From Bradyrhizobium sp. NP1 (lineage in GTDB: Bacteria > Pseudomonadota > Alphaproteobacteria > Rhizobiales > Xanthobacteraceae), in the NCBI RefSeq assembly GCF_030378205.1, contig NZ_CP127385.1, positions 6,054,001 through 6,118,000 of the forward strand: 64,000 bases of DNA, read 5' to 3'. A program made the position numbers and the translations under genes. The notes under the pieces were generated by a model. That model was not told the DNA's origin. It made no database searches and saw only the letters and a program-made list of their open reading frames with translations. Below, piece by piece: positions 1 through 64,000 of the stretch (its first letter is position 1; every line of letters starts with the position of its first letter).

Positions 1-266
1 CCGGAACCGCGTCTGGCGTCAACAGCGCGGTCTCGCGCGCCGGGTCGCTCTTCGCCATCGCCTTGCTCGGCGGCGTCCTGCAACAGGGTGGTCCTCAGCT
101 GTTCGCAGGATTCCACATGGCGATGGCTGTCGCCGCGGTCGCGTGCGTTCTCAGCACGCTCGCGGTGTTCATTATCGAGCCGGGGCCCCACGTCGACTTC
201 ATCCCGCGAGACCGACCGTTCGGTGTCCGTCATCAGAAGGCCGGCAACGCCGGGAGGAAACAATGA
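1..266 (+). CDS. MFS drug-efflux type transporter, C-terminal end (partial)
   Basis: The 5' part lies outside the window; the frame is open from base 3. The visible 87 residues begin with GTASGVNSAVSRAGSLFAIA, a stretch typical of helix 13/14 of 14-helix DHA2 (EmrB/QacA-like) major facilitator proteins, followed by one last hydrophobic helix (roughly AMAVAAVACVLSTLAVFII) and a short hydrophilic tail ending in RKQ. Members are inner-membrane proton antiporters. Substrate cannot be told from this fragment. The next gene begins 39 bases downstream on the same strand, so the two could be co-transcribed. Confidence 0.6.
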   Translation, partial: GTASGVNSAVSRAGSLFAIALLGGVLQQGGPQLFAGFHMAMAVAAVACVLSTLAVFIIEPGPHVDFIPRDRPFGVRHQKAGNAGRKQ

Positions 267-304
267 AGGACGAAGACCAGCCTAAAGGCAGAAGGAGAAA
301 GCCT

Positions 305-724
305 ATGAATATCCGAACCATCATCGCCGCCACCTGCGCCGCCCGTGCCTACTCGATGGCCGGCTCTACATACGCCCATGATAGCGAAGCGCAAACCGTC
401 ACGAAGAACTTCGAGGCGGCCATTCCCAACATCCCTGGCAAGTCACTGATCGCCGTGGAAGTCGATTACGCGCCCGGCGTGGCCTCCGCGCCCCACACCC
501 ACGCGAAGTCGGCTTTCATCTACGCCTATGTGATTTCGGGCGCGATCGAGTCGAAGGTGAATGACGGCGAGATGCGCATCTATCGGGCGGGTGAGAGCTG
601 GTCCGAAACGCCGGGTGCGATCCATTCGATCAGCCGCAACGCGAGCAAGACCGAGCCGGCAAAGCTGCTCGCTGTCTTCGTCCTCGACACTAATGATAAC
701 CCTCTGACCACGCCCGTCAAATAA
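305..724 (+). CDS. Secreted cupin-domain protein
   Basis: A 139-residue protein. The first about 25 residues look like a signal peptide (short basic start, alanine-rich core, possible cleavage near TYAHD). The rest is a single small cupin: the first motif is visible as PHTHAKSAFIYAYVISG (two His for metal binding), and the second is a degenerate region around GAIHSISRN with a further His. Small periplasmic cupins of this type are common in rhizobia and lack a defined reaction. The ATG at 305 was chosen over upstream in-frame starts because it follows GGAG (GAAGGAGAAAGCCT) and starts the signal peptide. Function remains unassigned. Confidence 0.7.
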   Translation: MNIRTIIAATCAARAYSMAGSTYAHDSEAQTVTKNFEAAIPNIPGKSLIAVEVDYAPGVASAPHTHAKSAFIYAYVISGAIESKVNDGEMRIYRAGESWSETPGAIHSISRNASKTEPAKLLAVFVLDTNDNPLTTPVK

Positions 725-775
725 ACCTTCAGACGCATTGAGATGAACGTAGCGCCAGATCGGAAAGGTGCCGCC

Positions 776-1012
776 ATGAAATTTGCCCTCTTTCGCATCG
801 GAGGCGATTCCATCGTCGAATGTCCCACGATGGACGAGGTCTGGACTTACGTCCGAGCCAACGGCCTGTGCTCCGAAGAGATAACCCACGAAGATATGCC
901 GCCGCGCAGGATCCTGAATCCGGAATATGCGATCCACACGTTCGATCCGGACGGCGAGCTCGTCGCGATGTCCCGGACGAGACTTAGCTACGTCAATACG
1001 AGCGAGTGGTAG
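776..1012 (+). CDS. Small conserved-looking hypothetical protein
   Basis: A 78-residue soluble protein with no signal peptide or membrane segment and no motif I recognise. The internal ATG at 776 is preferred to the one at 743 because it is preceded by GGAAAGG at proper spacing. Codon third positions are strongly GC-rich, as expected for a real gene. It contains an acidic central part (CSEEITHEDMPPRR) and ends TSEW. It lies about 50 bases after the cupin gene on the same strand, so it may be its operon partner. Confidence 0.5.
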   Translation: MKFALFRIGGDSIVECPTMDEVWTYVRANGLCSEEITHEDMPPRRILNPEYAIHTFDPDGELVAMSRTRLSYVNTSEW

Positions 1013-1597
1013 GCATTTATGGCGCGCTACCTTGTTCAGGTTCCACTGGATAGCCTGTCCGAAGATCGCAAGACGGCGTTGCGAACTCCAGACGCGGGCG
1101 CCAGAGTAGAATGAAAACGATAACGATCCGGCATTTCTAGCGGCGCAGACGGGAATACCGTCCTTAACACCTCATCGATCCAGACACCGTCGTGTCATGC
1201 GGCTGAAGTTCACTCCGCCCTTGGACTGGCGGTCGACGCTCACGTACCTTTCGCCGCGCGCCATTCCTGGAGTCGCGGAGCGACGTCGTCTTCGATTACG
1301 ACCAGCGCACAGGCGCGGAGGACCTAGTTCCGGTGCTTCAGAGCCTGAGCGGCTCCGCGTCGACGCCACACGACCCGCTTCCCATGGCGCCCGGCGACTC
1401 GAATGGAAACCATAACAACCGGGCATTTCCAATAGTTGGCGTGCCGGCATAGCCTTTCTGTGCATCTAACCGGGTTGACCTGTGACGGTTGTCCGGAGTG
1501 CTTGCCAGCATAGAGCGGCATGATCGTCCTCTTTGGGTGGCTGGGCTCTCCGCGTCGCAAGGACCCGCTCGAGCAACCAAACACGTAGGAGTCACTC
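1013..1597. other. Intergenic stretch, no gene recognised
   Basis: Open frames are present on both strands, but they are arginine- and serine-rich in the way shadow frames of GC-rich DNA are. None has a convincing start, ribosome binding site or recognisable motif. No clear terminator or repeat was seen. Confidence 0.4.
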
Positions 1598-1999
1598 ATG
1601 TCGTTCCGATTCATCACCAAATCTATCCACGCCTACCTGATCGATTATCCCATCGCGATCGTCCTGATCGCAGCGCCGTTCGTGCTGAAGCTCGGCCAGA
1701 GCGGACCGGTCGCAATGTGGCTTTCGGTTGTTGTCGGTGTCGCCGCGCTGCTCTTGGCTGCCCTGACCGACCATCCCACCGGTCTCGTCCGCATCATCCC
1801 CTACTGGCTGCACCTTTGGGTCGATCGCGCCGTCGGGATGGTGTTTGTCATCGCACCGTTTGCCTTCAAATTCGTTGGGTTGGACGCCTGGTACTATTGG
1901 GTCCTCGCTGCCGGTGTCCTGCTCACGACGTCAGTCTTTAACGCGCCTGAGGAGCCAGTCGCGACGCGTTTGGGATTGGACACGCGCGCAGCGGGTTAG
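1598..1999 (+). CDS. Small four-helix inner-membrane protein (SPW-repeat-like)
   Basis: A 133-residue, very hydrophobic protein with about four membrane segments arranged as two similar hairpins: residues about 15-35 and 40-60, then about 80-100 and 105-122. Each half begins with an amphipathic stretch before a helix with the pattern IAPF or AAPF (VLIAAPFVLK and VFVIAPFAFK), which suggests an internal duplication. This resembles the SPW-repeat membrane proteins often seen in rhizobia, whose role is unknown. The start has AGGAG six bases upstream. The C-terminal tail is hydrophilic. It stands alone on this strand, flanked by non-coding DNA. Confidence 0.6.
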   Translation: MSFRFITKSIHAYLIDYPIAIVLIAAPFVLKLGQSGPVAMWLSVVVGVAALLLAALTDHPTGLVRIIPYWLHLWVDRAVGMVFVIAPFAFKFVGLDAWYYWVLAAGVLLTTSVFNAPEEPVATRLGLDTRAAG

Positions 2000-2171
2000 A
2001 CATGCCGGCCCCACGCACAGCGCACCAAACCTCTCGCGGAATTTGATCGGCATACGACTTCGGTGCGTACCACTAATACCAGGGCCGCGCATACGAGCCG
2101 ACAGGAGGCGTCGCGCGGCCCTCTGTATTAATGGAAAGCGAAAATCGAGCATGGCCACACGAATGCATCAG

Positions 2172-2328
2172 ATGAACCATTCGATTTATAACGTCAATCG
2201 CACCACGCATCTGAAGATCGTCGTGATCACTCTGGCCTTAGCGATCGCAGTAGCGAACCTTGCGATCGATCTTCTCAAAAATCGATATCGTGGCCGTGAT
2301 CAAGGCAGGCAAACAGATCACGCTATGA
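2172..2328 (+). pseudogene. Small rhizobial single-helix protein, probably frameshifted
   Basis: The sequence starts MNHSIYNVNRTTHLKIVV and continues through one hydrophobic helix, which fits a family of about 65-residue proteins I recall from Bradyrhizobium (MNHSIY...THLKIVV, ending in a VIKAGK segment). In the starting frame the helix runs into NRYRGRDQG, unlike that family. In the next frame the same bases read SKIDIVAVIKAGKQITL and stop at 2328, which restores the expected ending. A single-base change near 2265-2275 would explain this. It could be a real decay or a sequencing error. Function unknown. Confidence 0.4.
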
Positions 2329-2599
2329 GCGGCTCAATTCACTCCCCAATCGGAGGCGCACCATGCGACGTGATAGATATGTTAGGCCACGCGCGAAGGT
2401 CTTAACCGGGCACCCCTTCGAGCCAGTGATGTGACCGATCGGGATCCTGTTAAGTGGCGCAATCACCGCTCTGCTTCGGCTCCATCTAAAGAACGTTTTC
2501 ATGGGTGTTGCCTATGGCAACGCCGCCTGCTCTGGCTTCGCGCGCCGTGTGTCGATCGCGCGACTGAGCAGCGCTGTGGTTCCGTGCCCCGAGCAGGCT

Positions 2600-2830
2600 C
2601 TACTTGATCAGGTAGCAGCCGCCTTCGTTCATCGGCCTGAACGCATGATCGGCATCCACATCGCCGACCGGCTTGTAGTAGTCCCAAGCGGCCTTGCTCT
2701 CCTCGGGCGATTTCACCTGGTACAAGGTGATCGGATAAAGTACGCGCCCGTTCGGACGGATCGAGCCGGCATGTCCGAAATAATCGACCGGAATCTTTCG
2801 CATCTCCGCAGCCACCGCATCGGCTGGGAC
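2600..2830 (-). pseudogene. C-terminal remnant of a Liv/urea-type ABC substrate-binding protein
   Basis: About 75 residues match the tail of branched-chain amino acid type periplasmic binding proteins: a stretch with EMRKIPVDYFGHAGSIR, then GRVLYPITLYQVKSPEES, then WDYYKPVGDVDADHAFRP and a final GGCYLIK. The rest of the gene (about 300 residues and the signal peptide) is missing; upstream sequence is unrelated and runs into the GntR gene. The fragment lies just outside the module 1 cluster, whose intact binding protein is at 13473-14669, so it probably marks a recombination endpoint. Confidence 0.65.
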
Positions 2831-2913
2831 GGACATGCAGTCTTGGGCCAACATGCAAAAGGCGCTCGGTCTATATCCAGCGCAGAGCTGTCGATTTGAG
2901 TGCAACCAACGCG

Positions 2914-3627
2914 TCAACTAGAGACGCGACGCCGGCGCGACGCTACGATCTGCTTTGGTTTAGCCCCAGCGTCACGTTTGACATCGGCACGAATTACCGC
3001 GGCAAGATCCTTAATGTGATTTCTGGCCTCCCGTTCGGCCAGATCGGGATCGCGCTTGCGCAGCGCTTTCAGGATCTTCTCGTGATCGTTGCAGGAGCGA
3101 GGAAGGTGGGTCGGAATGGAATCGCGTTGGCTCCTCATGATCCGAATTTGCGAGAAAACGGATCGCAGCAGGCGCTCCAGAGTGCGGTTTTGCGTGGCGC
3201 GCAGGATCACCTCATGGAATTCGAGGGCGCTTGTGTAGTAGCCGTCGTTGTCTCCGTTGGCGAGCGCCGCGCGCTGCTGATCGATGCTCTGTTGCAGCAG
3301 CGACAGTTGGAGGTCGGTCACGTTCGTTGCAGCGAGCCGAGCAGCCATGCCCTCCAGGGCTTCGCGGGACATATAGATGTCGAGCACCCGTTCGGGGTCG
3401 TAGCTGACGAGATAAACTCCCCGCCGCGGTACGACTTCCAGGATTCTTTCGGCTTCCAGCCGATAGATCGCGGCCCATAACGGCGTCCTGCTGATGCCGA
3501 GCTGCGCGCACAGTTCATCGACATTGATCTTGTCGCCGGGACCGTAGGCATCGCCCTGCAGCAGCATGTCGCGAACGACGGCATACGCGTCTTCGCTCAA
3601 ATTAGACCGCCTCAGCGTCTTCGCCAT
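2914..3627 (-). CDS. GntR-family transcriptional regulator (FadR/FCD type), copy 1
   Basis: A 237-residue regulator with an N-terminal winged helix (about residues 10-75, with DELCAQLGISRTPLWAAIYR as recognition region) and an all-helical FCD effector domain (about 85-225) carrying the usual Arg/Glu-rich first helix and late His residues. The ATG at 3627 has GGAGG at correct distance; an upstream frame extension lacks this. It is a clear paralogue of the regulator at 18409. Both sit beside a TauE/SafE gene, so they appear to have been duplicated with it. Its ligand is presumably the module 1 substrate or an intermediate, which is inference. Confidence 0.85.
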   Translation of the reverse strand: MAKTLRRSNLSEDAYAVVRDMLLQGDAYGPGDKINVDELCAQLGISRTPLWAAIYRLEAERILEVVPRRGVYLVSYDPERVLDIYMSREALEGMAARLAATNVTDLQLSLLQQSIDQQRAALANGDNDGYYTSALEFHEVILRATQNRTLERLLRSVFSQIRIMRSQRDSIPTHLPRSCNDHEKILKALRKRDPDLAEREARNHIKDLAAVIRADVKRDAGAKPKQIVASRRRRVSS

Positions 3628-3772
3628 TCCGGCCTCCGCGCTTGCCCCCAAAATCGACCATTATCGCGCTATTCCGTGCATCACAAGCCACGGATGCGCA
3701 TTTTCGGCAACAAGCTGAAGGGGTCGTGGAAGAAGATGGCGCCGGTTGATGACCCGGCGAGCAGAAAGATGG

Positions 3773-4537
3773 TCAGAACAGCGCCACGACAGGGTATTGC
3801 TGGACCAGGAGCCTGAGTGCCAGAACAATCGAGATGGTGACCAACACGCGGCGGATCAGGGGAGCTCCCCATCGTAGCGCAAGGCCAGCGCCGATCTGCG
3901 CGCCGATGATTCCGCCCAATGCCATGGCGAGGGCGGCCGGCCACGCAATCAGGCCGCCCGGCAGAAAGATGAGCGCGGCGACAACACTGCCTGCGGTGTT
4001 GAGGATCTTGGTGTCGGCGGTCGCGCTGCGAAGGTCGCGGCCAAGCAGGAGAACGAAAGCGGCAGCGTACATCGAACCGGTGCCCGGCCCGAAGAACCCG
4101 TCGTAGAAGCCGATCGGGAGAACCGCGAGCGCCGCAAAGGCCGCGCCGCCGAGCACGGGCGGCCGCTTTGCGCTCACGTGATTGCGCGAGAAAAGAAAAA
4201 AGCACGCCACGCCGATGAGCAGAAACGGCGCGACCCGCGATACCAGCGACGGATCCGCTACCCGCAGACAATAAGCGCCGGCGCAGGCGCCGGCGACGCT
4301 TGCGACGAGCCGGCCCGCAAGGCCTGTGGTGTCCGCTTCGCCCGACCTGACATACCGATAGGCCGAGGAAGCCACGCTCGCCAGGGCCTGTATCTTATTG
4401 GTCGCGAGCGCCTGGGCCGGAGGCATTCCCGTCAGAAGCAGCGCCGGCAGCGTGATCAGTCCACCGCCCCCGGCGATGGCATCGACGATGCCGGCACAGA
4501 GTGCGACGGCGAATAGCACCAGCAGCTCGAGATACAT
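3773..4537 (-). CDS. TauE/SafE-family permease (possible sulfite/organosulfur-anion exporter), copy 1
   Basis: A 254-residue membrane protein with about 7-8 hydrophobic helices. Family signatures are visible: GIVDAIAGGGGLITLPALLL near the N-terminus and GFYDGFFGPGTGSMYAAAF at the start of the second repeat, plus KILN between helices. TauE/SafE proteins move small sulfur-containing or carboxylate anions across the inner membrane. The ATG at 4537 begins directly at the first helix, 14 bases after the stop of the molybdopterin gene, so the pair is translationally close and surely one operon. The last residues (QQYPVVALF) differ from copy 2 because the repeat ends inside this gene. Confidence 0.85.
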   Translation of the reverse strand: MYLELLVLFAVALCAGIVDAIAGGGGLITLPALLLTGMPPAQALATNKIQALASVASSAYRYVRSGEADTTGLAGRLVASVAGACAGAYCLRVADPSLVSRVAPFLLIGVACFFLFSRNHVSAKRPPVLGGAAFAALAVLPIGFYDGFFGPGTGSMYAAAFVLLLGRDLRSATADTKILNTAGSVVAALIFLPGGLIAWPAALAMALGGIIGAQIGAGLALRWGAPLIRRVLVTISIVLALRLLVQQYPVVALF

Positions 4538-6725
4538 GCAATCCCGCTCGATGTCAGTGCGCGGCGCTGAGGGTCCCGTCCGCGCGATCCAACGCCGAAC
4601 GTTCTCCCTCGTCCCTGTAGACGCGGCACAGCAGGCCCTTGAGAGGGCTGGAACCGAAGGCCAGATCGCAAAGATCAGGATCGTCATCCGTCAGCACGTT
4701 CGAGCATGTCTCGAATATGCCGTGCATCGGATCCGGGTCCTCTGGACGCCACCAGCCATGCGGGATGCCGACCACCCGCTCATGAATCCGATCGTGCAGA
4801 TGGGCACGCATCCGCAGCTTGCCGTGCGACGTCTCGATCCAGGCAAAATCGCCGTCTCGGATCGACAAGGACGCCGCTGTGCGAGGATGGATCTCCAGGA
4901 GCGGCTCCGGCGCGAGGCGCCGCAGCGATTCGACCTGCCGGTTCTGGGAATGCATGTACATCGGCTGCTTCGAGCCGGTAATGAGCAGGAGCGGAAACTC
5001 AGAGAATTTCTCGGGATTTCTCACCGGACTTTCCGGAGGCTCGACGTGTCCCGGCAAAGGGTCATAGCCCCACTCACGCATCATCGTCGAATAGAGCTCG
5101 AACTTTCCGGTCGGGGTGCCGAACCCGGCTTTCTCGTACTTGCGGTACTCGAGCGGGAATTCGATGAACTCGCGCTGCTTGAGCTGCTCCCAGGTGACGC
5201 CGGTCGGTTTCAGCGCCGCATCCGCGATGTCGGCGACCGAGGGGAAATATTCTTCGAACCCGAGCTTCTGTCCGAGTGCAACAATGAACTCCCAGTCCGA
5301 CTTGCGCTCGGCGATGGAGACGAGCCTGGTCGACACGTTGTCCATGTAGGCCGCATGCGGCCCCTTGAGATGAAGGTGCAACCGCGGCTCGTCCCGCTCC
5401 AGATTCCCGGCGGCCGGAAGCACGACGTCGGCAAGTTCCGCCGTCGGCGTCATGAAGATGTCCTGCACAACCAGCAGGTCGAGACTTTTCAATGCGTCGA
5501 TCACCGCGCGCGTATTGGGATAGGTGGTCGCGATATTGCTGCCCGTCACGATCATCGCTCGCACCGGATACGGCTCACCGGAAACCATCGCACGCAACGC
5601 CGTCGGGGGATGAGCAAAGCCATGCCGGTCGAGCGCCTTGAACCTACTGCCGCCGATCCGTTTGGCGGCCTGCTGCGGACTGAGCTTGTCCTTCATGTCG
5701 GGATAGTCGAGCGGGATCGCGGGATAGAAGACGTTGCCGCCGGGCACGTCGATGTTTCCCGTGATCGCCATCAGGCAGAACAGCGCGCGCACCGACTGGA
5801 AGGTGTTGAGCCCGGCGTGGTCGGTGCCGTTGCCCAATACGATGCAAGCCGGCTTAGTCGTCGCGTAGGTACGCGCCGCGCGTGCGATGGCGCCGGCATC
5901 GCACCAGGTGATCTCCGCGACCTTGTGCAGGGGATATTCCTTCGCCCGCGCACGAAGCTCCTCGAACCCATGGCAATATTTTTCCACGAATTCGCGATCG
6001 TAGAGGCCCTCCTCGATGATCAGATTGATCCAGCCGAGCGCCATCGCCGCATCCGTGCCGGGACGGATCGCGAGCCATTGGTCGACCGGGCCGGCCGACG
6101 ACGGCCAGCGCGGATCGACCAGGATGTGTCCGGGACGGCCGCGCAGCGCATCGGTCATCGGAATATGCCCGATCAGCCCGTGATCGTTGCTGGTCCGCTT
6201 CTGCGAGCCCCATTCGACGATGCATTTCGGGTTCGAATAGAAATCCGGGACGACCGCGCCATCCCATGTCTTGTTGCTGAACTTGCCGGTCGCCGAGATC
6301 TGGCAGGCGGCGACGCGAACCGCGTAGCAGAAGTAGCTGATGGCGATCACGTTGGGGGTGCCGAACAGGTTCGCGAGCCGGCTGACGATGTTGGTGTTGT
6401 TCAGGCCCATGCCGCGGGCGAACGCCACCGATTCCGCCCCGGTCTCGTGCCTGATGCGCTGCATCTCGCCAGCAACGAAATCGAGCGCCTCGTCCCAGGT
6501 GACGCGGCGCCATTGTCCGCTGCCGCGCGGGCCGACGCGCATCAGCGGGTAGTCAAGTCGATCGGGATGGTAGAGCTGATCGACCGAAGGTTGCCCCGCC
6601 TTCGAACAGAGCTTGCCTTTGTTGATCGGGTGATCCGGATCGCCCACGACTTCCGTCACGCGCCCGTCTTCCATGTGGACGATCGTTCCGCAACCGCCGT
6701 GGCACATCCGGCAGACCGCCTTGAA
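3798..6725. repeat. 2.9 kb direct repeat, copy 1 (partner at 19196)
   Basis: This segment and 19196-22123 align without net gaps at a constant offset of 15398 bases. It covers nearly all of the TauE gene and the molybdopterin gene from codon about 21 onward. By eye the central part, roughly 4552-5756, is identical in both copies, while both flanks carry scattered substitutions. The ends are abrupt, and sequence outside is unrelated. Confidence 0.9.
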
Positions 6726-6785
6726 GCTCTGCCGCCCTTGCGTCGACGCCTTGTGATCAATTCCGATCCTGGCTGCTACCGGCAT
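4554..6785 (-). CDS. Molybdopterin- and [4Fe-4S]-dependent oxidoreductase (DMSO reductase superfamily), copy 1
   Basis: A 743-residue enzyme without a Tat signal, hence probably cytoplasmic. The N-terminal FeS motif is C25-x2-C28-x3-C32 with a fourth cysteine at C60 (KGKLCSKAG). Cys153 in SYFCYAVRVAA is the likely Mo ligand. The central Mo-bis-MGD domain shows LVDPRWPSSA and VTGSNIATTYPNTR; the C-terminal molybdopterin-binding domain runs from about 600. It resembles the broad formate dehydrogenase, thiosulfate reductase and hydroxylase relatives, but I cannot name a substrate. Upstream GGAGGAG supports the start. It follows the FAD oxidoreductase at 6846 and precedes TauE in one operon. Confidence 0.85.
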   Translation of the reverse strand: MPVAARIGIDHKASTQGRQSFKAVCRMCHGGCGTIVHMEDGRVTEVVGDPDHPINKGKLCSKAGQPSVDQLYHPDRLDYPLMRVGPRGSGQWRRVTWDEALDFVAGEMQRIRHETGAESVAFARGMGLNNTNIVSRLANLFGTPNVIAISYFCYAVRVAACQISATGKFSNKTWDGAVVPDFYSNPKCIVEWGSQKRTSNDHGLIGHIPMTDALRGRPGHILVDPRWPSSAGPVDQWLAIRPGTDAAMALGWINLIIEEGLYDREFVEKYCHGFEELRARAKEYPLHKVAEITWCDAGAIARAARTYATTKPACIVLGNGTDHAGLNTFQSVRALFCLMAITGNIDVPGGNVFYPAIPLDYPDMKDKLSPQQAAKRIGGSRFKALDRHGFAHPPTALRAMVSGEPYPVRAMIVTGSNIATTYPNTRAVIDALKSLDLLVVQDIFMTPTAELADVVLPAAGNLERDEPRLHLHLKGPHAAYMDNVSTRLVSIAERKSDWEFIVALGQKLGFEEYFPSVADIADAALKPTGVTWEQLKQREFIEFPLEYRKYEKAGFGTPTGKFELYSTMMREWGYDPLPGHVEPPESPVRNPEKFSEFPLLLITGSKQPMYMHSQNRQVESLRRLAPEPLLEIHPRTAASLSIRDGDFAWIETSHGKLRMRAHLHDRIHERVVGIPHGWWRPEDPDPMHGIFETCSNVLTDDDPDLCDLAFGSSPLKGLLCRVYRDEGERSALDRADGTLSAAH

Positions 6786-6845
6786 GTTGCTCCTCCATGG
6801 CGCACTCCCGGCGCGCGTGACGCGCGCCTGGCGACAGAAGCCGTC

Positions 6846-8330
6846 CTACTCTTCCCAAAGGTCGAACGCGTCAAAGGCCGCCTTGACCTCGTCTCGATGA
6901 TCCAGAAAGATTTGCCGCGAGATGTCGTCGCAGACGCGCTTGGCGACGAACTGGATTGCCGAGAGGTTGCATCGAAATCCGCTCAGATGCGCGACCCCCG
7001 AACAGAGGTAGTAGATCCGCCCAACGAATGAGTCCTCCGGATCTTTGGGCGTGAACTGCAGCGCTTTGCCAAGATACGGGCTCAGCTCCAGCTCCGGGTG
7101 CGTCCTGCCGTCCTTCGGCGCGTACACGTCCTTCCAGATCCGGATGCGCGGCAGGATGGACTGCAGCTCGGTCTGGCCAAAGATCGAATTGTTCGAACCC
7201 GTCCCGCAGATCATGAAATCGTGCTTGAGCTCGGTGCCGCCGTAATTGCCGACGATCTTTCCGCCCTCGTAGCGGACGCTGTCGATGCCGGCCGCGCCGA
7301 ACAGGCGGAAGCGGGGATCGCGGATGGCCTCGTAGTAGGTGTCGCGCGGCGGCGGCACGCCGAGATCCAGATCGGCCAGGCTGTAGCTCCATTTCATGTC
7401 GTCGGGCAGATCGATGTAGTGGCGGTGATAGCCGACCCATCGGCTACCCCAGCACACGCGATGCGCCTGCGGCAGGTTTGGCCGACGGATCAACAGATCC
7501 ACGCTCTTCGCGCCGACCGCCATCGCGGCGTTGCCCCAGTCGAAGGCGCTCGCGCCGCCCCCGATGACAACGACATCCTTGCCCACAAGATGTGAAATGT
7601 CCGGCTCGGTCATAGTATGGGCGTAGACGCGCTTCGGAAGCGCGTCTTCCACGACCCTGGGAAATCGGTGCTTGCCGGCGCTCTCGATTCCCGTGCAGAG
7701 CACGACGAACTCCGCACGAAACAGCCCGTTTGATGTATGAAGTTCGAAGACGCGATCCGCGGGATTCCAGATGATATCGCGCACCGCCGTCTGGTATCGG
7801 GTGGGCAGATCAACGGTCTCCGCAAACCACTCGAGATAATCCGCCCACAGCGCACGCGGAATCTTCTGAATATTCTCGAAATAGTCCGCGCCGTAACAAG
7901 ACTCACACCAGCGGATGAAGTGCAGGCTCGGGATGCCCCATTCGAGACCGCCGGTCGAATCCTTCTTGGTCCGAAGCAGATGGTTTCGCGCGTAGGTGCG
8001 CCACGGTCCCTGCCGGCCGGGAGGATTCTGATCGAAGATCATGGTGTTCTTGATGCCCTGCCGCAGCAGGCCGAACGAGGTCCCAAGGCCGGTCTGGCCG
8101 CCGCCGACGATCGCAACTTCCAGCACGTCCGCGCGACGCTTGAACGGAAACTGGCGCTTCGGGAATTCGAGGATGTGGATATCCTCCCTCGCCCGGCTGC
8201 GCAGCGCCGCCAGGCGTTGATCGGCGTCCGGCAGCGGAGTCGGCCGGTACAGACGTTCGGCCATCGAAAATTCAGGGGGGACCGGAAGATGCTCGTTCAA
8301 AATCGCCATGAGAAATGTCCCGTTATTCAT
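6846..8330 (-). CDS. FAD/NAD(P)-binding oxidoreductase (flavin monooxygenase-like)
   Basis: A 494-residue protein with two Rossmann motifs: AIVGGGQTGLGTSFGLLRQ near residue 75 for FAD and VVVIGGGASAFDWGNAA near 240 for NAD(P). Between them lies a substrate-domain stretch with tryptophan-rich loops. This layout fits flavin-containing monooxygenases, Baeyer-Villiger-like enzymes or lysine/ornithine N-hydroxylases, although I do not see a clean FMO fingerprint FxGxxxHxxxY. It is the first gene of the operon leading into the molybdopterin and TauE genes. The start is uncertain: an alternative ATG lies at 8309 and neither site has a strong ribosome binding site. The promoter region carries the module 1 motif. 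Confidence 0.75.
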   Translation of the reverse strand: MNNGTFLMAILNEHLPVPPEFSMAERLYRPTPLPDADQRLAALRSRAREDIHILEFPKRQFPFKRRADVLEVAIVGGGQTGLGTSFGLLRQGIKNTMIFDQNPPGRQGPWRTYARNHLLRTKKDSTGGLEWGIPSLHFIRWCESCYGADYFENIQKIPRALWADYLEWFAETVDLPTRYQTAVRDIIWNPADRVFELHTSNGLFRAEFVVLCTGIESAGKHRFPRVVEDALPKRVYAHTMTEPDISHLVGKDVVVIGGGASAFDWGNAAMAVGAKSVDLLIRRPNLPQAHRVCWGSRWVGYHRHYIDLPDDMKWSYSLADLDLGVPPPRDTYYEAIRDPRFRLFGAAGIDSVRYEGGKIVGNYGGTELKHDFMICGTGSNNSIFGQTELQSILPRIRIWKDVYAPKDGRTHPELELSPYLGKALQFTPKDPEDSFVGRIYYLCSGVAHLSGFRCNLSAIQFVAKRVCDDISRQIFLDHRDEVKAAFDAFDLWEE

Positions 8331-8350
8331 CTTTCATTCTTCATTTTACA
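8331..8350. promoter_or_regulatory. Module 1 operator-like motif, site A
   Basis: On the minus strand this reads TGTAAAATGAAGAATGAAAG. It shares 16 of 18 positions with site D at 18333-18350 and much of its pattern with the sites at 14696 and 18218. It lies between the divergent FAD oxidoreductase and DapF-like genes. A GntR-type regulator (2914 or 18409) is the likely binder; this is inference from position and recurrence. Confidence 0.45.
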
Positions 8351-8460
8351 GACAGGCGCAACCGTGTCAATGGTCGGATGCGCGGATCCCCAAACGGGTC
8401 CCGCTTTTTGCTATGCCTTCGCCACTGGCGGCGCCGAAATTCTAACTCGCGGAGCCTCAA

Positions 8461-9537
8461 TTGTCGGAACGACAGCCCATGATCCAAGGCAACGCGACGC
8501 CGTCCACCCGGCTGAGGGTGTTCAAATATCACGCTCTCGGTAACAGCTACCTCGTCGTCGATCCGCGCGACGGCAAGGTGGATGGCTGGTTCGCCGAGCC
8601 TGCCGACGGATCTTTTCGGTGTTCGGCGGCGCTGGCCACGTGGCTTTGCGACCCGTCGCGCGGGATCGGGTCGAACGGCCTGCTGGTCGGGCCAGTCGAG
8701 GTCGCCGAGCCGGATACGTTCGGCCTGTACATCGTCAACTCCGACGGAACGCAGTCGGCCTTCAGCGGCAACGGCATCCGCATCTTCGCGAAATACCTGC
8801 TCGACGCGGGCTATGTCGGCGAGGGCGCCTCGATAGGCGTGCGCACGCTGCTCGATGACCGAACCGAATCCCGAATGGTGGCCCCGGTGCATATTGGCGA
8901 GGCCGAAGACGGCCGTATCGACGTGACCCTGCCCCATGCACCGCAGTTCGGGTCCGACGCCATCGGAGCGGACCACCGGTCGATCATCCCTCTCACCGGC
9001 GACGACAAGGGTCTCTCCTTCACCGTGAAGGCGCTTGCCAGCATCGGCGAGGCGCTGACCGGCGTGCACGAAGCATGGACGGACAGCACGTTCGTCGATA
9101 TCGGCAATCCGCATTGCACCACCTTTGTTCGTGATCCCGCTCACCTCCCCTCGCGGCGGCAGCTTCTTTCCTCGGATGAAGCGCTGCGCGGGATTGCGTT
9201 CCGATCCGATTCCAGCACCACGCGCGTGCCAATCTTCGCGCAGGGCGCGAACCTGCAATGGATCAGGGTTGTCAGCCGGCGCGAGATCGACCTCGTGGTT
9301 TATGAGCGTGGCGAAGGCCCCACGGAAGCCTCGGGATCGAGCGCCTCTGCGGCGGCGTGCGCCGCATGCGCGCGCGGCCTGGTCGATCGGAACATTACGG
9401 TCAACATGCCGGGCGGATCCTTGATGATCCGGATCGTGGCGGATGCTGGGAGCATCGTTTCCGTGACCTTGTCCGGATTTGCCGCCCGGATACTCGAAGC
9501 CTTCGTCGATACGGACGGTCAATGGCCGCCCAGATAG
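8461..9537 (+). CDS. Diaminopimelate-epimerase-fold protein with Ser in place of both catalytic Cys
   Basis: A 358-residue protein of the DapF fold, about 80 residues longer than housekeeping DapF. Both halves of the active site are recognisable, but the proton-transfer cysteines are serines: NSDGTQSAFSGNGIR (Ser102; DapF has CGNG) and ERGEGPTEASGSSASAAA (Ser291; DapF has ACGTG or ACGSG). The oxyanion-hole and backbone motifs GNPHC and the FxKYxALGNSY opening remain. True epimerisation by a Cys pair is therefore unlikely; relatives with altered residues act as isomerases or dehydratases. The TTG start has GGAG upstream; an ATG at 8479 is possible. It is the only plus-strand gene between the two halves of module 1 and overlaps livF tail to tail by 19 bases. 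Confidence 0.8.
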   Translation: MSERQPMIQGNATPSTRLRVFKYHALGNSYLVVDPRDGKVDGWFAEPADGSFRCSAALATWLCDPSRGIGSNGLLVGPVEVAEPDTFGLYIVNSDGTQSAFSGNGIRIFAKYLLDAGYVGEGASIGVRTLLDDRTESRMVAPVHIGEAEDGRIDVTLPHAPQFGSDAIGADHRSIIPLTGDDKGLSFTVKALASIGEALTGVHEAWTDSTFVDIGNPHCTTFVRDPAHLPSRRQLLSSDEALRGIAFRSDSSTTRVPIFAQGANLQWIRVVSRREIDLVVYERGEGPTEASGSSASAAACAACARGLVDRNITVNMPGGSLMIRIVADAGSIVSVTLSGFAARILEAFVDTDGQWPPR

Positions 9538-10226
9538 GCCTCCTGCACGCGACGATCCTCCCGCATGCCCCGCGCACTGTCCTTGAAGGCAACGCTGCCC
9601 AGCTCCAAAACGGCGGCCTCGTCGGCAATCTTGAGCGCTTTCTTGGCGTTCTGCTCAACCAGGAGAATGGTAAGACCTTTTTCCCGGCTCACTTTCGCAA
9701 CCGTGGTAAAGACCTCGGTCACCGCGATCGGCATCAGCCCGACCGACGGCTCGTCCAGCAGCAGCACCTTCGGTCTTGAGAGCATTGCGCGTCCCAGCGC
9801 CAGCAACTGCCCCTCGCCACCCGAAAGCGACTTTGCCGCCTGATCGCGCCTCTTGCCCAGAATCGGAAAGGCATCGCAGATATCCTGCAGCTCCGACTGC
9901 ACCCTTGATCGATCCGACCGGTTGATCGCGCCGATCAGGAGGTTCTCCCGTACGGTCAGGTCCGAAAACAGCCGCCGGCCCTCCGGCACGATCGCAATGC
10001 CGCGCCGGATCCGTTCATGCGTCGCAAGCCGCGAAATGTCCTGGCCGTCGAGGCGTACCGTCCCGGTGGTCGAGACGAGGCCGAGGATACTGCGCAGCAG
10101 CGTGGTCTTTCCCGCTCCGTTGGCGCCAAGCACCGCAAACACGGTGCCCGGTGACATGTTGAGCGTGACGGCGCGAAGTGCCTGAATCCGTCCATAGGAC
10201 GCGCTGAGATTTTCGATCTTAATCAT
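9519..10226 (-). CDS. livF: Branched-chain amino acid type ABC transporter ATP-binding protein (LivF)
   Basis: A 235-residue ATPase with Walker A GANGAGKTTLLR, signature motif SLSGGEGQLLALGRA (GGEGQ where GGQQQ or GEQQ is usual), Walker B KVLLLDEPSVGLMP and a switch His in the VEQNAKK region. Together with LivG it energises the LivHM permease on the cytoplasmic side. Its ATG overlaps the stop of livG as ATGA, so it is translationally coupled and last in the livHMGF operon. Liv systems in catabolic clusters often carry aromatic acids or amides rather than amino acids; the cargo here is unknown. Confidence 0.9.
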   Translation of the reverse strand: MIKIENLSASYGRIQALRAVTLNMSPGTVFAVLGANGAGKTTLLRSILGLVSTTGTVRLDGQDISRLATHERIRRGIAIVPEGRRLFSDLTVRENLLIGAINRSDRSRVQSELQDICDAFPILGKRRDQAAKSLSGGEGQLLALGRAMLSRPKVLLLDEPSVGLMPIAVTEVFTTVAKVSREKGLTILLVEQNAKKALKIADEAAVLELGSVAFKDSARGMREDRRVQEAYLGGH

Positions 10227-10966
10227 CAGTCCTCCGTTCCCAGATAGGCCGAGACCACCGCCTCGTTCAGCCTGATCGCGTCGGGGGTTCCTTCCGCGAT
10301 CTTGTGACCGCGGTCGAGCACGACCAGCCTGTCGCACAGGTTCATCGTGATATGCATGTTGTGCTCGATCAGAAGCACCGTCATGCCGCCAGTCCTGAGT
10401 TCGAGCACGAGTTCGGAGAGCGATTCGGTCTCCTTGTGGCTCAGCCCCGAGAACGACTCGTCGAGCAGCAGGAGCTTCGGCTGCAACGCCAACGCGCGAG
10501 CGATCTCGAGGCGGCGCAGCAGGCCAAGCGGCAGGTTCCGCGCCACCTCGTTCTCCACCGCCAGCAGCCGCGTGCTCGCAAGTATCGCGCGCGCCTTGTC
10601 GAGGTGCTTCTGGCGCTTGCAGAGGCGCAAGGCGCCGGGAAGGCTTCTGCACGGCACCGCGCCCATGCCGGCGAGGACATTGTCGAGCACGCTGAGCTCG
10701 CCAAACGGCCGCACGATCTGGAACGTTCTGCCAATTCCGAGATGGGCGACCCGATGCGGCGGGAGCCCGCCAATGCTGCGGCCGTCGAACGTGATGCTTC
10801 CCGACGACAGTGGGATGGCCCCGCTGACGAGGTTGAAGAATGTGGTCTTTCCGGCCCCGTTCGGGCCGATGACGCCCATGATCTCGCCTTCGGCAACGTC
10901 GAATGTGACCTTGCTGACGGCCGTCAGCCCACCGAAATGCCGGGTCGCCTCATGGATACTGAGCAT
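10226..10966 (-). CDS. livG: Branched-chain amino acid type ABC transporter ATP-binding protein (LivG)
   Basis: A 246-residue ATPase. Walker A is GPNGAGKTTFFN, followed by the LivG-type loop GRTFQIVRPFGELSVLDNVL, and Walker B PKLLLLDESFSGLSHKE, where the usual DEP is DES. The canonical LSGGQ signature is weak: the stretch before Walker B reads LPLGLLRRLEIARALALQ. This loosened signature also occurs in other LivG-like proteins, so it may still be functional. It overlaps livM by 17 bases upstream and livF by 3 bases downstream, showing a tight operon. Confidence 0.88.
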   Translation of the reverse strand: MLSIHEATRHFGGLTAVSKVTFDVAEGEIMGVIGPNGAGKTTFFNLVSGAIPLSSGSITFDGRSIGGLPPHRVAHLGIGRTFQIVRPFGELSVLDNVLAGMGAVPCRSLPGALRLCKRQKHLDKARAILASTRLLAVENEVARNLPLGLLRRLEIARALALQPKLLLLDESFSGLSHKETESLSELVLELRTGGMTVLLIEHNMHITMNLCDRLVVLDRGHKIAEGTPDAIRLNEAVVSAYLGTED

Positions 10967-11873
10967 CGGACACTCCTGCAGGACGAACCAGGGTCGCGCT
11001 CCCCGACATCCTCTGGAACAGCGACCAAAGATAACTGCCGCGGCCGAGCAGGCCGCTGGGCTGATACAGCATCATCAGGATGAGGATCACACCGTTGACG
11101 AGGTTGCGATACTCCTGCACCGCGCGAAACAGTTCGGGCACCGCGGTCAGCACCACCGCACCGAAAATCGCGCCCCGGATGGTGCCGATCCCTCCGAACA
11201 CCAGCATCACCAGGACATAGACCGAAGGCATGAATCCGAAGTCGTAAGGGCTGATGAAGCGCATGAAATGCGCATAGAACACGCCCCCCAGTCCCGCGAG
11301 GCCGCCCCCGATCGCGAATGCATAGAGCTTGAACCTTGCCGGATAGATTCCAATCACGCTGGTGGCGTGTTCGTCTTCACGGATGCTCTCGAGCGCAAGA
11401 CCAAGCCAGGAATTCTTGACGTACCAGCAGATCGCACTCGCGACCGCCAATCCGCACAACGCCAGCAAAAGAAACTGTTCGTTGCCGAGTTGCTGACCGG
11501 CCAGGGCGACCCGTGGAATCTTGCTGATGCCGACCGGCCCGCCGAAATAAGGCAGATAGACCAGCAGCGACTCGAAGACAAATACGAGACCGATGGTCAG
11601 CACGGCCAGGGAATCTTCGCGGACGCGGAGCGCGGGCAGGCCCGTCAGGAGGCCCATCAGCGAAGCCGCTCCAACCGCAAGCGGCATCGCTTCCCAGAAC
11701 GAAAGGCCGGACTGCGTCGTGAGGATCGCCGAAACATAGGCGCCGGTGCCCATGTAGACGCCGATGCCCAGGTTGAACTGGCCCGACAGCCCGGTAATGA
11801 CGTTGAGGCCGAGCGCGACGATACTCCAGACCGTCATGAGCGTCAGCACAGTGACGAGGTAAGCGTCGATCAC
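10950..11873 (-). CDS. livM: Branched-chain amino acid type ABC permease (LivM)
   Basis: A 307-residue permease with about 8-9 membrane helices. The LivM pattern NVITGLSGQFNLGIGVYMGTGAY is present near the N-terminus (seen in pieces NVITGLSGQFNLG and GTGAYVSA), and the cytoplasmic EAA-like loop SIREDEHATSVIGI near residue 180 contacts the ATPases. MVFGGIGTIRGAIFGA marks the later helices. It forms a heteromeric channel with LivH. The stop lies within livG and the start lies 2 bases after the livH stop. Confidence 0.9.
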   Translation of the reverse strand: MIDAYLVTVLTLMTVWSIVALGLNVITGLSGQFNLGIGVYMGTGAYVSAILTTQSGLSFWEAMPLAVGAASLMGLLTGLPALRVREDSLAVLTIGLVFVFESLLVYLPYFGGPVGISKIPRVALAGQQLGNEQFLLLALCGLAVASAICWYVKNSWLGLALESIREDEHATSVIGIYPARFKLYAFAIGGGLAGLGGVFYAHFMRFISPYDFGFMPSVYVLVMLVFGGIGTIRGAIFGAVVLTAVPELFRAVQEYRNLVNGVILILMMLYQPSGLLGRGSYLWSLFQRMSGSATLVRPAGVSDAQYP

Positions 11874-11875
11874 AA

Positions 11876-12748
11876 TCAGGCCCTCTTTCCCATAAGCCCC
11901 TGCGGCCGGATCATGACCAACAGGACCAGCATGAACATGGCGATGCCCTCGCGGGAGAGAGGCACGTCCGAATAGGTGGTGACAAATGTTTCGGCAAAGC
12001 CAAGCACGAACGCCGCAATCACCGCCCCCATCATGTTGCCGAAACCGCCGATGACGATGAGCGCAAGCCCTTTGTAGCCGATCATGTCTCCCATGCTGGG
12101 ATATACGGCGTTGTAGAGCACGCCGACCATGATCGCCCCGAAGGCGGCGACGGCGGAACTGAGGAAGAAGACGGCCTGGATGCTGCGATCGACGTCTATC
12201 CCCATCATCTTCGCAGCTTCAATGTCCTGGGCAACCGCCCTGATCCCGAAGCCGATCCGCGTCTTCTGAACCAGAAGCCAGAGACCGCCGAAAGTCATCG
12301 CGGTTCCCGCTATGATCGCGAAATCGACGCTTGGCGCCGACATGCCTAGGAACCGGATCTCGCCCGCAAGCGCCGGATAGTCGAATGCCAGCTGATATGG
12401 GCCGGCCAGGATGCGGAAAAGATCGGACAGACAGATGAAGATACCGATGCTGGCGATCAGCGCCACGATGCGCGGCTTCGGTATGATCGGGCGATAGACC
12501 ACCCTTTCGATAAGGGCGCCGATCAGACCGGTCAGCAGCATGGATCCGGCAAGCGCAACAAAGAAGCTTCCGGTAAGGTGAAAGAAGTAGAGACCGAGAT
12601 AGGCCCCGGCCGTGTAGACGCCGGCATGCGCGATGTGCAGGATGCGCAGCACGCCATAGATCATCGCAAGGCCGACCGCGATCATCGCGTACACCGAACC
12701 GAGTGCGAGCGCGTTCACGAATTGCTGGCCCAGGGTCGCCCAGCTCAT
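11876..12748 (-). CDS. livH: Branched-chain amino acid type ABC permease (LivH)
   Basis: A 290-residue permease with about 8 helices. Signatures: NALALGSVYAMIAVGLAMIYG at the start (read as ALALGSVYAMIAVGLAM), HIAHAGVYTAGAY, and the EAA-like loop GIRAVAQDIEAAKMMGIDV. The ATG at 12748 follows a strong GGAGGAAGG, whereas an upstream in-frame ATG does not. It is the first gene of livHMGF. A hairpin terminator separates it from the glcG-like gene upstream, so livH may be reached by readthrough or by its own promoter in the short gap. Confidence 0.9.
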   Translation of the reverse strand: MSWATLGQQFVNALALGSVYAMIAVGLAMIYGVLRILHIAHAGVYTAGAYLGLYFFHLTGSFFVALAGSMLLTGLIGALIERVVYRPIIPKPRIVALIASIGIFICLSDLFRILAGPYQLAFDYPALAGEIRFLGMSAPSVDFAIIAGTAMTFGGLWLLVQKTRIGFGIRAVAQDIEAAKMMGIDVDRSIQAVFFLSSAVAAFGAIMVGVLYNAVYPSMGDMIGYKGLALIVIGGFGNMMGAVIAAFVLGFAETFVTTYSDVPLSREGIAMFMLVLLVMIRPQGLMGKRA

Positions 12749-12888
12749 GATGCCTTCCTCCGAAACGCGTTGATTTTTCAATCGGCCGTGGTCACGCGAT
12801 TCAGAACCAACGGCTGGTTGTCAGCGGCAGCGTTTACATGCCGCCAATCCCGACACTGAAGACGTCGACAGCGTCCGGGAGCGGAGCG

Positions 12889-12918
12889 AAAAGGCTGCGC
12901 CTTTCGGCGCAGCCTTTT
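12889..12918 (-). terminator. Hairpin terminator between glcG-like gene and livH
   Basis: A perfect 13-bp inverted repeat, AAAAGGCTGCGCC and GGCGCAGCCTTTT, with a TTTC loop. It begins directly after the stop codon of the GlcG-like gene. The T residues lie within the arm, so it could work in either direction. It probably reduces transcription from the binding-protein/GlcG unit into the permease genes. Confidence 0.75.
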
Positions 12919-12920
12919 CC

Positions 12921-13385
12921 TCATTTCCTGTTGTGCTTCTCGACAACCTTCAGCGCGGCGAGCGCCACCTGGCTATCACCATCGTCCAATCCCGCGGCGC
13001 CAACACCGGACACGCCAATGCCACCGATCACCTTGCCGTCAAGCAGGATCGGATAGCCGCCCTCGAGCGGAATCGCCGCTTCCTGACGCAGATGCCAATA
13101 GCTCGTGGATTTTCCGGATGTGAGGTCATCGTGGAAAATTTTGGTGGGGCGCCGAAACGCGGCGGCGGCGCGCGCCTTCGGCGGCGCCAGATCCGTACTG
13201 CCGAACTGGCCATTGCTCATCCGGTGCAACAGCACGGGATGACCGCCGTCGTCACAGATCGCGATCGTTGCGTTCCACCCCATCTCGGTCGCAAACGCCT
13301 CGCCCGCGGCGGCCATCTCTTTGGCCAGCTCGAGCGTGATGCGCTCACCATAGGGATGCTGATGTGGCACTGGTTTCTTGGACAT
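12921..13385 (-). CDS. GlcG/HbpS-family protein, copy 1
   Basis: A 154-residue protein of the GlcG/HbpS (DUF336) fold. It shows the family core GWNATIAICDDGGHPVLLHR, then KARAAAAFRRPT, and EGGYPILLDGKVIGGIGVSG. Some relatives bind heme (HbpS of Streptomyces), others accompany glycolate, propanediol or purine catabolism genes; a defined reaction is lacking. There is no signal peptide, so it is probably cytoplasmic. AAGGAGT precedes the ATG. It lies between the binding-protein gene and the terminator before livH. A second copy accompanies the second PuuD-like gene, so the pairing is conserved within this window. Confidence 0.85.
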   Translation of the reverse strand: MSKKPVPHQHPYGERITLELAKEMAAAGEAFATEMGWNATIAICDDGGHPVLLHRMSNGQFGSTDLAPPKARAAAAFRRPTKIFHDDLTSGKSTSYWHLRQEAAIPLEGGYPILLDGKVIGGIGVSGVGAAGLDDGDSQVALAALKVVEKHNRK

Positions 13386-13472
13386 GTTCTACTCCTTTTC
13401 GGGTTTTGAGTTGTGCGGATCGGCCTTCGCCGGTCCGGCTTTCGGAAAAATGGACGCGCGCGGATCGTCGGA

Positions 13473-14669
13473 TCACTTGTAGTATTGGTACCAGGGGCGC
13501 GGATCGATCAGCGCGGGATCCTTGACGAACTTGAGCAGCTTGATCTGCTTGCTCGCTCGGTCCCACTGACCAAGCGCGAGCGGCAGGAACGGCTCGCGCA
13601 ACTCCGAGAACGAGACCTCCACACCCGACAGGTTCATGAAGGCCTTGGTTTCGCCGAGCGCCTTGCGAATGCCCTCGCGATCAACGCCGCCCCGCTTGAT
13701 CGCATCGATCATCAGCCTCGTCGCGTCGTACGCCAGCCCGGCTTCGTGCTGAATGACCTGATCGCCATATTCCTTCTGGAAATCGGTCATGAACTGCTTG
13801 GTGAACGGATGCTCGGTGGGCGCAATGAACTCCAGCGTTCCGATGGTGCCGTCGCCGTTCTCGCCAATTCCGTTGAACCAATCGATCTCGTTCAGATCGC
13901 ACCCGACATAGAACTGCGCCTTGGGGAACACGCCCATTTCGGTGCCCTGGCGACCGACCGCCGTCAGTTGCGGCCCGAAGCCGCTCATCAAAACGGCATC
14001 AACCTCTTGGCTCTTGATCTGCGTGAGCATGGCGCGGAACTCGCGCTCGGACGGCGCGAACGCCTTCTTGAACAAGACCTCGCCGCCGAGCTTCTTCAGG
14101 GCCTGTTCGGCTCCATTGACGATTCCGCGTCCGTATTCTTCGTCCTGCATCAGGATCGCGAAACGCTTGTAGCCGCGCTCCTGGATCGCGTGATGGCCCA
14201 TCACCCAACCCTGCACGTCGGCGACGCTCGCCCAACGGAAAACATATTCGTTTCCCCTCACGACGTTGACGGCGTTGGAATACGCAACAATCATCGGCAC
14301 GCGCGCGTCATTGATGACCTGTGCCGCCGCGATGCTCGTGAGGCTCAAGGAGCCATCGACGATCGCGACGACCTTGTCCTGCTCGATCATTTTCCTGGAG
14401 ACGGCGACCGCCTCCGTGCGGTTACCCCGGTCGTCATAGGCGACAAGCTCGATCTTGCGGCCGCCGATTCCGCCGGCTGCGTTCGCCTGCTTGACGGCAA
14501 AGTCGGCGCCCTTTTTTGCCTCCTTCCCGAGGCCGGCAAACGCTTCGGTCAGCGGTCCGAAGAAGCCGATCCGCACGGCGTCTTCAGCGGCGGCGTAGCG
14601 CGGTCCGAGCACCGCAGCAGCGGCCGACATCGCCGTAACGGAAAGAAACTCTCGCTTGGTCAGGTCCAC
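13473..14669 (-). CDS. ABC transporter periplasmic substrate-binding protein (Liv/amide type)
   Basis: A 398-residue type I periplasmic binding protein. The start is taken as GTG 14669 with GGGAGG six bases upstream; this gives the N-terminus VDLTKREFLSVTAMSAAAA, a signal peptide with a KREF start reminiscent of Tat signals but without twin Arg. The mature domain opens with VRIGFFGPLTEAFAGLG and includes GGIGGRKIELVAYDDRGN, both typical of LivJ/AmiC-like folds. It should deliver the cargo to LivHMGF encoded further downstream. The promoter region carries the module 1 motif (14696). Confidence 0.88.
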   Translation of the reverse strand: MDLTKREFLSVTAMSAAAAVLGPRYAAAEDAVRIGFFGPLTEAFAGLGKEAKKGADFAVKQANAAGGIGGRKIELVAYDDRGNRTEAVAVSRKMIEQDKVVAIVDGSLSLTSIAAAQVINDARVPMIVAYSNAVNVVRGNEYVFRWASVADVQGWVMGHHAIQERGYKRFAILMQDEEYGRGIVNGAEQALKKLGGEVLFKKAFAPSEREFRAMLTQIKSQEVDAVLMSGFGPQLTAVGRQGTEMGVFPKAQFYVGCDLNEIDWFNGIGENGDGTIGTLEFIAPTEHPFTKQFMTDFQKEYGDQVIQHEAGLAYDATRLMIDAIKRGGVDREGIRKALGETKAFMNLSGVEVSFSELREPFLPLALGQWDRASKQIKLLKFVKDPALIDPRPWYQYYK

Positions 14670-14695
14670 GAAATCCTCCCACTTGTTCACTTTTT

Positions 14696-14718
14696 ATTAT
14701 TCATGTTTAATTTTACAG
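14696..14718. promoter_or_regulatory. Module 1 operator-like motif, site B
   Basis: The minus strand reads CTGTAAAATTAAACATGAA followed by TAAT. It shares the CTGTAAAAT start and ATGAA spacing with site A upstream of the FAD oxidoreductase. It sits about 30 bases before the binding-protein start, suiting an operator or activator site for a GntR-type regulator. Confidence 0.4.
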
Positions 14719-14738
14719 TGCCGCAAATGACGGCTTTG

Positions 14739-15953
14739 TCAATTGCTTTCTTGGCGGCCGGCCGCACGGCCGTCGAGCCAGGCGCGCAAGACCTGCCGCT
14801 CCTCCGTCGTCATCTCCGTCACGTTCCCTGGGGGCATCGCATTCGACCGCACGGCGACCATGTCAATCAGCGCAGCGTAACGCCGCACCATCTCCGGATC
14901 ATCCAGGATGATGTTCTTTCCTGGCGCTGCGAGACCCGGCCATACCGGTTCTCTGGCGTGGCACATGCTGCACCGGGTCGAAACGATTTCCTGTGCGCGG
15001 CCGAAAGTCGCGGCGGAGCCGGCCGGCGCTTCCTCGGCGCGCGCACCGAGCGAGGAAAGATAGAGGATCGCAAGCATTCCGGCTGCGGTGACCATCCATG
15101 TCCACCACGGGCTCCCCTTTCCGGCATTCCGGGAATTGAAGAAATGGCGGATGATGGGACCGAGCGCCAGCACGATCGCCACGATCAGCCAGTTGTAGCG
15201 CGTGGCATAGAGCAGCGGGTAGTGATTGCTGATCATCAGGAGAATAACCGGCAAGGTGAGATAGTTGTTGTGGATCGAGCGCTGCCGCGCCTTCCTGACC
15301 AGCTCTCCGTCAGCGGGCGTGCCCTTGAGCATGGCTGCGACATTTTTCCGCTGGTTCGGGTGAATGACCGTGAACGCGTTGGCGACCATGAAGGTGCCGA
15401 CGACGGCTCCGACCTGGTTGACGGCGGCGCGCCCGCTCAGCACCTGGGAGAAGGCATAGGCCAAGACCACCAGGAACACGTAGACGATCACCGCCAGGGC
15501 CACTTCGTGCCGGCCAAGCGGGGACCGGCACAACCCGTCATAGATGAACCACAGCACAACCAGGCTGATCAGGCTGAAGATGGCAGCCTGTGCCGGAGAA
15601 AGATCCATCACCGACTTGTCGATCAGGAACAGGTCGGCCTGCATGTAGTACACGACGATCAGCAGCGCGAAGCCCGATAGCCAGGTCACGCGCGATTCCC
15701 AGATGTACCAGGTGAAGACGCTCGGCATGCGCGGCGGCGCCACCGTGTATTTCACCATGTTCCAGAAATTGCCGCCGTGAACCTGCCAGGCTTCGCCCTG
15801 GACGCCCTCGGGCAGATGCGCTCCAGGCACCAGCTTCATGTCGGTCTGCATGAAATAGAAGGAACTGCCGATCCAGGCCATTGCCGCCGTCACATGCACC
15901 CAGCGTGCGATCAGGCTCAACCATTCGGTGATCACCGGGCTCAGTTCGATCAT
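14739..15953 (-). CDS. PuuD-like membrane protein with C-terminal cytochrome c domain, copy 1
   Basis: A 404-residue protein. About eight membrane helices fill residues 10-310, with the family's conserved pieces HVTAAMAWIGSSFYF, WYIWESRVTWLSGFALL, SIHNNYLTLPVI and SNHYPLLYATRYNWLI. The C-terminal about 80 residues form a cytochrome c: heme motif CSMCH (Cys328-His332) and distal Met373 in MPPGN. This is the layout of PuuD, the membrane-bound urate hydroxylase that feeds electrons to the respiratory chain. No other purine gene is nearby, so a different substrate or a pure electron-transfer role is equally possible. The start at 15953 follows GGGAGG. Confidence 0.82.
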   Translation of the reverse strand: MIELSPVITEWLSLIARWVHVTAAMAWIGSSFYFMQTDMKLVPGAHLPEGVQGEAWQVHGGNFWNMVKYTVAPPRMPSVFTWYIWESRVTWLSGFALLIVVYYMQADLFLIDKSVMDLSPAQAAIFSLISLVVLWFIYDGLCRSPLGRHEVALAVIVYVFLVVLAYAFSQVLSGRAAVNQVGAVVGTFMVANAFTVIHPNQRKNVAAMLKGTPADGELVRKARQRSIHNNYLTLPVILLMISNHYPLLYATRYNWLIVAIVLALGPIIRHFFNSRNAGKGSPWWTWMVTAAGMLAILYLSSLGARAEEAPAGSAATFGRAQEIVSTRCSMCHAREPVWPGLAAPGKNIILDDPEMVRRYAALIDMVAVRSNAMPPGNVTEMTTEERQVLRAWLDGRAAGRQESN

Positions 15954-16033
15954 TTTGCCTCCCAGTCGCACTGCGCCAGTGGACGCGTCATGTGGCCGCT
16001 TCGGATCGTTCCGAAGTCGCTCGCTGTCTCGCC

Positions 16034-17047
16034 TCAGAGATCGAGGATCAGCCGGTTGGTCTTGCTGCCGGAGCAGCAGATCATGATCTTGGTGTTCTTC
16101 GCCCGCTCCTCAGCGGTGAGCACGGAGTCACGATGGTCGGGCAATCCGTCGAGAACCGTCGTCATGCACGCGCCGCACACGCCCTCCTCGCACGAGTAAG
16201 GCGCATCAATTCCGGCCCGGACCAACGCGGCCAGTATTGTCTCGCCAGGCGAGACGACGACTTCCTTGCCGGATCGCGCAAGACCGATCGTGAAGCCGCC
16301 TGCCGTGGCGGCCTCGGCTTGCGCGGTAAAATATTCGACGTGAACGCGGTCGGACGGCCAGGAGGCTGCGGCACCTTCGAACGCCTTGAGCATGGGCGCT
16401 GGCCCACAACAGAACGCGTGCGTACCCGCTGGCATCCGACCAAGCAGCGCTTCGATATCGAGTACCGAGCCCGCGTTCTCGTCGTCGAAATGGAATGTGA
16501 CCCCGTCCTCGCCGTCGAGCTCGGCCAGAAACACCGCGTCGGCGCGCGACCGGCAGGCGTAGACGAGCGTGACGGAACGGCCAAGCAAGTTCAGACGCTG
16601 CCACATGCACCAGATCGGTGTGATGCCGATTCCGCCGCCTATCAGCAGCACGTGGGGCGCGTCCTCGACGAGCGGAAAATTATTGCGTGGCGGCGATATC
16701 CTGAACATATCGCCGACGCGGGCCTTGTCGTGCAGAAAGCTCGATCCGCCCCTGCTCTGCGGATCCTTCTTTACGCCGAGCAGATAGGCGGTTGGCGCGT
16801 CATCCGGCTGAATCAGCGAGTATTGCCGGACCAGCCCTCCGGGCAGATGGAGGTCGACGTGGGAACCCGCGACCGCCGGCGGCAGCCGGCCGCCCGCCAT
16901 TCTGCTGAACTCGTAGAGATTGGTATCGCGCGCACCGAAACGGATGCTTGTGAGCCTGACGTCGATGGTGTCTTCGGTTTCGGTCACGCGGTCGGCCATC
17001 GCTGACAGCGACAATTCGACGTCACTGGTTCGGGGAACGAGCAGCAC
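16034..17047 (-). CDS. Phthalate dioxygenase reductase-type oxidoreductase (FMN, NAD, [2Fe-2S])
   Basis: A 337-residue electron-transfer protein. The FMN-binding barrel shows RQYSLIQPDD, the NAD domain LLIGGGIGITPIWCM and CCGPAPML, and the C-terminal plant-type ferredoxin CEEGVCGAC plus a later Cys in MICCSGSK. This is the VanB/PDR domain order. It passes electrons from NAD(P)H to a Rieske oxygenase, surely the one encoded 64 bases upstream in the operon. The GTG start has a strong AAGGAGG five bases before it. Confidence 0.9.
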   Translation of the reverse strand: MLLVPRTSDVELSLSAMADRVTETEDTIDVRLTSIRFGARDTNLYEFSRMAGGRLPPAVAGSHVDLHLPGGLVRQYSLIQPDDAPTAYLLGVKKDPQSRGGSSFLHDKARVGDMFRISPPRNNFPLVEDAPHVLLIGGGIGITPIWCMWQRLNLLGRSVTLVYACRSRADAVFLAELDGEDGVTFHFDDENAGSVLDIEALLGRMPAGTHAFCCGPAPMLKAFEGAAASWPSDRVHVEYFTAQAEAATAGGFTIGLARSGKEVVVSPGETILAALVRAGIDAPYSCEEGVCGACMTTVLDGLPDHRDSVLTAEERAKNTKIMICCSGSKTNRLILDL

Positions 17048-17111
17048 AATTCCTCCTTAGCCCGGAAGAAATCCGGCCAACGAAACACCATGCGAGAATC
17101 TGCGAGATCTC

Positions 17112-18182
17112 TCAGATCGTGCCGTAATGGATACCCAGGGAGCCGAGCCAGCGGCGATAAGCCTGGCCGAGGCGGTCGGTGCGATGATGAAGCTCCATCC
17201 GCAGATCGATCGGAATGCGCTCCGGCCGCTGCGTCTCCACAATGATCCTGTCCTGCTCGAACACGATATCCTGCCTGCGCAGGATATCCTCCTCGGTCAG
17301 CTCCGGCGCAAAATTGATGGCGACGCCGAGACGAATGATGCAGCTCACCTCGTCGACCGGCTGGGCCGTCATGAACGTGCAGAAGCGGTCGGTCGGCTTG
17401 CTCTTGTGCTTGGAGTTCGGGTCAGCGACCTCAACGCGCTTGGAGAAGTAGGCCGTCAGCGGCCTGAAGCAGCGATAGGTATAGCCTGCCTTGACCGGGA
17501 CCTGCCGGTGATCGCCATAAGGCTGGAACACCACGATCTCGCTCGTGCGAAGACCTAAACCCGGATCCTCATAAACCTCGTAGGTTTCGATGCGGTCTGG
17601 ACTATCCTGCACGCCGTTGAGGCCGGCGTGCACAAAGGGAAAATGCGTTGCATCGATGAAATTCTCGACGGAACGGAATCCATTTGCCTGGTAGAAATAC
17701 GGACCCGCATGGAATTTGCGAAATTCCGCATCATTCCATTCAGGAAAGAACGGAACGTCGTGCTGTGGGTCGCCCAGCGACGCCCAGACAAAGCCGCAAC
17801 TTTCAACCGCCTTGTGGGGAAACGCGCGCGCCTTCGCAGGCGGCGTCTCTCCAGGCGCGGACGGTATCAGCACGCATTTCGCCGTCCCGTCATAGCGCCA
17901 GCCGTGATAGGGGCAAACGACCGTGTCCTTTTCTATCCATCCTTTCGACAATCGCGCGCCGCGGTGGATGCACAGGTCCTCCCATAGGTGGACCTGTCCG
18001 GCCGCATCGCGCCACAGCACGAGATCCCGTCCCAGCAGGCGCACCGGAACGAGCTTTCCCGGGACGACATCCTTTGAAAAACCCACGACGTGCCAATCGT
18101 TGATCAGAGCCTCGTCTTTGCACGAAAACTGGTCTGCCAACGGAGTAGACTGCACTGCCGCCACGGATGTCTGCACGGTCAT
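17112..18182 (-). CDS. Rieske non-heme iron oxygenase, alpha subunit (module 1)
   Basis: A 356-residue oxygenase of the phthalate/vanillate (class IA) type. The Rieske cluster ligands are C71-x-H73 (CIHRGARL) and C90-x2-H93 (CPYHGW). The catalytic iron site is ENFIDATHFPFVH with His180 and His185; a further carboxylate is expected in the C-terminal domain. Such enzymes hydroxylate, O- or N-demethylate, or desulfonate aromatic and N-heterocyclic substrates. It starts the operon leading to the reductase and PuuD-like genes. ATG 18182 follows GGAGG; in-frame starts upstream are weaker. Substrate unknown. Confidence 0.9.
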   Translation of the reverse strand: MTVQTSVAAVQSTPLADQFSCKDEALINDWHVVGFSKDVVPGKLVPVRLLGRDLVLWRDAAGQVHLWEDLCIHRGARLSKGWIEKDTVVCPYHGWRYDGTAKCVLIPSAPGETPPAKARAFPHKAVESCGFVWASLGDPQHDVPFFPEWNDAEFRKFHAGPYFYQANGFRSVENFIDATHFPFVHAGLNGVQDSPDRIETYEVYEDPGLGLRTSEIVVFQPYGDHRQVPVKAGYTYRCFRPLTAYFSKRVEVADPNSKHKSKPTDRFCTFMTAQPVDEVSCIIRLGVAINFAPELTEEDILRRQDIVFEQDRIIVETQRPERIPIDLRMELHHRTDRLGQAYRRWLGSLGIHYGTI

Positions 18183-18217
18183 CAGGGTCGCCTCCATCGA
18201 AGTTTCGACTTTCAGTG

Positions 18218-18239
18218 TTAAATGCATCATGTTACATTT
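18218..18239. promoter_or_regulatory. Module 1 operator-like motif, site C
   Basis: Reads TTAAATGCATCATGTTACAT followed by TT; an inverted repeat AAATG-N10-CATTT is visible. On the minus strand TGTAACATGATGCAT lines up with the TGTAAAATGAAGAAT of site A. It lies 35-57 bases before the Rieske start, in the divergent promoter region shared with the GntR gene. Confidence 0.4.
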
Positions 18240-18332
18240 CACGAACAGTTGCAACTCTTTCACTCCGGGGATCGCAAAAAATTATCTTGCCGCTTCCCAA
18301 GCAACTGAAATCACAGGGAATTGGTGGCCCTT

Positions 18333-18350
18333 CCTTAATTCTTCATTTTA
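18333..18350. promoter_or_regulatory. Module 1 operator-like motif, site D
   Basis: Minus strand TAAAATGAAGAATTAAGG, 16 of 18 positions shared with site A. It lies about 60 bases before the GntR start at 18409, so it would suit autoregulation. Confidence 0.45.
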
Positions 18351-18408
18351 TCTTCCGCGGACTTGGCGTAAGAGTGTCGTTGAAAATCCGGTTCTCGAAG
18401 GGAATTGC

Positions 18409-19125
18409 ATGCCTCAGAAGCTTACTCGGTCGAACTTGAGCGAGGACGCCTATACCTTTCTGCGGGATCTTTTCGTCAACGGCACGCGATACAACCCGGG
18501 CGATAAGATCAGCGTGGAGGAACTGAGTCGGGAACTAGGCGTAAGCCGCACCCCTCTATGGAGCGCGATCAACCGGCTCGAGGCTGAAGGCATCGTCGAG
18601 ATCGCGCCGCGTCTCGGCGTCTATCTGATTGAATACGATCCCGAGCGCGTGCTGGACATCTACGTCGCGCGCGAGGCACTCGAAGGCATGGCGGCCCGCC
18701 TCGCGGCAGAAAACGCCACCGACCGACAGCTGGCCCTATTAAAGACGAACCTGACCCAGCAAAAGCAGCATCTCAAGCGGCGCGAGCTCGACGACTATCA
18801 CGCAGCAGCAGTGAATTTTCACGAACAGCTGGCCCGGGCGGCACACAGCGTCACGTTGGAGCGGCTGCTAGCGACCATTTTTGCGCAGATACGCGCGATG
18901 CGCACGCAGCGAAAGAATTCACCGCCGATGCATCTGCCGCATTCGTGCGACGACCACGAAAAGCTCCTGTCGGCAATCGAGAAGCGTGATTCCGACCGCG
19001 CGGAGCTAATTGCCCGAGCCCACATACGTGACCTTACATCGCAAGTTCGAGGCCAGATCGTCCCGCCACAAACAGCATCACGAAGGCGAAATGCCTCTGA
19101 GCCGCAATCAAATTCGTCCGGCTAA
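18409..19125 (+). CDS. GntR-family transcriptional regulator (FadR/FCD type), copy 2
   Basis: A 238-residue regulator. N-terminal winged helix with VEELSRELGVSRTPLWSAIN, then an FCD domain beginning around DIYVAREALEGMAARLAAEN. It is very similar to the regulator at 2914 over its whole length, including YDPERVLDIY and the CDDHEK segment. It is divergent from the module 1 Rieske operon, and motif sites C and D lie between, so it probably regulates that operon and itself. It converges on the second TauE gene with a gap of 57 bases. The start is inferred from alignment with copy 1. Confidence 0.85.
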   Translation: MPQKLTRSNLSEDAYTFLRDLFVNGTRYNPGDKISVEELSRELGVSRTPLWSAINRLEAEGIVEIAPRLGVYLIEYDPERVLDIYVAREALEGMAARLAAENATDRQLALLKTNLTQQKQHLKRRELDDYHAAAVNFHEQLARAAHSVTLERLLATIFAQIRAMRTQRKNSPPMHLPHSCDDHEKLLSAIEKRDSDRAELIARAHIRDLTSQVRGQIVPPQTASRRRNASEPQSNSSG

Positions 19126-19182
19126 ACAAGCTCAGCATGGCTGACTGAGGCGTTCAAATGCCTCGCCTTCAAGGAAATTTGG

Positions 19183-19935
19183 TTAGGCTATGTACTGCTG
19201 GACCAGGAGCCTGAGTGCCAGAACAATCGAGATGGTGACCAACACGCGGCGGATCAGGGGAGCTCCCCATCGTAGCGCAAGGCCAGCGCCGATCTGCGCG
19301 CCGATGATTCCGCCCAATGCCATGGCGAGGGCGGCCGGCCACGCAATCAGGCCACCCGGCAGAAAGATGAGCGCGGCGACAACACTGCCTGCGGTGTTAA
19401 GGATCTTGGTGTCGGCGGTCGCACTGCGAAGGTCGCGGCCAAGCAAGAGAACGAAAGCGGCAGCGTACATCGAACCGGTGCCGGGCCCGAAGAACCCGTC
19501 GTAGAAGCCGATCGGGAGAACCGCGAGTGCCGCAAAGGCGGCGCTGCCGAGCACGGGCGGCCGCTTCGTGCTCACGTGATTGCGTGAAAGAAGAAAAAAG
19601 CACGCCACGCCGATGAGCAGAAACGGCGCGACCCGCGACAACAGAGACGGATCAGCTATCCGCAGACAATAAGCACCGGCGCTGGCGCCAGCGACGCTTG
19701 CGACGAGTCGACCTGCAAGGCCTGTGGTGTCAGCTTCGCCCGACCTGAAATACCGATAGGCCGAGGAAGCCACGCTCGCCAGGGCCTGTATCTTGTTGGT
19801 CGCGAGCGCCTGGGCCGGAGGCATTCCCGTCAGAAGCAGCGCCGGCAGCGTGATCAGTCCACCGCCCCCGGCGATGGCATCGACGATGCCGGCACAGAGC
19901 GCGACGACGAATAGCACCAGCAGCTCGAGATACAT
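19183..19935 (-). CDS. TauE/SafE-family permease, copy 2
   Basis: A 250-residue membrane protein, nearly identical to the product of 3773-4537: the same GIVDAIAGGGGLITLPALLL and GFYDGFFGPGTGSMYAAAF signatures and only scattered substitutions (for example Y to F, C to S, V to I changes in the first half). It ends QQYIA where copy 1 ends with five other residues, because the repeat stops here. It is the last gene of the module 2 operon, 16 bases after the molybdopterin gene. Confidence 0.85.
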   Translation of the reverse strand: MYLELLVLFVVALCAGIVDAIAGGGGLITLPALLLTGMPPAQALATNKIQALASVASSAYRYFRSGEADTTGLAGRLVASVAGASAGAYCLRIADPSLLSRVAPFLLIGVACFFLLSRNHVSTKRPPVLGSAAFAALAVLPIGFYDGFFGPGTGSMYAAAFVLLLGRDLRSATADTKILNTAGSVVAALIFLPGGLIAWPAALAMALGGIIGAQIGAGLALRWGAPLIRRVLVTISIVLALRLLVQQYIA

Positions 19936-22123
19936 GCAATCCCGCTCGGTGTCAGTGCGCGGCGCTGAGGGTCCCGTCCGCGCGATCCAACGCCGAACGT
20001 TCTCCCTCGTCCCTGTAGACGCGGCACAGCAGGCCCTTGAGAGGGCTGGAACCGAAGGCCAGATCGCAAAGATCAGGATCGTCATCCGTCAGCACGTTCG
20101 AGCATGTCTCGAATATGCCGTGCATCGGATCCGGGTCCTCTGGACGCCACCAGCCATGCGGGATGCCGACCACCCGCTCATGAATCCGATCGTGCAGATG
20201 GGCACGCATCCGCAGCTTGCCGTGCGACGTCTCGATCCAGGCAAAATCGCCGTCTCGGATCGACAAGGACGCCGCTGTGCGAGGATGGATCTCCAGGAGC
20301 GGCTCCGGCGCGAGGCGCCGCAGCGATTCGACCTGCCGGTTCTGGGAATGCATGTACATCGGCTGCTTCGAGCCGGTAATGAGCAGGAGCGGAAACTCAG
20401 AGAATTTCTCGGGATTTCTCACCGGACTTTCCGGAGGCTCGACGTGTCCCGGCAAAGGGTCATAGCCCCACTCACGCATCATCGTCGAATAGAGCTCGAA
20501 CTTTCCGGTCGGGGTGCCGAACCCGGCTTTCTCGTACTTGCGGTACTCGAGCGGGAATTCGATGAACTCGCGCTGCTTGAGCTGCTCCCAGGTGACGCCG
20601 GTCGGTTTCAGCGCCGCATCCGCGATGTCGGCGACCGAGGGGAAATATTCTTCGAACCCGAGCTTCTGTCCGAGTGCAACAATGAACTCCCAGTCCGACT
20701 TGCGCTCGGCGATGGAGACGAGCCTGGTCGACACGTTGTCCATGTAGGCCGCATGCGGCCCCTTGAGATGAAGGTGCAACCGCGGCTCGTCCCGCTCCAG
20801 ATTCCCGGCGGCCGGAAGCACGACGTCGGCAAGTTCCGCCGTCGGCGTCATGAAGATGTCCTGCACAACCAGCAGGTCGAGACTTTTCAATGCGTCGATC
20901 ACCGCGCGCGTATTGGGATAGGTGGTCGCGATATTGCTGCCCGTCACGATCATCGCTCGCACCGGATACGGCTCACCGGAAACCATCGCACGCAACGCCG
21001 TCGGGGGATGAGCAAAGCCATGCCGGTCGAGCGCCTTGAACCTACTGCCGCCGATCCGTTTGGCGGCCTGCTGCGGACTGAGCTTGTCCTTCATGTCGGG
21101 ATAGTCGAGCGGGATCGCGGGATAGAAGACGTTGCCGCCGGGCACGTCGATGTTACCCGTGATCGCCATCAGGCAGAACAGCGCACGCACCGACTGGAAG
21201 GTGTTGAGGCCGGCGTGATCGGTGCCGTTGCCCAATACGATGCAAGCCGGCTTCGTCGTTGCGTAAGTACGCGCCGCGCGGCCAATCGCGTCGGCATCGC
21301 ACCAGGTGATCTCCGCGACCTTGTGCAGGGGATATTCCTTCGCCCGCGCACGAAGCTCCTCGAACCCATGGCAATACTTTTCCACGAATTCGCGATCGTA
21401 GAGGCCCTCCTCGATGATCAGATTGATCCAGCCGAGCGCCATCGCCGCATCCGTGCCGGGACGGATCGCGAGCCATTGGTCGACCGGGCCTGCTGACGAA
21501 GGCCAACGCGGGTCGACGAGGATGTGCGCGGGACGACCGCGCAGCGCATCCGTCATCGGAATATGACCGATCAGCCCGTGATCGTTGCTGGTTCGCTTCT
21601 GCGAACCCCATTCGACGATGCATTTCGGGTTCGAATAGAAATCCGGGACGACCGCGCCATCCCATGTCTTGTTGCTGAACTTGCCGGTCGCCGAGATCTG
21701 GCAGGCGGCGACGCGAACCGCGTAGCAGAAGTAGCTGATGGCGATCACGTTGGGGGTGCCAAACAGGTTGGCTAGCCGGCTAACGATATTGGTGTTGTTC
21801 AGGCCCATGCCGCGGGCGAACGCCACCGATTCCGCCCCCGTCTCCCGTCTGATGCGCTGCATCTCGCCAGCAACGAAATCGAGCGCCTCATCCCAGGTGG
21901 CACGGCGCCACTTTCCGCTGCCGCGCGGACCGACGCGCATCAGCGGGTAGTCGAGCCGATCAGGATGGTAGAGCTGATCGATCGATGGCTGCCCCGCCTT
22001 CGAACAGAGCTTGCCTTTGTTGATCGGGTGATCCGGATCGCCCACGACTTCCGTCACGCGCCCGTCTTGCATATGGACGATCGTGCCGCAACCGCCGTGG
22101 CACATCCGGCACACCGCCTTGAA
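19196..22123. repeat. 2.9 kb direct repeat, copy 2 (partner at 3798)
   Basis: Second copy of the TauE/molybdopterin repeat, same orientation, offset 15398 bases, no net gaps. Beyond the upstream end the two molybdopterin N-termini (first about 20 residues) are unrelated, which fixes the junction near 22123. Confidence 0.9.
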
Positions 22124-22174
22124 AGCCCGGTCAGATGTTCGATCTGTTTCGCGATTTTGGATAACTACTGCCAT
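19952..22174 (-). CDS. Molybdopterin- and [4Fe-4S]-dependent oxidoreductase, copy 2
   Basis: A 740-residue enzyme with FeS ligands at C22, C25, C29 and C57. From the segment ITGNIDVPGGNVFYPAIP to the C-terminus it appears identical to copy 1; the N-terminal half differs by only a handful of residues (for instance GSGKWRRATW against GSGQWRRVTW, and DADAIGRAA against DAGAIARAA). The first about 18 residues are unrelated. ATG 22174 with GAGAGG upstream was chosen. It sits between the PuuD-like and TauE genes without the FAD oxidoreductase that precedes copy 1, so that enzyme is not an obligate partner. Confidence 0.85.
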   Translation of the reverse strand: MAVVIQNRETDRTSDRAFKAVCRMCHGGCGTIVHMQDGRVTEVVGDPDHPINKGKLCSKAGQPSIDQLYHPDRLDYPLMRVGPRGSGKWRRATWDEALDFVAGEMQRIRRETGAESVAFARGMGLNNTNIVSRLANLFGTPNVIAISYFCYAVRVAACQISATGKFSNKTWDGAVVPDFYSNPKCIVEWGSQKRTSNDHGLIGHIPMTDALRGRPAHILVDPRWPSSAGPVDQWLAIRPGTDAAMALGWINLIIEEGLYDREFVEKYCHGFEELRARAKEYPLHKVAEITWCDADAIGRAARTYATTKPACIVLGNGTDHAGLNTFQSVRALFCLMAITGNIDVPGGNVFYPAIPLDYPDMKDKLSPQQAAKRIGGSRFKALDRHGFAHPPTALRAMVSGEPYPVRAMIVTGSNIATTYPNTRAVIDALKSLDLLVVQDIFMTPTAELADVVLPAAGNLERDEPRLHLHLKGPHAAYMDNVSTRLVSIAERKSDWEFIVALGQKLGFEEYFPSVADIADAALKPTGVTWEQLKQREFIEFPLEYRKYEKAGFGTPTGKFELYSTMMREWGYDPLPGHVEPPESPVRNPEKFSEFPLLLITGSKQPMYMHSQNRQVESLRRLAPEPLLEIHPRTAASLSIRDGDFAWIETSHGKLRMRAHLHDRIHERVVGIPHGWWRPEDPDPMHGIFETCSNVLTDDDPDLCDLAFGSSPLKGLLCRVYRDEGERSALDRADGTLSAAH

Positions 22175-22205
22175 TTGGCCTCTCAAAGCCAGTCGCCGGC
22201 ACGAG

Positions 22206-23426
22206 CTAGTGCGATCCCACGACCCAATCCGCCAATATTTGTCGTTCCTGGGCTGTCATGTCCGTAATATTTCCCGGTGGCATTGCCCTCGACAGCACGG
22301 CCACAATAGCGATCTGCCTCTTTCTGGCGGAAATCTCGGGCGGACTGTCCAGCAGCACGCCCATGGCCGGAAAATTCATCGTACCCCACGACGGCTGGGG
22401 CGCGTGACACATGCTACAGCGAGAGATCACGATCTCTGTGGCTAGGGAGGCCAATTTATCCCGTGTAACGAGTGATCCGGAAGTTGTAGTGAGCGCTGCA
22501 ACGCCATCCGCCTTTGCCCCCAGGGAAGACAGAAAGGCAATTGCCACCATGCCAGTTGCCACCACCAGCCAGATCCACCACGGACTAGCTCGGCCGGAAT
22601 CCCGCGAGTTGAAGAAGTGCCTTATCACCGGACCAAGAGCGAGAATGATGGCAGCGATAAGCCAGTTGTATCGCGTAGCGTACAGCAAGGGATAGTGATT
22701 GCTGATCATCAACAATATGACTGGAAGCGTCAGATAGTTGTTGTGAATTGAGCGCTGTCTCGCTTTTGCCACGGACACCGCATCAGGCAGCTTTCCCGAC
22801 AGAAGCGAAGCAACGCTCCTGCGTTGGCTTGGGTGAATTACAAAGAACGCGTTAGCCACCATGAGAGTGCCAACGACTGCGCCGATCTGATTGATTGCTG
22901 CCCGACCGCTAAGAACACGGGTAAAGGCATACGAAAGGACGACCAACAGAATGTAGACCACGACTGCGAGCGCAACATCGTGTTCGCCAAGCGGCGATCG
23001 ACAAAGTCGATCGTAGATGATCCAGATCACAATGAGGCTGATCAGGCTAAACAAACCAGCCGCCAGCGGCGACAGATCCATCACCGATTTGTCGATGAGA
23101 AACAGATCGGCTTGCAGATAATAGACCAGGACGAGGAGCGCGAAGCCGGAAAGCCAGGTAATACGAGACTCCCAAATGTACCACGTAAACGTCCTGGGCA
23201 TGCTCTCGGGTGCGACCTTGTATCTGACCATATGCCAGAAATTGCCGCCATGAACTTGCCACGCCTCGCCCAATGCACCCTTCGGCAGACCATCAGCCGA
23301 TCTAAGTTTCATATCGGTTTGCGTGAAATAGAAAGAACTGCCTACCCAAACCATGGCAGCGGTCACGTGCAGCCACCGCACAGCCATGCTTAGCCATTCC
23401 GTGATCACCGGGCTTATCTCATTCAT
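22206..23426 (-). CDS. PuuD-like membrane protein with C-terminal cytochrome c domain, copy 2
   Basis: A 406-residue paralogue of the protein at 14739, clearly more diverged than the repeat next to it. Shared features: HVTAAMVWVGSSFYF, WYIWESRITWLSGFALL, SIHNNYLTLPVILLMISNHY, and the heme-binding tail CSMCH (Cys337-His341) with distal Met382 in MPPGN. DNA in this gene is less GC-rich than in copy 1. It lies directly between the GlcG-like and molybdopterin genes in the same operon. The ATG at 23426 matches copy 1 in alignment although its ribosome binding site is weak. Confidence 0.82.
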   Translation of the reverse strand: MNEISPVITEWLSMAVRWLHVTAAMVWVGSSFYFTQTDMKLRSADGLPKGALGEAWQVHGGNFWHMVRYKVAPESMPRTFTWYIWESRITWLSGFALLVLVYYLQADLFLIDKSVMDLSPLAAGLFSLISLIVIWIIYDRLCRSPLGEHDVALAVVVYILLVVLSYAFTRVLSGRAAINQIGAVVGTLMVANAFFVIHPSQRRSVASLLSGKLPDAVSVAKARQRSIHNNYLTLPVILLMISNHYPLLYATRYNWLIAAIILALGPVIRHFFNSRDSGRASPWWIWLVVATGMVAIAFLSSLGAKADGVAALTTTSGSLVTRDKLASLATEIVISRCSMCHAPQPSWGTMNFPAMGVLLDSPPEISARKRQIAIVAVLSRAMPPGNITDMTAQERQILADWVVGSH

Positions 23427-23565
23427 GATGAATTTCTCTCGCACGAGAGGCGTCCTCAGATCGCCGCGCGCCGCTATCAATAGTTGACGGTGGGGACAGC
23501 GCGTCCCTTCTCGGAAAACGAATCTGGCGGACGCGCTATCGCCGATTGCGTGGTATCCGGGAAAG

Positions 23566-24030
23566 CTAGCCTGTGGACCTCCCCTCCACGACTTTCAGTG
23601 CGGCCAAGGCGACCTGGCTGTCGCCGTCGTCCAGGCCGGCTGCGCCAACGCCGGACACACCAATAGCGCCGATCAGCTTGCCATTGAGCAGGATCGGATA
23701 GCCTCCCTCGAGTGGAATTGCCGCCTCCTGACGGAGATGCCAAAAGCTCGTGAACTTCCCGGCGGTGAGGTCGTCGTGAAAAATCTTCGTTGGCCGCCGA
23801 AACGCTGCGGCGGCGCGCGCTTTCGGGGGAGCTAGGTCGATACTACCAAACTGTCCGTTGCTCATGCGATGCAACAAGACTAGATGGCCGCCGTCGTCAC
23901 ATATTGCAATTGTGGCGTTCCATCCCTTCTCCGCCGCAAATTCTTCGCCCGCCCTGGCGATCTCCTTCGCCAACTCCAGGGAAATTCGTTCGCCGTAGGG
24001 ATGCTGGTGCGGGACTGGCTTCTTCGTCAT
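23566..24030 (-). CDS. GlcG/HbpS-family protein, copy 2
   Basis: A 154-residue paralogue of the protein at 12921, similar end to end (VPHQHPYGERISLELAKEI, AICDDGGHLVLLHRMSNG, EGGYPILLNGKLIGAIG). A GAGGAG precedes the ATG. It is the first gene of the module 2 operon glcG-puuD-molybdopterin-tauE. The operator-like TGAATACA element lies 74 bases upstream. No signal peptide. Its constant company with the PuuD-like protein suggests that it handles heme or an intermediate for that protein, which is inference. Confidence 0.85.
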   Translation of the reverse strand: MTKKPVPHQHPYGERISLELAKEIARAGEEFAAEKGWNATIAICDDGGHLVLLHRMSNGQFGSIDLAPPKARAAAAFRRPTKIFHDDLTAGKFTSFWHLRQEAAIPLEGGYPILLNGKLIGAIGVSGVGAAGLDDGDSQVALAALKVVEGRSTG

Positions 24031-24092
24031 CGACTCCTCACTTTGTTAGCCGTGCAAAACGCTGACGCATCTTGGAATATCTAGCCCTGTTT

Positions 24093-24120
24093 GTACAGCT
24101 TACTGAATACATTATTCACA
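24093..24120. promoter_or_regulatory. Module 2 operator-like motif upstream of glcG copy 2
   Basis: Contains TACTGAATACATTATTCAC with a perfect inverted repeat GAATA-CAT-TATTC. The core TGAATACA (24104-24111) is the reverse complement of TGTATTCA found at 26293, 29735, 32563 and 32600, each in front of another module 2 gene. The GntR gene at 24363 lies divergently downstream. Confidence 0.5.
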
Positions 24121-24362
24121 TGACCACGGCGCAAAGGGTCATCCATGACAAAAAACGCGCAGAACGCTGGAGCGAGGACCGGTGCGGCTTCCGGACCCGA
24201 CAGACGCTTCCCCAAACCGGAGTGTCGATGCCAGACCTACGGCCGGCGACGTACGATCCAGGCGATCACGGAAGCGGAGCGATCCCGCTCTCTCAAGGTT
24301 TGACGCCCGAAATCCACCGTTGTTTCAGTTTGTGCAATGCAGTACACTGTACGCAGTATTAG

Positions 24363-25178
24363 ATGAGCATAGATTCTCCGATGGATCAGAGACTTAAGGC
24401 CAAGCAGCCTAACCCAGAAATCGCAAAGAAATTCGAGCGCCTGGAATGGGACACCAATTTTCGGGAGCGAAAAACCACCACGGATTATCTGGCCAACGCC
24501 CTCCGAATTGCGATCTACGATGGGCAATTCGACGACAACGAAGAACTTAACCAGGTTGAACTAGCGGAATTCTTCGGAGTCTCTCGAGTTCCGGTGCGCG
24601 AAGCTCTCAGACAGTTGCAAGCCGAAGGTCTCGTACAAAGTATTGCGCATTATCGCACGATCGTCAGCGGCATGAGCTTGTCTCAAATTATCGAGTCGAT
24701 CGAAATGCGCGCGACTCTCGAAGCTCACCTGCTCCGAAAAGCCTCCAAGAAGCTGGATCGCGGAGCGCTGAAGGCGATCCGTCACATCTGCACTGAAGTC
24801 GACAACATCAAGGATTATGGCTCTCAATGGGTTCTCAAGAATTGGGAATTCCATCGGGCGCTTTATGCTCGGTCAGAGTCGCCGAGTATCATCGATACGG
24901 TCGAGCGTCTGCATCTAAAAATCGAACGCTACCTGCGACGAACCGGCGGCAGGGAACGCCTCCGGCAGGCTGCAGCTGAACACCGCCAAATTTTGAATGC
25001 GCTGGAGCAAAAGGATTTTGGCAAGGCGTCGACGCTACTCGAAAAGCACATTCTCAATTCTGGAGAAGTCATAAGGTGGCAATACGGTGCTACAGACGAA
25101 AGGCTTACGGACAAGGGCTCTCGCGACACAAAGGCGGGCACCCGGCGAAGGAAATCTTTCGCCGAAAGGCCTGATTGA
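24363..25178 (+). CDS. GntR-family transcriptional regulator (module 2)
   Basis: A 271-residue regulator with a winged helix at about residues 40-105 (recognition region LAEFFGVSRVPVREALRQLQ) and an FCD domain from about 120 (SIEMRATLEAHLLRKASKK). It is not close to the two GntR proteins of module 1. A basic tail extends past the FCD domain. The start is uncertain because no good ribosome binding site is seen before ATG 24363; ATG 24381 is an alternative. The imperfect palindrome AGTACACTGTACGCAGTATT ends 2 bases before the ATG and would suit autoregulation. It probably binds the TGTATTCA sites. Confidence 0.8.
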   Translation: MSIDSPMDQRLKAKQPNPEIAKKFERLEWDTNFRERKTTTDYLANALRIAIYDGQFDDNEELNQVELAEFFGVSRVPVREALRQLQAEGLVQSIAHYRTIVSGMSLSQIIESIEMRATLEAHLLRKASKKLDRGALKAIRHICTEVDNIKDYGSQWVLKNWEFHRALYARSESPSIIDTVERLHLKIERYLRRTGGRERLRQAAAEHRQILNALEQKDFGKASTLLEKHILNSGEVIRWQYGATDERLTDKGSRDTKAGTRRRKSFAERPD

Positions 25179-25189
25179 GTCTACTCCAG

Positions 25190-25680
25190 TAGCGGGTTCG
25201 GTTCGAGTTATCGCGGAATTTTATAGCCCGTTGCACGGCAGGACGCTGCGCAATTGAGCCAGCGGGTCTCGGCGGCAAATCGCTCCTCTGCAGAGGGCGC
25301 CTTTCCTGGTCGAACTTTCGAAATGCGTGAGTTTGGCCGAACACCGGGCCAATGCCAACACCCTGCCACCACAACCATTCAAGCACCCGATAGCGCTTCG
25401 CCTCGTCAGACGGGATAAGACGACGAGTTTTGTCGGCCAAATACGTGAGGATCGCTCCCGACTCCACGAAAGTCGTTCCAGCTTCAGCATCCACAATAGC
25501 CGGAATCTTGTTGTTAAGGCTTGTGCGCAGAACGTCGCCACTAAGCTGGTCACCCCTTGGTGATATCGACCGGATGCACACGATAGGGAATTCCAAGCTC
25601 TTCGAGAGCGATCGAAACCTTGCGTCCATTAGGAGTCGACCAAGTGTAGGTCGACCGATCATCTTGCTATCATCCGGTTG
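25190..25680 (-). pseudogene. Glutathione S-transferase remnant, frameshifted
   Basis: Reading the minus strand gives STYTWSTPNGRKVSIALEEL then GIPYRVHPVDITKG in one frame, which is the N-terminal thioredoxin-fold start of GSTs. At a GGGG run near 25556-25560 the frame breaks; the next frame continues DQLSGDVLRTSLNNKIPAIV, ESGAILTYLADKTRRLIP and WLWWQGVGIGPVFGQTHAF. Downstream the match decays again and the C-terminal domain is not intact. Start codon and ribosome binding site are absent. It lies between the GntR and tctB genes and has no expected role. Confidence 0.75.
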
Positions 25681-25701
25681 CCATCCGACATTCACGTTCT
25701 A

Positions 25702-26193
25702 TCAAAAAGGAAGCGGGCCTTTTGGTAGCGGGACGCCGAGCTGGATGAACCCCACATACGAAATTGCGACGCTCATTGCCGCGATCAGCCCAGACGCACG
25801 CCACGTCATGTCGCTGAAACCTCTCATCATGAGCATCAATACGAGAATGGTCGCGATCACGAACCCGATGAAATTGAGCACGAACGCGTAGGCGCACAGG
25901 GCGGCCGCAGCAACAACCACTCTCATCATGCCGGCTTCAAGCTTCAGCTTTTCAACGCCGCCGCTGAATGACCTTGCATAGATGCCGGCACCAAAGATCA
26001 GCAGCAGAACGGACAGAGTCTTCGGGAAAAAACCCGAGTCCGGGGCGCGAACCGAACCATATGGAAGATCCATTGACGCAAGAAGCGCGGCCGCCGAGAT
26101 GAGACAAATTGCCAGCCCGCTTGTCCGGTCTGAATTTCCGAAAATGAAGCGAACGATTTTGCGCTCCGACTTCCCGGCAACGGTGTGATCCAT
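25702..26193 (-). CDS. tctB: Tripartite tricarboxylate transporter small membrane subunit (TctB)
   Basis: A 163-residue protein with four predicted helices (about residues 27-42, 60-75, 88-120 and 134-155). The family pattern MDLPYGSVRAPDSGFFPKTL is present after helix 1, and the C-terminal helix ends in LGVPLPKGPLPF, as in TctB proteins. With TctA it forms the inner-membrane part of a secondary uptake system served by a TctC binding protein. It is divergent from tctC (26343), with an operator-like element between. In other clusters tctB lies next to tctA; here tctA is 2 kb away. Confidence 0.85.
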   Translation of the reverse strand: MDHTVAGKSERKIVRFIFGNSDRTSGLAICLISAAALLASMDLPYGSVRAPDSGFFPKTLSVLLLIFGAGIYARSFSGGVEKLKLEAGMMRVVVAAAALCAYAFVLNFIGFVIATILVLMLMMRGFSDMTWRASGLIAAMSVAISYVGFIQLGVPLPKGPLPF

Positions 26194-26284
26194 TTGCGTT
26201 TCGCCTGACTGTTGCGCCTAAAGTTGCAATCAGAGCCCGTCCGATCTGGTGAACTCAACTCTTTGCAGCACCGGCGAGCTTATA

Positions 26285-26303
26285 GTACATACTGTATTCA
26301 CAT
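26285..26303. promoter_or_regulatory. Module 2 operator-like motif between tctB and tctC
   Basis: GTACATACTGTATTCACAT contains the core TGTATTCA (26293-26300) and the small palindrome ATAC-T-GTAT. It sits in the divergent promoter of tctB and tctC. Confidence 0.5.
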
Positions 26304-26342
26304 TTAGCTGCGTCCGCAAGCAGCATACCCGGGAGTGAAACA

Positions 26343-27314
26343 ATGAGGCGCTTTATACTGTCAGCCGCTGTACTGATCGTCGTTGGTGCGACGCCCGGCG
26401 TTTGTTCGCCATCGGACTTTCCGGCCAAGGCCATCAGCTTGGTCGTTCCCTTTCCAGCAGGCGGTCGAACCGACGTGGTGTGTCGGATTGTCGCAAGCGG
26501 CCTGTCCAAGGAACTCAAGAAGCCCGTCGTAGTAATAAACCGTCCGGGCGCTGGTGGCGTGCTTGGCGCGCGTGAAGTGGCAGATGCGGCTCCGGACGGC
26601 TACACGCTCGGCTGCTTTTCCAGCGCGTCCGTGTCTGCGCAATACACTGTGCCGACGCCTATCTCTCTTTCAGAATTCAAGCTGATCGCCGTCGTAAACA
26701 CAGATCCTGCAGCGGTCGCTGTTCAGTATTCGGCTCCTTATAAGAGCCTGAAGGACTTGATCGAAGCCGCGCGTTCAAACCCCGGAAAATTGCGTCTCGG
26801 TACTATTCCGGGAGCTTCTGCTCAGATCTTCGCCGCCGGTCTGCTGCTCGGGGGCGGAGTAAATATGGTTGAGGTCCCCTTTAAGGGTGATGCGGATGGA
26901 GCAATCGCACTAGCAGGGAATCACATCGATGCTCATGTCGCAGTACCGGTTTCTTATCAAGCTCTCGTCGCGGCAAAAAAGGTTCGGATACTCGCCGTTG
27001 CGAGCAACCAGAGAAGTTCATTTTATGGAATGCTCCCAACGTTCAAAGAGAACGGGATCGATCTTTCGATATCCGCTTTCCACGGCATTTTTGCACCCAA
27101 TCGGACTCCGCCGATTGCCTTGAGCCGTGTTGCAGAGGCGATCGAAGCAGCCATGCAGTCGACTGAAGTACGAGACACCATGAATAAAGTTGGCGCTGGC
27201 TGGGCTAACATCAACGGTGAAAAAGCAGACGCCTTCCTACAGCAGCAGGACGTTACCTACAAAAACATCATAACGCAGTTGAAGCTCGATGAAGCTCACC
27301 AGGTACAAAAATAA
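26343..27314 (+). CDS. tctC: Tripartite tricarboxylate transporter binding protein (TctC/Bug family)
   Basis: A 323-residue periplasmic binding protein. An N-terminal signal peptide (about 20 residues, cleavage near GVCS) is followed by the Bug-family opening FPAKAISLVVPFPAGGRTD, then VINRPGAGGVLGAREVA, PDGYTLG and LRLGTIPGASAQIFAAGLLL, all in the usual order. Bug proteins bind carboxylates, including aromatic and heterocyclic acids. It should work with the TctB and TctA encoded nearby and replaces the ABC transporter used in module 1. A strong terminator follows. Confidence 0.88.
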   Translation: MRRFILSAAVLIVVGATPGVCSPSDFPAKAISLVVPFPAGGRTDVVCRIVASGLSKELKKPVVVINRPGAGGVLGAREVADAAPDGYTLGCFSSASVSAQYTVPTPISLSEFKLIAVVNTDPAAVAVQYSAPYKSLKDLIEAARSNPGKLRLGTIPGASAQIFAAGLLLGGGVNMVEVPFKGDADGAIALAGNHIDAHVAVPVSYQALVAAKKVRILAVASNQRSSFYGMLPTFKENGIDLSISAFHGIFAPNRTPPIALSRVAEAIEAAMQSTEVRDTMNKVGAGWANINGEKADAFLQQQDVTYKNIITQLKLDEAHQVQK

Positions 27315-27318
27315 CAGG

Positions 27319-27353
27319 GAGAGGGCACCGATCCGTTCGGTGCTCTCTTTTTT
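27319..27353 (+). terminator. Rho-independent terminator of tctC
   Basis: GAGAGGGCACCGA and TCGGTGCTCTC form a stem around TCCGT, followed by TTTTTT. It begins a few bases after the tctC stop codon. Confidence 0.85.
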
Positions 27354-27389
27354 CATCCGTCAAGACTATGCCTTTGAAACAGCGCGTAC

Positions 27390-28010
27390 GCCCGCGACAG
27401 AGATTCTGGATCACTTGCTGCCTTCGAGCGCGACATCCGGCTTCGCGACGAAGTCTGAAGGGGTGCTGATGGGAACAACAACACCGTTGATTAGACCGCT
27501 AGCCTTATTCCCTAGCTCTGTCATCGAATTTCAGGATACTTCGGCGCGCGAGTATCGGGTGCAATCGCAAGCGGGTCGATTTTTCCCGCGTTCCGCATCG
27601 TCTTCAGAAACGAAAGGATGTCAAAATCGACATTCATATAGTTGCCCGCGACCGCTCGCTCTCCACCTCTGCGGAACGGTACACGCAAGACGTCAAGATG
27701 GGCTCGCTGCGCGGATGCGGCAGCAAAGATCTGCGCGGAACTGCCGATATCGATTCCACCCTGCAACTTGCGGAGAGTCGCGCAAATCCTATGAGCCCCC
27801 CAGTTCCTCGAACACGCCAGATGCGGAAACGGCGATCACAGCCGGCACCAATGTCAATCGCCGAGACGAACCCGTAATCAGCAACAGATGTCTTTGTGGG
27901 AACTCCGTATTGCGCGGTCGAAAATGTGCGGCACCTTTGGTCCCGAGCACCTCGCTTGTCATGGGTGATTTACGATAACGAACGGCTTTCCCAACGTTCG
28001 GCTGAGATAT
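27390..28010 (-). pseudogene. Second tctC-like gene, multiply frameshifted
   Basis: Pieces of a Bug-family protein appear in order but in different frames: LSRTLGKPFVIVNHP (as in VxNRPGA of the family), STAQYGVPTKTSVADYGFVS, AVPAVIAVSASGVFEELGG, then GSSAQIFAAASAQRAHLDVL and RVPFRRGGERAVAGNYMNVD. The pieces align with the intact protein at 26343 (for example GASAQIFAAGLLLGG). At least three frame breaks and no full start are seen. It lies directly before tctA on the same strand, the normal position for tctC, so it may be the ancestral partner of tctA later replaced. Confidence 0.7.
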
Positions 28011-28145
28011 GGGCCGCTGAGCGAGCGACGAGACCCGTACCACCGCCGGTGGCTAAGGCACGACTACGGTAACGGGTTTTCGTTGGATAGGCTCCGGCTG
28101 CTTGCGTAGAGGGTGAAAATAGGAAGATCAGGTCGCCACAATCAC

Positions 28146-29693
28146 CTAAGCGATCAAGCTCTTTTTGATTTTTGAGTCCCCTACCTTGTCGCCGCCACGT
28201 CCGCCAATTGACAGCAGCTTTCGAGCAATTGGGATTCCAATAACCACGAGAAACGCCGTCATTATCGTGCCCGATACAGGGCTGCCCCAGAAGACGAGAA
28301 AATCGCCGTTCGACATGATAAGAGACTGCCGCAGCGCGGTCTCCATTATAGGCCCAAGCACAAAAGCCAATACGAGCGGAGCATGAGGAAAGCGGAACTT
28401 GGTCATCAGGTACCCCAGGAGACCAAACAGCGTCATCACTACGATGTCTGTCGGATTATTGTTCACGCCATACGCTCCGGCCAAACATGCGAGTACGATA
28501 ATTGGCAACAATATCCGGTTCGGTATCAGAGTGATTTTTGACAGCAGACCGATCAGCGGGAGCATCGTGATAAGCAGGATGCAGTTTCCGATAAACATGC
28601 TCGTCACGATGGCCCAGAATATCTGAGGGTGTTGCGCCATAAGCGTTGGACCTGGCGTCACGCCGTGCAGCATGAATGCTCCGAGTATGAGGGCCATCAC
28701 GACATTGTCCGGCAATCCCAATGTCAGAAGCGGGACAAACCCGCTACACGTGGCTGCGTTCGCTGCCGCTTCGGGCGCGGCTACACCAGCGATTGCTCCC
28801 TCTCCGAACTGTTGTCCTGGCTTTCGGAAACGCTTTGCTACCGCGTATGCGACGTAGGATGAAATCGTCGCTCCACCACCGGGCAAAAGCCCGACGAAGA
28901 AGCCAGTGAACGATCCTTGCAGGATTGCTCGCCAAGCATCCTTCCAATCTTGCCGAGTTGGTAAGACGTTCAAAAGCCCCTTGGGGACGCTGATCGGACG
29001 CACCTCCCCTGTCAGCTTCGATTCAACCAAATTGAAGACCTCAGCAATGCCAAACAGTCCCATCACCATTGGGACCAGATCGATGCCGGACTGCAGGCTA
29101 AGAGATCCCAAAGTAAATCTGGCTGTACTCCTTACGGGATCCAATCCCACGGTACCCAACAATAGGCCAAAGATCGTTACTGTAACGGCCTTCCACATCG
29201 AGTCGGTGGCGAGATAACTCACCAGGGTAAGACCGAGCAGCGTAAGAGCAAAGTACTCGGGGGGCCCGAATTCCAAAGCAAATTCAGCCAGGGTCGGAGC
29301 TACGAGACCCAATCCGATAAGCCCGATCATTCCCGCGATGAAAGCACTGAAGATTGACATCCCAAGCGCCGCGCCCGCTCGACCACGTTTGGTGAGTTGA
29401 TAGCCATCCAAAGCGACCATTACGGAGGCGGATTCGCCTGGAACACTGAGTAGGATCGACGTGACTGAGCCTCCATACATCGAACCGTACCAAATTCCAG
29501 CGAGCATGATGACGGCCGTGATCGTGTCGAGAAAATAGGTGATCGGAAGTAGAAGCGCGATTGTCGCTGCCGAGCCGAGCCCAGGAAGCACGCCGATGAG
29601 AACACCGAGGACAACCCCGACGAAGCATAGCAGGAGATTGATCGGGAGGAGCGATACGGAAAATCCCATCGCTAGGTTCGAAAAGATATCCAT
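28146..29693 (-). CDS. tctA: Tripartite tricarboxylate transporter large membrane subunit (TctA)
   Basis: A 515-residue integral membrane protein with 11-12 helices. TctA signatures: GVVLGVLIGVLPGLGSAATI at the first repeat, GVAAPEAAANAATCSGFVPL at the second, plus LSVPGESASVMVALDGYQ. It forms the transport channel with TctB, driven by ion gradients. Upstream lies the TGTATTCA element at 29735. A ribosome binding site GAGGAAAA precedes the ATG. It ends with a short basic tail. Confidence 0.9.
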   Translation of the reverse strand: MDIFSNLAMGFSVSLLPINLLLCFVGVVLGVLIGVLPGLGSAATIALLLPITYFLDTITAVIMLAGIWYGSMYGGSVTSILLSVPGESASVMVALDGYQLTKRGRAGAALGMSIFSAFIAGMIGLIGLGLVAPTLAEFALEFGPPEYFALTLLGLTLVSYLATDSMWKAVTVTIFGLLLGTVGLDPVRSTARFTLGSLSLQSGIDLVPMVMGLFGIAEVFNLVESKLTGEVRPISVPKGLLNVLPTRQDWKDAWRAILQGSFTGFFVGLLPGGGATISSYVAYAVAKRFRKPGQQFGEGAIAGVAAPEAAANAATCSGFVPLLTLGLPDNVVMALILGAFMLHGVTPGPTLMAQHPQIFWAIVTSMFIGNCILLITMLPLIGLLSKITLIPNRILLPIIVLACLAGAYGVNNNPTDIVVMTLFGLLGYLMTKFRFPHAPLVLAFVLGPIMETALRQSLIMSNGDFLVFWGSPVSGTIMTAFLVVIGIPIARKLLSIGGRGGDKVGDSKIKKSLIA

Positions 29694-29732
29694 TAAGTTT
29701 TCCTCCTCGGGCTTCTCGTCTTTTCGGCAAGA

Positions 29733-29749
29733 AGTGTATTCAGGCTACT
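29733..29749. promoter_or_regulatory. Module 2 operator-like motif upstream of tctA
   Basis: AGTGTATTCAGGCTACT holds the core TGTATTCA (29735-29742), about 40 bases before the tctA start. Beyond it, to 30012, I see no gene or clear repeat. Confidence 0.45.
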
Positions 29750-30012
29750 TTGGGTCAACAAATGCAGCCACAGCGCTGATATCTCGCTTTGGCTGAGCTA
29801 CGGTGTTTTGCGCCGCTAAGTACAGAAGAAACGTCGAGCAAAGGGTATTTAAGGTGGCCCCATGCACGCCGCTTGCTATTCACGAACAACACTTGCTTTG
29901 GGGCCCCTGGAAGGTCGAGCGGATCCAAGCCACGAACTCTCATTACCGCTGTGCGGACGGCGCATCTGTCACGTGCCCGTCTTCGAGTGTTCAGCTGATG
30001 TGGCGGGCAGAG

Positions 30013-31110
30013 CTAGTCCGAGCATTTCGGGCGTGGATCTCCAATCGTTCCGTCTATCGCAAACTCCTGGAGGTCTACGCGTTTTCCCTTCGATAGAAGC
30101 GCACCCTCATAAACCTTCATAACCTGAAGGGCGAATTCCAGCGAACCCTTCTCGGGCATTTCGTTTTTCAGAATACAACTGCAAAAGTATTGCATCTCGT
30201 TGTAGATGCCTTGGGTGAACAGCGACTTGTTCTCCAGCGTGCCTTCCCTGTTTTGCGGCTCCCACACGAGTGCGCCGTGGTCAAAGCCTTCCGGGGCAAA
30301 TGATGTATTTCGACCATATTCGAACGGAATGCCCCTATTGAAGATTACTCGGCTGCCATTTTCGACTACGACATGAGCCCCTTCACTCGCAAAGCTATAC
30401 CGCTCAACGGGCTGCCCCCGGTTTGGACCTGAAATCATGTGGAAATTGCCAATGGCGCCATTTGCGAACTCTAAGACGCAGATGCCGCTCCCATCATTGG
30501 CGCGATGGACGGTAACGGCGGATACCCCTCCTCCGACAGCCATGCAAAGAGATAGCGGATGGCAACCATTGCGAAGCCAATTTGCAACGACGCCGCTTTT
30601 CAATACTTCACCGCCGTCTTCCGGGATGGTCATGGGATATTCGGCAAGTATTGTCTGTAGTGGCCCAAGCTCGGGACGAGAAAATATCTCGATTACCTTT
30701 TCGACCGCGGGCATAAAGACCTTCTTAAAGCCTACCACTGCAACACGATCACCTCGATGACGGATCATCTCGGATATTTCGTGAGGCCATCGCGCCGGAG
30801 GTTTCTCCAGCCAAACGTGCAAGCCCGCGTCAAACGCGGCGCACGCCAGCTCCGGATGCACTGTCGGGGATACGCTCAGAAGCACTGCGTCCAGCTCGAC
30901 GTTACGATACATGTCGACGGCGTTTTCAAAGCACGCCTTCACGCCGTATTGGGCAGCCGTCGCACGGCACCGCTCCTTATCCACATCGCAGAATGCCTGT
31001 AACGAGACGGGCAAGTAGTTCATGGCCGGAAGCAGGTTTCGATAGGCGTGAGATCCAACTCCGACCATTCCCACTTTGAGTTTTCGAACGAATTCACGTT
31101 GATATGTCAT
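30013..31110 (-). CDS. Gfo/Idh/MocA-family NAD(P)-dependent dehydrogenase
   Basis: A 365-residue oxidoreductase. The Rossmann motif [18 protein letters not shown] starts at about residue 12, and the catalytic EKP motif ([10 protein letters not shown]) is near residue 105, as in the family. The C-terminal domain is the alpha/beta sheet that binds substrate, with [13 protein letters not shown]. Most members oxidise or reduce sugars or inositols, some act on other hydroxy or keto compounds. It lies downstream of the Rieske gene on the same strand but behind a hairpin, so its coupling is uncertain. It has no counterpart in module 1. Confidence 0.85.
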
Positions 31111-31136
31111 GTGTACCGCGCATCACTTGACTGGAA

Positions 31137-31162
31137 AGAGGCGCGACTCGCGCCGCGCCTCT
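31137..31162 (-). terminator. Hairpin after the module 2 Rieske gene
   Basis: AGAGGCGCG and CGCGCCTCT flank an 8-base loop just past the Rieske stop codon. The following minus-strand bases are T-rich only briefly, so it may be a partial terminator. Confidence 0.6.
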
Positions 31163-31169
31163 CGAAGGT

Positions 31170-32489
31170 TTAATGAACAGGGTCTTTGAGTATCTCTGAC
31201 GCCTCTTGTTCATCGAAGTATTTTCGAATCAGCTCGGTCAAAACCGGGCTCCATTTATTTGCGGTTCGGGCCCTGCTCCGCAGCTGTGTTTGTTGATAGC
31301 CCCAATTGTCCTCATCCTCCACGTGCGGCACGCTAATGCTCTTTGCCTCTCCGGGATCACGGAAGACATTCAGAGGATCTTTTCCGCTCGCCACAACCTG
31401 GACTTGTTCGAGGAACATTTCACGAAGCAGGCGAACGCCTTTGTCAGACTCGCAAAGAAGCTCCTTCGTGCGATCGGAGATCGCGCCCTGCGCGATCCAG
31501 GCGGCCATGTCCTGCGTCGCATGGGCATCGAGGTCTTTCCACTTGATCTCGCCCATGCGATTTGGATCTTCGATGGGGACCGGAATGTGGAAATACGGGA
31601 CCTTATCTTGTTTTGCGACGTCCCCCGGCTTGAGCCAGTGCGCCCTGATCAGAAAATAGGTGAAGTGTGCATCGTCAACTGGAACGCGGATTTGCAGGTC
31701 ATTGACGGCGCGAGCAAAGTTTGGAAATACAACCTGGATCCCAATCCGCCAGTCCACGTCATCCTTCGTACGATCCCCGTATACTGCCCGCCTCAGGATA
31801 CCAAGATTGTTCCGCTCGTAGAGCATCTCCTTGAGGCGCGCGCGATCTCCGTCGCCCTTGTGTTCGCCAGGCCGCCAGAAGCGCTTCCGTAAATCTGGCC
31901 TTCCCTGCCTCTCCAGAACGTAATCGGAGAATGCGACATGCAGCCAATCCAGGTGATCCTGATCGACCGCGTTCTCCATGCTTTGAAACCAATTGCAGGG
32001 CAAAGTTGCATAAGCGATTTCGTGAAGGACGTTCTCCTCCGTCATCAAATCCCACATGGGCAGCTCTGGCGCCGGAAGGGGCCCTAAGTACGCAAACACA
32101 GCACCGCAAGCTACTCGGACAGGATACGCTTTCAATTTTACTTTCTCGCAGTACGGATGCCCTCGGTCCTTTTCGGCGGGCTGTTCCAAACATTGCCCAT
32201 TCTCGTTGAAGCGCCAGCCGTGATACGGGCAGCGCAACCCGGATTCTTCCGGCACACCCAAGACCAAATGAGCGCGACGGTGCGCGCAAAGACTGTCAAT
32301 CAAACCCAGCGTGCCTGAACGGTCCCTGTAGAGCACAAGATCCTCTCCCAACAATCGGATGGATTTGACCGGGTTTTCATCCAGCTCGGCCGCTGCTGCG
32401 ATCGGGTACCAATAGCGGCGCAATAATTCGCCCCCTGGTGTTCCGGGGCCCACCTGGGTGAGCATTTTGTTTTCTTCAGCGGTCACCAT
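31170..32489 (-). CDS. Rieske non-heme iron oxygenase, alpha subunit (module 2)
   Basis: A 439-residue oxygenase of the phthalate 4,5-dioxygenase / 5,5'-dehydrodivanillate O-demethylase group, recognised from the start TAEENKMLTQVGPGTPGGEL followed by LRRYWYPIAAAAEL. Rieske ligands: C68-x-H70 and C87-x2-H90 (CPYHGW). Catalytic iron site: MENAVDQDHLDWLH with His179 and His184. It is longer than the module 1 Rieske and only distantly related to it, so the two modules probably act on different substrates. GAGGGAG precedes the ATG. It is divergent from its reductase across the TGTATTCA sites. Confidence 0.9.
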   Translation of the reverse strand: MVTAEENKMLTQVGPGTPGGELLRRYWYPIAAAAELDENPVKSIRLLGEDLVLYRDRSGTLGLIDSLCAHRRAHLVLGVPEESGLRCPYHGWRFNENGQCLEQPAEKDRGHPYCEKVKLKAYPVRVACGAVFAYLGPLPAPELPMWDLMTEENVLHEIAYATLPCNWFQSMENAVDQDHLDWLHVAFSDYVLERQGRPDLRKRFWRPGEHKGDGDRARLKEMLYERNNLGILRRAVYGDRTKDDVDWRIGIQVVFPNFARAVNDLQIRVPVDDAHFTYFLIRAHWLKPGDVAKQDKVPYFHIPVPIEDPNRMGEIKWKDLDAHATQDMAAWIAQGAISDRTKELLCESDKGVRLLREMFLEQVQVVASGKDPLNVFRDPGEAKSISVPHVEDEDNWGYQQTQLRSRARTANKWSPVLTELIRKYFDEQEASEILKDPVH

Positions 32490-32550
32490 TCGTCATTCTC
32501 CCTCATCAAAATCCTTGAGTTCGCGCCCTGGGGTGCGAAGCCTGCACCGG

Positions 32551-32608
32551 CATACTGGCTACTGTATTCACTTTTTAGGTGACAGACAAGTGCATGGGGT
32601 GTATTCAG
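32551..32608. promoter_or_regulatory. Module 2 double operator-like element between Rieske and reductase genes
   Basis: Two TGTATTCA cores lie 29 bases apart (32563-32570 and 32600-32607), the first within CATACTGGCTACTGTATTCA. The pair sits in the divergent promoter of the Rieske (32489) and reductase (32659) genes, which suggests cooperative binding by the GntR-type regulator. Confidence 0.5.
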
Positions 32609-32658
32609 CCGGCAGGGCGGAAAGCTATTCCGCCGCAGTTAGGCACAACACTCCGCCG

Positions 32659-33651
32659 ATGGGCGCCAATCCAGGCGGGGAGCCCACACAGGAAGCGGCT
32701 TTGCCGCAACAACTGATGCTAGATCTGCGCGTAAAATCTACGACCTGGGAAGCTCCCAACATCATTTCGTATGAGCTTAGATCCACCGACGGCTCATCGT
32801 TGCCTGAATTCACCGCGGGTGCCCACATCGATTTGAAGCTCCCCACCGGCGTAATGCGGAGCTATTCCTTGCTTAACCCTCAGGGGGAGAGGGACAGGTA
32901 CATAATTGCCGTACAAAAGGATCGGATGAGCCGGGGAGGTTCGAAGTGGATACATCAAAATCTTAGGGCCGGCGAAGTACTTTCCACTTCCGGTCCGCGC
33001 AATAATTTCCGACTTCTGGAAGAGGCCGACAAGTCGGTCCTCATTGCAGGCGGTATAGGTATCACCCCTATGCTAAGTATGGTCGAACGCCTCAAATTCT
33101 TAAAGAAAGACTGGGAGCTGTTCTTCTGCGCTCGTACGCGTAATTCCACGCCCTTTGTGGAAAAGCTTCAATCTGACGCGCGCGTCCGATTTAATTTTGA
33201 CAGGGAACGAGGGGGCAGCATGCTCGACATGGCGACCCTAATCAGTTCATACGACCTCCACACGCACTTTTATTGTTGTGGCCCTCTATCTATGCTCGAG
33301 GCATTTGAAACAGCCACTGCACATCTTCCTCGCGAGCAGGTTCACGTTGAATATTTTACGGCGGCAGAGCCTCCTGCTACCGCGGGAGGCTTTAAGGTTG
33401 TTCTGGCTAAGTCGGGTCGCGAAATCGACGTCCCTCCTGGCAAGACTATTCTCGATGCTTTGAACGATGCTGGAATTGTGACACCGTATTCCTGCGCCGA
33501 AGGAGTTTGCGGGACGTGCGAGACCTTTGTTCTCGAAGGTATTCCTGATCATCGAGACCGAATTCTTACCGAGGCCGAGAAGACGTCGAACAAGAAGATG
33601 ATGATCTGTTGCTCGGGATCCAAGAGCGAGCGACTTGTCTTAAACCTCTAA
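32659..33651 (+). CDS. Phthalate dioxygenase reductase-type oxidoreductase (module 2)
   Basis: A 330-residue reductase in PDR domain order: FMN barrel with MRSYSLLNPQGERD, NAD domain with VLIAGGIGITPMLSM and YCCGPLSML, and the C-terminal ferredoxin CAEGVCGTCETF with a last Cys in MICCSGSK. It is a paralogue of the module 1 reductase and should serve the divergent Rieske oxygenase. The start is uncertain because no clear ribosome binding site precedes ATG 32659; a GTG at 32599 overlaps the operator-like element. Confidence 0.88.
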   Translation: MGANPGGEPTQEAALPQQLMLDLRVKSTTWEAPNIISYELRSTDGSSLPEFTAGAHIDLKLPTGVMRSYSLLNPQGERDRYIIAVQKDRMSRGGSKWIHQNLRAGEVLSTSGPRNNFRLLEEADKSVLIAGGIGITPMLSMVERLKFLKKDWELFFCARTRNSTPFVEKLQSDARVRFNFDRERGGSMLDMATLISSYDLHTHFYCCGPLSMLEAFETATAHLPREQVHVEYFTAAEPPATAGGFKVVLAKSGREIDVPPGKTILDALNDAGIVTPYSCAEGVCGTCETFVLEGIPDHRDRILTEAEKTSNKKMMICCSGSKSERLVLNL

Positions 33652-33674
33652 TGAGCAGAGCAAATTCGAACCTA

Positions 33675-33726
33675 CCTCGCCAAAAGAGCGCTGTAACAAG
33701 GTCACGACGCCCTTTTGCTAGCGAGG
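33675..33726. repeat. Long imperfect hairpin next to a porin remnant
   Basis: Arms CCTCGCCAAAAG and CTTTTGCTAGCGAGG flank a loop of about 25 bases. It lies directly after the stop codon of the outer-membrane-protein remnant, where the original gene would have had its terminator. Confidence 0.45.
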
Positions 33727-33780
33727 TTAGAGCTTCACTGTTACTCCGCTATACAGCGACGATTCCGTACAGCTAAACTC
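33727..33780 (-). pseudogene. C-terminal remnant of an outer-membrane protein like the one at 41921
   Basis: The minus strand reads EFSCTESSLYSGVTVKL and a stop, which matches the last residues of the intact protein at 41921 (SCTESTVYGGVTVKF). Upstream the frame meets a stop codon at once, so only about 17 codons survive. DNA similarity to the true gene end is visible over this stretch. It marks an old deletion or recombination joint at the right edge of module 2. Confidence 0.6.
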
Positions 33781-33891
33781 AAACCCTTAGTGCGGCGACC
33801 TAATCGACTGATGCGTCGCCGTCGATTGCGGGCCAGCGCCGATATGCGTCCACGTCTCAAGCTGACTCTCTGAAATTGCCGCGCTATCCTC

Positions 33892-34240
33892 CTAGACAAA
33901 CAACCTTTTCAAATCCGCATCCTGCTTCCCGAACGACTCCGCGCCCCGTTGCCTGAGAATGTTGAGCTTTCGCTGGTCATGCTCGAACAGATCCGTCGCC
34001 ATTTCGGGCCGGCCGAATGTCTCGCTGACGCGCACCGTTGGCAGGTGCCGAAACAGGACATATCGAAGCTGGTCCATTGACTGCGTATTGATTTCGAGCG
34101 TCCGTTGCAGAAGCAGGACGCTGAGCAACCGCTGCGTCCATTTGGTCGAGCTGTACCAAGGACATTTCCGAGACGGATAGCGTCCGGCCAGGCCGACGAC
34201 CTGATCTCCGCAGTAGAGTCTGGGTCCGACCCGCTAGCGT
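33892..34240 (-). other. Unrecognised possible gene remnant
   Basis: The minus strand gives a continuous open frame ending at 33892 with a plausible protein-like composition (including SVLLLQRTLEINTQSMDQLR, then RHLPTVRVSETFGRPEMATD and a tail DLKRLFV). It has no good start or ribosome binding site and I cannot match it to a family. It could be the C-terminal part of a decayed gene. The remaining gap between the reductase and the dioxygenase gene (33652-34363) holds the hairpin and porin remnant and nothing else I can name. Confidence 0.3.
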
Positions 34241-34363
34241 ATTGTTGCTCGGACGAGAACGATCTCCGCGCAAGCGATCAGAACCCTAGCTCGAACTGGG
34301 GACCAGTTCATATCATGGGGATTGGCTGGCGTTTTGCATATAGCTTGCAGCACATCCCAGTGC

Positions 34364-35284
34364 TCAACGAAAACCGTCCTTATCGCGAAAAATGTCGACG
34401 AACGGCTGATCCCGCCCACGTCCAGGATCTAGAAGTCGGTAGTGAACCATAGGGGCGAGAACGAAATTGAACGGCGAGCGCCATAGTGTCGGTGCATTGG
34501 CCAAGCGCTCGAAGGTCGCAACCAGTGTCTCCTTCACGCCAAAAACCGCGTCGGAGTCGATATAGAAGTCGTCGCCCACAAAGGTGTGCGTGACCAGCCT
34601 CTGGAAGCCTTCGGCTGTCACCAGATAGTGCATGTGCGCCGGACGGTAAGGATGCCGACCGAGACGTGCAAGCATTTGACCCACGGGGCCATCATCGGGG
34701 AGCGGATAGGATACCGGCTTGATGCCGACGAAGCTGTATCGTCCGTCCGAACCCGTGACAAAGATACCTCGATTGTTCCACTTCGGCTGCGTGTCTGGCT
34801 GCTGCACATCGTAGAAACCGTCAGCATTGTCTGACCAGACGTCGAGTCGCGCTCCCTCGATCGGGCGGCCGTCGAGATCGAGGACACGGCCTTCAAACAG
34901 ACAGCTTTCGCCCTTGCAGTCGAGTGATATCGTATCGCCCATAGCTCGCACCGGCGCCCCCTCTACATAGAAAGGTCCGAGCACGGTGCTTTCGGTCGCC
35001 CCCACGGGGCGTCTATTATTGATCGCGTCGATCAGCATTGAGAAGCCCAACGCGTCTGACAGAAGGATAAACTCCTGCCGCTCACTGGTGCAGATCTTGC
35101 CCGTACGCGTCAGGAAGTCGATACCGGTCTCCCACTCCGCCTGGGTCATTTGTGTTTCCTTGGCGAAGGCATGGAGATGGCGGACGAGGGCGCTCATCAT
35201 CTGCACCAACCGCGGATCGATATTCCTGCCCATCCGCGCGTTGACGGTTTCCACTGAATTTTCCTCGACGAAATAGGACGACAC
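34364..35284 (-). CDS. Hydroxyquinol 1,2-dioxygenase (intradiol)
   Basis: A 306-residue intradiol dioxygenase. The N-terminal helical domain (VETVNARMGRNIDPRLVQMM, LVRHLHAF, DFLTRTGKICTSERQEF) is typical for hydroxyquinol and catechol 1,2-dioxygenases. The catalytic Fe(III) ligands are expected as Tyr in DGFYDVQQ, Tyr in KPVSYPLPDDGPVG, and both His in RPAHMHYLV. It converts benzene-1,2,4-triol to maleylacetate, which fits the maleylacetate reductase gene 36 bases upstream. The start is taken as GTG 35284 with AGGGAG upstream, giving the family's usual N-terminus; reading frames beginning earlier would overlap that gene. Confidence 0.88.
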   Translation of the reverse strand: MSSYFVEENSVETVNARMGRNIDPRLVQMMSALVRHLHAFAKETQMTQAEWETGIDFLTRTGKICTSERQEFILLSDALGFSMLIDAINNRRPVGATESTVLGPFYVEGAPVRAMGDTISLDCKGESCLFEGRVLDLDGRPIEGARLDVWSDNADGFYDVQQPDTQPKWNNRGIFVTGSDGRYSFVGIKPVSYPLPDDGPVGQMLARLGRHPYRPAHMHYLVTAEGFQRLVTHTFVGDDFYIDSDAVFGVKETLVATFERLANAPTLWRSPFNFVLAPMVHYRLLDPGRGRDQPFVDIFRDKDGFR

Positions 35285-35319
35285 GTTGGCCACTCCCTTG
35301 TACCTTTCGAAGCGTTGGC

Positions 35320-36381
35320 TTAATGCGGGTGCGACCCCTCCCAGGCCTTCTGCAGAAGGCCTCGAATGTCCCCTCTCTCGATTGGCTTCGGATTCCAATA
35401 CGGGTTCTCGGCCGCCAGCTTGGCGGCTTCGTCCAGATCGGTCTCGCTCAAACCGAGGCTCTTGAGCGCGAGGGGCGCCCCAAGCGATGCGGCGAAATCG
35501 TAGAGCCTACTGCCAATCGGACCGCCGACAAGCTCCTCTGCGGGCACCAGCATCTCTGCCGCGGCGTCGGCATTGTAGGCCGCCGTGTGCGGCAGCAGAA
35601 TTGCGTGTGTCGCGGCATGGGGCAGGTTGAAGCGGCCGCCCAGCGTGTGGCAGAGCTTGTGGTGGAGAGCCATGCCGACTTGTGCCAGCACCGTCCCACA
35701 CAGCCAAGCGCCGAACAACGTCTGCTCCCGCGCCGTGAGGTCGCCGGGACAAGCAACGACCCGCGGTAGGCTAGTGACGAAGGCACGCAACCCGCCGAGC
35801 GCAAGCTGCGAGGACAGCGGATTGCGGTCGCGGGCATACAGAGCCTCAACCGCGTGGGCCATTGCATTGAGACCGCTGGTGACCGTCAAGCTCAAGGGCA
35901 GCGTGGCCACGAGTTCGGGATCGTAAAGGATGATCTCCGGCTGCACCTTCGGCGACCGCAGTGTTTCCTTCACACCGTCCGCAGACTGCCCCAGTACCGG
36001 AGTCGCCTCCGAGCCGGCATACGTGGTCGGAAGCACGATCTGGGGCAGATCAGTCCGCAGCGCGATCGCTTTTGCTAATCCGATCGTGGAGCCGCCTCCG
36101 ATGGCGACGAGGCAATCCGCCGTCTCCGCCGCGGCAAGCGCGGCCTCGGTGATGCGGACGGGAGTGTGCATAGTCGCTCTGGAGAAAATGCCGAGCGCCC
36201 GCGCACCTAGATCGGCCATCGTCGCTTCGCCTTGCGCCACCTGCTCCGGCGTGCTGAGAACCAGTGCGCGGCGGAGCTTGCGCGCATCCATCTCCGCGCC
36301 AACCTCGTGCCTCACACCTGCCCCAATGCACACGCGCACCGGCGGATAGCCGCGTTCGAAGCCGGCATGGAAGGTCCGCAT
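35320..36381 (-). CDS. Maleylacetate reductase
   Basis: A 353-residue iron-type alcohol dehydrogenase family enzyme. Motifs: cofactor loop AIGGGSTIGLAKAIALRTDL, TTYAGSEATP, and the metal-binding region HHKLCHTLGGRFNLPHAATH. It reduces maleylacetate to 3-oxoadipate with NADH, the step after hydroxyquinol ring cleavage. It lies 4 bases after the flavin monooxygenase stop and precedes the dioxygenase: a three-gene lower-pathway operon. The family usually has 350-360 residues, so it appears full length. Confidence 0.9.
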   Translation of the reverse strand: MRTFHAGFERGYPPVRVCIGAGVRHEVGAEMDARKLRRALVLSTPEQVAQGEATMADLGARALGIFSRATMHTPVRITEAALAAAETADCLVAIGGGSTIGLAKAIALRTDLPQIVLPTTYAGSEATPVLGQSADGVKETLRSPKVQPEIILYDPELVATLPLSLTVTSGLNAMAHAVEALYARDRNPLSSQLALGGLRAFVTSLPRVVACPGDLTAREQTLFGAWLCGTVLAQVGMALHHKLCHTLGGRFNLPHAATHAILLPHTAAYNADAAAEMLVPAEELVGGPIGSRLYDFAASLGAPLALKSLGLSETDLDEAAKLAAENPYWNPKPIERGDIRGLLQKAWEGSHPH

Positions 36382-36385
36382 ACCG

Positions 36386-37594
36386 TCAGCCCGCCTTCTT
36401 TACGAAGCCGGCGACTTGTCGGTAGCGCGCGGCGACCTCCTCCAGCTCCTCCGGCGAAATGAGATCTTCGATCCGATCCTGCGGCCCCTTCACGCGCGCG
36501 GCGGCGATGTCAAGGACCTCCTCCGGGCCACTCTTGCGGTTGGCCAGGACCACTTGCGTGGTGGCCGGGCGGCGAACCCGTTCGTAGTTGAGAAGGGCTT
36601 TCGGTCCAGGATGGAGATCAAGCGCGTCGGCGAGAGCGCGGGCGTCGATGATGGCCTGCGACCCCCCGTTTGCTCCGATCGGATACATGGGATGCGCGGC
36701 GTCGCCAAGCAGCGTAACTCGGCCCTGCGTCCACCGGGGCAGCGGATCGCGGTCAATCATGGGGTACCGAGTGATTTTTTGCGTGCGTGTCAGCAGCGCC
36801 TCGATGTCGATATCCGGCATCCGAAAATCCAGGAACTCGGAGATGAAGTTCCGATCTCCCTCGCAGCTCCAATCGGCCTCGTCGGCGGCCCGGGGCTGAT
36901 CGTGGCGCACTTCGGCCACCCAGTTCACGAGCGCCTTGCCGTCGCGCGCGGCGCGACCGCTGATGGGATAGCATACGATCTTCACATTGTGGTCACCGGC
37001 GATGAACATCGTCACGCCGTCGCCGAAGGGCGCCTGCAGGTTGGCGCCGCGCCACATCATCGTGCCCTCGTAACGCGCCGGCCCTTCGTCGGGATAGAGT
37101 TGGCGGCGCACTTTGGAGCGAAAGCCGTCCGCACCGATCAGGATTTCACTCTTGAAGGCACCGCCATCTGAGAAAAGCACGTGCAGCCCGTTTTCTTCCT
37201 GCGAAAAGCCTGTGACGACCTTCCTGGTCGTCACCGCATCCGCGCCGGCTCGGGCACGGACCTCGTCTAGCAGAAGAAACTGGAGTTCACCGCGGTGGAT
37301 CGAGTACTGCGGATATTCGAATCCCGCTTCGACGCAGCGCGGGTCGGACTGGATTAGGTGACCGAAGCGGGTACGGTATTCGATCGCACGGGTGCGTATG
37401 GCCATCTCGTCGAGAGCAGGACCCAAGCCGAGGCGGTGCAGGACGCCGGAAGCGTGGGGCATGATGTTGATGCCGACGCCTAGCGGCTCCAGAACGTCCG
37501 CGGCTTCGAAAACCCGGACTTCATGTCCCTGCTCGTGCAAGCAAAGTGCGGCTGTCAAGCCGCCAATGCCCGCACCCGCAATCGCAATCTTCAT
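36386..37594 (-). CDS. FAD-dependent aromatic hydroxylase (class A flavin monooxygenase)
   Basis: A 402-residue flavoprotein. The GxGxxG motif AIAGAGIGGLTAALCL starts at residue 4, the DG motif is GADGFRSKVRRQLYPDEG, and the GD motif is VTLLGDAAHPMYPIGANGG. It belongs to the salicylate hydroxylase-like group. Because its neighbours consume hydroxyquinol, a plausible reaction is hydroxylation of resorcinol or decarboxylative hydroxylation of a dihydroxybenzoate to hydroxyquinol; this is inference. The ATG at 37594 follows GGAG and begins right at the Rossmann fold. Confidence 0.85.
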   Translation of the reverse strand: MKIAIAGAGIGGLTAALCLHEQGHEVRVFEAADVLEPLGVGINIMPHASGVLHRLGLGPALDEMAIRTRAIEYRTRFGHLIQSDPRCVEAGFEYPQYSIHRGELQFLLLDEVRARAGADAVTTRKVVTGFSQEENGLHVLFSDGGAFKSEILIGADGFRSKVRRQLYPDEGPARYEGTMMWRGANLQAPFGDGVTMFIAGDHNVKIVCYPISGRAARDGKALVNWVAEVRHDQPRAADEADWSCEGDRNFISEFLDFRMPDIDIEALLTRTQKITRYPMIDRDPLPRWTQGRVTLLGDAAHPMYPIGANGGSQAIIDARALADALDLHPGPKALLNYERVRRPATTQVVLANRKSGPEEVLDIAAARVKGPQDRIEDLISPEELEEVAARYRQVAGFVKKAG

Positions 37595-37691
37595 GTTGTT
37601 CTCCAAGGTCATTCGAGACGGACACGCCCCATGCCGCCGCAGTCCACCGCCGCTCTTGGTACTGTGGTTTATTCGCGATCGGCGCGCATCC

Positions 37692-38285
37692 TTACGATAC
37701 TTGCCGATGGTAAAGAGCCGGGTCGCCGGACGCAGAGGAATCACTCATATGCGTCGCAGTTAGCTCCCGCTTAATTACGTTCCAACGCTCGGGTATAGGT
37801 ACGTTCAGGATTTCAGGCTTGTCGGACTCAAGCACTTTCAAGCGGCAATAGGCATAAAGCGAATCATAGAAAATGAGGCTCTTGTCTATGTTGTCGTTAT
37901 CATTTGCGCTTATGTTCATCATCCCCTGAGAAAGGGCGTCAAGACCTATTCCAACCGGATCTTTCAGTGCGGCAACGTCTGTGTAGCCACGTTCGATCTG
38001 GCTAAAGACATGAGTTATGCCGGAATCAATAATTGTGGCCAATATTTCCAAAGCCCGATCTTCGATCTTGTACTTGCGTAGAATCTTTCGAAACGTCGAC
38101 CCATCCGCGTCATGGATGCCCAGCTCCACGCCGGGCAACGCGAATGGAATGGCTCCTGATGGCGGCTTAACATCCGAACCGAACGGAACGAAGATGAACT
38201 CTGCGTCCGAATCGATAAATCGCTTGATCAACCAAGGCGACGCAACCCGATCCATGTGTACATGATCTCTAGTCACCCATTTCAT
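37692..38285 (-). CDS. ChrB-domain (chromate resistance-associated) protein
   Basis: A 197-residue protein matching the C-terminal ChrB domain: MKWVTRDHVHMDRVASPWLI, then KRFIDSDAEFIFVPFGSD and GIHDADGSTFRKIL. Stand-alone forms occur without the chromate transporter; their biochemical role is unclear. No chrA is nearby. It lies between the hydroxyquinol operon and the extradiol dioxygenase on the same strand. Its DNA is less GC-rich than the hydroxyquinol genes, suggesting a separate origin. AGGAAAGG precedes the ATG. Confidence 0.75.
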   Translation of the reverse strand: MKWVTRDHVHMDRVASPWLIKRFIDSDAEFIFVPFGSDVKPPSGAIPFALPGVELGIHDADGSTFRKILRKYKIEDRALEILATIIDSGITHVFSQIERGYTDVAALKDPVGIGLDALSQGMMNISANDNDNIDKSLIFYDSLYAYCRLKVLESDKPEILNVPIPERWNVIKRELTATHMSDSSASGDPALYHRQVS

Positions 38286-38381
38286 AGCAGCTACCTTTCC
38301 TGAATGCAGATTGACTGAATCGGATTGCGGATAAGATTGCCTGATCAGGCTGAAACCCTAAGACGACAGATAGATACTTTC

Positions 38382-39347
38382 TCAGAGCATTATTTTCGGA
38401 AACTCGCGAATATCCCATTCACTTATCGACTTGGATTCCATTGTTGACCATTGCCTGGGCACATAGGATGCATCATCTAAAATGATCTCTTCTTCGGTCG
38501 AGTATTCGATGACGTTTCCAGTATAATCCTCGAAGTAATACGCGATGTTATGACCTGGCCCGTGGCGCATCGGTCGCCAAATAATGTTTACCTTGCCATC
38601 CTTTTCCATGGCGGCGTGGGACTCTTCCAAGGCGTTCTTGTTCTTCAACGTAAATTGCACATGATGAAGCCCGTCATACTCGGAAGCAGCGACGGCATAG
38701 CAATGCCAAAGCTTTCCCTTGTCGCTTCCACTGCGGAAAAAACCTAGCAACGGTTTGTCGGTGGGATCACATATTCGCCCGGACTCTTGGAGACCGAGAA
38801 CACGCGCCGCAAAGTCATACGCGGCGGGGATATCGACCGCGCGTATAACCGCGTGGTCGAGGCATAACGGCTGTGGCGCTTTCTCCGATGGAAAAATGTT
38901 GCAGGCCATCGGCTCAGTCGTCCTGACACCCACAGTCAGTTCGATCGTGGCGCCGCCGGGATTCCTCACCCTGAGTGCCGGTCCATGGCGCCAAAGATCC
39001 GACTTCTCCACGCGCACGATCGGCACGTCAATCTGGGCCAATCTCGTTTCGGCAGCTACCAACTCGGAGGCTTGGTTTACGACATACGATATATGATCGA
39101 TCTTGCCATGCTCGCCATTTGTATAGACGAGGGAATACGGATCGTGGCCACCTGCTGCAAGATAATGTCTGCCCGCGGAATCGACATGAACTAGATAGAA
39201 GCCCATATGCCGGACCGCAAATTCCGCTGCGGCTTCCGGCTCGTCGGCGCACAAGGCGATATAGTTCCCGCGAACGATCCCCAGGGAAGCAAAGTCATTG
39301 AACGGCCCAAAGATCTGCTTGGGAATACCATGTCGATTGTCTGCCAT
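38382..39347 (-). CDS. Extradiol ring-cleavage dioxygenase of the VOC family
   Basis: A 321-residue two-domain vicinal oxygen chelate protein. The N-terminal half (about 25-150) keeps the fold; the C-terminal half carries the likely 2-His-1-carboxylate Fe(II) set: His in LCLDHAVIRAVD, His in YDGLHHVQFTL, and Glu in GNVIEYSTEEE. His and Tyr residues of catechol 2,3-dioxygenases can be seen around RHGPGHNIAYYFED. It may cleave a catechol in a branch separate from hydroxyquinol. A strong GAGGAAAG ribosome binding site supports the start. Lower GC than the genes around it. Confidence 0.82.
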   Translation of the reverse strand: MADNRHGIPKQIFGPFNDFASLGIVRGNYIALCADEPEAAAEFAVRHMGFYLVHVDSAGRHYLAAGGHDPYSLVYTNGEHGKIDHISYVVNQASELVAAETRLAQIDVPIVRVEKSDLWRHGPALRVRNPGGATIELTVGVRTTEPMACNIFPSEKAPQPLCLDHAVIRAVDIPAAYDFAARVLGLQESGRICDPTDKPLLGFFRSGSDKGKLWHCYAVAASEYDGLHHVQFTLKNKNALEESHAAMEKDGKVNIIWRPMRHGPGHNIAYYFEDYTGNVIEYSTEEEIILDDASYVPRQWSTMESKSISEWDIREFPKIML

Positions 39348-39427
39348 ATCTTTCCTCTGTTTTTGCGCTGTGGACTGCTGATTTGTTGGCTATTCTACAA
39401 GAGCCAGGATGGCGCGTTCATGCTGCC

Positions 39428-40321
39428 TTAGGACCGACGAGGCGGAACACCCGCCCTTTCGGAAACAACCTCGTAGATCGAAGCGACGTCCGCATCGCCC
39501 AGGCCCTTCTCGATCGCGTCGCCATACATGCGGGCGGCGGCCGTGAGCAGCGGCACTGGACATTGGATTTCCCGCGCTATCTCTTGGATAAGGTCGATAT
39601 CTTTCTTGAGCCCCGAATTGGTTCCCATGGCGGGGGACCATTCACCATCGATCATCCGCTGAGCGCGCGCGGTAAGTTGAACAGAGCCGCCCCCGCTGTT
39701 GACGAGCGCATCGACAAGGTTCTTCGAAGGAATTCCCAATTTGCGCCCGAGTGCCAGGCACTCGGCGGCAGCGGACAAGTTCACAGACACGAGGTGATTT
39801 GCACATAACTTGATCCGCTGGGCGTTACCGAACCCCCCCATATAGTAGACACTTGGAAGGATCGCCCTCAGGATCGGCAGTAAATTATGGCACTCGCGCT
39901 CCCCACCGCTGACGAACATCGCCCCACGCTTGGCGACGACCATATTCGGTGTCGCGCTGATAGCGCCATCCAGCATGACGGTACCGCGAGACGCCAATTC
40001 GTCCCGGATAGCCACCTTGTCTGCAATGCCTAGCGTAGAGAGCTCGACCAGAATCTGACCCTCGCGAGCATTCTTCACCAGCCCGTTGACGGCAAAGACC
40101 ACACTGCGCAGAGCATCGAAGCCGGGCAGGACCGTGAAGATTACCTCGCAACGGGATGACACTTCAGCGCAACTCTCTGCCGCAACGGCTCCAGCGCTGA
40201 CGATGCATTCCCGATTCGTACGACGAAATGCGACGACTTCGTAACCTCCTTCGAGCAGATTTCGGAGGATCGGCAGGCCAATGTTCCCCACTCCGACCAT
40301 CCCCACAGGTCCCGGTTTCAT
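39428..40321 (-). CDS. 3-hydroxyisobutyrate dehydrogenase-family NAD(P) oxidoreductase
   Basis: A 297-residue beta-hydroxyacid dehydrogenase. The N-terminal Rossmann motif is GMVGVGNIGLPILRNLLEGG; the substrate-binding segment is LVELSTLG near residue 115; the catalytic Lys is in SGLKKDIDL near 235, following GGGSVQLTARAQRM. It would oxidise a 3-hydroxy acid or reduce a tartronate-semialdehyde-like product. The ATG at 40321 has GGAGG upstream. It lies in line with the VOC dioxygenase and the membrane protein upstream, likely one operon. Confidence 0.85.
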   Translation of the reverse strand: MKPGPVGMVGVGNIGLPILRNLLEGGYEVVAFRRTNRECIVSAGAVAAESCAEVSSRCEVIFTVLPGFDALRSVVFAVNGLVKNAREGQILVELSTLGIADKVAIRDELASRGTVMLDGAISATPNMVVAKRGAMFVSGGERECHNLLPILRAILPSVYYMGGFGNAQRIKLCANHLVSVNLSAAAECLALGRKLGIPSKNLVDALVNSGGGSVQLTARAQRMIDGEWSPAMGTNSGLKKDIDLIQEIAREIQCPVPLLTAAARMYGDAIEKGLGDADVASIYEVVSERAGVPPRRS

Positions 40322-40569
40322 CTCATCCTCCACACCTGGCGCTGCGTGCGATTGGAGCCGCCCGAACGTACGGTTCAATTTCCTCAAAACCTCGGGACCA
40401 GTTGCCGATTTCGCGCAACGGGTTGCCCGCCGGGATTCGCTTCTCGGTCTGATTGAACGAAGACATTCCGATTTGATCCTGAAACCGCTCGCGCATACCC
40501 AGTCCTTCCGGCTAAACAATTGAGGACTGAATCGTCCCCTTCGCTCTGGCAAGTTTTTTCAGAAAACTG

Positions 40570-41628
40570 CTAGAGCCGGAATCCGACCATGCCGGCCACC
40601 GTTGCGCTCGCGAACAGCGCACCGATACATATGACGGCCAACGCCAGGCGGTCCGACAGTAACTTTCCCATGCCGTGCGAAAGAAAGACCACGCGGAGAC
40701 CGCAAGCCAGGTGAGTAAAGATCGTGAAAACCGCAAACCAGTAGTACGGGACTAGCCGCGAGTAGTTGAGGCTACCTAGGAGTCCAGTTTTAGATCCGGT
40801 GGCGAAAATCCAGTTCGTATCAACGTTGTTCACCCACCGAGCGAACACGAGAATGATCAGCAAGTGTGCGCTCAGGAATGTCATGAGGCCTATGCCGGTG
40901 CCAATCTGAAGTATGCGAAAGGGCTCGTTTCTTTCGGATTGCTTGACCAATGCGAGTTTTAGTCCCGTGACAACTTGAAACAGAAACAAGCCGAGAATAC
41001 CGGCCTCGACGAGACCAATGCGGTACCATTTGCGGAGGAAGTCCATTACATCGATATGGACTTGCGCGCCGAGCAGCCCAACAAAGTGATTGCCAAGATG
41101 GGCGACCAGAAAAAGCACGAGAATGGTTGCGGCCGACACGCCGTGGGCAAAACGTAGCTTGCGTGTCTGCGCCCCCGTTCGGGCGATGAAACGCTGCTCG
41201 CTGGGGATAGCTGCAAAGATGGTCAGCGCCGCCCAAACCGGGAGCCAGAACAGCCAATCATTCGGCGATATGCGCAGCCCGGCAAACACCACGAGTTCGA
41301 GGGTAAACAGCGCAGGGCTGGCAAACGCCAGATAGGCGATCCAACGTTTGCCAAGGAACGCATCAGAGTGTTCGCGCGGTCGCAGCAGAAGGAAATAGCT
41401 CGCCAAAGTCGGTATGGCGGTTAGGCACAGCGATGCCGCCGTAGCAAACAAGAAGGGCACCTTGCCGTTCCCCTCCGCAGCCCGCATGGCGCTAAGAGAC
41501 GTGAAGAAGCACCAGACATACAGCGGAAAGGTCATAGCCGCGAGCGGTGGCAATATAGATGCGGCCCTGGCGGACAGTACAGGAGTTGCCTGAACTGCCG
41601 GTTCCGAGCCAAGAGGTATATCTGTCAT
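40570..41628 (-). CDS. Polytopic membrane protein with heme-b-like histidines
   Basis: A 352-residue protein with about 8 membrane helices. The C-terminal half resembles the four-helix SdhC/FrdC type cytochrome b: conserved His in RFAHGVSAATILVLFLVAHL, LMTFLSAHLLIILVFARW and FTIFTHLACGLRVVFL could ligate one or two hemes. No covalent-heme motif is present. I do not recognise the family with confidence; a quinone-linked electron carrier for a neighbouring oxidoreductase is one possibility. AGGAGGGG precedes the ATG. It stands between the outer-membrane protein and the dehydrogenase genes. Confidence 0.55.
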   Translation of the reverse strand: MTDIPLGSEPAVQATPVLSARAASILPPLAAMTFPLYVWCFFTSLSAMRAAEGNGKVPFLFATAASLCLTAIPTLASYFLLLRPREHSDAFLGKRWIAYLAFASPALFTLELVVFAGLRISPNDWLFWLPVWAALTIFAAIPSEQRFIARTGAQTRKLRFAHGVSAATILVLFLVAHLGNHFVGLLGAQVHIDVMDFLRKWYRIGLVEAGILGLFLFQVVTGLKLALVKQSERNEPFRILQIGTGIGLMTFLSAHLLIILVFARWVNNVDTNWIFATGSKTGLLGSLNYSRLVPYYWFAVFTIFTHLACGLRVVFLSHGMGKLLSDRLALAVICIGALFASATVAGMVGFRL

Positions 41629-41869
41629 CGGTATCCCCTCCTAAACAGCGCGGCGCGCCGCGCTGTGGGACTGGTGGTGAACGGGTTCAGTCTTGGTGTC
41701 ATCGTCATCTCCTGTCGGGGGATTGCGGAGACGTGACGAGTTGCGCCCACAACTTGTGACATGGAGAGCAACGTTTTCTCAGAGCGTTGGTCGACATCGA
41801 TGTTGGTCCGCTACCCGGGATGCGTTAGCGTCCGCTAACGGCGCGCTTCCGCGCACATTTGAGAAACCA

Positions 41870-41901
41870 GAAAAATTGGTGCCGCGGAGCGTCGCGGCAC
41901 C
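41870..41901 (-). terminator. Terminator after the outer-membrane protein gene
   Basis: On the minus strand GGTGCCGCG and CGCGGCACC form a 9-bp stem with a 6-base loop, followed by AATTTTT. It begins about 20 bases after the stop codon. A separate smaller inverted repeat, CGTTAGCG-TC-CGCTAACG, lies at 41823-41840. Confidence 0.8.
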
Positions 41902-41920
41902 CAGTGGGAGGAAGGAAGGC

Positions 41921-43048
41921 TTAGAACTTCACCGTTACGCCGCCATAGACGGTCGATTCGGTGCAGGAGTTGGTGCTTTGACCGGTTGCTGCGATCGTGC
42001 AGACGCCGGGCATCGCATTGCGGTCGAGGCCAAACTTGTTCTGCCAGTAGCGATAGGCGACCCAGAGGTCGACGAAGTGTGAGTACTTCGGACCGACGAA
42101 CGCTTTGCTCGCGTCAAAGGTCAGACGGATCGGCTCGCTGTTGAATTCGATCTTGGAAGCGGTGCTGAACCGACCGACGCCCGAAAGCGCCGGGAGATTG
42201 TTGAAATCGCCTTTCGGCCCATACCAGCCGGCGCGGCCGCTGATCGAGAAGAACTGCATGTTTTCAGGCAGGAAGCCCAGATCCATGTAGTAGTTGGTTT
42301 CGACCGCCCATGTTGGATTGTAGTTGACGTTGCCGTCCGCGTTGCAGGTGACGCCGGCAATACCGGGACCAAACAGGCCGCATTGGGTGAACGCGTAGTG
42401 GTTTGAGAACTCCCAGTATGCCAACGGAGCGACGTTGAAGTAGCCCTTGTAGGGCAGGTCGAAAGCGAACTGCAGACCGGCAACGACGTCGCGCTTGGTC
42501 GGAGCCAGGAAGATGTTTTGCAGGTTACCGTCCATGCCGACTTCGAACGAAATGTTATGCAGCGGTCCGATGCTGAAGGCCTTGGTGTTGAAGATCTGGT
42601 TCCAGCCGAAGGTGGAGCGGAACAGGCCGTAGATATCCGTTTCGCCGGCGCAATTGCCGAAGCCACCGGTGATGGTTACACCGGGTGCGACGCAGGGCGA
42701 GGCCGGATCGTTATGGCCCGACTTGAGCAGCATAATGTTGAAGAAATTTGTGCCGTAGGCCCATGCATCGAAGTGAGTGAACGAATAGACCTGCCTGGCG
42801 GTCGTACCTTCAATCCCGCCACCCGGCTTGACGGTGAACATGCCGGGATCGGTACCCTTCGGCATCCATGAGAAGGAGACCCGGTCATCGATCACGAAGA
42901 AGAACGGCAGATCAGCGACCGGATTCGGCTTGGCCTTCACCGGTATCGGGACTGGATCAGCGGCGTTGGCGACGCCAATCAGCACGCTGCTCACAAGCGA
43001 CAGCGCGGCTGCCGTTGCTATTGATCGGTAGCGAAAGGTCATTTTCAT
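41921..43048 (-). CDS. Outer-membrane beta-barrel protein (channel/porin-like)
   Basis: A 375-residue protein with a signal peptide of about 29 residues ending ANA. The mature part is rich in aromatic residues and alternating strands and ends VYGGVTVKF, a C-terminal Phe as required for outer-membrane barrel assembly. Segments such as SFTHFDAWAYGTNFFNIML and GRAGWYGPKGDFNN recall the nucleoside-channel (Tsx-like) group. It probably admits the aromatic substrate of the cluster. Two TATAC-N6-GTGTA elements lie just upstream, linking it to the liv operon at 44.9-49.5 kb. Confidence 0.75.
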   Translation of the reverse strand: MKMTFRYRSIATAAALSLVSSVLIGVANAADPVPIPVKAKPNPVADLPFFFVIDDRVSFSWMPKGTDPGMFTVKPGGGIEGTTARQVYSFTHFDAWAYGTNFFNIMLLKSGHNDPASPCVAPGVTITGGFGNCAGETDIYGLFRSTFGWNQIFNTKAFSIGPLHNISFEVGMDGNLQNIFLAPTKRDVVAGLQFAFDLPYKGYFNVAPLAYWEFSNHYAFTQCGLFGPGIAGVTCNADGNVNYNPTWAVETNYYMDLGFLPENMQFFSISGRAGWYGPKGDFNNLPALSGVGRFSTASKIEFNSEPIRLTFDASKAFVGPKYSHFVDLWVAYRYWQNKFGLDRNAMPGVCTIAATGQSTNSCTESTVYGGVTVKF

Positions 43049-43081
43049 ATCCCCCCAAATTGTTAACGATCAAAACTATTC

Positions 43082-43120
43082 TATACGGTGCAGTGTAATT
43101 AAACTATACGGTATGGTGTA
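43082..43120. promoter_or_regulatory. Paired TetR-type operator-like sites upstream of the outer-membrane protein gene
   Basis: Two near-palindromes TATACGGTGCAGTGTA (43082-43097) and TATACGGTATGGTGTA (43105-43120), 23 bases apart, so about two helical turns. The same element occurs once before livH (49746). The rest of the gap to 43443 holds a GC-rich hairpin (43212-43236) and no gene. Confidence 0.55.
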
Positions 43121-43443
43121 GTTTTGCAACGCGATTCTGTGGCAGAACAATCACACACAGAATGTTTTGGTTTTCAGAGCGATCCGTCTTGCGGAACGGT
43201 GGCGGTCGACAGCCGCCGGTGCCACTTGCCGGCGGCCGCATCCCGACGGGATACCGGTACGCGCCAAATTAAAGAAACAGGACTGCACCCACGACAAGCA
43301 TGGTTGGTATTCAGCGCCAGAGAACTGGACCCCTGCGAGCCACGGATGATTCCAAAGACGGAAATGGCAATACCCGCCGTAGACCGCCTAAATCCCCGAT
43401 TGGCTATCTCATGTGCACTCGTGAGGCGAGACGGCGGGATCAG

Positions 43444-43809
43444 TCAGCTTGCTTGCGCACTGTCATCGGACATGCAGACCTGGAGCGAGAATGCGCCTTC
43501 GTGGATGAACCAAGGCTCGACAGCAAAGTCACGCACACCGGCCTTGACGATAGGCTCGTTTTCCGCGATCGCCCTCGCCTCATCTTCGTCCTTGACAAGA
43601 AGCACGGTTACACCGTTTGGGCCTTTTCGTGTGCTCAAGGGACCAGAAGCAAATAGCTTTCCTTTTTCTTCAAGCAGCTTGATGTATTGAAGATGCTCGG
43701 TGATCCACGGATCCAGCTCTTTGTCCTTGGCGTACCAAAAGACAATGAAAGACACCAGCTTAGGCATCTTCGAGACGCCCGGCTGTGAAACTTCCGATGG
43801 TGTAGACAT
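43444..43809 (-). CDS. YciI-family protein
   Basis: A 121-residue ferredoxin-like-fold protein. The core shows VSFIVFWYAKDKELDPWITE, LFASGPLSTRKGPNGVTVLL and DEARAIAENEPIVKAGV with the family's central Ser-Gly-Pro and conserved His (EHLQYIKLLEE). YciI-like proteins (relatives of muconolactone isomerase-type dimers) often sit in aromatic catabolic operons, in some cases acting as dehydrochlorinase-like or isomerase enzymes. It follows the FAH hydrolase by 19 bases. GGAAAG precedes the ATG. Confidence 0.8.
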   Translation of the reverse strand: MSTPSEVSQPGVSKMPKLVSFIVFWYAKDKELDPWITEHLQYIKLLEEKGKLFASGPLSTRKGPNGVTVLLVKDEDEARAIAENEPIVKAGVRDFAVEPWFIHEGAFSLQVCMSDDSAQAS

Positions 43810-43828
43810 GTGTTCTTTCCAATGGACG

Positions 43829-44746
43829 CTAAGCTTTCATGATATTGACTAGTCGGCCGAGTCCCTCGATCTCGATGGCGACCTCATCACCTGCGAGGAG
43901 GAATTCTTTCTTGGGCATCCCGACGCCTGCGGGAGTACCAGTCGCGATAACATCGCCGGGGAACAGCGTGATATGCCGGCTGAGATAGGCAACCTGCTCT
44001 GCAATTGAGTACACCATTCGAGACGTGTTGGAGGATTGCTTGACGACACCGTTGACGGTCAGCGCTATGTCCAGATTTTGCGGGTCGGCAACGAATTCTG
44101 CCGGCGTTAGCCACGGTCCCATGGGTGCACTACCGTCGAAGCACTTTTGCCCCAGAAAGTCGTAGATGAACGGGCTGTCCTCGCGCTTGATCAGGTTGCG
44201 GGCTGACAGGTCGTTGATAGCAAGATAACCCGCGACGATCGAGAGGGCGTCTGCTTCCGGGATGTTGCTCGCCTCGCGCCCGATCACGACGCCAAGCTCG
44301 GCTTCCCAATCCAGCATCGTGGTAAAGGGCGGAATGCGAATGCACGCACCGGTTCCTACGATCGAGCCACGCGTCGTTTTGACAAAGAACCAGGGTTCTG
44401 GTCCTTTCTTGAAGGTCGGAGTAGCCCCCGTTGTCTGTTTGACCGACTCAGTCATTTCGTCGAGGTGGTCCCAGTAATTGGACCCTGCGCAAAAGAACGC
44501 TCCCGGATACTGAACGGGCGCACCAAGCTTGGCCTCTTCGAGTGGGATCGACGGAACTGCGGAGAGATCGACCTGCGCAAGCGCCGACGATATGCGAGCA
44601 CGACTCTCATCCCAGTTCCGAAGGAGTTCGAGGACGGTGCAATCGCTACCGATCAAGTCCACCGTTTGAAAAATGTGCCCTTCATGCAGAATGGCACCCT
44701 TTTGGCCCCTGCTATCCGCCAAACTGACCAACCGGTATTCGGCCAC
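43829..44746 (-). CDS. Fumarylacetoacetate hydrolase-family protein
   Basis: A 305-residue enzyme. Metal ligands are visible in LDWEAELGVVIG (Glu pair) and YLAINDLSARNL (Asp); the oxyanion-side Lys lies in the WFFVKTTRGSI region and GTPAGVGMPKKEF closes the site. The family hydrolyses C-C bonds in acylpyruvates or decarboxylates/hydrates ring-cleavage products. It would act after one of the dioxygenases in this regulon. The GTG start has GAGGGGG upstream. It lies 199 bases after the binding-protein gene. Confidence 0.88.
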   Translation of the reverse strand: MAEYRLVSLADSRGQKGAILHEGHIFQTVDLIGSDCTVLELLRNWDESRARISSALAQVDLSAVPSIPLEEAKLGAPVQYPGAFFCAGSNYWDHLDEMTESVKQTTGATPTFKKGPEPWFFVKTTRGSIVGTGACIRIPPFTTMLDWEAELGVVIGREASNIPEADALSIVAGYLAINDLSARNLIKREDSPFIYDFLGQKCFDGSAPMGPWLTPAEFVADPQNLDIALTVNGVVKQSSNTSRMVYSIAEQVAYLSRHITLFPGDVIATGTPAGVGMPKKEFLLAGDEVAIEIEGLGRLVNIMKA

Positions 44747-44945
44747 TATCTTGCCCCCTCGTTGTCAATGCGCGTGGGTTGGAACTCACCGATGTTGCGT
44801 AGCTAAAGGCCGAAGTCTGGGTAGTTCATGGTCGAGGAACGCCTGTGTCCTGGAGGCCAGGAATCCCGATGAGAACGAGACCGTTCATCGTCCGGAATTT
44901 GTTAGCTTCGTCGATCGATCATGCAGTGAAGTCAGAAAGCCCATT

Positions 44946-46121
44946 TCATTTCATCGGGCAATCTTGGTGGTATTGATCCATTCCCGCCTCAGTCAACGTC
45001 GCAAGCAGATCATTTTTTAATTCGCCACTTTTGGTCTTGGAGACACGGTTCAGGTAGTAATTCTGAATCGGGAAGTGGTTGTTGTTGAACGCGAAGTATC
45101 CGCGGATTGAATCGTATTTCACGTTCCGAAGCGCTTCGCGGAAAGCATCGCTATTTTCCACGTCGCCATTCACTGCGGTGACTGCGGCATTCAAAAGCAG
45201 GACCGTGTCGTAGGCCATCGCCGCGAGAATGGATGGCGTTTCTCCATACTGCTCCCTATAAGCTTCGACGAATTTCCGGTTTGCCGCATTGTCGAGGTTC
45301 TCGCTCCAGTTTCCGACATGTACCAAGTCGATAGCTGCGTCCCCGGTCGCCTTAAAGGTCGACACATCGGCAATCGTCGTCTGAGTGTAGATCTTGACGG
45401 CTTCCCGCAGTCCCGACTGCTTCAGCTGAAGCAGGAATGCTGCACCCGGGGCACCCGGCAGGAATTCGACAATCACCTCGGGGTTCGCGGCGCGCAAACG
45501 GCTGATCTCTGCTCCGTAATCAGACTGGCCCAACGTCACGAGGACTTCCGCGACCAGGTCCTTGCCGTAGCCGCGTTTCACACCTGAAACGACGTCCCAG
45601 CCAGCCGCATAGTTGTTGGTGATGACTGCGACACGCTTAACGCCTTCCTTGGCAAGATATGCTCCGACCTCCTGGAACGTGCTAGCGATAATCCAAGATG
45701 CAAGGAAGTAGTTTGGCTGGCAGTTTTTTCCGGCTCTTGACGTCTCGCCACCCGAAACCGCCATCACGAAACGACCGGTTGGAAGTACGGTGGAGAGCAC
45801 AGCTTCCGAGACGTGCGAGTAGAGAAGACCGGACATGATATGAATTTTGTCCCGCTCCATCATTTGACGCGCGAGCTGAACGCCAACCTCAGGCTTCGCC
45901 TGGTCGTCACCCGTGAACAGTTTGACTGGGAGTCCGCCCAGCTTGTTGCCGGTGTGTTCGAGTCCCAGTCGGAAGGCGTTAAGCATATCGACGCCTTGGT
46001 TGCCTCCTTGCCTGGATTGTGGGCTGATAAAGCCAAGTCTGATTTCGTTGGGTGCCGCCGATGCAAAGCTTGACATGACTGCCGCGATGAACGCGGCGAC
46101 AAATATTCCGGTCAATTTCAT
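44946..46121 (-). CDS. ABC transporter periplasmic substrate-binding protein (second Liv system)
   Basis: A 391-residue type I binding protein with a Sec signal peptide (MKLTGIFVAAFIAAVMSSFA, cleavage near SAAPN). The mature start NEIRLGFISPQSRQGGNQG and the region KLFTGDDQAKPEVGVQLARQ are typical of LivJ-like proteins for aromatic acids. GGAGGGACCC precedes the ATG. It is the last transporter gene of the livHMGF operon, followed by FAH and YciI genes. Only distantly similar to the binding protein of module 1. Confidence 0.88.
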   Translation of the reverse strand: MKLTGIFVAAFIAAVMSSFASAAPNEIRLGFISPQSRQGGNQGVDMLNAFRLGLEHTGNKLGGLPVKLFTGDDQAKPEVGVQLARQMMERDKIHIMSGLLYSHVSEAVLSTVLPTGRFVMAVSGGETSRAGKNCQPNYFLASWIIASTFQEVGAYLAKEGVKRVAVITNNYAAGWDVVSGVKRGYGKDLVAEVLVTLGQSDYGAEISRLRAANPEVIVEFLPGAPGAAFLLQLKQSGLREAVKIYTQTTIADVSTFKATGDAAIDLVHVGNWSENLDNAANRKFVEAYREQYGETPSILAAMAYDTVLLLNAAVTAVNGDVENSDAFREALRNVKYDSIRGYFAFNNNHFPIQNYYLNRVSKTKSGELKNDLLATLTEAGMDQYHQDCPMK

Positions 46122-46135
46122 GGGTCCCTCCCTGT

Positions 46136-46845
46136 TTAGACACCGAGATGCTTAAGGTGAAGCTGCCCATCTTCGGCGAACTCCCTCGCCGGTCCCTCCC
46201 AGACCGTTCGGCCTTTCGAGAGAACAACGACACGACGTGCAATTCGCGCAAGCGCTTCGATATTCTTGTCGACGACGACGACCGACAGCCCCTCCGACGC
46301 GATTTCCTCCAAACTCGCCCAGATTTCCCTTCGGATGAGCGGCGCGAGCCCCTCGGTCGCTTCGTCCATGATCAGAAGCTTGGGGTTGGTGACCAAGGCC
46401 CGGACAATCGCCAACTTTTGCTGCTCTCCACCCGACAGCGTGCAGGCAAGTGAGTTGCTGCGCTCGTTCAATCTGGGAAAGAGCTGATAGGCGCGTGATT
46501 TTGTCCAAAGACGCCCAGTCGGACCTTCGCGCTCTGCCAGGGTCAGATGCTCGTCCACGGTCAAATCATGAAAAACTTGCCGGCCTTCCGGGACCAAGCC
46601 AAGCCAATGCCCATTCTTGCGATGCGATGGATCGAGGCACCGGCTATGTCAGTCTTGTTGAAGGCTAGGGAGCCAGAAGATTTTAGCAGTTCACCGGTTA
46701 TCATCCTGATCGTCGTCGTCTTGCCCATGCCGTTGCGGCCGACAAGACCGACGACTTCGCGTTCGCCGACGCGGAAATCGACGCCGAAAAGAACCTGAAC
46801 TGGTCCGTAACCTCCGGTGAGGCCGGACACTTCCAAAAGGCTCAC
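46136..46845 (-). pseudogene. livF: livF, frameshifted by a 5-bp tandem duplication
   Basis: The N-terminal part (VSLLEVSGLTGGYGPVQVLF, Walker A GRNGMGKTTTIRM) runs to ARMGIGL and then reads nonsense; the C-terminal part begins VPEGRQVFHDLTVDEHL in another frame and includes LSGGEQQKLAIVRAL and Walker B KLLIMDEATEGLAP. At the break the minus strand reads TTGGCTTGGCTTGG, i.e. one extra TTGGC unit. Removing 5 bases restores a single 234-codon frame. The GTG start overlaps the livG stop as GTGA. Without LivF the transporter would rely on LivG or another ATPase, unless the frame is restored by slippage or the repeat is a sequencing error. Confidence 0.85.
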
Positions 46846-47597
46846 CAATCGTTCCCCGTTCCCAGATAGGCCTGTTGGACTGACTTGCTTGCACGGATGT
46901 CGTTGGGATGAGCGGTCGCGATGAGCTGCCCCTCAACCAAAACCGAGATGCGGTCCGCCAGCGCGAAGATCGCATCCATGTCGTGCTCGACCAGGAGGAT
47001 CGCACACTCGTCCCTCAACGTATCCAACAGCTCCGTGAGGCGTCGCCCTTCATCAGGACCAACTCCGGCCATCGGCTCATCCAGCAGTACAACGCTGGGT
47101 TCGAGAGCCAACGCCATTGCCAGTTCCAACTGGCGTCGCTCGCCGTAGGAGAGGGTTGACGCCTTCGCACTGGCACGCTGCGCAAGCCGCACCTTTTCCA
47201 GTGCGCACATTGCTTGTTCTGTCGCACTCGCGTCTGCTGTCGCGGGCCGCCACCAATGGAGGGTCGGCAGCTTGCTTCCGATCGCGGCCAGCCGCGCGTT
47301 CTCCAGGACAGTGAAGTCGTTAAGTACGCTTGACACCTGGAAAGATCGCGCCAACCCTGCGCGGACCCGCTCGTACGTCGGCATGTTTTCGATGCTTCGA
47401 CCTCGAAGCGTGACGGTGCCCTTGTCCGGCCGCACTTCTCCCGAAATCTGATTGATAAGAGTCGATTTGCCAGCGCCGTTCGGGCCTATGAGGGCGTGGA
47501 TCTCGCCCGGCATGAGTGCGAGACTGATGTTGTCGCTCACAACGAGCCCACCAAACGATTTGCAAAGTCCGCGTATCTGGAGGATGGCCTCAGTCAT
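46842..47597 (-). CDS. livG: ABC transporter ATP-binding protein (LivG, second Liv system)
   Basis: A 251-residue ATPase. Walker A GPNGAGKSTLINQI, LivG-type loop AGLARSFQVSSVLNDFTVLE, signature LSYGERRQLELAMALA and Walker B SVVLLDEPMAGVGPDE with His in LLVEHDMD. All catalytic motifs look intact. The ATG overlaps the livM stop by 8 bases (ATGACTGA) and has GGGAGGAAGG before it. It is translationally coupled to the broken livF downstream. Confidence 0.9.
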   Translation of the reverse strand: MTEAILQIRGLCKSFGGLVVSDNISLALMPGEIHALIGPNGAGKSTLINQISGEVRPDKGTVTLRGRSIENMPTYERVRAGLARSFQVSSVLNDFTVLENARLAAIGSKLPTLHWWRPATADASATEQAMCALEKVRLAQRASAKASTLSYGERRQLELAMALALEPSVVLLDEPMAGVGPDEGRRLTELLDTLRDECAILLVEHDMDAIFALADRISVLVEGQLIATAHPNDIRASKSVQQAYLGTGNDW

Positions 47598-48588
47598 CCC
47601 TTCCTCCCAAAGCGCGATTGAGGGCGGGATGAACACCCCTGTCGAAAAGCAGTACCGACAGCACGATGAGCAGCCCGAGAAAGAGACGCCAATAGGTGGT
47701 GTACGGCGCCAGGATCACTTCCACGATGACCAGAACGAAAGCCCCAAACATGCCGCCGTAGAGCGATCCAATTCCGCCAAGCGCAGCCATCGCCAGGAGG
47801 TCGCCCGACATGATCCAGTGGAGATACGACGGGCTGACGAAATAGTAGTAGTTGGCCGCCAGAATGCCGGCTACGGCGGTCGCAGCGGCAGAAAAGACGA
47901 ATGACAGCAACTGTAATCGAGGCGTCCTGAAGCCCAGCGCCCTCATTCTGCGCTCGTCACACGCGATCCCGCGAAGCACCGCGCCCATCGACGCGTGCGA
48001 CAATCGGTAGATGACGAACGAGATCGCCACCAGGACCGCAAGCACCACGTAGTGGAAGGTCACCGTGTCCGCGATCGAGAGTCCCGCGATCGAATTGCGC
48101 TCGGGAAGTGCCTTGCCGTCGGCCGCGCCGAATCCCTGAATGCTCGATACGACGATAAAGAACATCTGGGCGAAACCCAGCGTAAGCATGATGAACGACA
48201 CACCCCGCGTTCTAAGAGAAAGCAGACCGATCAGAGTGGCGACCATTGCCACAAAGCCGATGGCAAGGGGCCATACGATGAACGCGTCCTTCAGACCGGC
48301 GAGGTTTGCTGCCAGCACTGCGTACGCTCCAAGACCGAAGAAGGCCGCATGTCCAAAGCTGGCCAGCCCACCGTGCCGGATGGCAAAACCCAACGCGCTA
48401 GCGCCAAGCCCATAGATCATGATCCGAGTCACTTCCCCAACGAGGTGACCGCTCAAAAACAGCGGCGCCACGAACGCGCAGAGAAGCAAAGCGAGCAATA
48501 CGCGGTCGGTGCGTGGCCAGTAACTACTCGCGAGGAATGCCAACCTGATTGGTGGCCTAATGGCCGGAGCGGCAGAATCTCTGTTCAT
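47590..48588 (-). CDS. livM: ABC permease (LivM, second Liv system)
   Basis: A 332-residue permease with about 9 helices. Signatures: LGFAIRHGGLASFGHAAFFG and GLGAYAVLAANLAG near the N-terminus, and the EAA-like loop LRGIACDERRMRALGF near residue 200. A hydrophilic N-terminal extension of about 25 residues precedes helix 1. It overlaps livH upstream by 4 bases (ATGA) and livG downstream. Confidence 0.9.
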   Translation of the reverse strand: MNRDSAAPAIRPPIRLAFLASSYWPRTDRVLLALLLCAFVAPLFLSGHLVGEVTRIMIYGLGASALGFAIRHGGLASFGHAAFFGLGAYAVLAANLAGLKDAFIVWPLAIGFVAMVATLIGLLSLRTRGVSFIMLTLGFAQMFFIVVSSIQGFGAADGKALPERNSIAGLSIADTVTFHYVVLAVLVAISFVIYRLSHASMGAVLRGIACDERRMRALGFRTPRLQLLSFVFSAAATAVAGILAANYYYFVSPSYLHWIMSGDLLAMAALGGIGSLYGGMFGAFVLVIVEVILAPYTTYWRLFLGLLIVLSVLLFDRGVHPALNRALGGRDD

Positions 48589-49487
48589 CTTTCAAACAGT
48601 CCGTTGGGGCGCACGATCAGCACCACTGCCATAAGGACGTAGATCAGGGTTGCCGATATTGCAGGCGCTATGCTTGACACCAAGCGAGGCTCCAGTAACT
48701 CGCTCAGAAGCTGGGGCGTGTACGCCCGGCCAAGCGTATCGAAAATTCCGATCGCCATCGCTGCCCAGAATGTACCGGCAATCGATCCCATGCCGCCGAC
48801 CACGACGATCACGAAGGCCAGGATCAGAACCTGCTCGCCCATCCCCACTTCGATGGAAACGAGGGGTCCACTCAAGACGCCGGCAAGTCCGGCAAGTGCG
48901 GCGCCAACTGCGAAAACCAGCGCGCCGACCAGGTTAACGTCGAACCCAATGTGTTGCACCATCGAGGGGTTGTTGGCCGATGCCCGAATGAGCATGCCGA
49001 GTTTGGTGCGCGCGATTACGAACCATAGAGCCGCAGCAACAAGGAGTGCGGCGATTGTCACAGTAATACGAAAGCGCGAATAGAAGAATCCCCTCCACAA
49101 CTCCTGCGCACCTTCGAACCCGTAGGGAAGAGCCACGAATTGCGGCAGACCTCCCGAGAGCCAATGCAGTAGTTCATTGAAGAACAGGATCAGTCCAAAA
49201 GTCGCAAGAACCTGATTGAGGTAACTTCGCGCGTACAGGTGACGTATGACGAATTGTTCAAGGAGCACACCGACCAAAAAGGCGATCGCGACTCCGGCGA
49301 TTGCGCCTATCCAGAAACTTCCTGCAAGGCCGGAGACAGCTGCGGTCGCAAATGCACCGACCATGTACAGCGAGCCGTGCGCCAAATTGATGAGATGGAT
49401 GACGCCGAATACGAGCGAGAGCCCTGCTGCAATCAGGAACAGCAGAAGGCCGTAGTTGATGCCGTTCAGGATTTGCTCGGCAAACAT
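48585..49487 (-). CDS. livH: ABC permease (LivH, second Liv system)
   Basis: A 300-residue permease with about 8 helices: QILNGINYGLLLFLIAAGLS at the N-terminus, VIHLINLAHGSLYMVGAF, and the EAA-like loop GMLIRASANNPSMVQHIGFD. The ATG at 49487 is chosen because it starts right before helix 1; the ribosome binding site is poor and the frame stays open upstream to 49643. It is the first gene of livHMGF-binding protein-FAH-YciI. A TetR-type element lies about 260 bases upstream, implying a long leader. Confidence 0.88.
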   Translation of the reverse strand: MFAEQILNGINYGLLLFLIAAGLSLVFGVIHLINLAHGSLYMVGAFATAAVSGLAGSFWIGAIAGVAIAFLVGVLLEQFVIRHLYARSYLNQVLATFGLILFFNELLHWLSGGLPQFVALPYGFEGAQELWRGFFYSRFRITVTIAALLVAAALWFVIARTKLGMLIRASANNPSMVQHIGFDVNLVGALVFAVGAALAGLAGVLSGPLVSIEVGMGEQVLILAFVIVVVGGMGSIAGTFWAAMAIGIFDTLGRAYTPQLLSELLEPRLVSSIAPAISATLIYVLMAVVLIVRPNGLFER

Positions 49488-49745
49488 GGCTTTACGGTCG
49501 GCCGGTCGGCAAAGATATGGATCGCTGGAGAAAAAGTGCCGGCCAAATCGAGCCAGCGGTGCCCACTGAGTGGCCTGATCCTCCCGAGCCGGACCCGTCA
49601 GCGCGAACGGGGCCTGAGATGCCCAAAGAATAGGGATAAGCATCCGTTACGGAACACCGGGGCAGCTCTTGTTTCGCTAAGCCCGAATTGGCACTCATGC
49701 ATTTCCCCCTAGTGTGACGCTCGATGGCCCATCGTCAATTCACAC

Positions 49746-49761
49746 TATACGGTGCGGTTTA
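49746..49761. promoter_or_regulatory. TetR-type operator-like site upstream of livH
   Basis: TATACGGTGCGGTTTA shares 14 of 16 positions with the first site at 43082. It lies in the 552-base gap between livH and the divergent TetR gene; the remainder of that gap contains no gene I can support. Confidence 0.55.
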
Positions 49762-50039
49762 TTTAATGCAAGAGCTGGCTGGTTCTTGAGGAGCCCGATC
49801 CGACGGGTTTTGCCGACGTAGGCCCCGCCCCTCAGCCCCCGAGGTAGCCAAAGATCCTGGCCGCCGGCGAGCCAAGTGGTGAGGACCGGCCGGGGCTACT
49901 GCAGCCGCACATTCATGTCGTTCACGTCTGCGGCGATGCCGTAACGGCGGCCGGATGCTCGCAATACCGGCTCGTCATCGGGATGATTGCTTTGTATAGT
50001 CGCCCATCGATTTGCAGAACGAGAAGAAAAACGGCGGCT

Positions 50040-50678
50040 ATGAAGCAGAACGAGAAGATTCGCCCCGGTAGCAGAGCTAGGAAGCGTAACGATATCCTTG
50101 TGGCAGGAAAAAAGGTGTTCTTGGAGAGGGGATACGGCGCGACCAGCATGGATGAAATCGCCCTTCAGGCGAACGTTTCAAAGCGGACCGTTTACGACAA
50201 GTTTGAAAACAAACAGACGCTTTTTGCGGCCGTCGTTCAGGAAATATGCGAGCGGATCGCTCCGCCGGAGTTTTTGGCCACCGACATGCACAAGGACGTC
50301 AAGACGGTCTTGACGCAGTTTGGCGAGTGGTTTCTCACCCGGATCTACTCGATCGAACAGGTCAACCTGTTCCAAACGGTCATCAACGACTCCAGGCAAT
50401 TTCCGGAAATCGGCGACATGTTTCTCAGTGGGCCCGTCTTGCGCACGCAAACCGCCCTTGCAGCCTATCTCGCTGCCCAGGTCCAAAAGGGGCGGCTTGC
50501 GCTGAAAGACCCGCAAATAGCCGCGGCGCTCCTTATCGCAATGATGAAGAGCGACGTTCATATGACGCTCCTGCTCGGCCAATCACGTTCGAACCTGCCC
50601 AAGCTGATACGTCAACACGTGGCTACCGCGGTATCGCTTTTTCTCACGGGCGCACAAAATCCCAAAGAGAGGTCGTAG
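50040..50678 (+). CDS. TetR-family transcriptional regulator
   Basis: A 212-residue regulator. The N-terminal helix-turn-helix is clear: ILVAGKKVFLERGYGATSMD then EIALQANVSKRTVYDKFENK. The C-terminal ligand domain (from about 75) is helical, with FGEWFLTRIYSIEQVNLFQ and the AefR/TetR_C-like end. It is divergent from the second liv operon, whose promoter region carries the TATAC-N6-GTGTA site also found before the outer-membrane protein gene. A role as repressor of both is inferred. The ATG at 50040 is favoured over 49983, since the extra residues look non-domain. Confidence 0.85.
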   Translation: MKQNEKIRPGSRARKRNDILVAGKKVFLERGYGATSMDEIALQANVSKRTVYDKFENKQTLFAAVVQEICERIAPPEFLATDMHKDVKTVLTQFGEWFLTRIYSIEQVNLFQTVINDSRQFPEIGDMFLSGPVLRTQTALAAYLAAQVQKGRLALKDPQIAAALLIAMMKSDVHMTLLLGQSRSNLPKLIRQHVATAVSLFLTGAQNPKERS

Positions 50679-51266
50679 CTGTCGACGGAAAAGGAAATGG
50701 CATCCGAGCCCAATCCAAGAAGGGTCGTTGCAACTCGCATCGCAATACGCAGCCGCCACTCCGCCACCCCCTACGTCGACGCTTTTTTGGCAAGGAGAAG
50801 TCAGGCGAAGGGGCGAACCCACGGACTGGCTGAAAAGGAAGAAGTGGCTGGTCTGATCGCCCCAGAGATGATGTCGGAAACGCCGTCGACACTTTTGTTC
50901 GACGAGGTTGCGCGTGCTTATGGAGCTTGCCGTGCGTGTGTATTGCAGGCGCCCGCGCAGATAAGGCTCTCGCGAACCAAGTGCCGGATCGCCCCGCGCA
51001 ACAAGTCGAGTGCCTCGAAAACCTGATCTTCGTCGCATGAGGACCGCGCCAACACCGAGACCGTACTACTATGCATGCTTCACGCTGGAACGCCCACACC
51101 CCAACGAGCAAGGCGGTTGCAGCAAGGACCCAACGCTTAAGGTAGGTCGCGCCATGGGGCCCCGGATCGTAATATCCAGAAGATGCCATTCAGGACACGG
51201 CGGTCATTCACGCGTGGAACGCCACGCGCGCATCATCACTGCTTGGCTGAATAAAATTCCGCCCCA
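50679..51266. other. Intergenic stretch, no gene recognised
   Basis: Several open frames exist on both strands but all read as low-complexity Arg/Ser/Pro-rich shadows without ribosome binding sites. No terminator with a T-run was identified after the TetR gene. Confidence 0.35.
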
Positions 51267-51293
51267 TGTCACATCCAGCAGATTCAACTCGTC
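51267..51293 (+). promoter_or_regulatory. ECF41-type promoter
   Basis: TGTCACA at 51267-51273, 16 bases, then CGTC at 51290-51293. This equals the known ECF41 sigma factor consensus TGTCACA-N16-CGTC. The first codon of the AhpD-like gene follows 32 bases later. Autoregulation of the ECF41 operon is established for the family. Confidence 0.85.
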
Positions 51294-51325
51294 ATGTCTC
51301 CGGTAACCCTCGAAAGGAGATCACG

Positions 51326-51784
51326 ATGACAGCCAGGCTAAACCCCTTCACCGCCAGTCCCGCAGCAATGCAACCCTGGATCGAACTGGGAAAAACAATT
51401 CAAACCAGTGGTCTGGAGCCTTTGCTGAGAGAGCTTGTCATGACGCGGGCGGCTCAGATCAACGGATGCACCTTCTGCATCCACCATCATGTTGCAGATG
51501 CCCGCAAGTACGGAGAGACGGAGGACCGGCTTCATCTTCTCAGCGCGTGGCGTGAGTCCGTGCTTTATTCCGATCGCGAGCGAGCCGCGCTGGGTTGGAC
51601 CGAGGCTCTGACGCTGGTGTCCGAGACCCATGCCCCCGACGATGCCTACGAGATCCTGCTCCAGCACTTTACGGAGGAGGAGCAGGTGAAGCTCACCTTG
51701 CTGATCGCGCTAACCAACGCCTGGAACCGGATCAACATCGGCTTTCGTAGGTCCCATCCGGCCGAACAGAAGAAGGCGGCCTGA
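51326..51784 (+). CDS. AhpD/carboxymuconolactone decarboxylase-family protein of an ECF41 operon
   Basis: A 152-residue helical protein with the AhpD-type redox motif NGCTFCIHHHVADARKYGE: CxxC followed by His residues. Such proteins can act as alkylhydroperoxidases. In ECF41 operons this class is the usual conserved partner encoded next to the sigma factor. GGAGATCACG places a good ribosome binding site before the ATG. The stop codon overlaps the sigma factor start (TGATG). Confidence 0.88.
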   Translation: MTARLNPFTASPAAMQPWIELGKTIQTSGLEPLLRELVMTRAAQINGCTFCIHHHVADARKYGETEDRLHLLSAWRESVLYSDRERAALGWTEALTLVSETHAPDDAYEILLQHFTEEEQVKLTLLIALTNAWNRINIGFRRSHPAEQKKAA

Positions 51785-52659
51785 TGGCACCCTCGTCGAG
51801 CCAAGACGCCGCCGCCGTCTTCGATCCGCTGCGCCAGCGCCTTGTCCGCGTGGCATACAGGATGCTGGGCTCAGTCGCGGACGCGGAGGACGTTCTTCAG
51901 GACGCTTTCTTGCGCTGGCTCGATGTCGACCGAAACGTGGTGCACGAACCGGAAGCATTTCTGCGCCGCGTCGTCACGCGCTTGTGCCTGGACCGGCTCA
52001 AATCGGTCCGGCGTGGGCGCGAGACCTACGTCGGTACGTGGCTGCCTGAGCCGATTGTGGAATCGGCTGAGGACGAGATCGACGACGTAACCTTGCCCTT
52101 GCTGATGGCGCTGGAGCGCCTGTCGCCGCTGGAGCGCGCTGCCTTCCTGCTTCATGACGTGTTCGGCCTCGGTTTCGAGGAAGTCGCGACCACGATCGGC
52201 CGCGAGCCGGCCGCCTGCCGCCAGCTCGCGAGCCGCGCCCGTGGCCATGTTCGTGCAGACCGTCCACGCTATCCCGTGCCGAGGGAACGGGGCCTCACGA
52301 TCGCGGAAGCCTTCTTCGCCGCCTCCCGGGACGGCAACATGGAGCGCCTGCGCGCGCTGCTCGCGGCGGACGTAACCCTCTACGCCGATGGCGGCGGCAA
52401 GGCGCCGGCTCGAAAGGCGCCGGCCGCCGGGCTCAATGATGTCCTGCGGCTGTTCACGACGTTCGCGTCTGTCTATGCCGTGAGCAGGTCTCGCCTCGTG
52501 CGCTATGGCTTCATTAACGGCCTGCCGGGGTTCATCACCATCGAGCGAGGCGACATTCTTCAAACGACTGCCCTGGAGATCGAGCATGAGGGCGTCGTCG
52601 CCATCTATGTCGTGCGTAATCCCGAGAAACTCAAGCACATGGCTGACACCGTGCATTGA
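51784..52659 (+). CDS. ECF41 (SigJ-like) RNA polymerase sigma factor
   Basis: A 291-residue sigma factor. Region 2 (about residues 10-75) shows VAYRMLGSVADAEDVLQDAF; region 4 (about 105-165) shows LSPLERAAFLLHDVFGLGFE and EVATTIGREPAACRQLASRA. The C-terminal about 120 residues form the SnoaL-like extension that sets ECF41 factors apart and replaces a separate anti-sigma factor; a DGGGKAPARKAP loop lies within it. It should transcribe its own operon from the promoter at 51267. Confidence 0.92.
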   Translation: MAPSSSQDAAAVFDPLRQRLVRVAYRMLGSVADAEDVLQDAFLRWLDVDRNVVHEPEAFLRRVVTRLCLDRLKSVRRGRETYVGTWLPEPIVESAEDEIDDVTLPLLMALERLSPLERAAFLLHDVFGLGFEEVATTIGREPAACRQLASRARGHVRADRPRYPVPRERGLTIAEAFFAASRDGNMERLRALLAADVTLYADGGGKAPARKAPAAGLNDVLRLFTTFASVYAVSRSRLVRYGFINGLPGFITIERGDILQTTALEIEHEGVVAIYVVRNPEKLKHMADTVH

Positions 52660-53264
52660 CGACTTGGGCCGAGCTTCAGCCATTGCATTGCAGCTCCGGA
52701 GCAATGAAGTGGGCACTACCAATCCACCGCCCCAAGTAGCTGGGGGGATACCCACCGACCGAAACCCCACACTGCGTTGCGGGCTCGGAAGTGGCGTTGT
52801 CAGGCTGACCGTCGCCACGCGGCAGAGCGCGTGTTCCACGGCAGTTTGACCCAAGCCCTCCTGTTAGCAACTCGGTAACCGGTCAGCGCCCTCCCGGCGG
52901 TTTCCCACGCGGCCAGATACATGCCTAGCGCACCCAGAATGACTCATTCAACGCTCTGCGCGCGATCGTCAAAAAGGTGACACGTACGTCAGCCACACAC
53001 ATTCCATAACCGCTCATTCCGCGAATCGCATCACATCGATTTCACTAATGAAGATCGTCTATGATCTTTAAATGGGCTACAAACGCATCAAATTATCGAA
53101 GCCACCGAAGCAACACTCGGCCGTCGTGGGGATCAGACACTCATCGCGACGCGGCTGAAGCGCTTGCTACATGCTGATCGGCTGCTGGGATGCAATCCGC
53201 GCTCGAAATCACCTGATCAATGCACCTACGCCTTCTTTTCAGGCGTGCTTTCCGGGTCTGGAAA

Positions 53265-53464
53265 CGAGTACCTGTATCATCCACCGCGAGGTGTTTCACC
53301 AGGTGCCGCCACGCGTCGAATATTCGGCCACGCCGGAAGGTGCCCAGCTCGACCTGGCGCTCGCCCCGCTGGCGGAATGGGGCAAAAAGCACCAGCAGCG
53401 GACGGAAAAGGCGAAGGCCCGGAGCGGCGCCCGAACCGCGGCGGGAGGAGCCGCGCGAGGGTAG
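53265..53464 (+). pseudogene. HxlR-family regulator, C-terminal remnant
   Basis: Reads VFHQVPPRVEYSATPEGAQL then DLALAPLAEWGKKHQQR, the wing and last helix of HxlR-type winged-helix repressors (VPPRVEYSLTPxG is the family hallmark). The N-terminal half of the domain is not found in any frame just upstream. The tail is an alanine- and arginine-rich extension. The surrounding gap 52660-53555 shows no other gene; bases 53165-53265 contain no match I recognise. Confidence 0.6.
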
Positions 53465-53555
53465 CGCCGGATATGGATATACCAATTGCAATTCTAGGGT
53501 TGAATAACCCAGCAACGGTCGGCCAAGCTTCCGAGTGTAAGTTGATCGGCCACCC

Positions 53556-54323
53556 TCATACCTCTGCAAAGCTGGCGACCAGTCTTGTAGATCCGCTCGT
53601 GACGAGCCCGATATCCGAGCCAACTGCAACGAACCGGTATCCCCACTTGATGTAGCGCCGGGCACTTTCTTCAGAATTGCTCAGAATGCCTGCGGGTACC
53701 CCCATATCGGCGAGCGTCTGTCCTGCTTTGTGAATCGCAACTTGAACATCCTCGTGCAACGGATTGCCAATGTGCCCCATTGAAGCTGCGAGGTCCGATG
53801 GACCGATAAAGACGCCATCTACACCTCTCATGTGCGCAATACGATCGAGCTCAAGAAGACCCGAGATCGTCTCGATTTGGACGAGGACGCAAACGTTGTC
53901 GTTAGCATCACGGAAGTAATTCACGTTTCGGCCGTACTGGCTCGCCCTCCCGGAACCGGTGACTCCTCGAATTCCTGCGGGAGGATAGAGGCAAGCCTTG
54001 ACGGCCCTCTCGGCCTCACCCTCGCTCTCAACGAAGGGGACCAATATGGATGTCGCTCCAATATCAAGGACGCGCTTGATCAGGACAGGATCATTCCACG
54101 CCACGCGGACGACCGGGTTGGCGGAGCCGGATTTCATAGCCTGCAGTTGAGCGAGCAATCCGGGTAGCTCATTGGGAGAATGCTCCATGTCCAACAATAT
54201 CCAGTTGAAACCGCTTTGCGCGAGAATCTCGGCAACGATATTGCTGCAAAGGCTGCTCCAGAGCCCGATCTGAAGTTTTTTGGAAGCGAGCGACATCTTG
54301 AAGCGGTTGGGAGCTGGCTCCAT
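53556..54323 (-). CDS. HpcH/HpaI-family class II aldolase
   Basis: A 255-residue aldolase. The barrel begins KKLQIGLWSSLCSNIVAEIL; metal and catalytic residues are found in WILLDMEHSPNE (His), PVVRVAWND (Arg), VLVQIETISGLLELD (Glu) and FIGPSDLAASMG (Asp). It cleaves 4-hydroxy-2-oxo acids such as 4-hydroxy-2-oxoheptanedioate to pyruvate and an aldehyde, the final step of several meta-cleavage routes. The hydratase at the window end would supply such substrates. It follows the BisC-type gene by about 190 bases. Confidence 0.88.
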   Translation of the reverse strand: MEPAPNRFKMSLASKKLQIGLWSSLCSNIVAEILAQSGFNWILLDMEHSPNELPGLLAQLQAMKSGSANPVVRVAWNDPVLIKRVLDIGATSILVPFVESEGEAERAVKACLYPPAGIRGVTGSGRASQYGRNVNYFRDANDNVCVLVQIETISGLLELDRIAHMRGVDGVFIGPSDLAASMGHIGNPLHEDVQVAIHKAGQTLADMGVPAGILSNSEESARRYIKWGYRFVAVGSDIGLVTSGSTRLVASFAEV

Positions 54324-54512
54324 GCCCTGAACCTCGAACGACCTATAGCTGATTGCGCGGAAATCGTGAGCGGACAGTTCCCGCTCGTTGCGAGGATCGC
54401 AAGGTCACAATCAAGACCGTTCGCGTCTTGAACACCTCTGCTCGAACTGGATCGACGCGCTGTCCGCCAGTTCGATGGTCCGGAACGTATCGCCCTATCG
54501 TCGAGGCGAGGC

Positions 54513-56831
54513 CTATTGGGAAAAGTCAACAATCTCCGGCGGCCCAAACGCCGTGACCGGCGGGGGCTCCGACGTGTATTTCTCAATTTCGACCAGAGCC
54601 GTCTGAGCCACCGACCCTTGGGACAGTCGGGATGTACCCTTGTCCAGCGTGACGACGTTCGGATTGCCATGCTTTTCCAGGCTGCCAGGCTTTCCGCCTT
54701 CGAGCGGATCGTACCAGGCTCCTGTCGCGATCTGAACGACGCCAGGAAGGAGAAAGTCGGCGATAACCGCACTCGCCAGGAATGCCCCGCGATCGTTGAA
54801 TACCCGCACCACATCGCCGTGATTGATATTCCGCGCCACCGCGTCGTCTCGGTGAATGGCGATCGGCTCCCTGCCCGCGACCTTGCTAGCGCGACTGGCC
54901 GCGGCGGGATCCAGCTGGCTATGCAGGCGAGATGCCGGCTGATTAGACAGGAGATGAAGCGGGAATCGTGCTGCGATCCGGGCACCCAGCCACTCCTCCG
55001 GCTCAAGCCACGCCGGGTGCGGGAGACAATCGTCGTATCCGTAACTCGCGATGGTATCCGAGAAGATCTCGATCTTTCCCGACGCCGTCGCCAATCGGTT
55101 GCGAACTGGGTCCTCTCTGAAATCGCCGAGAAGAACCGGCACGAGCTCCGGCTCGGGAAATTGAAAGCGCCCGGCCGCCCAAAACGTATCGAAGTCGGGA
55201 GGAGCAAAGCCATTCTCGGCTGCGATCGCACGAGCGGTCTCGTACATGTGCCGCAGCCACGCCAGCTCGCTGCGTCCTTCGGTATAGGCTTTGGCAAATC
55301 CGAGCCGCTCTGCGACATCCGCAAGGATATCGAAGTCGTTCCGCGCCTGGCCGACAGGCTCGATAATCTTGTGCATCGCGATCCAGAACGGCGAGTGCTC
55401 ATGTGCCAGGATGTCATTCCGTTCCATCGTGGTCGTCGCCGGAAAGACGATATCGGCGTGCCTGGCCGCCGGGCTCCACCAGGGCTCGTGGACGATAATC
55501 GTCTCGGGGCGCTGCCAGGCTCGCAGAAAGCGATTGAGATTCGAGTTGTGATGAAAGGGATTCCCACCGATCGAATACACCAGCTTGATGTCCGGAAATG
55601 TAATCTGCTGTCCAAAGCAATCGATCCGTCCGCCTGGATCGAGCAGCATGTCTGCGACGCGGCCAACCGGCACATAGGTGCGAATCGCATTCGGCCCCAG
55701 CGGCAAGGTTGGACGCGGCATCCCGGCAACCCTGGGCGCCGAGATGCCGTTCACAGCGCTGAATCCGAGGCTAAATCCCCCTCCCGGCAGTCCGATCTGG
55801 CCCAGCATTGCCGCGAGCGTCACTGTCATCCAGACGGGCTGCTCTCCGTGGTCGGCGCGCTGAACCGACCAGCTTGTGGCAATCATCGTGCGATTTGCAG
55901 CCATTTGTCTGGCGAGGCCAGTGATGACCTCCACAGGTATGCCCGTAATTTCGGCGGCCCATTCCGCGCTTCGCGGCGTGCCCGCGACGCCGAGCAGATA
56001 GGCCTCGAAAGGCTCATAGCCGATGCAATATCGCGAAAGAAACTCGCGGTCATGCAATCGTTCCACGACAAGCGTGTGGGCAATCGCCAGCATCAAGGCG
56101 ACGTCGGTATTCGGACGAATGGGAATCCATTCGGCCCGAACTTCGCCCGGGACGTCCTGGCGTGATGGACTGATGTTGATGAATCTCACGCCCGCGCTGG
56201 CGGCGCTTTCAAAGTCGATCCCGCTTCGATGCACGACCGCCCCGCCGGCATCGATCTGCGTATTCTTGAGTGCAGCTCCACCGAACATCACCAAGAGTTT
56301 GGTCGATGCAATCACCTCCGGCCAGGAGGCCGTGAGCTCTGTGATGTCAGACCTTCCGAGCACGTAGGGCATAATTCCGAGTGCGGCACCGAAACTGTGG
56401 TTGCCTCGCTTGTCGACATAGCCACCATGGAGGCCGAGAAACCGTTTCAGAACACTTGGGCCGTGATGAAATCGGCCCGCGCTCGCCCAACCGTAGGAGC
56501 CTCCGTAGATCGCCTCGTTGCCGAACGCCGACTTGACCCTACTCAACTCTTCGGCGACCAGGTTGAGCGCGTAGTTCCAGTCGACTGGTACGAAGGAGTC
56601 GCCTCCCCTATTCCTGGTGTCCTCCTTACGCCGCAAGAATCCAGCGCGAACGTAGGGTCGATCGATACGCAGGGGCGACCGTACCAATTCGGGAAGGCCA
56701 AAAAGAAGAGCCGGAGGCTGTAGATCGGCTTCAAAGGGTGAGCTCGCGACGATATCGCCCCGCTCGTTGGTTTCGACGTTGTATACACCCCAATGCGAGG
56801 CCGTCTGACTGATGCGATGCCTTCCAGCCAC
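54513..56831 (-). CDS. BisC/TorA-type molybdopterin oxidoreductase (biotin or N-/S-oxide reductase-like)
   Basis: A 772-residue enzyme. It lacks an N-terminal FeS Cys motif and a Tat signal, and opens with SQTASHWGVYNVETNERGD, both as in cytoplasmic BisC. The Mo ligand is the Ser in AIYGGSYGWASAGRFHH. Further family blocks: VMFGGAALKNTQIDAGG, PIRPNTDVALMLAIAH and LLSNQPASRLHSQLDP at the C-terminal MGD domain. BisC reduces sulfoxides or N-oxides; here it might also hydroxylate or reduce a catabolic intermediate. The start is probably GTG with AGAGGA upstream. It is 74 bases after the MFS gene. It is not close to the FeS-containing Mo-enzymes of modules 1 and 2. Confidence 0.85.
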   Translation of the reverse strand: MAGRHRISQTASHWGVYNVETNERGDIVASSPFEADLQPPALLFGLPELVRSPLRIDRPYVRAGFLRRKEDTRNRGGDSFVPVDWNYALNLVAEELSRVKSAFGNEAIYGGSYGWASAGRFHHGPSVLKRFLGLHGGYVDKRGNHSFGAALGIMPYVLGRSDITELTASWPEVIASTKLLVMFGGAALKNTQIDAGGAVVHRSGIDFESAASAGVRFINISPSRQDVPGEVRAEWIPIRPNTDVALMLAIAHTLVVERLHDREFLSRYCIGYEPFEAYLLGVAGTPRSAEWAAEITGIPVEVITGLARQMAANRTMIATSWSVQRADHGEQPVWMTVTLAAMLGQIGLPGGGFSLGFSAVNGISAPRVAGMPRPTLPLGPNAIRTYVPVGRVADMLLDPGGRIDCFGQQITFPDIKLVYSIGGNPFHHNSNLNRFLRAWQRPETIIVHEPWWSPAARHADIVFPATTTMERNDILAHEHSPFWIAMHKIIEPVGQARNDFDILADVAERLGFAKAYTEGRSELAWLRHMYETARAIAAENGFAPPDFDTFWAAGRFQFPEPELVPVLLGDFREDPVRNRLATASGKIEIFSDTIASYGYDDCLPHPAWLEPEEWLGARIAARFPLHLLSNQPASRLHSQLDPAAASRASKVAGREPIAIHRDDAVARNINHGDVVRVFNDRGAFLASAVIADFLLPGVVQIATGAWYDPLEGGKPGSLEKHGNPNVVTLDKGTSRLSQGSVAQTALVEIEKYTSEPPPVTAFGPPEIVDFSQ

Positions 56832-56865
56832 AAGATCCTCTTATCGTCTTTGCAGAATGCCGGCT

Positions 56866-56889
56866 GGGGCGGCCTCACCGCGCCGCCCC
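56866..56889 (-). terminator. GC-rich hairpin between MFS and BisC-type genes
   Basis: GGGGCGGC and GCCGCCCC separated by eight bases. No T-run follows, so it may be an attenuating hairpin or an mRNA-stability element and not a full terminator. Confidence 0.4.
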
Positions 56890-56905
56890 ACTCTCTTAGG
56901 TCATG

Positions 56906-58246
56906 CTAGCGCGGAGTGGCTGCTACCGGTACCGCGCCTTTCGCCGGAGATGATTCCGCCAAAAGCGCGCTTCTTCGCAGCGCGACGATCCAAAAGCTCG
57001 CCAGCAGTCCGATCACCCCGCCTCCTATCCAGCAGAATGCAGGAGCAGGGAGCAGATCGTTCGCCTGGATCAAGTAAGTCGCGACCAGCGGTGCAAGGCC
57101 CTGGAATATCGCGTTGCTGACATTGTAGCAGAAGCCATAAGCGCTGAACCTCACGTTGCTCGGAAAGAGATCCGCAAGAAGAGGACCGACTGTCCCGGTT
57201 ACCAGCGCGAGAAACAACGCACTGACCGTGACGACAAGGACGGGATCGGCGCTCTTGGCCGCGAGCACGGAATAGGCCGGCCATGCCCCGACCATGAGGG
57301 CGATCATCCCGATTCTATAGAGCAGACGCCGATTGATGAGATCCGACATCCAGCCGTAGACGACGGCGAAAATGGCGAGCACGACGCTCCCGAGCGTTAT
57401 CGCGGTCGGCACGATGGCCGGGTCATATCCAACGACCTTGGCGAGGTAGACCGGCATGTAAGCAAACAGCAGACCTCCAAGTATTCCATTGGGCGCAACG
57501 ATGCAGATGCCAACCAGCAGTTGTGGTCGATATGATCGAATCAAGTCCGAGAACGGAGAACGAACCACGCTGGATTGAATCCGGAGGAACTCCGGTGACT
57601 CCTCGATATTGCGCCTGACCAGCAACGCGACGATCCCGAGCGCGCAGCCCAGGACAAAGGCGAGGCGCCAGCCGTACGCCGCCACGTCGGCCGGCGCGAG
57701 GAAATGGTGAACGAGCGAGCTGACTAGATTCGCGATGATGACTCCTGTCACGGTCAGGCAAAACAGCAGGCCGCACGCAAAACCCGCCCGCCGGGGTACC
57801 ACTTCAACACAATACGTCAGCGCGCCGGCTCCCACCCCACCCAGGCATACCCCTTGGACGAGCCGCAAGGCGGTAAACACCAAAGTGGCTAACACGCCGA
57901 TCTGCGCATAACCTGGGACGAGGCCCATACCGAGTGTCGCCAACGAAACCAGCAGCAGACTGAAAAGGAAGGTGCCGCGCCGACCGTATCGATCTCCGAA
58001 ATGACCGAGGATGACGCCGCCAAGCGGTCGGGCGAGATAGCCGATGGCAAAGACGGCAAAAGTCTGGACGATGGACGTCGCCGAATCCGACGCGGGAAAC
58101 ATCTGACTTGAAATGTATTGCGCGAACACAGCGTAAATCATGAAATCGTAATATTCGATCGCGTAGCCGAAGGTCGCGAGTGCAATTACACGCCATTCGC
58201 GTCCGGTTATTCTGGAACGCGCCTCTCCTGAATTAGCAGATACCAT
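56906..58246 (-). CDS. MFS transporter, metabolite:H+ symporter (MHS) family
   Basis: A 446-residue, 12-helix major facilitator protein. MHS signatures: FGYAIEYYDFMIYAVFAQYI in helix 1, RPLGGVILGHFGDRYGRR after helix 2, and RLVQGVCLGGVGAGALTYCV in helix 4. MHS members import carboxylates such as 4-methyl-o-phthalate, citrate, shikimate or proline. It probably feeds the third Rieske pathway. GGAGGGG precedes the ATG. Confidence 0.9.
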   Translation of the reverse strand: MVSANSGEARSRITGREWRVIALATFGYAIEYYDFMIYAVFAQYISSQMFPASDSATSIVQTFAVFAIGYLARPLGGVILGHFGDRYGRRGTFLFSLLLVSLATLGMGLVPGYAQIGVLATLVFTALRLVQGVCLGGVGAGALTYCVEVVPRRAGFACGLLFCLTVTGVIIANLVSSLVHHFLAPADVAAYGWRLAFVLGCALGIVALLVRRNIEESPEFLRIQSSVVRSPFSDLIRSYRPQLLVGICIVAPNGILGGLLFAYMPVYLAKVVGYDPAIVPTAITLGSVVLAIFAVVYGWMSDLINRRLLYRIGMIALMVGAWPAYSVLAAKSADPVLVVTVSALFLALVTGTVGPLLADLFPSNVRFSAYGFCYNVSNAIFQGLAPLVATYLIQANDLLPAPAFCWIGGGVIGLLASFWIVALRRSALLAESSPAKGAVPVAATPR

Positions 58247-58500
58247 GATGATCCCCTCCCTCCGTCCCGTAGCTTGAGAATGCCATGGCAGACGGTCGGA
58301 AAAGGATCGAACCGGACCACAGCAGGTCCGTCCACGCAGAGTTGGACTTCGTTCGTGCAGCGAACGCCATCGCGATTGACTGCACTGGTACGATCGTGCG
58401 GTGGCGAGAGCCCGCGCGCCAGACATCAGTTGCAATGATCGAACCTGCGGCAGCAAGCAAGAAAAACATCATCGGCGGCCGCCGCGGCTCCCCCTTCACG

Positions 58501-58532
58501 AAAAAGCCGCCGCATCGACGTGAGCGGCGGCT
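58501..58532 (-). terminator. Terminator of the third Rieske operon
   Basis: On the minus strand AGCCGCCGC and GCGGCGGCT form a 9-bp stem with a 10-base loop, followed by TTTTT. It starts about 40 bases after the Rieske stop codon. Confidence 0.85.
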
Positions 58533-58569
58533 CGCAAATCTGCCGTTGGCGACCCGGCTCCAGCCCGCT

Positions 58570-59703
58570 CTAGTCTTTCGAGCCCGCGTGGCTTTCCTGC
58601 CGTTGGGAAAAATCGTCTCTCACCTCGACCTCAAATTCGGACGGCTTCGTCCCACGCGCGTTCTCGCACATCTTGCGCCACTCGATGATGCTCAAATCCG
58701 GACGGTACAGTTGCTCCGGCGGCGTCTCCGTCAATTCGACCATCCACGCATCTTCATTATTAAAGCTGACGTGGAAGATCCAGCGGATGTAGGTCCAGTA
58801 CCGCAGACGCAAGAACAGACGGTTGAATGCATTCGTGTGCTTGACGAGCACCTGCGCATAGCGGTGATGCCCGGCCTTGGTCGGAACGTACCATTCGAAG
58901 TGCATGTATTTTCCAAGCTCAACCCGAAGCATGCACGGCAGCCTTATCGAGGGCGTTGAAAGCACCCTCTTGGATTTCCACCAATGGATTTTCGGCCATT
59001 TGCCCAGGCGGGGAAACTCGCCCTGGAAATCCACTTTGGTGGGCTTGCGAACGAGCCAGCCCTCTTCATCCAGCACCATCTTGGACTGAATCCAACCGGG
59101 CAACTGCATGAACATGGCGAACCAGGAGTTGCGGTGCAGGAATTTTCCGTGACCGTCGTCGAAGCCGTTCTCCGCACCATAGCGCCAGTCTCCCGGCCGT
59201 TCGGTAAAGCGCCACATCATCGCGGCGTCGTCGCGTAGAAGTTCGCTCGGGATGTCCTGCTCGACCGGCGGCGGCGTGTCCTTTCCGTTGTAGATCCAGA
59301 TCAGGCCGGCCCTTTCCTCGACGGGATACACCCGGACATGCGCATTCCCGCAAACCTTCGAGTCCGGGCCGTCCGTCAGCGCGGCGACCACTTTTCCGGT
59401 TTCGAGGTCGTAGGTCCAGCCGTGATAGATGCAGCTCCATGTCTTGGGAAAAACCTGCGTGCCCTTGGAAAGCGGAATTCCGCGATGCGGACAGCGATCA
59501 TGCAAGGCAAAGGCCCGGCCCTGGTCGCGATAGAACATGATCCGCTCTCCGAAGAGCGTCAGCGCCTGCGGCTTGCCGTCCTTCAAATCCTTCGAGCGCA
59601 TCACCGGGTACCAGTAGTTCTCGAACCCCACCGCAGCCTCGTCGTATCGCGGGAAGCGCGTCTTGCCTCTCTGGAGTCCCGTCACCTGGAAATGTTGATT
59701 CAT
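58570..59703 (-). CDS. Rieske non-heme iron oxygenase, alpha subunit (third)
   Basis: A 377-residue oxygenase. Rieske ligands: C71-x-H73 (CPHRGIPL) and C91-x2-H94 (CIYHGWTYD). Iron site: ENGFDDGHGKFLHR with His185 and His190 and acidic residues before them. C-terminal part rich in Trp and basic residues, unlike the other two Rieske proteins. No reductase gene lies within this operon, so it must borrow electrons from a reductase encoded elsewhere, for example one of the two PDR-type proteins in this window. GGAGC precedes the ATG. Confidence 0.9.
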   Translation of the reverse strand: MNQHFQVTGLQRGKTRFPRYDEAAVGFENYWYPVMRSKDLKDGKPQALTLFGERIMFYRDQGRAFALHDRCPHRGIPLSKGTQVFPKTWSCIYHGWTYDLETGKVVAALTDGPDSKVCGNAHVRVYPVEERAGLIWIYNGKDTPPPVEQDIPSELLRDDAAMMWRFTERPGDWRYGAENGFDDGHGKFLHRNSWFAMFMQLPGWIQSKMVLDEEGWLVRKPTKVDFQGEFPRLGKWPKIHWWKSKRVLSTPSIRLPCMLRVELGKYMHFEWYVPTKAGHHRYAQVLVKHTNAFNRLFLRLRYWTYIRWIFHVSFNNEDAWMVELTETPPEQLYRPDLSIIEWRKMCENARGTKPSEFEVEVRDDFSQRQESHAGSKD

Positions 59704-59951
59704 CGATTTGCTCCAGATCCTCACCTAGAGGTCGGCGGCGCCTGCCGTCCGACCGCGTTTAGCGTAAATCCTAGTGCCACACATGCAGCCCAGGCCATGG
59801 TTTTGATTCGCAAGTTCACACTGCGAACAATGAAATCAAGGTCGAACCGACCTTTTTTGCATCGCAAAAAGCCGGCCAACCTTCGCGCCACCGCCCTCCC
59901 CTCACGTCCCCCAACGCAAAAGATCGACCTCGGGCTGAGCCGATCGCGGCC

Positions 59952-61124
59952 CTAGTTGGGCGCAAGCATTCGCTCCGCCACTCCGGCGAACAAGGCGGCA
60001 CCATAAGGAATGGCTTCATCGTTGAAGTCATAGGCTGGCGTATGCAAGAGCGCAGCGCCGGCCTCTCCACGGGCAATGCCGACATTCATGAATGCGCCCG
60101 GGCAGCGCTCGAGCATGTAGCTGAAATCCTCTGAAGCCATGAGCAGAGGTCCGCTCGAACTTACATTCTCCGCGCCAACCAGGCTCGCCGCCGCTTGGAT
60201 GAGCACGTCGGTCGCGTTGGCGTCGTTGACGAGCGGAGGGACAAGGCGCTGAAAGTCGATCGAGGCAGTCGCCCCGAAAGCCGAGGCCACCGACTTGACG
60301 ATCGCATTCATCCGCTCCTCAATCGTGTCGATGACCCCCGTGCTGAAGGCCCTCACGGTGCCACCGAGCCTTGCCGTTCGCGGAATCACGTTGAATGCAT
60401 CGCCGGCGGAAATCTGCGTGACGCTTAAAACCGCGGCTTCGACCGGCGAAATGTTGCGCGCCACGATCGCCTGAAGCGAGACCGTGATGTGAGCGGCGCT
60501 CAAGACTGGATCGATGGACGCTTCAGGACGGGCCCCATGCGATCCCTTCCCAACAATGTCGATCGCAAATGAGGCCCCGCCGGCCATCATCGCACCTGGC
60601 CGGATGACATACTTGCCGACCTCCAGTCCAGGCCGGTTGTGAATGCCAAAAACCGACCCGCACGGAAAACGATCGAACAGACCGTCGTCGATCATGGCCT
60701 TAGCTCCGCCGAAAATCTCCTCGGCGGGTTGAAAGATGAAATTGATCGTTCCGTCGAAGTTTTTCGAGTGCGCCAGGTATCGCGCGGCGCCGAGCAGGCA
60801 GGCCGTATGACCGTCATGTCCGCAAGCGTGCATCGTGCCTGGTGCCTGGCTTGCATAGGGCCTGCCCGATTCCTCCTGAATGGGAAGTGCGTCCATGTCC
60901 GCTCGCAATCCGGTCGAGCGGCTCGAACTGCCCGCCCTGAGCACGCCGACAACGCCGGTTCCGCCGATGCTCGTATGAACTTCGAGGCCGTATGCTGCCA
61001 GCTCCTTGGCAACGATACCTGCTGTTCTCTGCGTGTCGAAACCCAATTCAGGGTTCGCGTGCAGATCGCGTCGAATCTCCGTGAGCTCGTTCTGATATCG
61101 CATCACGCGATCGAGAATGGCCAT
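59952..61124 (-). CDS. M20 family metal-dependent amidohydrolase (N-acyl amino acid / hippurate hydrolase-like)
   Basis: A 390-residue two-domain peptidase-like enzyme. Metal ligands: GLRADMDALPIQEESGRPYA, the HACGHDGHTACLLGAARYL block, the Glu pair in FQPAEEIFGGAKAM and a C-terminal His in LLHTPAYDFNDE. A dimerisation domain lies at about 185-290. Such enzymes release an amino acid from an acyl or aromatic amide. In this operon it may cleave an aromatic amide conjugate before ring oxidation. The ATG at 61124 was chosen since it begins the family's usual N-terminus. Confidence 0.9.
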   Translation of the reverse strand: MAILDRVMRYQNELTEIRRDLHANPELGFDTQRTAGIVAKELAAYGLEVHTSIGGTGVVGVLRAGSSSRSTGLRADMDALPIQEESGRPYASQAPGTMHACGHDGHTACLLGAARYLAHSKNFDGTINFIFQPAEEIFGGAKAMIDDGLFDRFPCGSVFGIHNRPGLEVGKYVIRPGAMMAGGASFAIDIVGKGSHGARPEASIDPVLSAAHITVSLQAIVARNISPVEAAVLSVTQISAGDAFNVIPRTARLGGTVRAFSTGVIDTIEERMNAIVKSVASAFGATASIDFQRLVPPLVNDANATDVLIQAAASLVGAENVSSSGPLLMASEDFSYMLERCPGAFMNVGIARGEAGAALLHTPAYDFNDEAIPYGAALFAGVAERMLAPN

Positions 61125-61141
61125 TTCCTCGCAAACCTTGA

Positions 61142-61924
61142 TCAAATAAGGGATCGACGCCCGGACAGCCCACCGTCGACATTCACGACCGTCCCGCTGG
61201 TATAGGAAGAAAGATCCGACACCAGGAAGGCGACAGTGCTGGCAATCTCTTCCGGGGTCGCTGGCCGCCCATAGGGCAGATTTGCGGAAAACTCGGGCCA
61301 TCTATTTTCGTCGCCGAACTTTTCGCGCGCCATTTCCTTCTGAAGCTGTATAAGCCGCTCCGTCGCGACCGGCCCGGGATTTACCCCTAGCACACGGACC
61401 CCGTCATAGATGCTCGTTCCGCCGACTGCGCGCGTAAACGCCATCAGCGCTGCATTTCCGGAGCTGCCGGCGACGTAATTGGAGTCAACGAGCTCGCCTG
61501 CGATCCCGATGATGTTGAGGATTACGCCCTTGCCTCGCCGCTTCATCTCCGACAGATAAGCGCGCGTCAGATTGATGTAACCGAAGACCTTCAAGTCCCA
61601 TTGCGATCGCCAGAGCTGATCATTGGTCGCATCAAGTGATCCGCGCGGAATGGCTCCGGCATTGTTGATGAGAATATCGACGTCGGAAACGGCTGCGACC
61701 AACCGGTCACGCTGCTCGGCGTCGGCGATGTCGACCACCATTGTTTGAACGCCGGCATCCCGTTCCGACCGGAGCTTTTGCTCTGCTTCGTCCAGATCGT
61801 GCTTGGAACGCGCGGCAAGAACGACATTGCATCCCGCGCTCATCAGACGAGACGCCGTTGCAAAGCCGATTCCCTTCGAGCCACCGCTAATGAGCGCCTT
61901 GCGCCCCGCAAGATTGAGATTCAT
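61142..61924 (-). CDS. Short-chain dehydrogenase/reductase
   Basis: A 260-residue SDR. Cofactor motif ALISGGSKGIGFATASRL (TGxxxGxG with Ser-Gly-Gly), NNAG motif DILINNAGAIP, and the catalytic stretch NIIGIAGELVDSNYVAGSSG. The usual catalytic pattern is Ser...YxxxK; here the Tyr in NYVAGSSGN is followed by S where K is expected, so the canonical Lys is missing. The C-terminal VDGGLSGRRSL is standard. The start is uncertain: ATG 61924 fits the fold, whereas GTG 61963 has a better ribosome binding site. Confidence 0.82.
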   Translation of the reverse strand: MNLNLAGRKALISGGSKGIGFATASRLMSAGCNVVLAARSKHDLDEAEQKLRSERDAGVQTMVVDIADAEQRDRLVAAVSDVDILINNAGAIPRGSLDATNDQLWRSQWDLKVFGYINLTRAYLSEMKRRGKGVILNIIGIAGELVDSNYVAGSSGNAALMAFTRAVGGTSIYDGVRVLGVNPGPVATERLIQLQKEMAREKFGDENRWPEFSANLPYGRPATPEEIASTVAFLVSDLSSYTSGTVVNVDGGLSGRRSLI

Positions 61925-61980
61925 TTCAAAGAGTACCGAGTTCGGGAGCGCCCCACCGTACACGACGCAGCCTTTCCGAA

Positions 61981-62643
61981 TCAGACGGCAGCATCCGAGG
62001 CCTGCTGCGCCGTTAGCTGCTGCAGAAAAACGTCGGATGTCAGAATGCTGGTTGCAATCACGCGAAGCGACTTCAATGAGGCTTCATGATAGGAAGGGTC
62101 GGACGAGCAGCAGCAATCCTCGATCAACAGGGTGCGATAGCCGAGTTGGGCTGCGTCGCGGACGGAATGATCGACGGCTACGTTCGTCGCCACGCCTGTG
62201 AGGGCAACGGTATCGATCCCGTGACCGATCAATATGCTCTGCAGGTCGGAGCCGTGAAAGACGCTCATCCGGCTGTGCTCGATAATGATATCCGACTTGG
62301 CAGGCCCAAACTCCGGCACAACGGCAACGCCGCGAGAACCGCGGATGAACGCGTTATTGCGTTCGGTCACTGTGCGAAATAGGCCGTTGTTTTGAATCAG
62401 ACCCGCGTAATTTGGCCAGAAGGCCGCATTGACGAAGACGACCAGCACGCCAGCCTTTCGCGCGGCGTCAAACACGCCCGCTGTTCGCGGAATGATGTTG
62501 CTGGACTCGACATAGGCACGGAAAATATCACGCATGTCACCTCCGCCCACGACGTCTTCCTGCCAATGGATTCCGATGATGGCTGTTCTGCGCGCATCCA
62601 TGCCGTTCAGCTCTTCGACTCTGTTGCGCAGCAAACGTTCCAT
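61981..62643 (-). CDS. Isochorismatase-fold protein lacking the usual catalytic residues
   Basis: A 220-residue protein with the overall fold of cysteine hydrolases: AIIGIHWQEDVVGGGDM at strand 1, VLVVFVNAAFWPNY at strand 2, IIIEHSRMSVFHGSDLQSIL, and VALTGVATNVAVDHSVRDAA. In typical members the motifs are DxQxxF, K near SxFxGTxL, and TNxCV. Here the Asp is His (IHWQ), the Lys position is Glu (IIEHSR) and the Cys is Ala (TNVAV). It may be an inactive or differently catalysing relative. AAAGGGA precedes the ATG. It lies between LigB and SDR genes. Confidence 0.8.
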   Translation of the reverse strand: MERLLRNRVEELNGMDARRTAIIGIHWQEDVVGGGDMRDIFRAYVESSNIIPRTAGVFDAARKAGVLVVFVNAAFWPNYAGLIQNNGLFRTVTERNNAFIRGSRGVAVVPEFGPAKSDIIIEHSRMSVFHGSDLQSILIGHGIDTVALTGVATNVAVDHSVRDAAQLGYRTLLIEDCCCSSDPSYHEASLKSLRVIATSILTSDVFLQQLTAQQASDAAV

Positions 62644-62684
62644 TGGCAGATCCCTTTCAAATTGCGAGGCAAAAAAGCGGCAGA

Positions 62685-63623
62685 TCAGTCGCGCGCCGGG
62701 GACGCAGTCATGATTCCCATACCAGTGATCCACTCCTGGATGGGCTCATAGAACAGAACCCGGTTTTCCGTACGCCCCGCGCTCGTCACGGCCGCGAGAG
62801 CGGCAATCCACGAACGCAGCTCGTGCGCGCCCGAACCGGCAATGGCGGTCACGGCGTCGTCCTCGGTGTTGTCCAATACGTCGAGGTTTCCCTTGGCGAA
62901 GGCGGCCAGGACGTCGCGGTCCCATTCCGGGTTCAGCGGCCTGATCGGGATGCCGGGCTTCTTGTAGTCCAGCTGAAACACCTGGTTCTGACGCCCAACC
63001 CGCTCGGAATAATTTGGGGTTGCCCCGGTCGTCAGCCGCTCCCTCACCTGGGGATTGGCGGTCGCCAGCGTCGGCAACGGTGGATCATGCGCAAGGCCGC
63101 CCGAGCCAAGAAACAGAATGCGTTCCGGCCTGGAGCACGCCCACTCCCCTACAGTTCGGCCCAGCACGCGTGCCCGTTCGAACGAGGGCCGCGGCGCTGC
63201 GACACAATTGATGAAGATCGGGATCAGGCGGGTCAGCGGAAAGAAGCTCGACAAGAGTTCCACTGGTTGCGCGCCGCCATGATCGATCTTCATCTGATAG
63301 GATATGCCGACGTCGATGCCGGCCTTGATGCAGTACGCCGCGCAGTCCATGGCAGCGGCCTCGGGAATATCCAGGCGCCCGGGAGCCGTTCCGTAGTCGC
63401 CGATGGACTCGCCCTGGACACCGACACAGAACGGCGGGAGCAGATTATAGAAAAAGCCGTTCAGATGATCGGGAAAGAAAAGAACCGTCAAATCCGGCTT
63501 CATCTCCGCCGCAAGGCGATTTGCTGCGCGTACCGCCAAGTTGAACCGCTGCTCGACGTCGGCAGGCGCCCGCTTGCGATCCATCAATGGACTATGCGAA
63601 ATGCAAATCGCGCCGGTAATCAT
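62685..63623 (-). CDS. LigB/MhpB-type extradiol dioxygenase
   Basis: A 312-residue class III extradiol dioxygenase close to 2,3-dihydroxyphenylpropionate 1,2-dioxygenase (MhpB). It begins MITGAICISHSPLM with the first iron His, the second lies in FFPDHLNGFFYNLLPPF, and the general acid His in KIDHGGAQPVELL. It opens a catechol ring next to a hydroxyl group to give a 2-hydroxymuconate-type product for the hydratase upstream in the operon. GGAG precedes ATG 63623. Confidence 0.9.
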   Translation of the reverse strand: MITGAICISHSPLMDRKRAPADVEQRFNLAVRAANRLAAEMKPDLTVLFFPDHLNGFFYNLLPPFCVGVQGESIGDYGTAPGRLDIPEAAAMDCAAYCIKAGIDVGISYQMKIDHGGAQPVELLSSFFPLTRLIPIFINCVAAPRPSFERARVLGRTVGEWACSRPERILFLGSGGLAHDPPLPTLATANPQVRERLTTGATPNYSERVGRQNQVFQLDYKKPGIPIRPLNPEWDRDVLAAFAKGNLDVLDNTEDDAVTAIAGSGAHELRSWIAALAAVTSAGRTENRVLFYEPIQEWITGMGIMTASPARD

Positions 63624-63752
63624 GAGCCCACTCCAATTTATGCGGACGATATGAACCGCCGGACGGATCAGCAACGGCGGATTGCAGAGTGTTCGACCTA
63701 CAAACACGATGAGTGATCGGCAGCAGGAACCGCGAATGCCGCATCACTGCGC

Positions 63753-64000
63753 TCAGGTGAAGGACACTGCGATCGACCCGAGCGGCCCGTAATCGGCGTG
63801 TATGACGTCGCCAGCCGCTACGGAGACCGGCCGGGTGAACGAGCCGGCGAGCACGATTTCTCCTGCCTCGAGCCTCGCGCCCAACGCCGCCAACTTGTTG
63901 ACAAGCCACGCCACGCCGGCCGCGGGATGCCCGAGCACCGCCGCGGACACTCCCGACTCTTCGATCACTCCGTTCTTCGAAAGGGTCGCCCCGATCCACC
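63753..64000 (-). CDS. 2-oxopent-4-enoate / 2-oxohepta-3-ene-dioate hydratase family, C-terminal part (partial)
   Basis: The frame is open to the window end; 82 residues are seen. They match the C-terminus of MhpD/HpaH hydratases and related FAH-fold enzymes: [60 protein letters not shown] and [14 protein letters not shown]. Such enzymes hydrate the dienol product of meta-cleavage to a 4-hydroxy-2-oxo acid, the HpcH aldolase substrate. This gene stands first in the visible part of the operon. Confidence 0.88.

Follow-up and report, generated by a model that had tools for sequence, protein, structure and literature searches.

Gene content of the two modules

The window, 64,000 nucleotides of contig NZ_CP127385.1 from Bradyrhizobium sp. 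NP1, carries two gene sets (modules 1 and 2, Table 1) that probably serve the breakdown of compounds. An earlier note had named a TauE/SafE permease, a molybdopterin FeS oxidoreductase (here the Mo enzyme), a PuuD-like membrane protein with cytochrome c, a GlcG/HbpS protein, a Rieske oxygenase, a PDR-type reductase and FCD-type GntR regulation in both halves of the region, and Pfam scans, translations and the comparison between the copies found each gene type at its place. The family scans covered 20 proteins of both modules. The Liv binding protein, LivG, LivM, LivH, TctA and TctC were identified from their translations alone; Mo2 and TauE2 were recognised by their likeness to the first copies. 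The E-values of both PuuD domains against PF06181 exclude a chance match. TauE copy 1 reached 158 bits with PF01925 (cut-off 32.6), which makes it a family member for which sulfite transport is only predicted, and both GlcG copies reached 104 bits with PF03928 (cut-off 25), as members of GlcG/HbpS. The start of TauE1 was picked by reading at the ATG at 4537, 16 bp after the Mo stop, within an ORF listed as 3773-4687. In module 2, glcG2, puuD2, mo2 and tauE2 follow each other on the same strand and only 19 bp separate puuD2 from mo2. The ORF over the glutathione S-transferase remnant (25291-25648) had no Pfam match.

Table 1. Features of the two modules, with positions in the window
Feature	Position	Strand	Evidence or remark
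GntR/FCD regulator, module 1	2914..3651	-	Pfam FCD 7.7e-31, GntR 3e-13
TauE/SafE permease, module 1	3773..4537	-	Pfam TauE 3.7e-46
Identical 1,205-bp stretch shared by the modules	4552..5756		gene conversion tract; partner at +15398
Mo/[4Fe-4S] enzyme, module 1	4554..6785	-	acetylene-hydratase-like fold, His29 replaces Asp13
FAD/NAD(P)-binding oxidoreductase (Lys/Orn N-oxygenase-like; FMO)	6846..8330	-	Pfam PF13738, PF13434
DapF-like epimerase/isomerase	8461..9537	+	PF01678 3.2e-25; TIGR00652 117.3 bits vs 114.65
LivF, LivG, LivM, LivH branched-chain-type ABC transporter	9519..12781	-	LivF Pfam, others translation
GlcG/HbpS-like, module 1	12921..13385	-	PF03928 7.6e-30
Liv-type substrate-binding protein	13473..14690	-	translation only
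PuuD-II membrane cytochrome c, module 1	14739..15971	-	PF06181 1.5e-116; CxxCH + Met kept
PDR/VanB-type reductase, module 1	16034..17047	-	Fer2 + NAD_binding_1
Rieske oxygenase 1 (VanA/SxtT-like)	17112..18263	-	Rieske 9.3e-24, VanA_C 5.8e-20; SxtT 7.2e-64
GntR/FCD regulator, module 2	18415..19125	+	family scan
TauE/SafE permease, module 2	19183..19935	-	97% aa to copy 1; ORF listed 19183-20085
Mo/[4Fe-4S] enzyme, module 2	19952..22186	-	98.6% aa to copy 1
PuuD-II membrane cytochrome c, module 2	22206..23480	-	PF06181 1.4e-114
GlcG/HbpS-like, module 2	23566..24030	-	PF03928 7.2e-30
Second GntR/FCD regulator of module 2	24363..25178	+	family scan
Glutathione S-transferase remnant, two frames	25291..25648	-	tblastn pieces 50.6% + 75.9% aa, 3.7e-32
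TctB	25702..26193	-	PF07331 3.2e-17
TctC-type binding protein	26343..27314	+	translation only
TctA-type membrane subunit	28146..29693	-	translation only
Gfo/Idh/MocA oxidoreductase	30013..31110	-	PF01408 2e-15
Rieske oxygenase 2 (LigXa_C / phthalate 4,5-dioxygenase-like)	31170..32489	-	Rieske 5.8e-21, LigXa_C 4.6e-14; 7fhr 3e-51
PDR-type reductase, module 2	32458..33651	+	family scan; 49% aa to reductase 1

Between the modules, amino acid identity falls from 98.6% for Mo, 97% for TauE and 90% for GlcG to 67% for PuuD, 57% for GntR, 49% for the reductase and 33% for the Rieske protein. The Mo-TauE segment is 97.2% identical in nucleotides (3794-6725 vs 19192-22123) and includes the gene conversion tract. 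Neither this near-identity nor the glutathione S-transferase remnant is mentioned in the earlier note. Since 43 of the 51 differences between the Mo copies fall on codon position 3, both copies look selected (in the codon comparison TauE was taken to begin two bases from the stop of Mo; the preferred start is the ATG at 4537). Given this gradient, and near-identity only in Mo-TauE, the Mo enzyme, TauE and GlcG look like a common part, and PuuD looks like it belongs with the Rieske protein and the reductase to a specific part. That the whole module was duplicated recently in tandem was rejected because PuuD1 and PuuD2 fall into different supported subclades and only Mo-TauE is nearly identical. 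The gene-converted pair is a natural test of which pathway parts are shared and which are substrate-specific.

The PuuD-II clade

A PuuD tree was built from 65 of 120 listed proteins (48 nearest and 17 further ones) and from 11 loci, those of 20 tried that gave a usable frame by a simple rule. Both PuuD copies fell into a clade of 49 rows, PuuD-II (SH-aLRT 100, stem 0.69), with the PuuD of the genus outside; this tree was built quickly and carries a single kind of support, its ordinary PuuD proteins are mostly close kin, and the clade itself was delimited on it. Three loci with very long branches, probably cut wrongly (L004, L005 and L010), were dropped before residues were counted in 49 clade rows against 24 others. 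At 22 positions, including L37T, S40K, Y88R and I198H, a fixed switch was observed (85% or more on both sides). By a weak helix model, 17 of the 22 would lie in helices I, II, V and VI or in loops I-II and V-VI, the most conserved parts of PuuD (PMC4562309). This alone is no sign of changed catalysis, because conserved regions hold most of the columns able to show such switches. The heme ligands C328, C331, H332 and M373 were invariant in 60 rows. Both copies have the Urate_ox_N domain and a cytochrome c with CxxCH and the distal Met, the motif being read from the sequence, since in module 1 the cytochrome domain reached 20.1 of the 27 bits that Pfam requires and in module 2 it was unlisted.

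All full-length DUF989/COG3748/PF06181 members have been assigned to purine degradation (PMC4562309). That the two proteins are ordinary urate oxidases caught in an aromatic island would agree with the full PF06181 match, the cytochrome c motif and the automated annotation 'urate hydroxylase PuuD' on several relatives, including the in-clade one from Pusillimonas. We regard this as very unlikely. HIU hydrolase (PF00576) and OHCU decarboxylase (PF09349) had 0 matches in the single-contig source genome (G000), PuuD-II is a separate clade with fixed switches, and the neighbours of PuuD1 and PuuD2 include no purine genes, whereas the PuuD of G160, the sole ordinary context examined in the genus, adjoins a xanthine-dehydrogenase-type gene. 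All 4 genus members with an ordinary PuuD that were tested have both downstream enzymes; the link is not strict, since another member (G004) has both enzymes and no PuuD at 1e-80. Ordinary urate oxidation is therefore disfavoured: the membrane cytochrome of both modules resembles urate oxidase, and urate is probably not its substrate. If a PuuD clade has altered residues at conserved sites and its host genome gives no match to a downstream urate enzyme, the PuuD family would gain a second role.

The Mo enzyme

The nearest structure to the Mo enzyme is acetylene hydratase (PDB 2e7z), with which it shares the fold over 681 residues, the 4Fe-4S Cys motif and the Cys metal ligand. One source describes Asp13 as specific for the acetylene hydratase subfamily and its exchange for Ala as abolishing activity; it presents acetylene hydratase as the only Mo- or W-enzyme without a redox reaction and the relatives as uncharacterised (PMC12096430). 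At the position of the catalytic Asp13 the Mo enzyme has His29, as do 57 of 57 Mo rows, so that the Asp beside the second cluster Cys is absent, and Trp179 aligns to Gly203. Acetylene hydratase proper was rejected on account of His29. The wider idea of a genuine hydratase without redox chemistry, which would treat an unsaturated product from ring cleavage or a side chain in the way acetylene hydratase treats acetylene, is opposed by the same two residues, and we consider it improbable.

The second nearest structure is polysulfide/thiosulfate reductase (PDB 2vpw). In contrast to that enzyme, neither Mo copy adjoins a PsrB- or PsrC-type partner; the neighbours are TauE and FMO for copy 1 and TauE and PuuD for copy 2, and FeS or membrane partner subunits are absent there. 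No export signal was seen on reading the sequence, and the Mo enzyme is presumably cytosolic. The PhsA model gave 286 of 694 bits and the formate dehydrogenase model TIGR01591 283 of 666 bits. Formate dehydrogenases have a Cys or Sec followed by the catalytic His; this pair was not found in the Mo enzyme, where Cys153-Tyr154 is invariant. The Mo enzyme appears to belong to an uncharacterised, His-type branch near acetylene hydratase. It could help to show the origin of acetylene hydratase chemistry, because it is nearest to that enzyme and yet differs in the key residue.

The earlier note had suggested an N-heterocycle, which may apply, or a sulfur-containing leaving group, for which we found little basis beyond the family name of TauE. 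In a desulfonation the Rieske enzyme would release sulfite from a sulfonated aromatic compound; the sulfur anion would be handled by the Mo enzyme and exported by TauE. TauE family membership, the structural rank of polysulfide reductase and the likeness of Mo and TauE across both modules fit this, but the only NCBIfam model listed for TauE (a hypothetical protein) was matched with 196 bits at a 383-bit cut-off, the PhsA score is low against its threshold and PuuD is left without a place. Its chances are accordingly poor.

Occurrence in other genomes and a proposed route

Mo-TauE was found again in a second genus (G233), in a contig with Mo, TauE, FMO and Liv genes that ends inside a Rieske gene, of which it holds the C-terminus. 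Identities were 80% for the FAD/NAD(P) oxidoreductase, 51% for the DapF-like protein and 65-79% for the Liv genes, which have the same order. A relative of the glutathione S-transferase remnant comes after TauE. PuuD was not found in the G233 assembly at E 1e-20; it may be dispensable, though the contig breaks off within the Rieske gene. The Rieske match of 97% at this contig edge is not special: 9 of 11 relatives share 31-39 of the 39 residues and one shares 24, the eleventh having a shifted end. In an Afipia MAG with a PuuD-II contig (L003), a Liv-type binding protein (83-85% aa) lies between PuuD and GlcG, and no Mo match was found at E 1e-100 in this MAG, which may be incomplete. Pusillimonas noertemannii was named for a Mo and for a PuuD relative, the linkage there being unseen. 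Three Rieske 1 relatives (52-57%) are on plasmids, and Mo, PuuD and GlcG were not matched within 9 kb of them. The genome samples came from larger groups and partly overlap.

Contig sharing was analysed in the best 120 rows each for Mo, Rieske and PuuD, with multi-contig clusters represented by their longest contig. PuuD and Mo relatives shared 3 contigs of at least 5 kb, equated by equal longest-contig size and source with the neighbourhoods themselves unseen, and 0 of 400 length offsets reached 3 (87 Mo, 67 Rieske and 54 PuuD rows, compared by first source letter). Without the limits on size and source the shared-contig counts were 3, 2 and 1 against 0.55, 0.44 and 0.97 by chance (120 Mo, 118 Rieske and 118 PuuD rows, the window's own two PuuD left out). 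PuuD and Mo relatives thus appear to sit on common contigs.

These results bear on the earlier proposal of a reusable core beside Rieske genes. Its parts recur, as Mo-TauE in G233, as PuuD, binding protein and GlcG in Afipia and as the PuuD/Mo contigs; the four-gene core may not be strict, because no PuuD was found in G233 and no Mo in the Afipia MAG.

PuuD-II might, without being a catalyst itself, accept electrons at the membrane from the cytosolic Mo enzyme, in a two-part dehydrogenase running from the cytosol to the periplasmic cytochrome c. The short puuD2-mo2 gap and the common contigs are in line with this, as are the 20 scanned proteins, which include no partner subunit of FeS or NrfD type, and the conserved PuuD loops, cytosol-facing by the published topology (PMC4562309). 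It is nevertheless unlikely, as Mo occurs without a detected PuuD in G233, the two proteins diverge unequally between the modules (for which conversion may account), and in its known role PuuD itself is held responsible for urate oxidation.

Taken together, the oxygenase, the PuuD-like cytochrome and the Mo enzyme hint at an undescribed degradation route. Our main reading, to which we give a probability of roughly 0.45, is that of two paralogous catabolic modules. It starts from the observed gene content and order, the sequence clade, the missing matches to both downstream urate enzymes and the gene conversion; from these we infer the substrates, the sequence of reactions, the direction in which TauE transports, the metal and what GlcG does. 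The Liv or Tct systems would import the substrate, and the two-component Rieske oxygenase with its PDR reductase would hydroxylate or dealkylate it. PuuD-II could then oxidise the electron-rich product at the cytosolic membrane face, by a two-electron logic analogous to urate oxidation, and pass the electrons to its own periplasmic cytochrome c. A cytosolic bis-pterin enzyme with Mo (or W) may process this product or a small fragment that the two pathways have in common, while TauE would move an anion across the membrane and GlcG would assist. More tentatively, the non-purine PuuD/DUF989 branch, as a cytochrome-c-linked membrane oxidase, and the His-type acetylene-hydratase-like Mo/W enzyme might form an undescribed plug-in core for different Rieske oxygenases in aerobic ring catabolism, kept partly uniform by gene conversion. 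In an open-access library of papers no pathway combining PuuD, Mo, GlcG, TauE and Rieske genes was found, in keeping with the earlier note.

The closest known system to PuuD-II, the cytochrome c urate oxidase PuuD (COG3748, DUF989; Doniselli 2015, PMC4562309), has the same Urate_ox_N domain, C-terminal cytochrome c motif and heme ligands, whereas PuuD-II differs by its clade and 22 switches, by its place among Rieske, Mo and GlcG genes and by a source genome without matches to the two downstream enzymes. Unlike acetylene hydratase, the Mo enzyme lies among aerobic catabolic genes. Two-component Rieske oxygenases of the VanAB type combine a Rieske domain and a VanA_C or LigXa_C domain with a PDR reductase nearby, as do both modules, the nearest known types being SxtT for Rieske 1 and the phthalate 4,5-dioxygenase type for Rieske 2; in contrast to these, the oxygenase genes here are accompanied by those for PuuD, Mo, GlcG and TauE.

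Gene content of the window

The window covers bases 6054001-6118000 of a single-contig genome of 7.71 Mb. Two gene sets occupy 2.9-33.7 kb, and more ring-cleavage genes follow from there to the window end. The gene classes that the earlier note had named in both halves were recovered there by Pfam scans of 20 proteins. The second copies of the Mo/[4Fe-4S] enzyme (Mo2) and of TauE were assigned because they resemble copy 1; reading of the translations identified the Liv binding protein, LivG, LivM, LivH, TctA and TctC. No tRNA was detected in the window by ARAGORN, and no match there reached the Rfam gathering score. The module pair is real, non-random and of unusual composition; it does not prove a new pathway. 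The genes adjoining module 2 perhaps encode a hydroxyquinol-type lower pathway, and two extradiol-type ring-cleavage genes give the window the appearance of an island for aromatic catabolism.

Features and their positions (window coordinates unless stated)
Feature	Position	Remark
Conserved block, module 1	3794-6725	gap-free
Conserved block, module 2	19192-22123	gap-free
Mismatch-free run	4552-5756	1,205 bp
Glutathione S-transferase (GST) remnant	25291-25648	frameshifted
Intradiol dioxygenase, iron-containing alcohol dehydrogenase family, FAD monooxygenase	34364-37744	adjoining module 2
ChrB C-terminal-domain protein	37692-38285	among aromatic genes
Extradiol-type, glyoxalase type	38382-39347
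352-aa protein	40570-41628	membrane-type by reading; no Pfam match at 1e-6
BisC/TorA-type Mo enzyme	54513-56831	third Mo enzyme in window; TIGR00509, 946.5 of 1017.55 bits
Rieske gene	58570-59724	beyond BisC/TorA-type enzyme
Extradiol-type, LigB/MhpB type	62685-63707
Mycetohabitans rhizoxinica gene row	L088 (plasmid locus) 6549-12867	consecutive genes

Uneven divergence of the modules

Protein identity between the modules was very uneven: 98.6% for Mo, 97% for TauE, 90% for GlcG and 67% for the PuuD-like protein, then 57% for GntR, 49% for the reductase and 33% over 172 residues for the Rieske protein. This gradient suggests a division in which Rieske, reductase and PuuD are specific to the substrate, and something common to both modules is handled by Mo, TauE and GlcG. 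The conserved DNA blocks were 97.2% identical, with 82 mismatches, and outside the mismatch-free run they diverged by 4.7%. When mismatches were placed at random 20,000 times, the longest run never exceeded 450 bp, and we therefore take the 1,205-bp run to mark gene conversion between the copies. Both Mo copies look selected, since 43 of the 51 Mo-gene mismatches fall at codon position 3.

Linkage of the core genes

Contig sharing was scored as exact size coincidence in the same source, at 5 kb or more, among the best 120 rows of each list (Mo, Rieske 1, PuuD1). Mo and PuuD coincided three times (11529, 5754, 32515), Mo and Rieske twice (9018, 6484) and Rieske and PuuD once (27437). These counts were reached at 0, 2 and 16 of 400 length offsets, respectively, and the chance means with all lengths and sources mixed were 0.55, 0.44 and 0.97. 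Accordingly, Mo-PuuD linkage is well supported, Mo-Rieske linkage fairly and Rieske-PuuD linkage alone weakly.

In G233, a genome of another genus of the family, a Rieske C-terminus at the contig edge is followed by LivH-LivM-LivG-LivF, a DapF-like gene, a malic-enzyme-type gene (minus strand), an FAD/NAD(P)-binding oxidoreductase (80%), Mo (79%), TauE (67%) and a GST; no reductase, binding protein or GlcG was seen in 40 kb. Because this relative of the window's GST remnant follows TauE, a GST may once have belonged to the module. A 3.2 kb Afipia MAG contig carries, in module 1 order, a reductase end (37 residues), PuuD (76%), a binding protein and partial GlcG. Pusillimonas noertemannii is the named source of a Mo relative (71%) and also of a PuuD relative (67%). 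Of the proposed core, Mo and PuuD appear to share contigs and Mo and TauE recur together in G233, but PuuD was not found in G233 (E 1e-20), nor Mo in the Afipia MAG (E 1e-100).

The nearest solved structures are SxtT for Rieske 1 and a putative phthalate 4,5-dioxygenase for Rieske 2. Rieske oxygenases can occur without the core, since three plasmid relatives of Rieske 1 (Pantoea, Rhodococcus, Mycetohabitans) lie in other clusters, with no Mo, PuuD or GlcG match at 1e-8 within 9 kb; the Mycetohabitans relative has an annotated TauE nearby. The M. rhizoxinica row (TauE, 4-HPA-hydroxylase-like, Rieske with 57% identity to Rieske 1, diaminobutyrate transaminase-like, SidA-like) looks biosynthetic.

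PuuD-II and the urate oxidase family

A quick 76-row tree placed the two PuuDs of the window, together with the Afipia MAG and P. noertemannii proteins, in a 49-row clade, PuuD-II (stem 0.69, SH-aLRT 100); the genus's ordinary PuuD falls outside it. PuuD1 and PuuD2 belong to separate supported subclades (5 and 6 rows), from which we infer that the modules diverged long ago or came in separately. The heme ligands are invariant, 121 positions are common at 95% or more, and 22 are fixed switches (at least 85% on each side). One clade protein, P0274, is attributed to a Ktedonobacteraceae MAG, possibly through a binning error.

The modules would act by uptake, then oxygenation by the Rieske enzyme and oxidation by PuuD-II, with electrons passing to cytochrome c; a Mo-enzyme step and the transport of an anion would follow. 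In the chief rival reading, the Mo enzyme would hand its electrons to PuuD-II. The suggested sulfur chemistry draws nearly all its support from the TauE family name.

Doniselli and colleagues (PMC4562309) place every full-length member of the family (DUF989, COG3748, PF06181) in purine degradation. At E 1e-80, PuuD was present in 115 of 195 genus genomes including our own, whose two matches both lie in the window. OHCU decarboxylase and HIU hydrolase were looked for in nine genomes. Neither matched in our genome or in G233, and two of three PuuD-less genomes lacked both, the third (G004) having both. All four genomes chosen for ordinary PuuD carry both enzymes, and in G160, the one ordinary PuuD context scanned, PuuD adjoins a xanthine-dehydrogenase-type gene.
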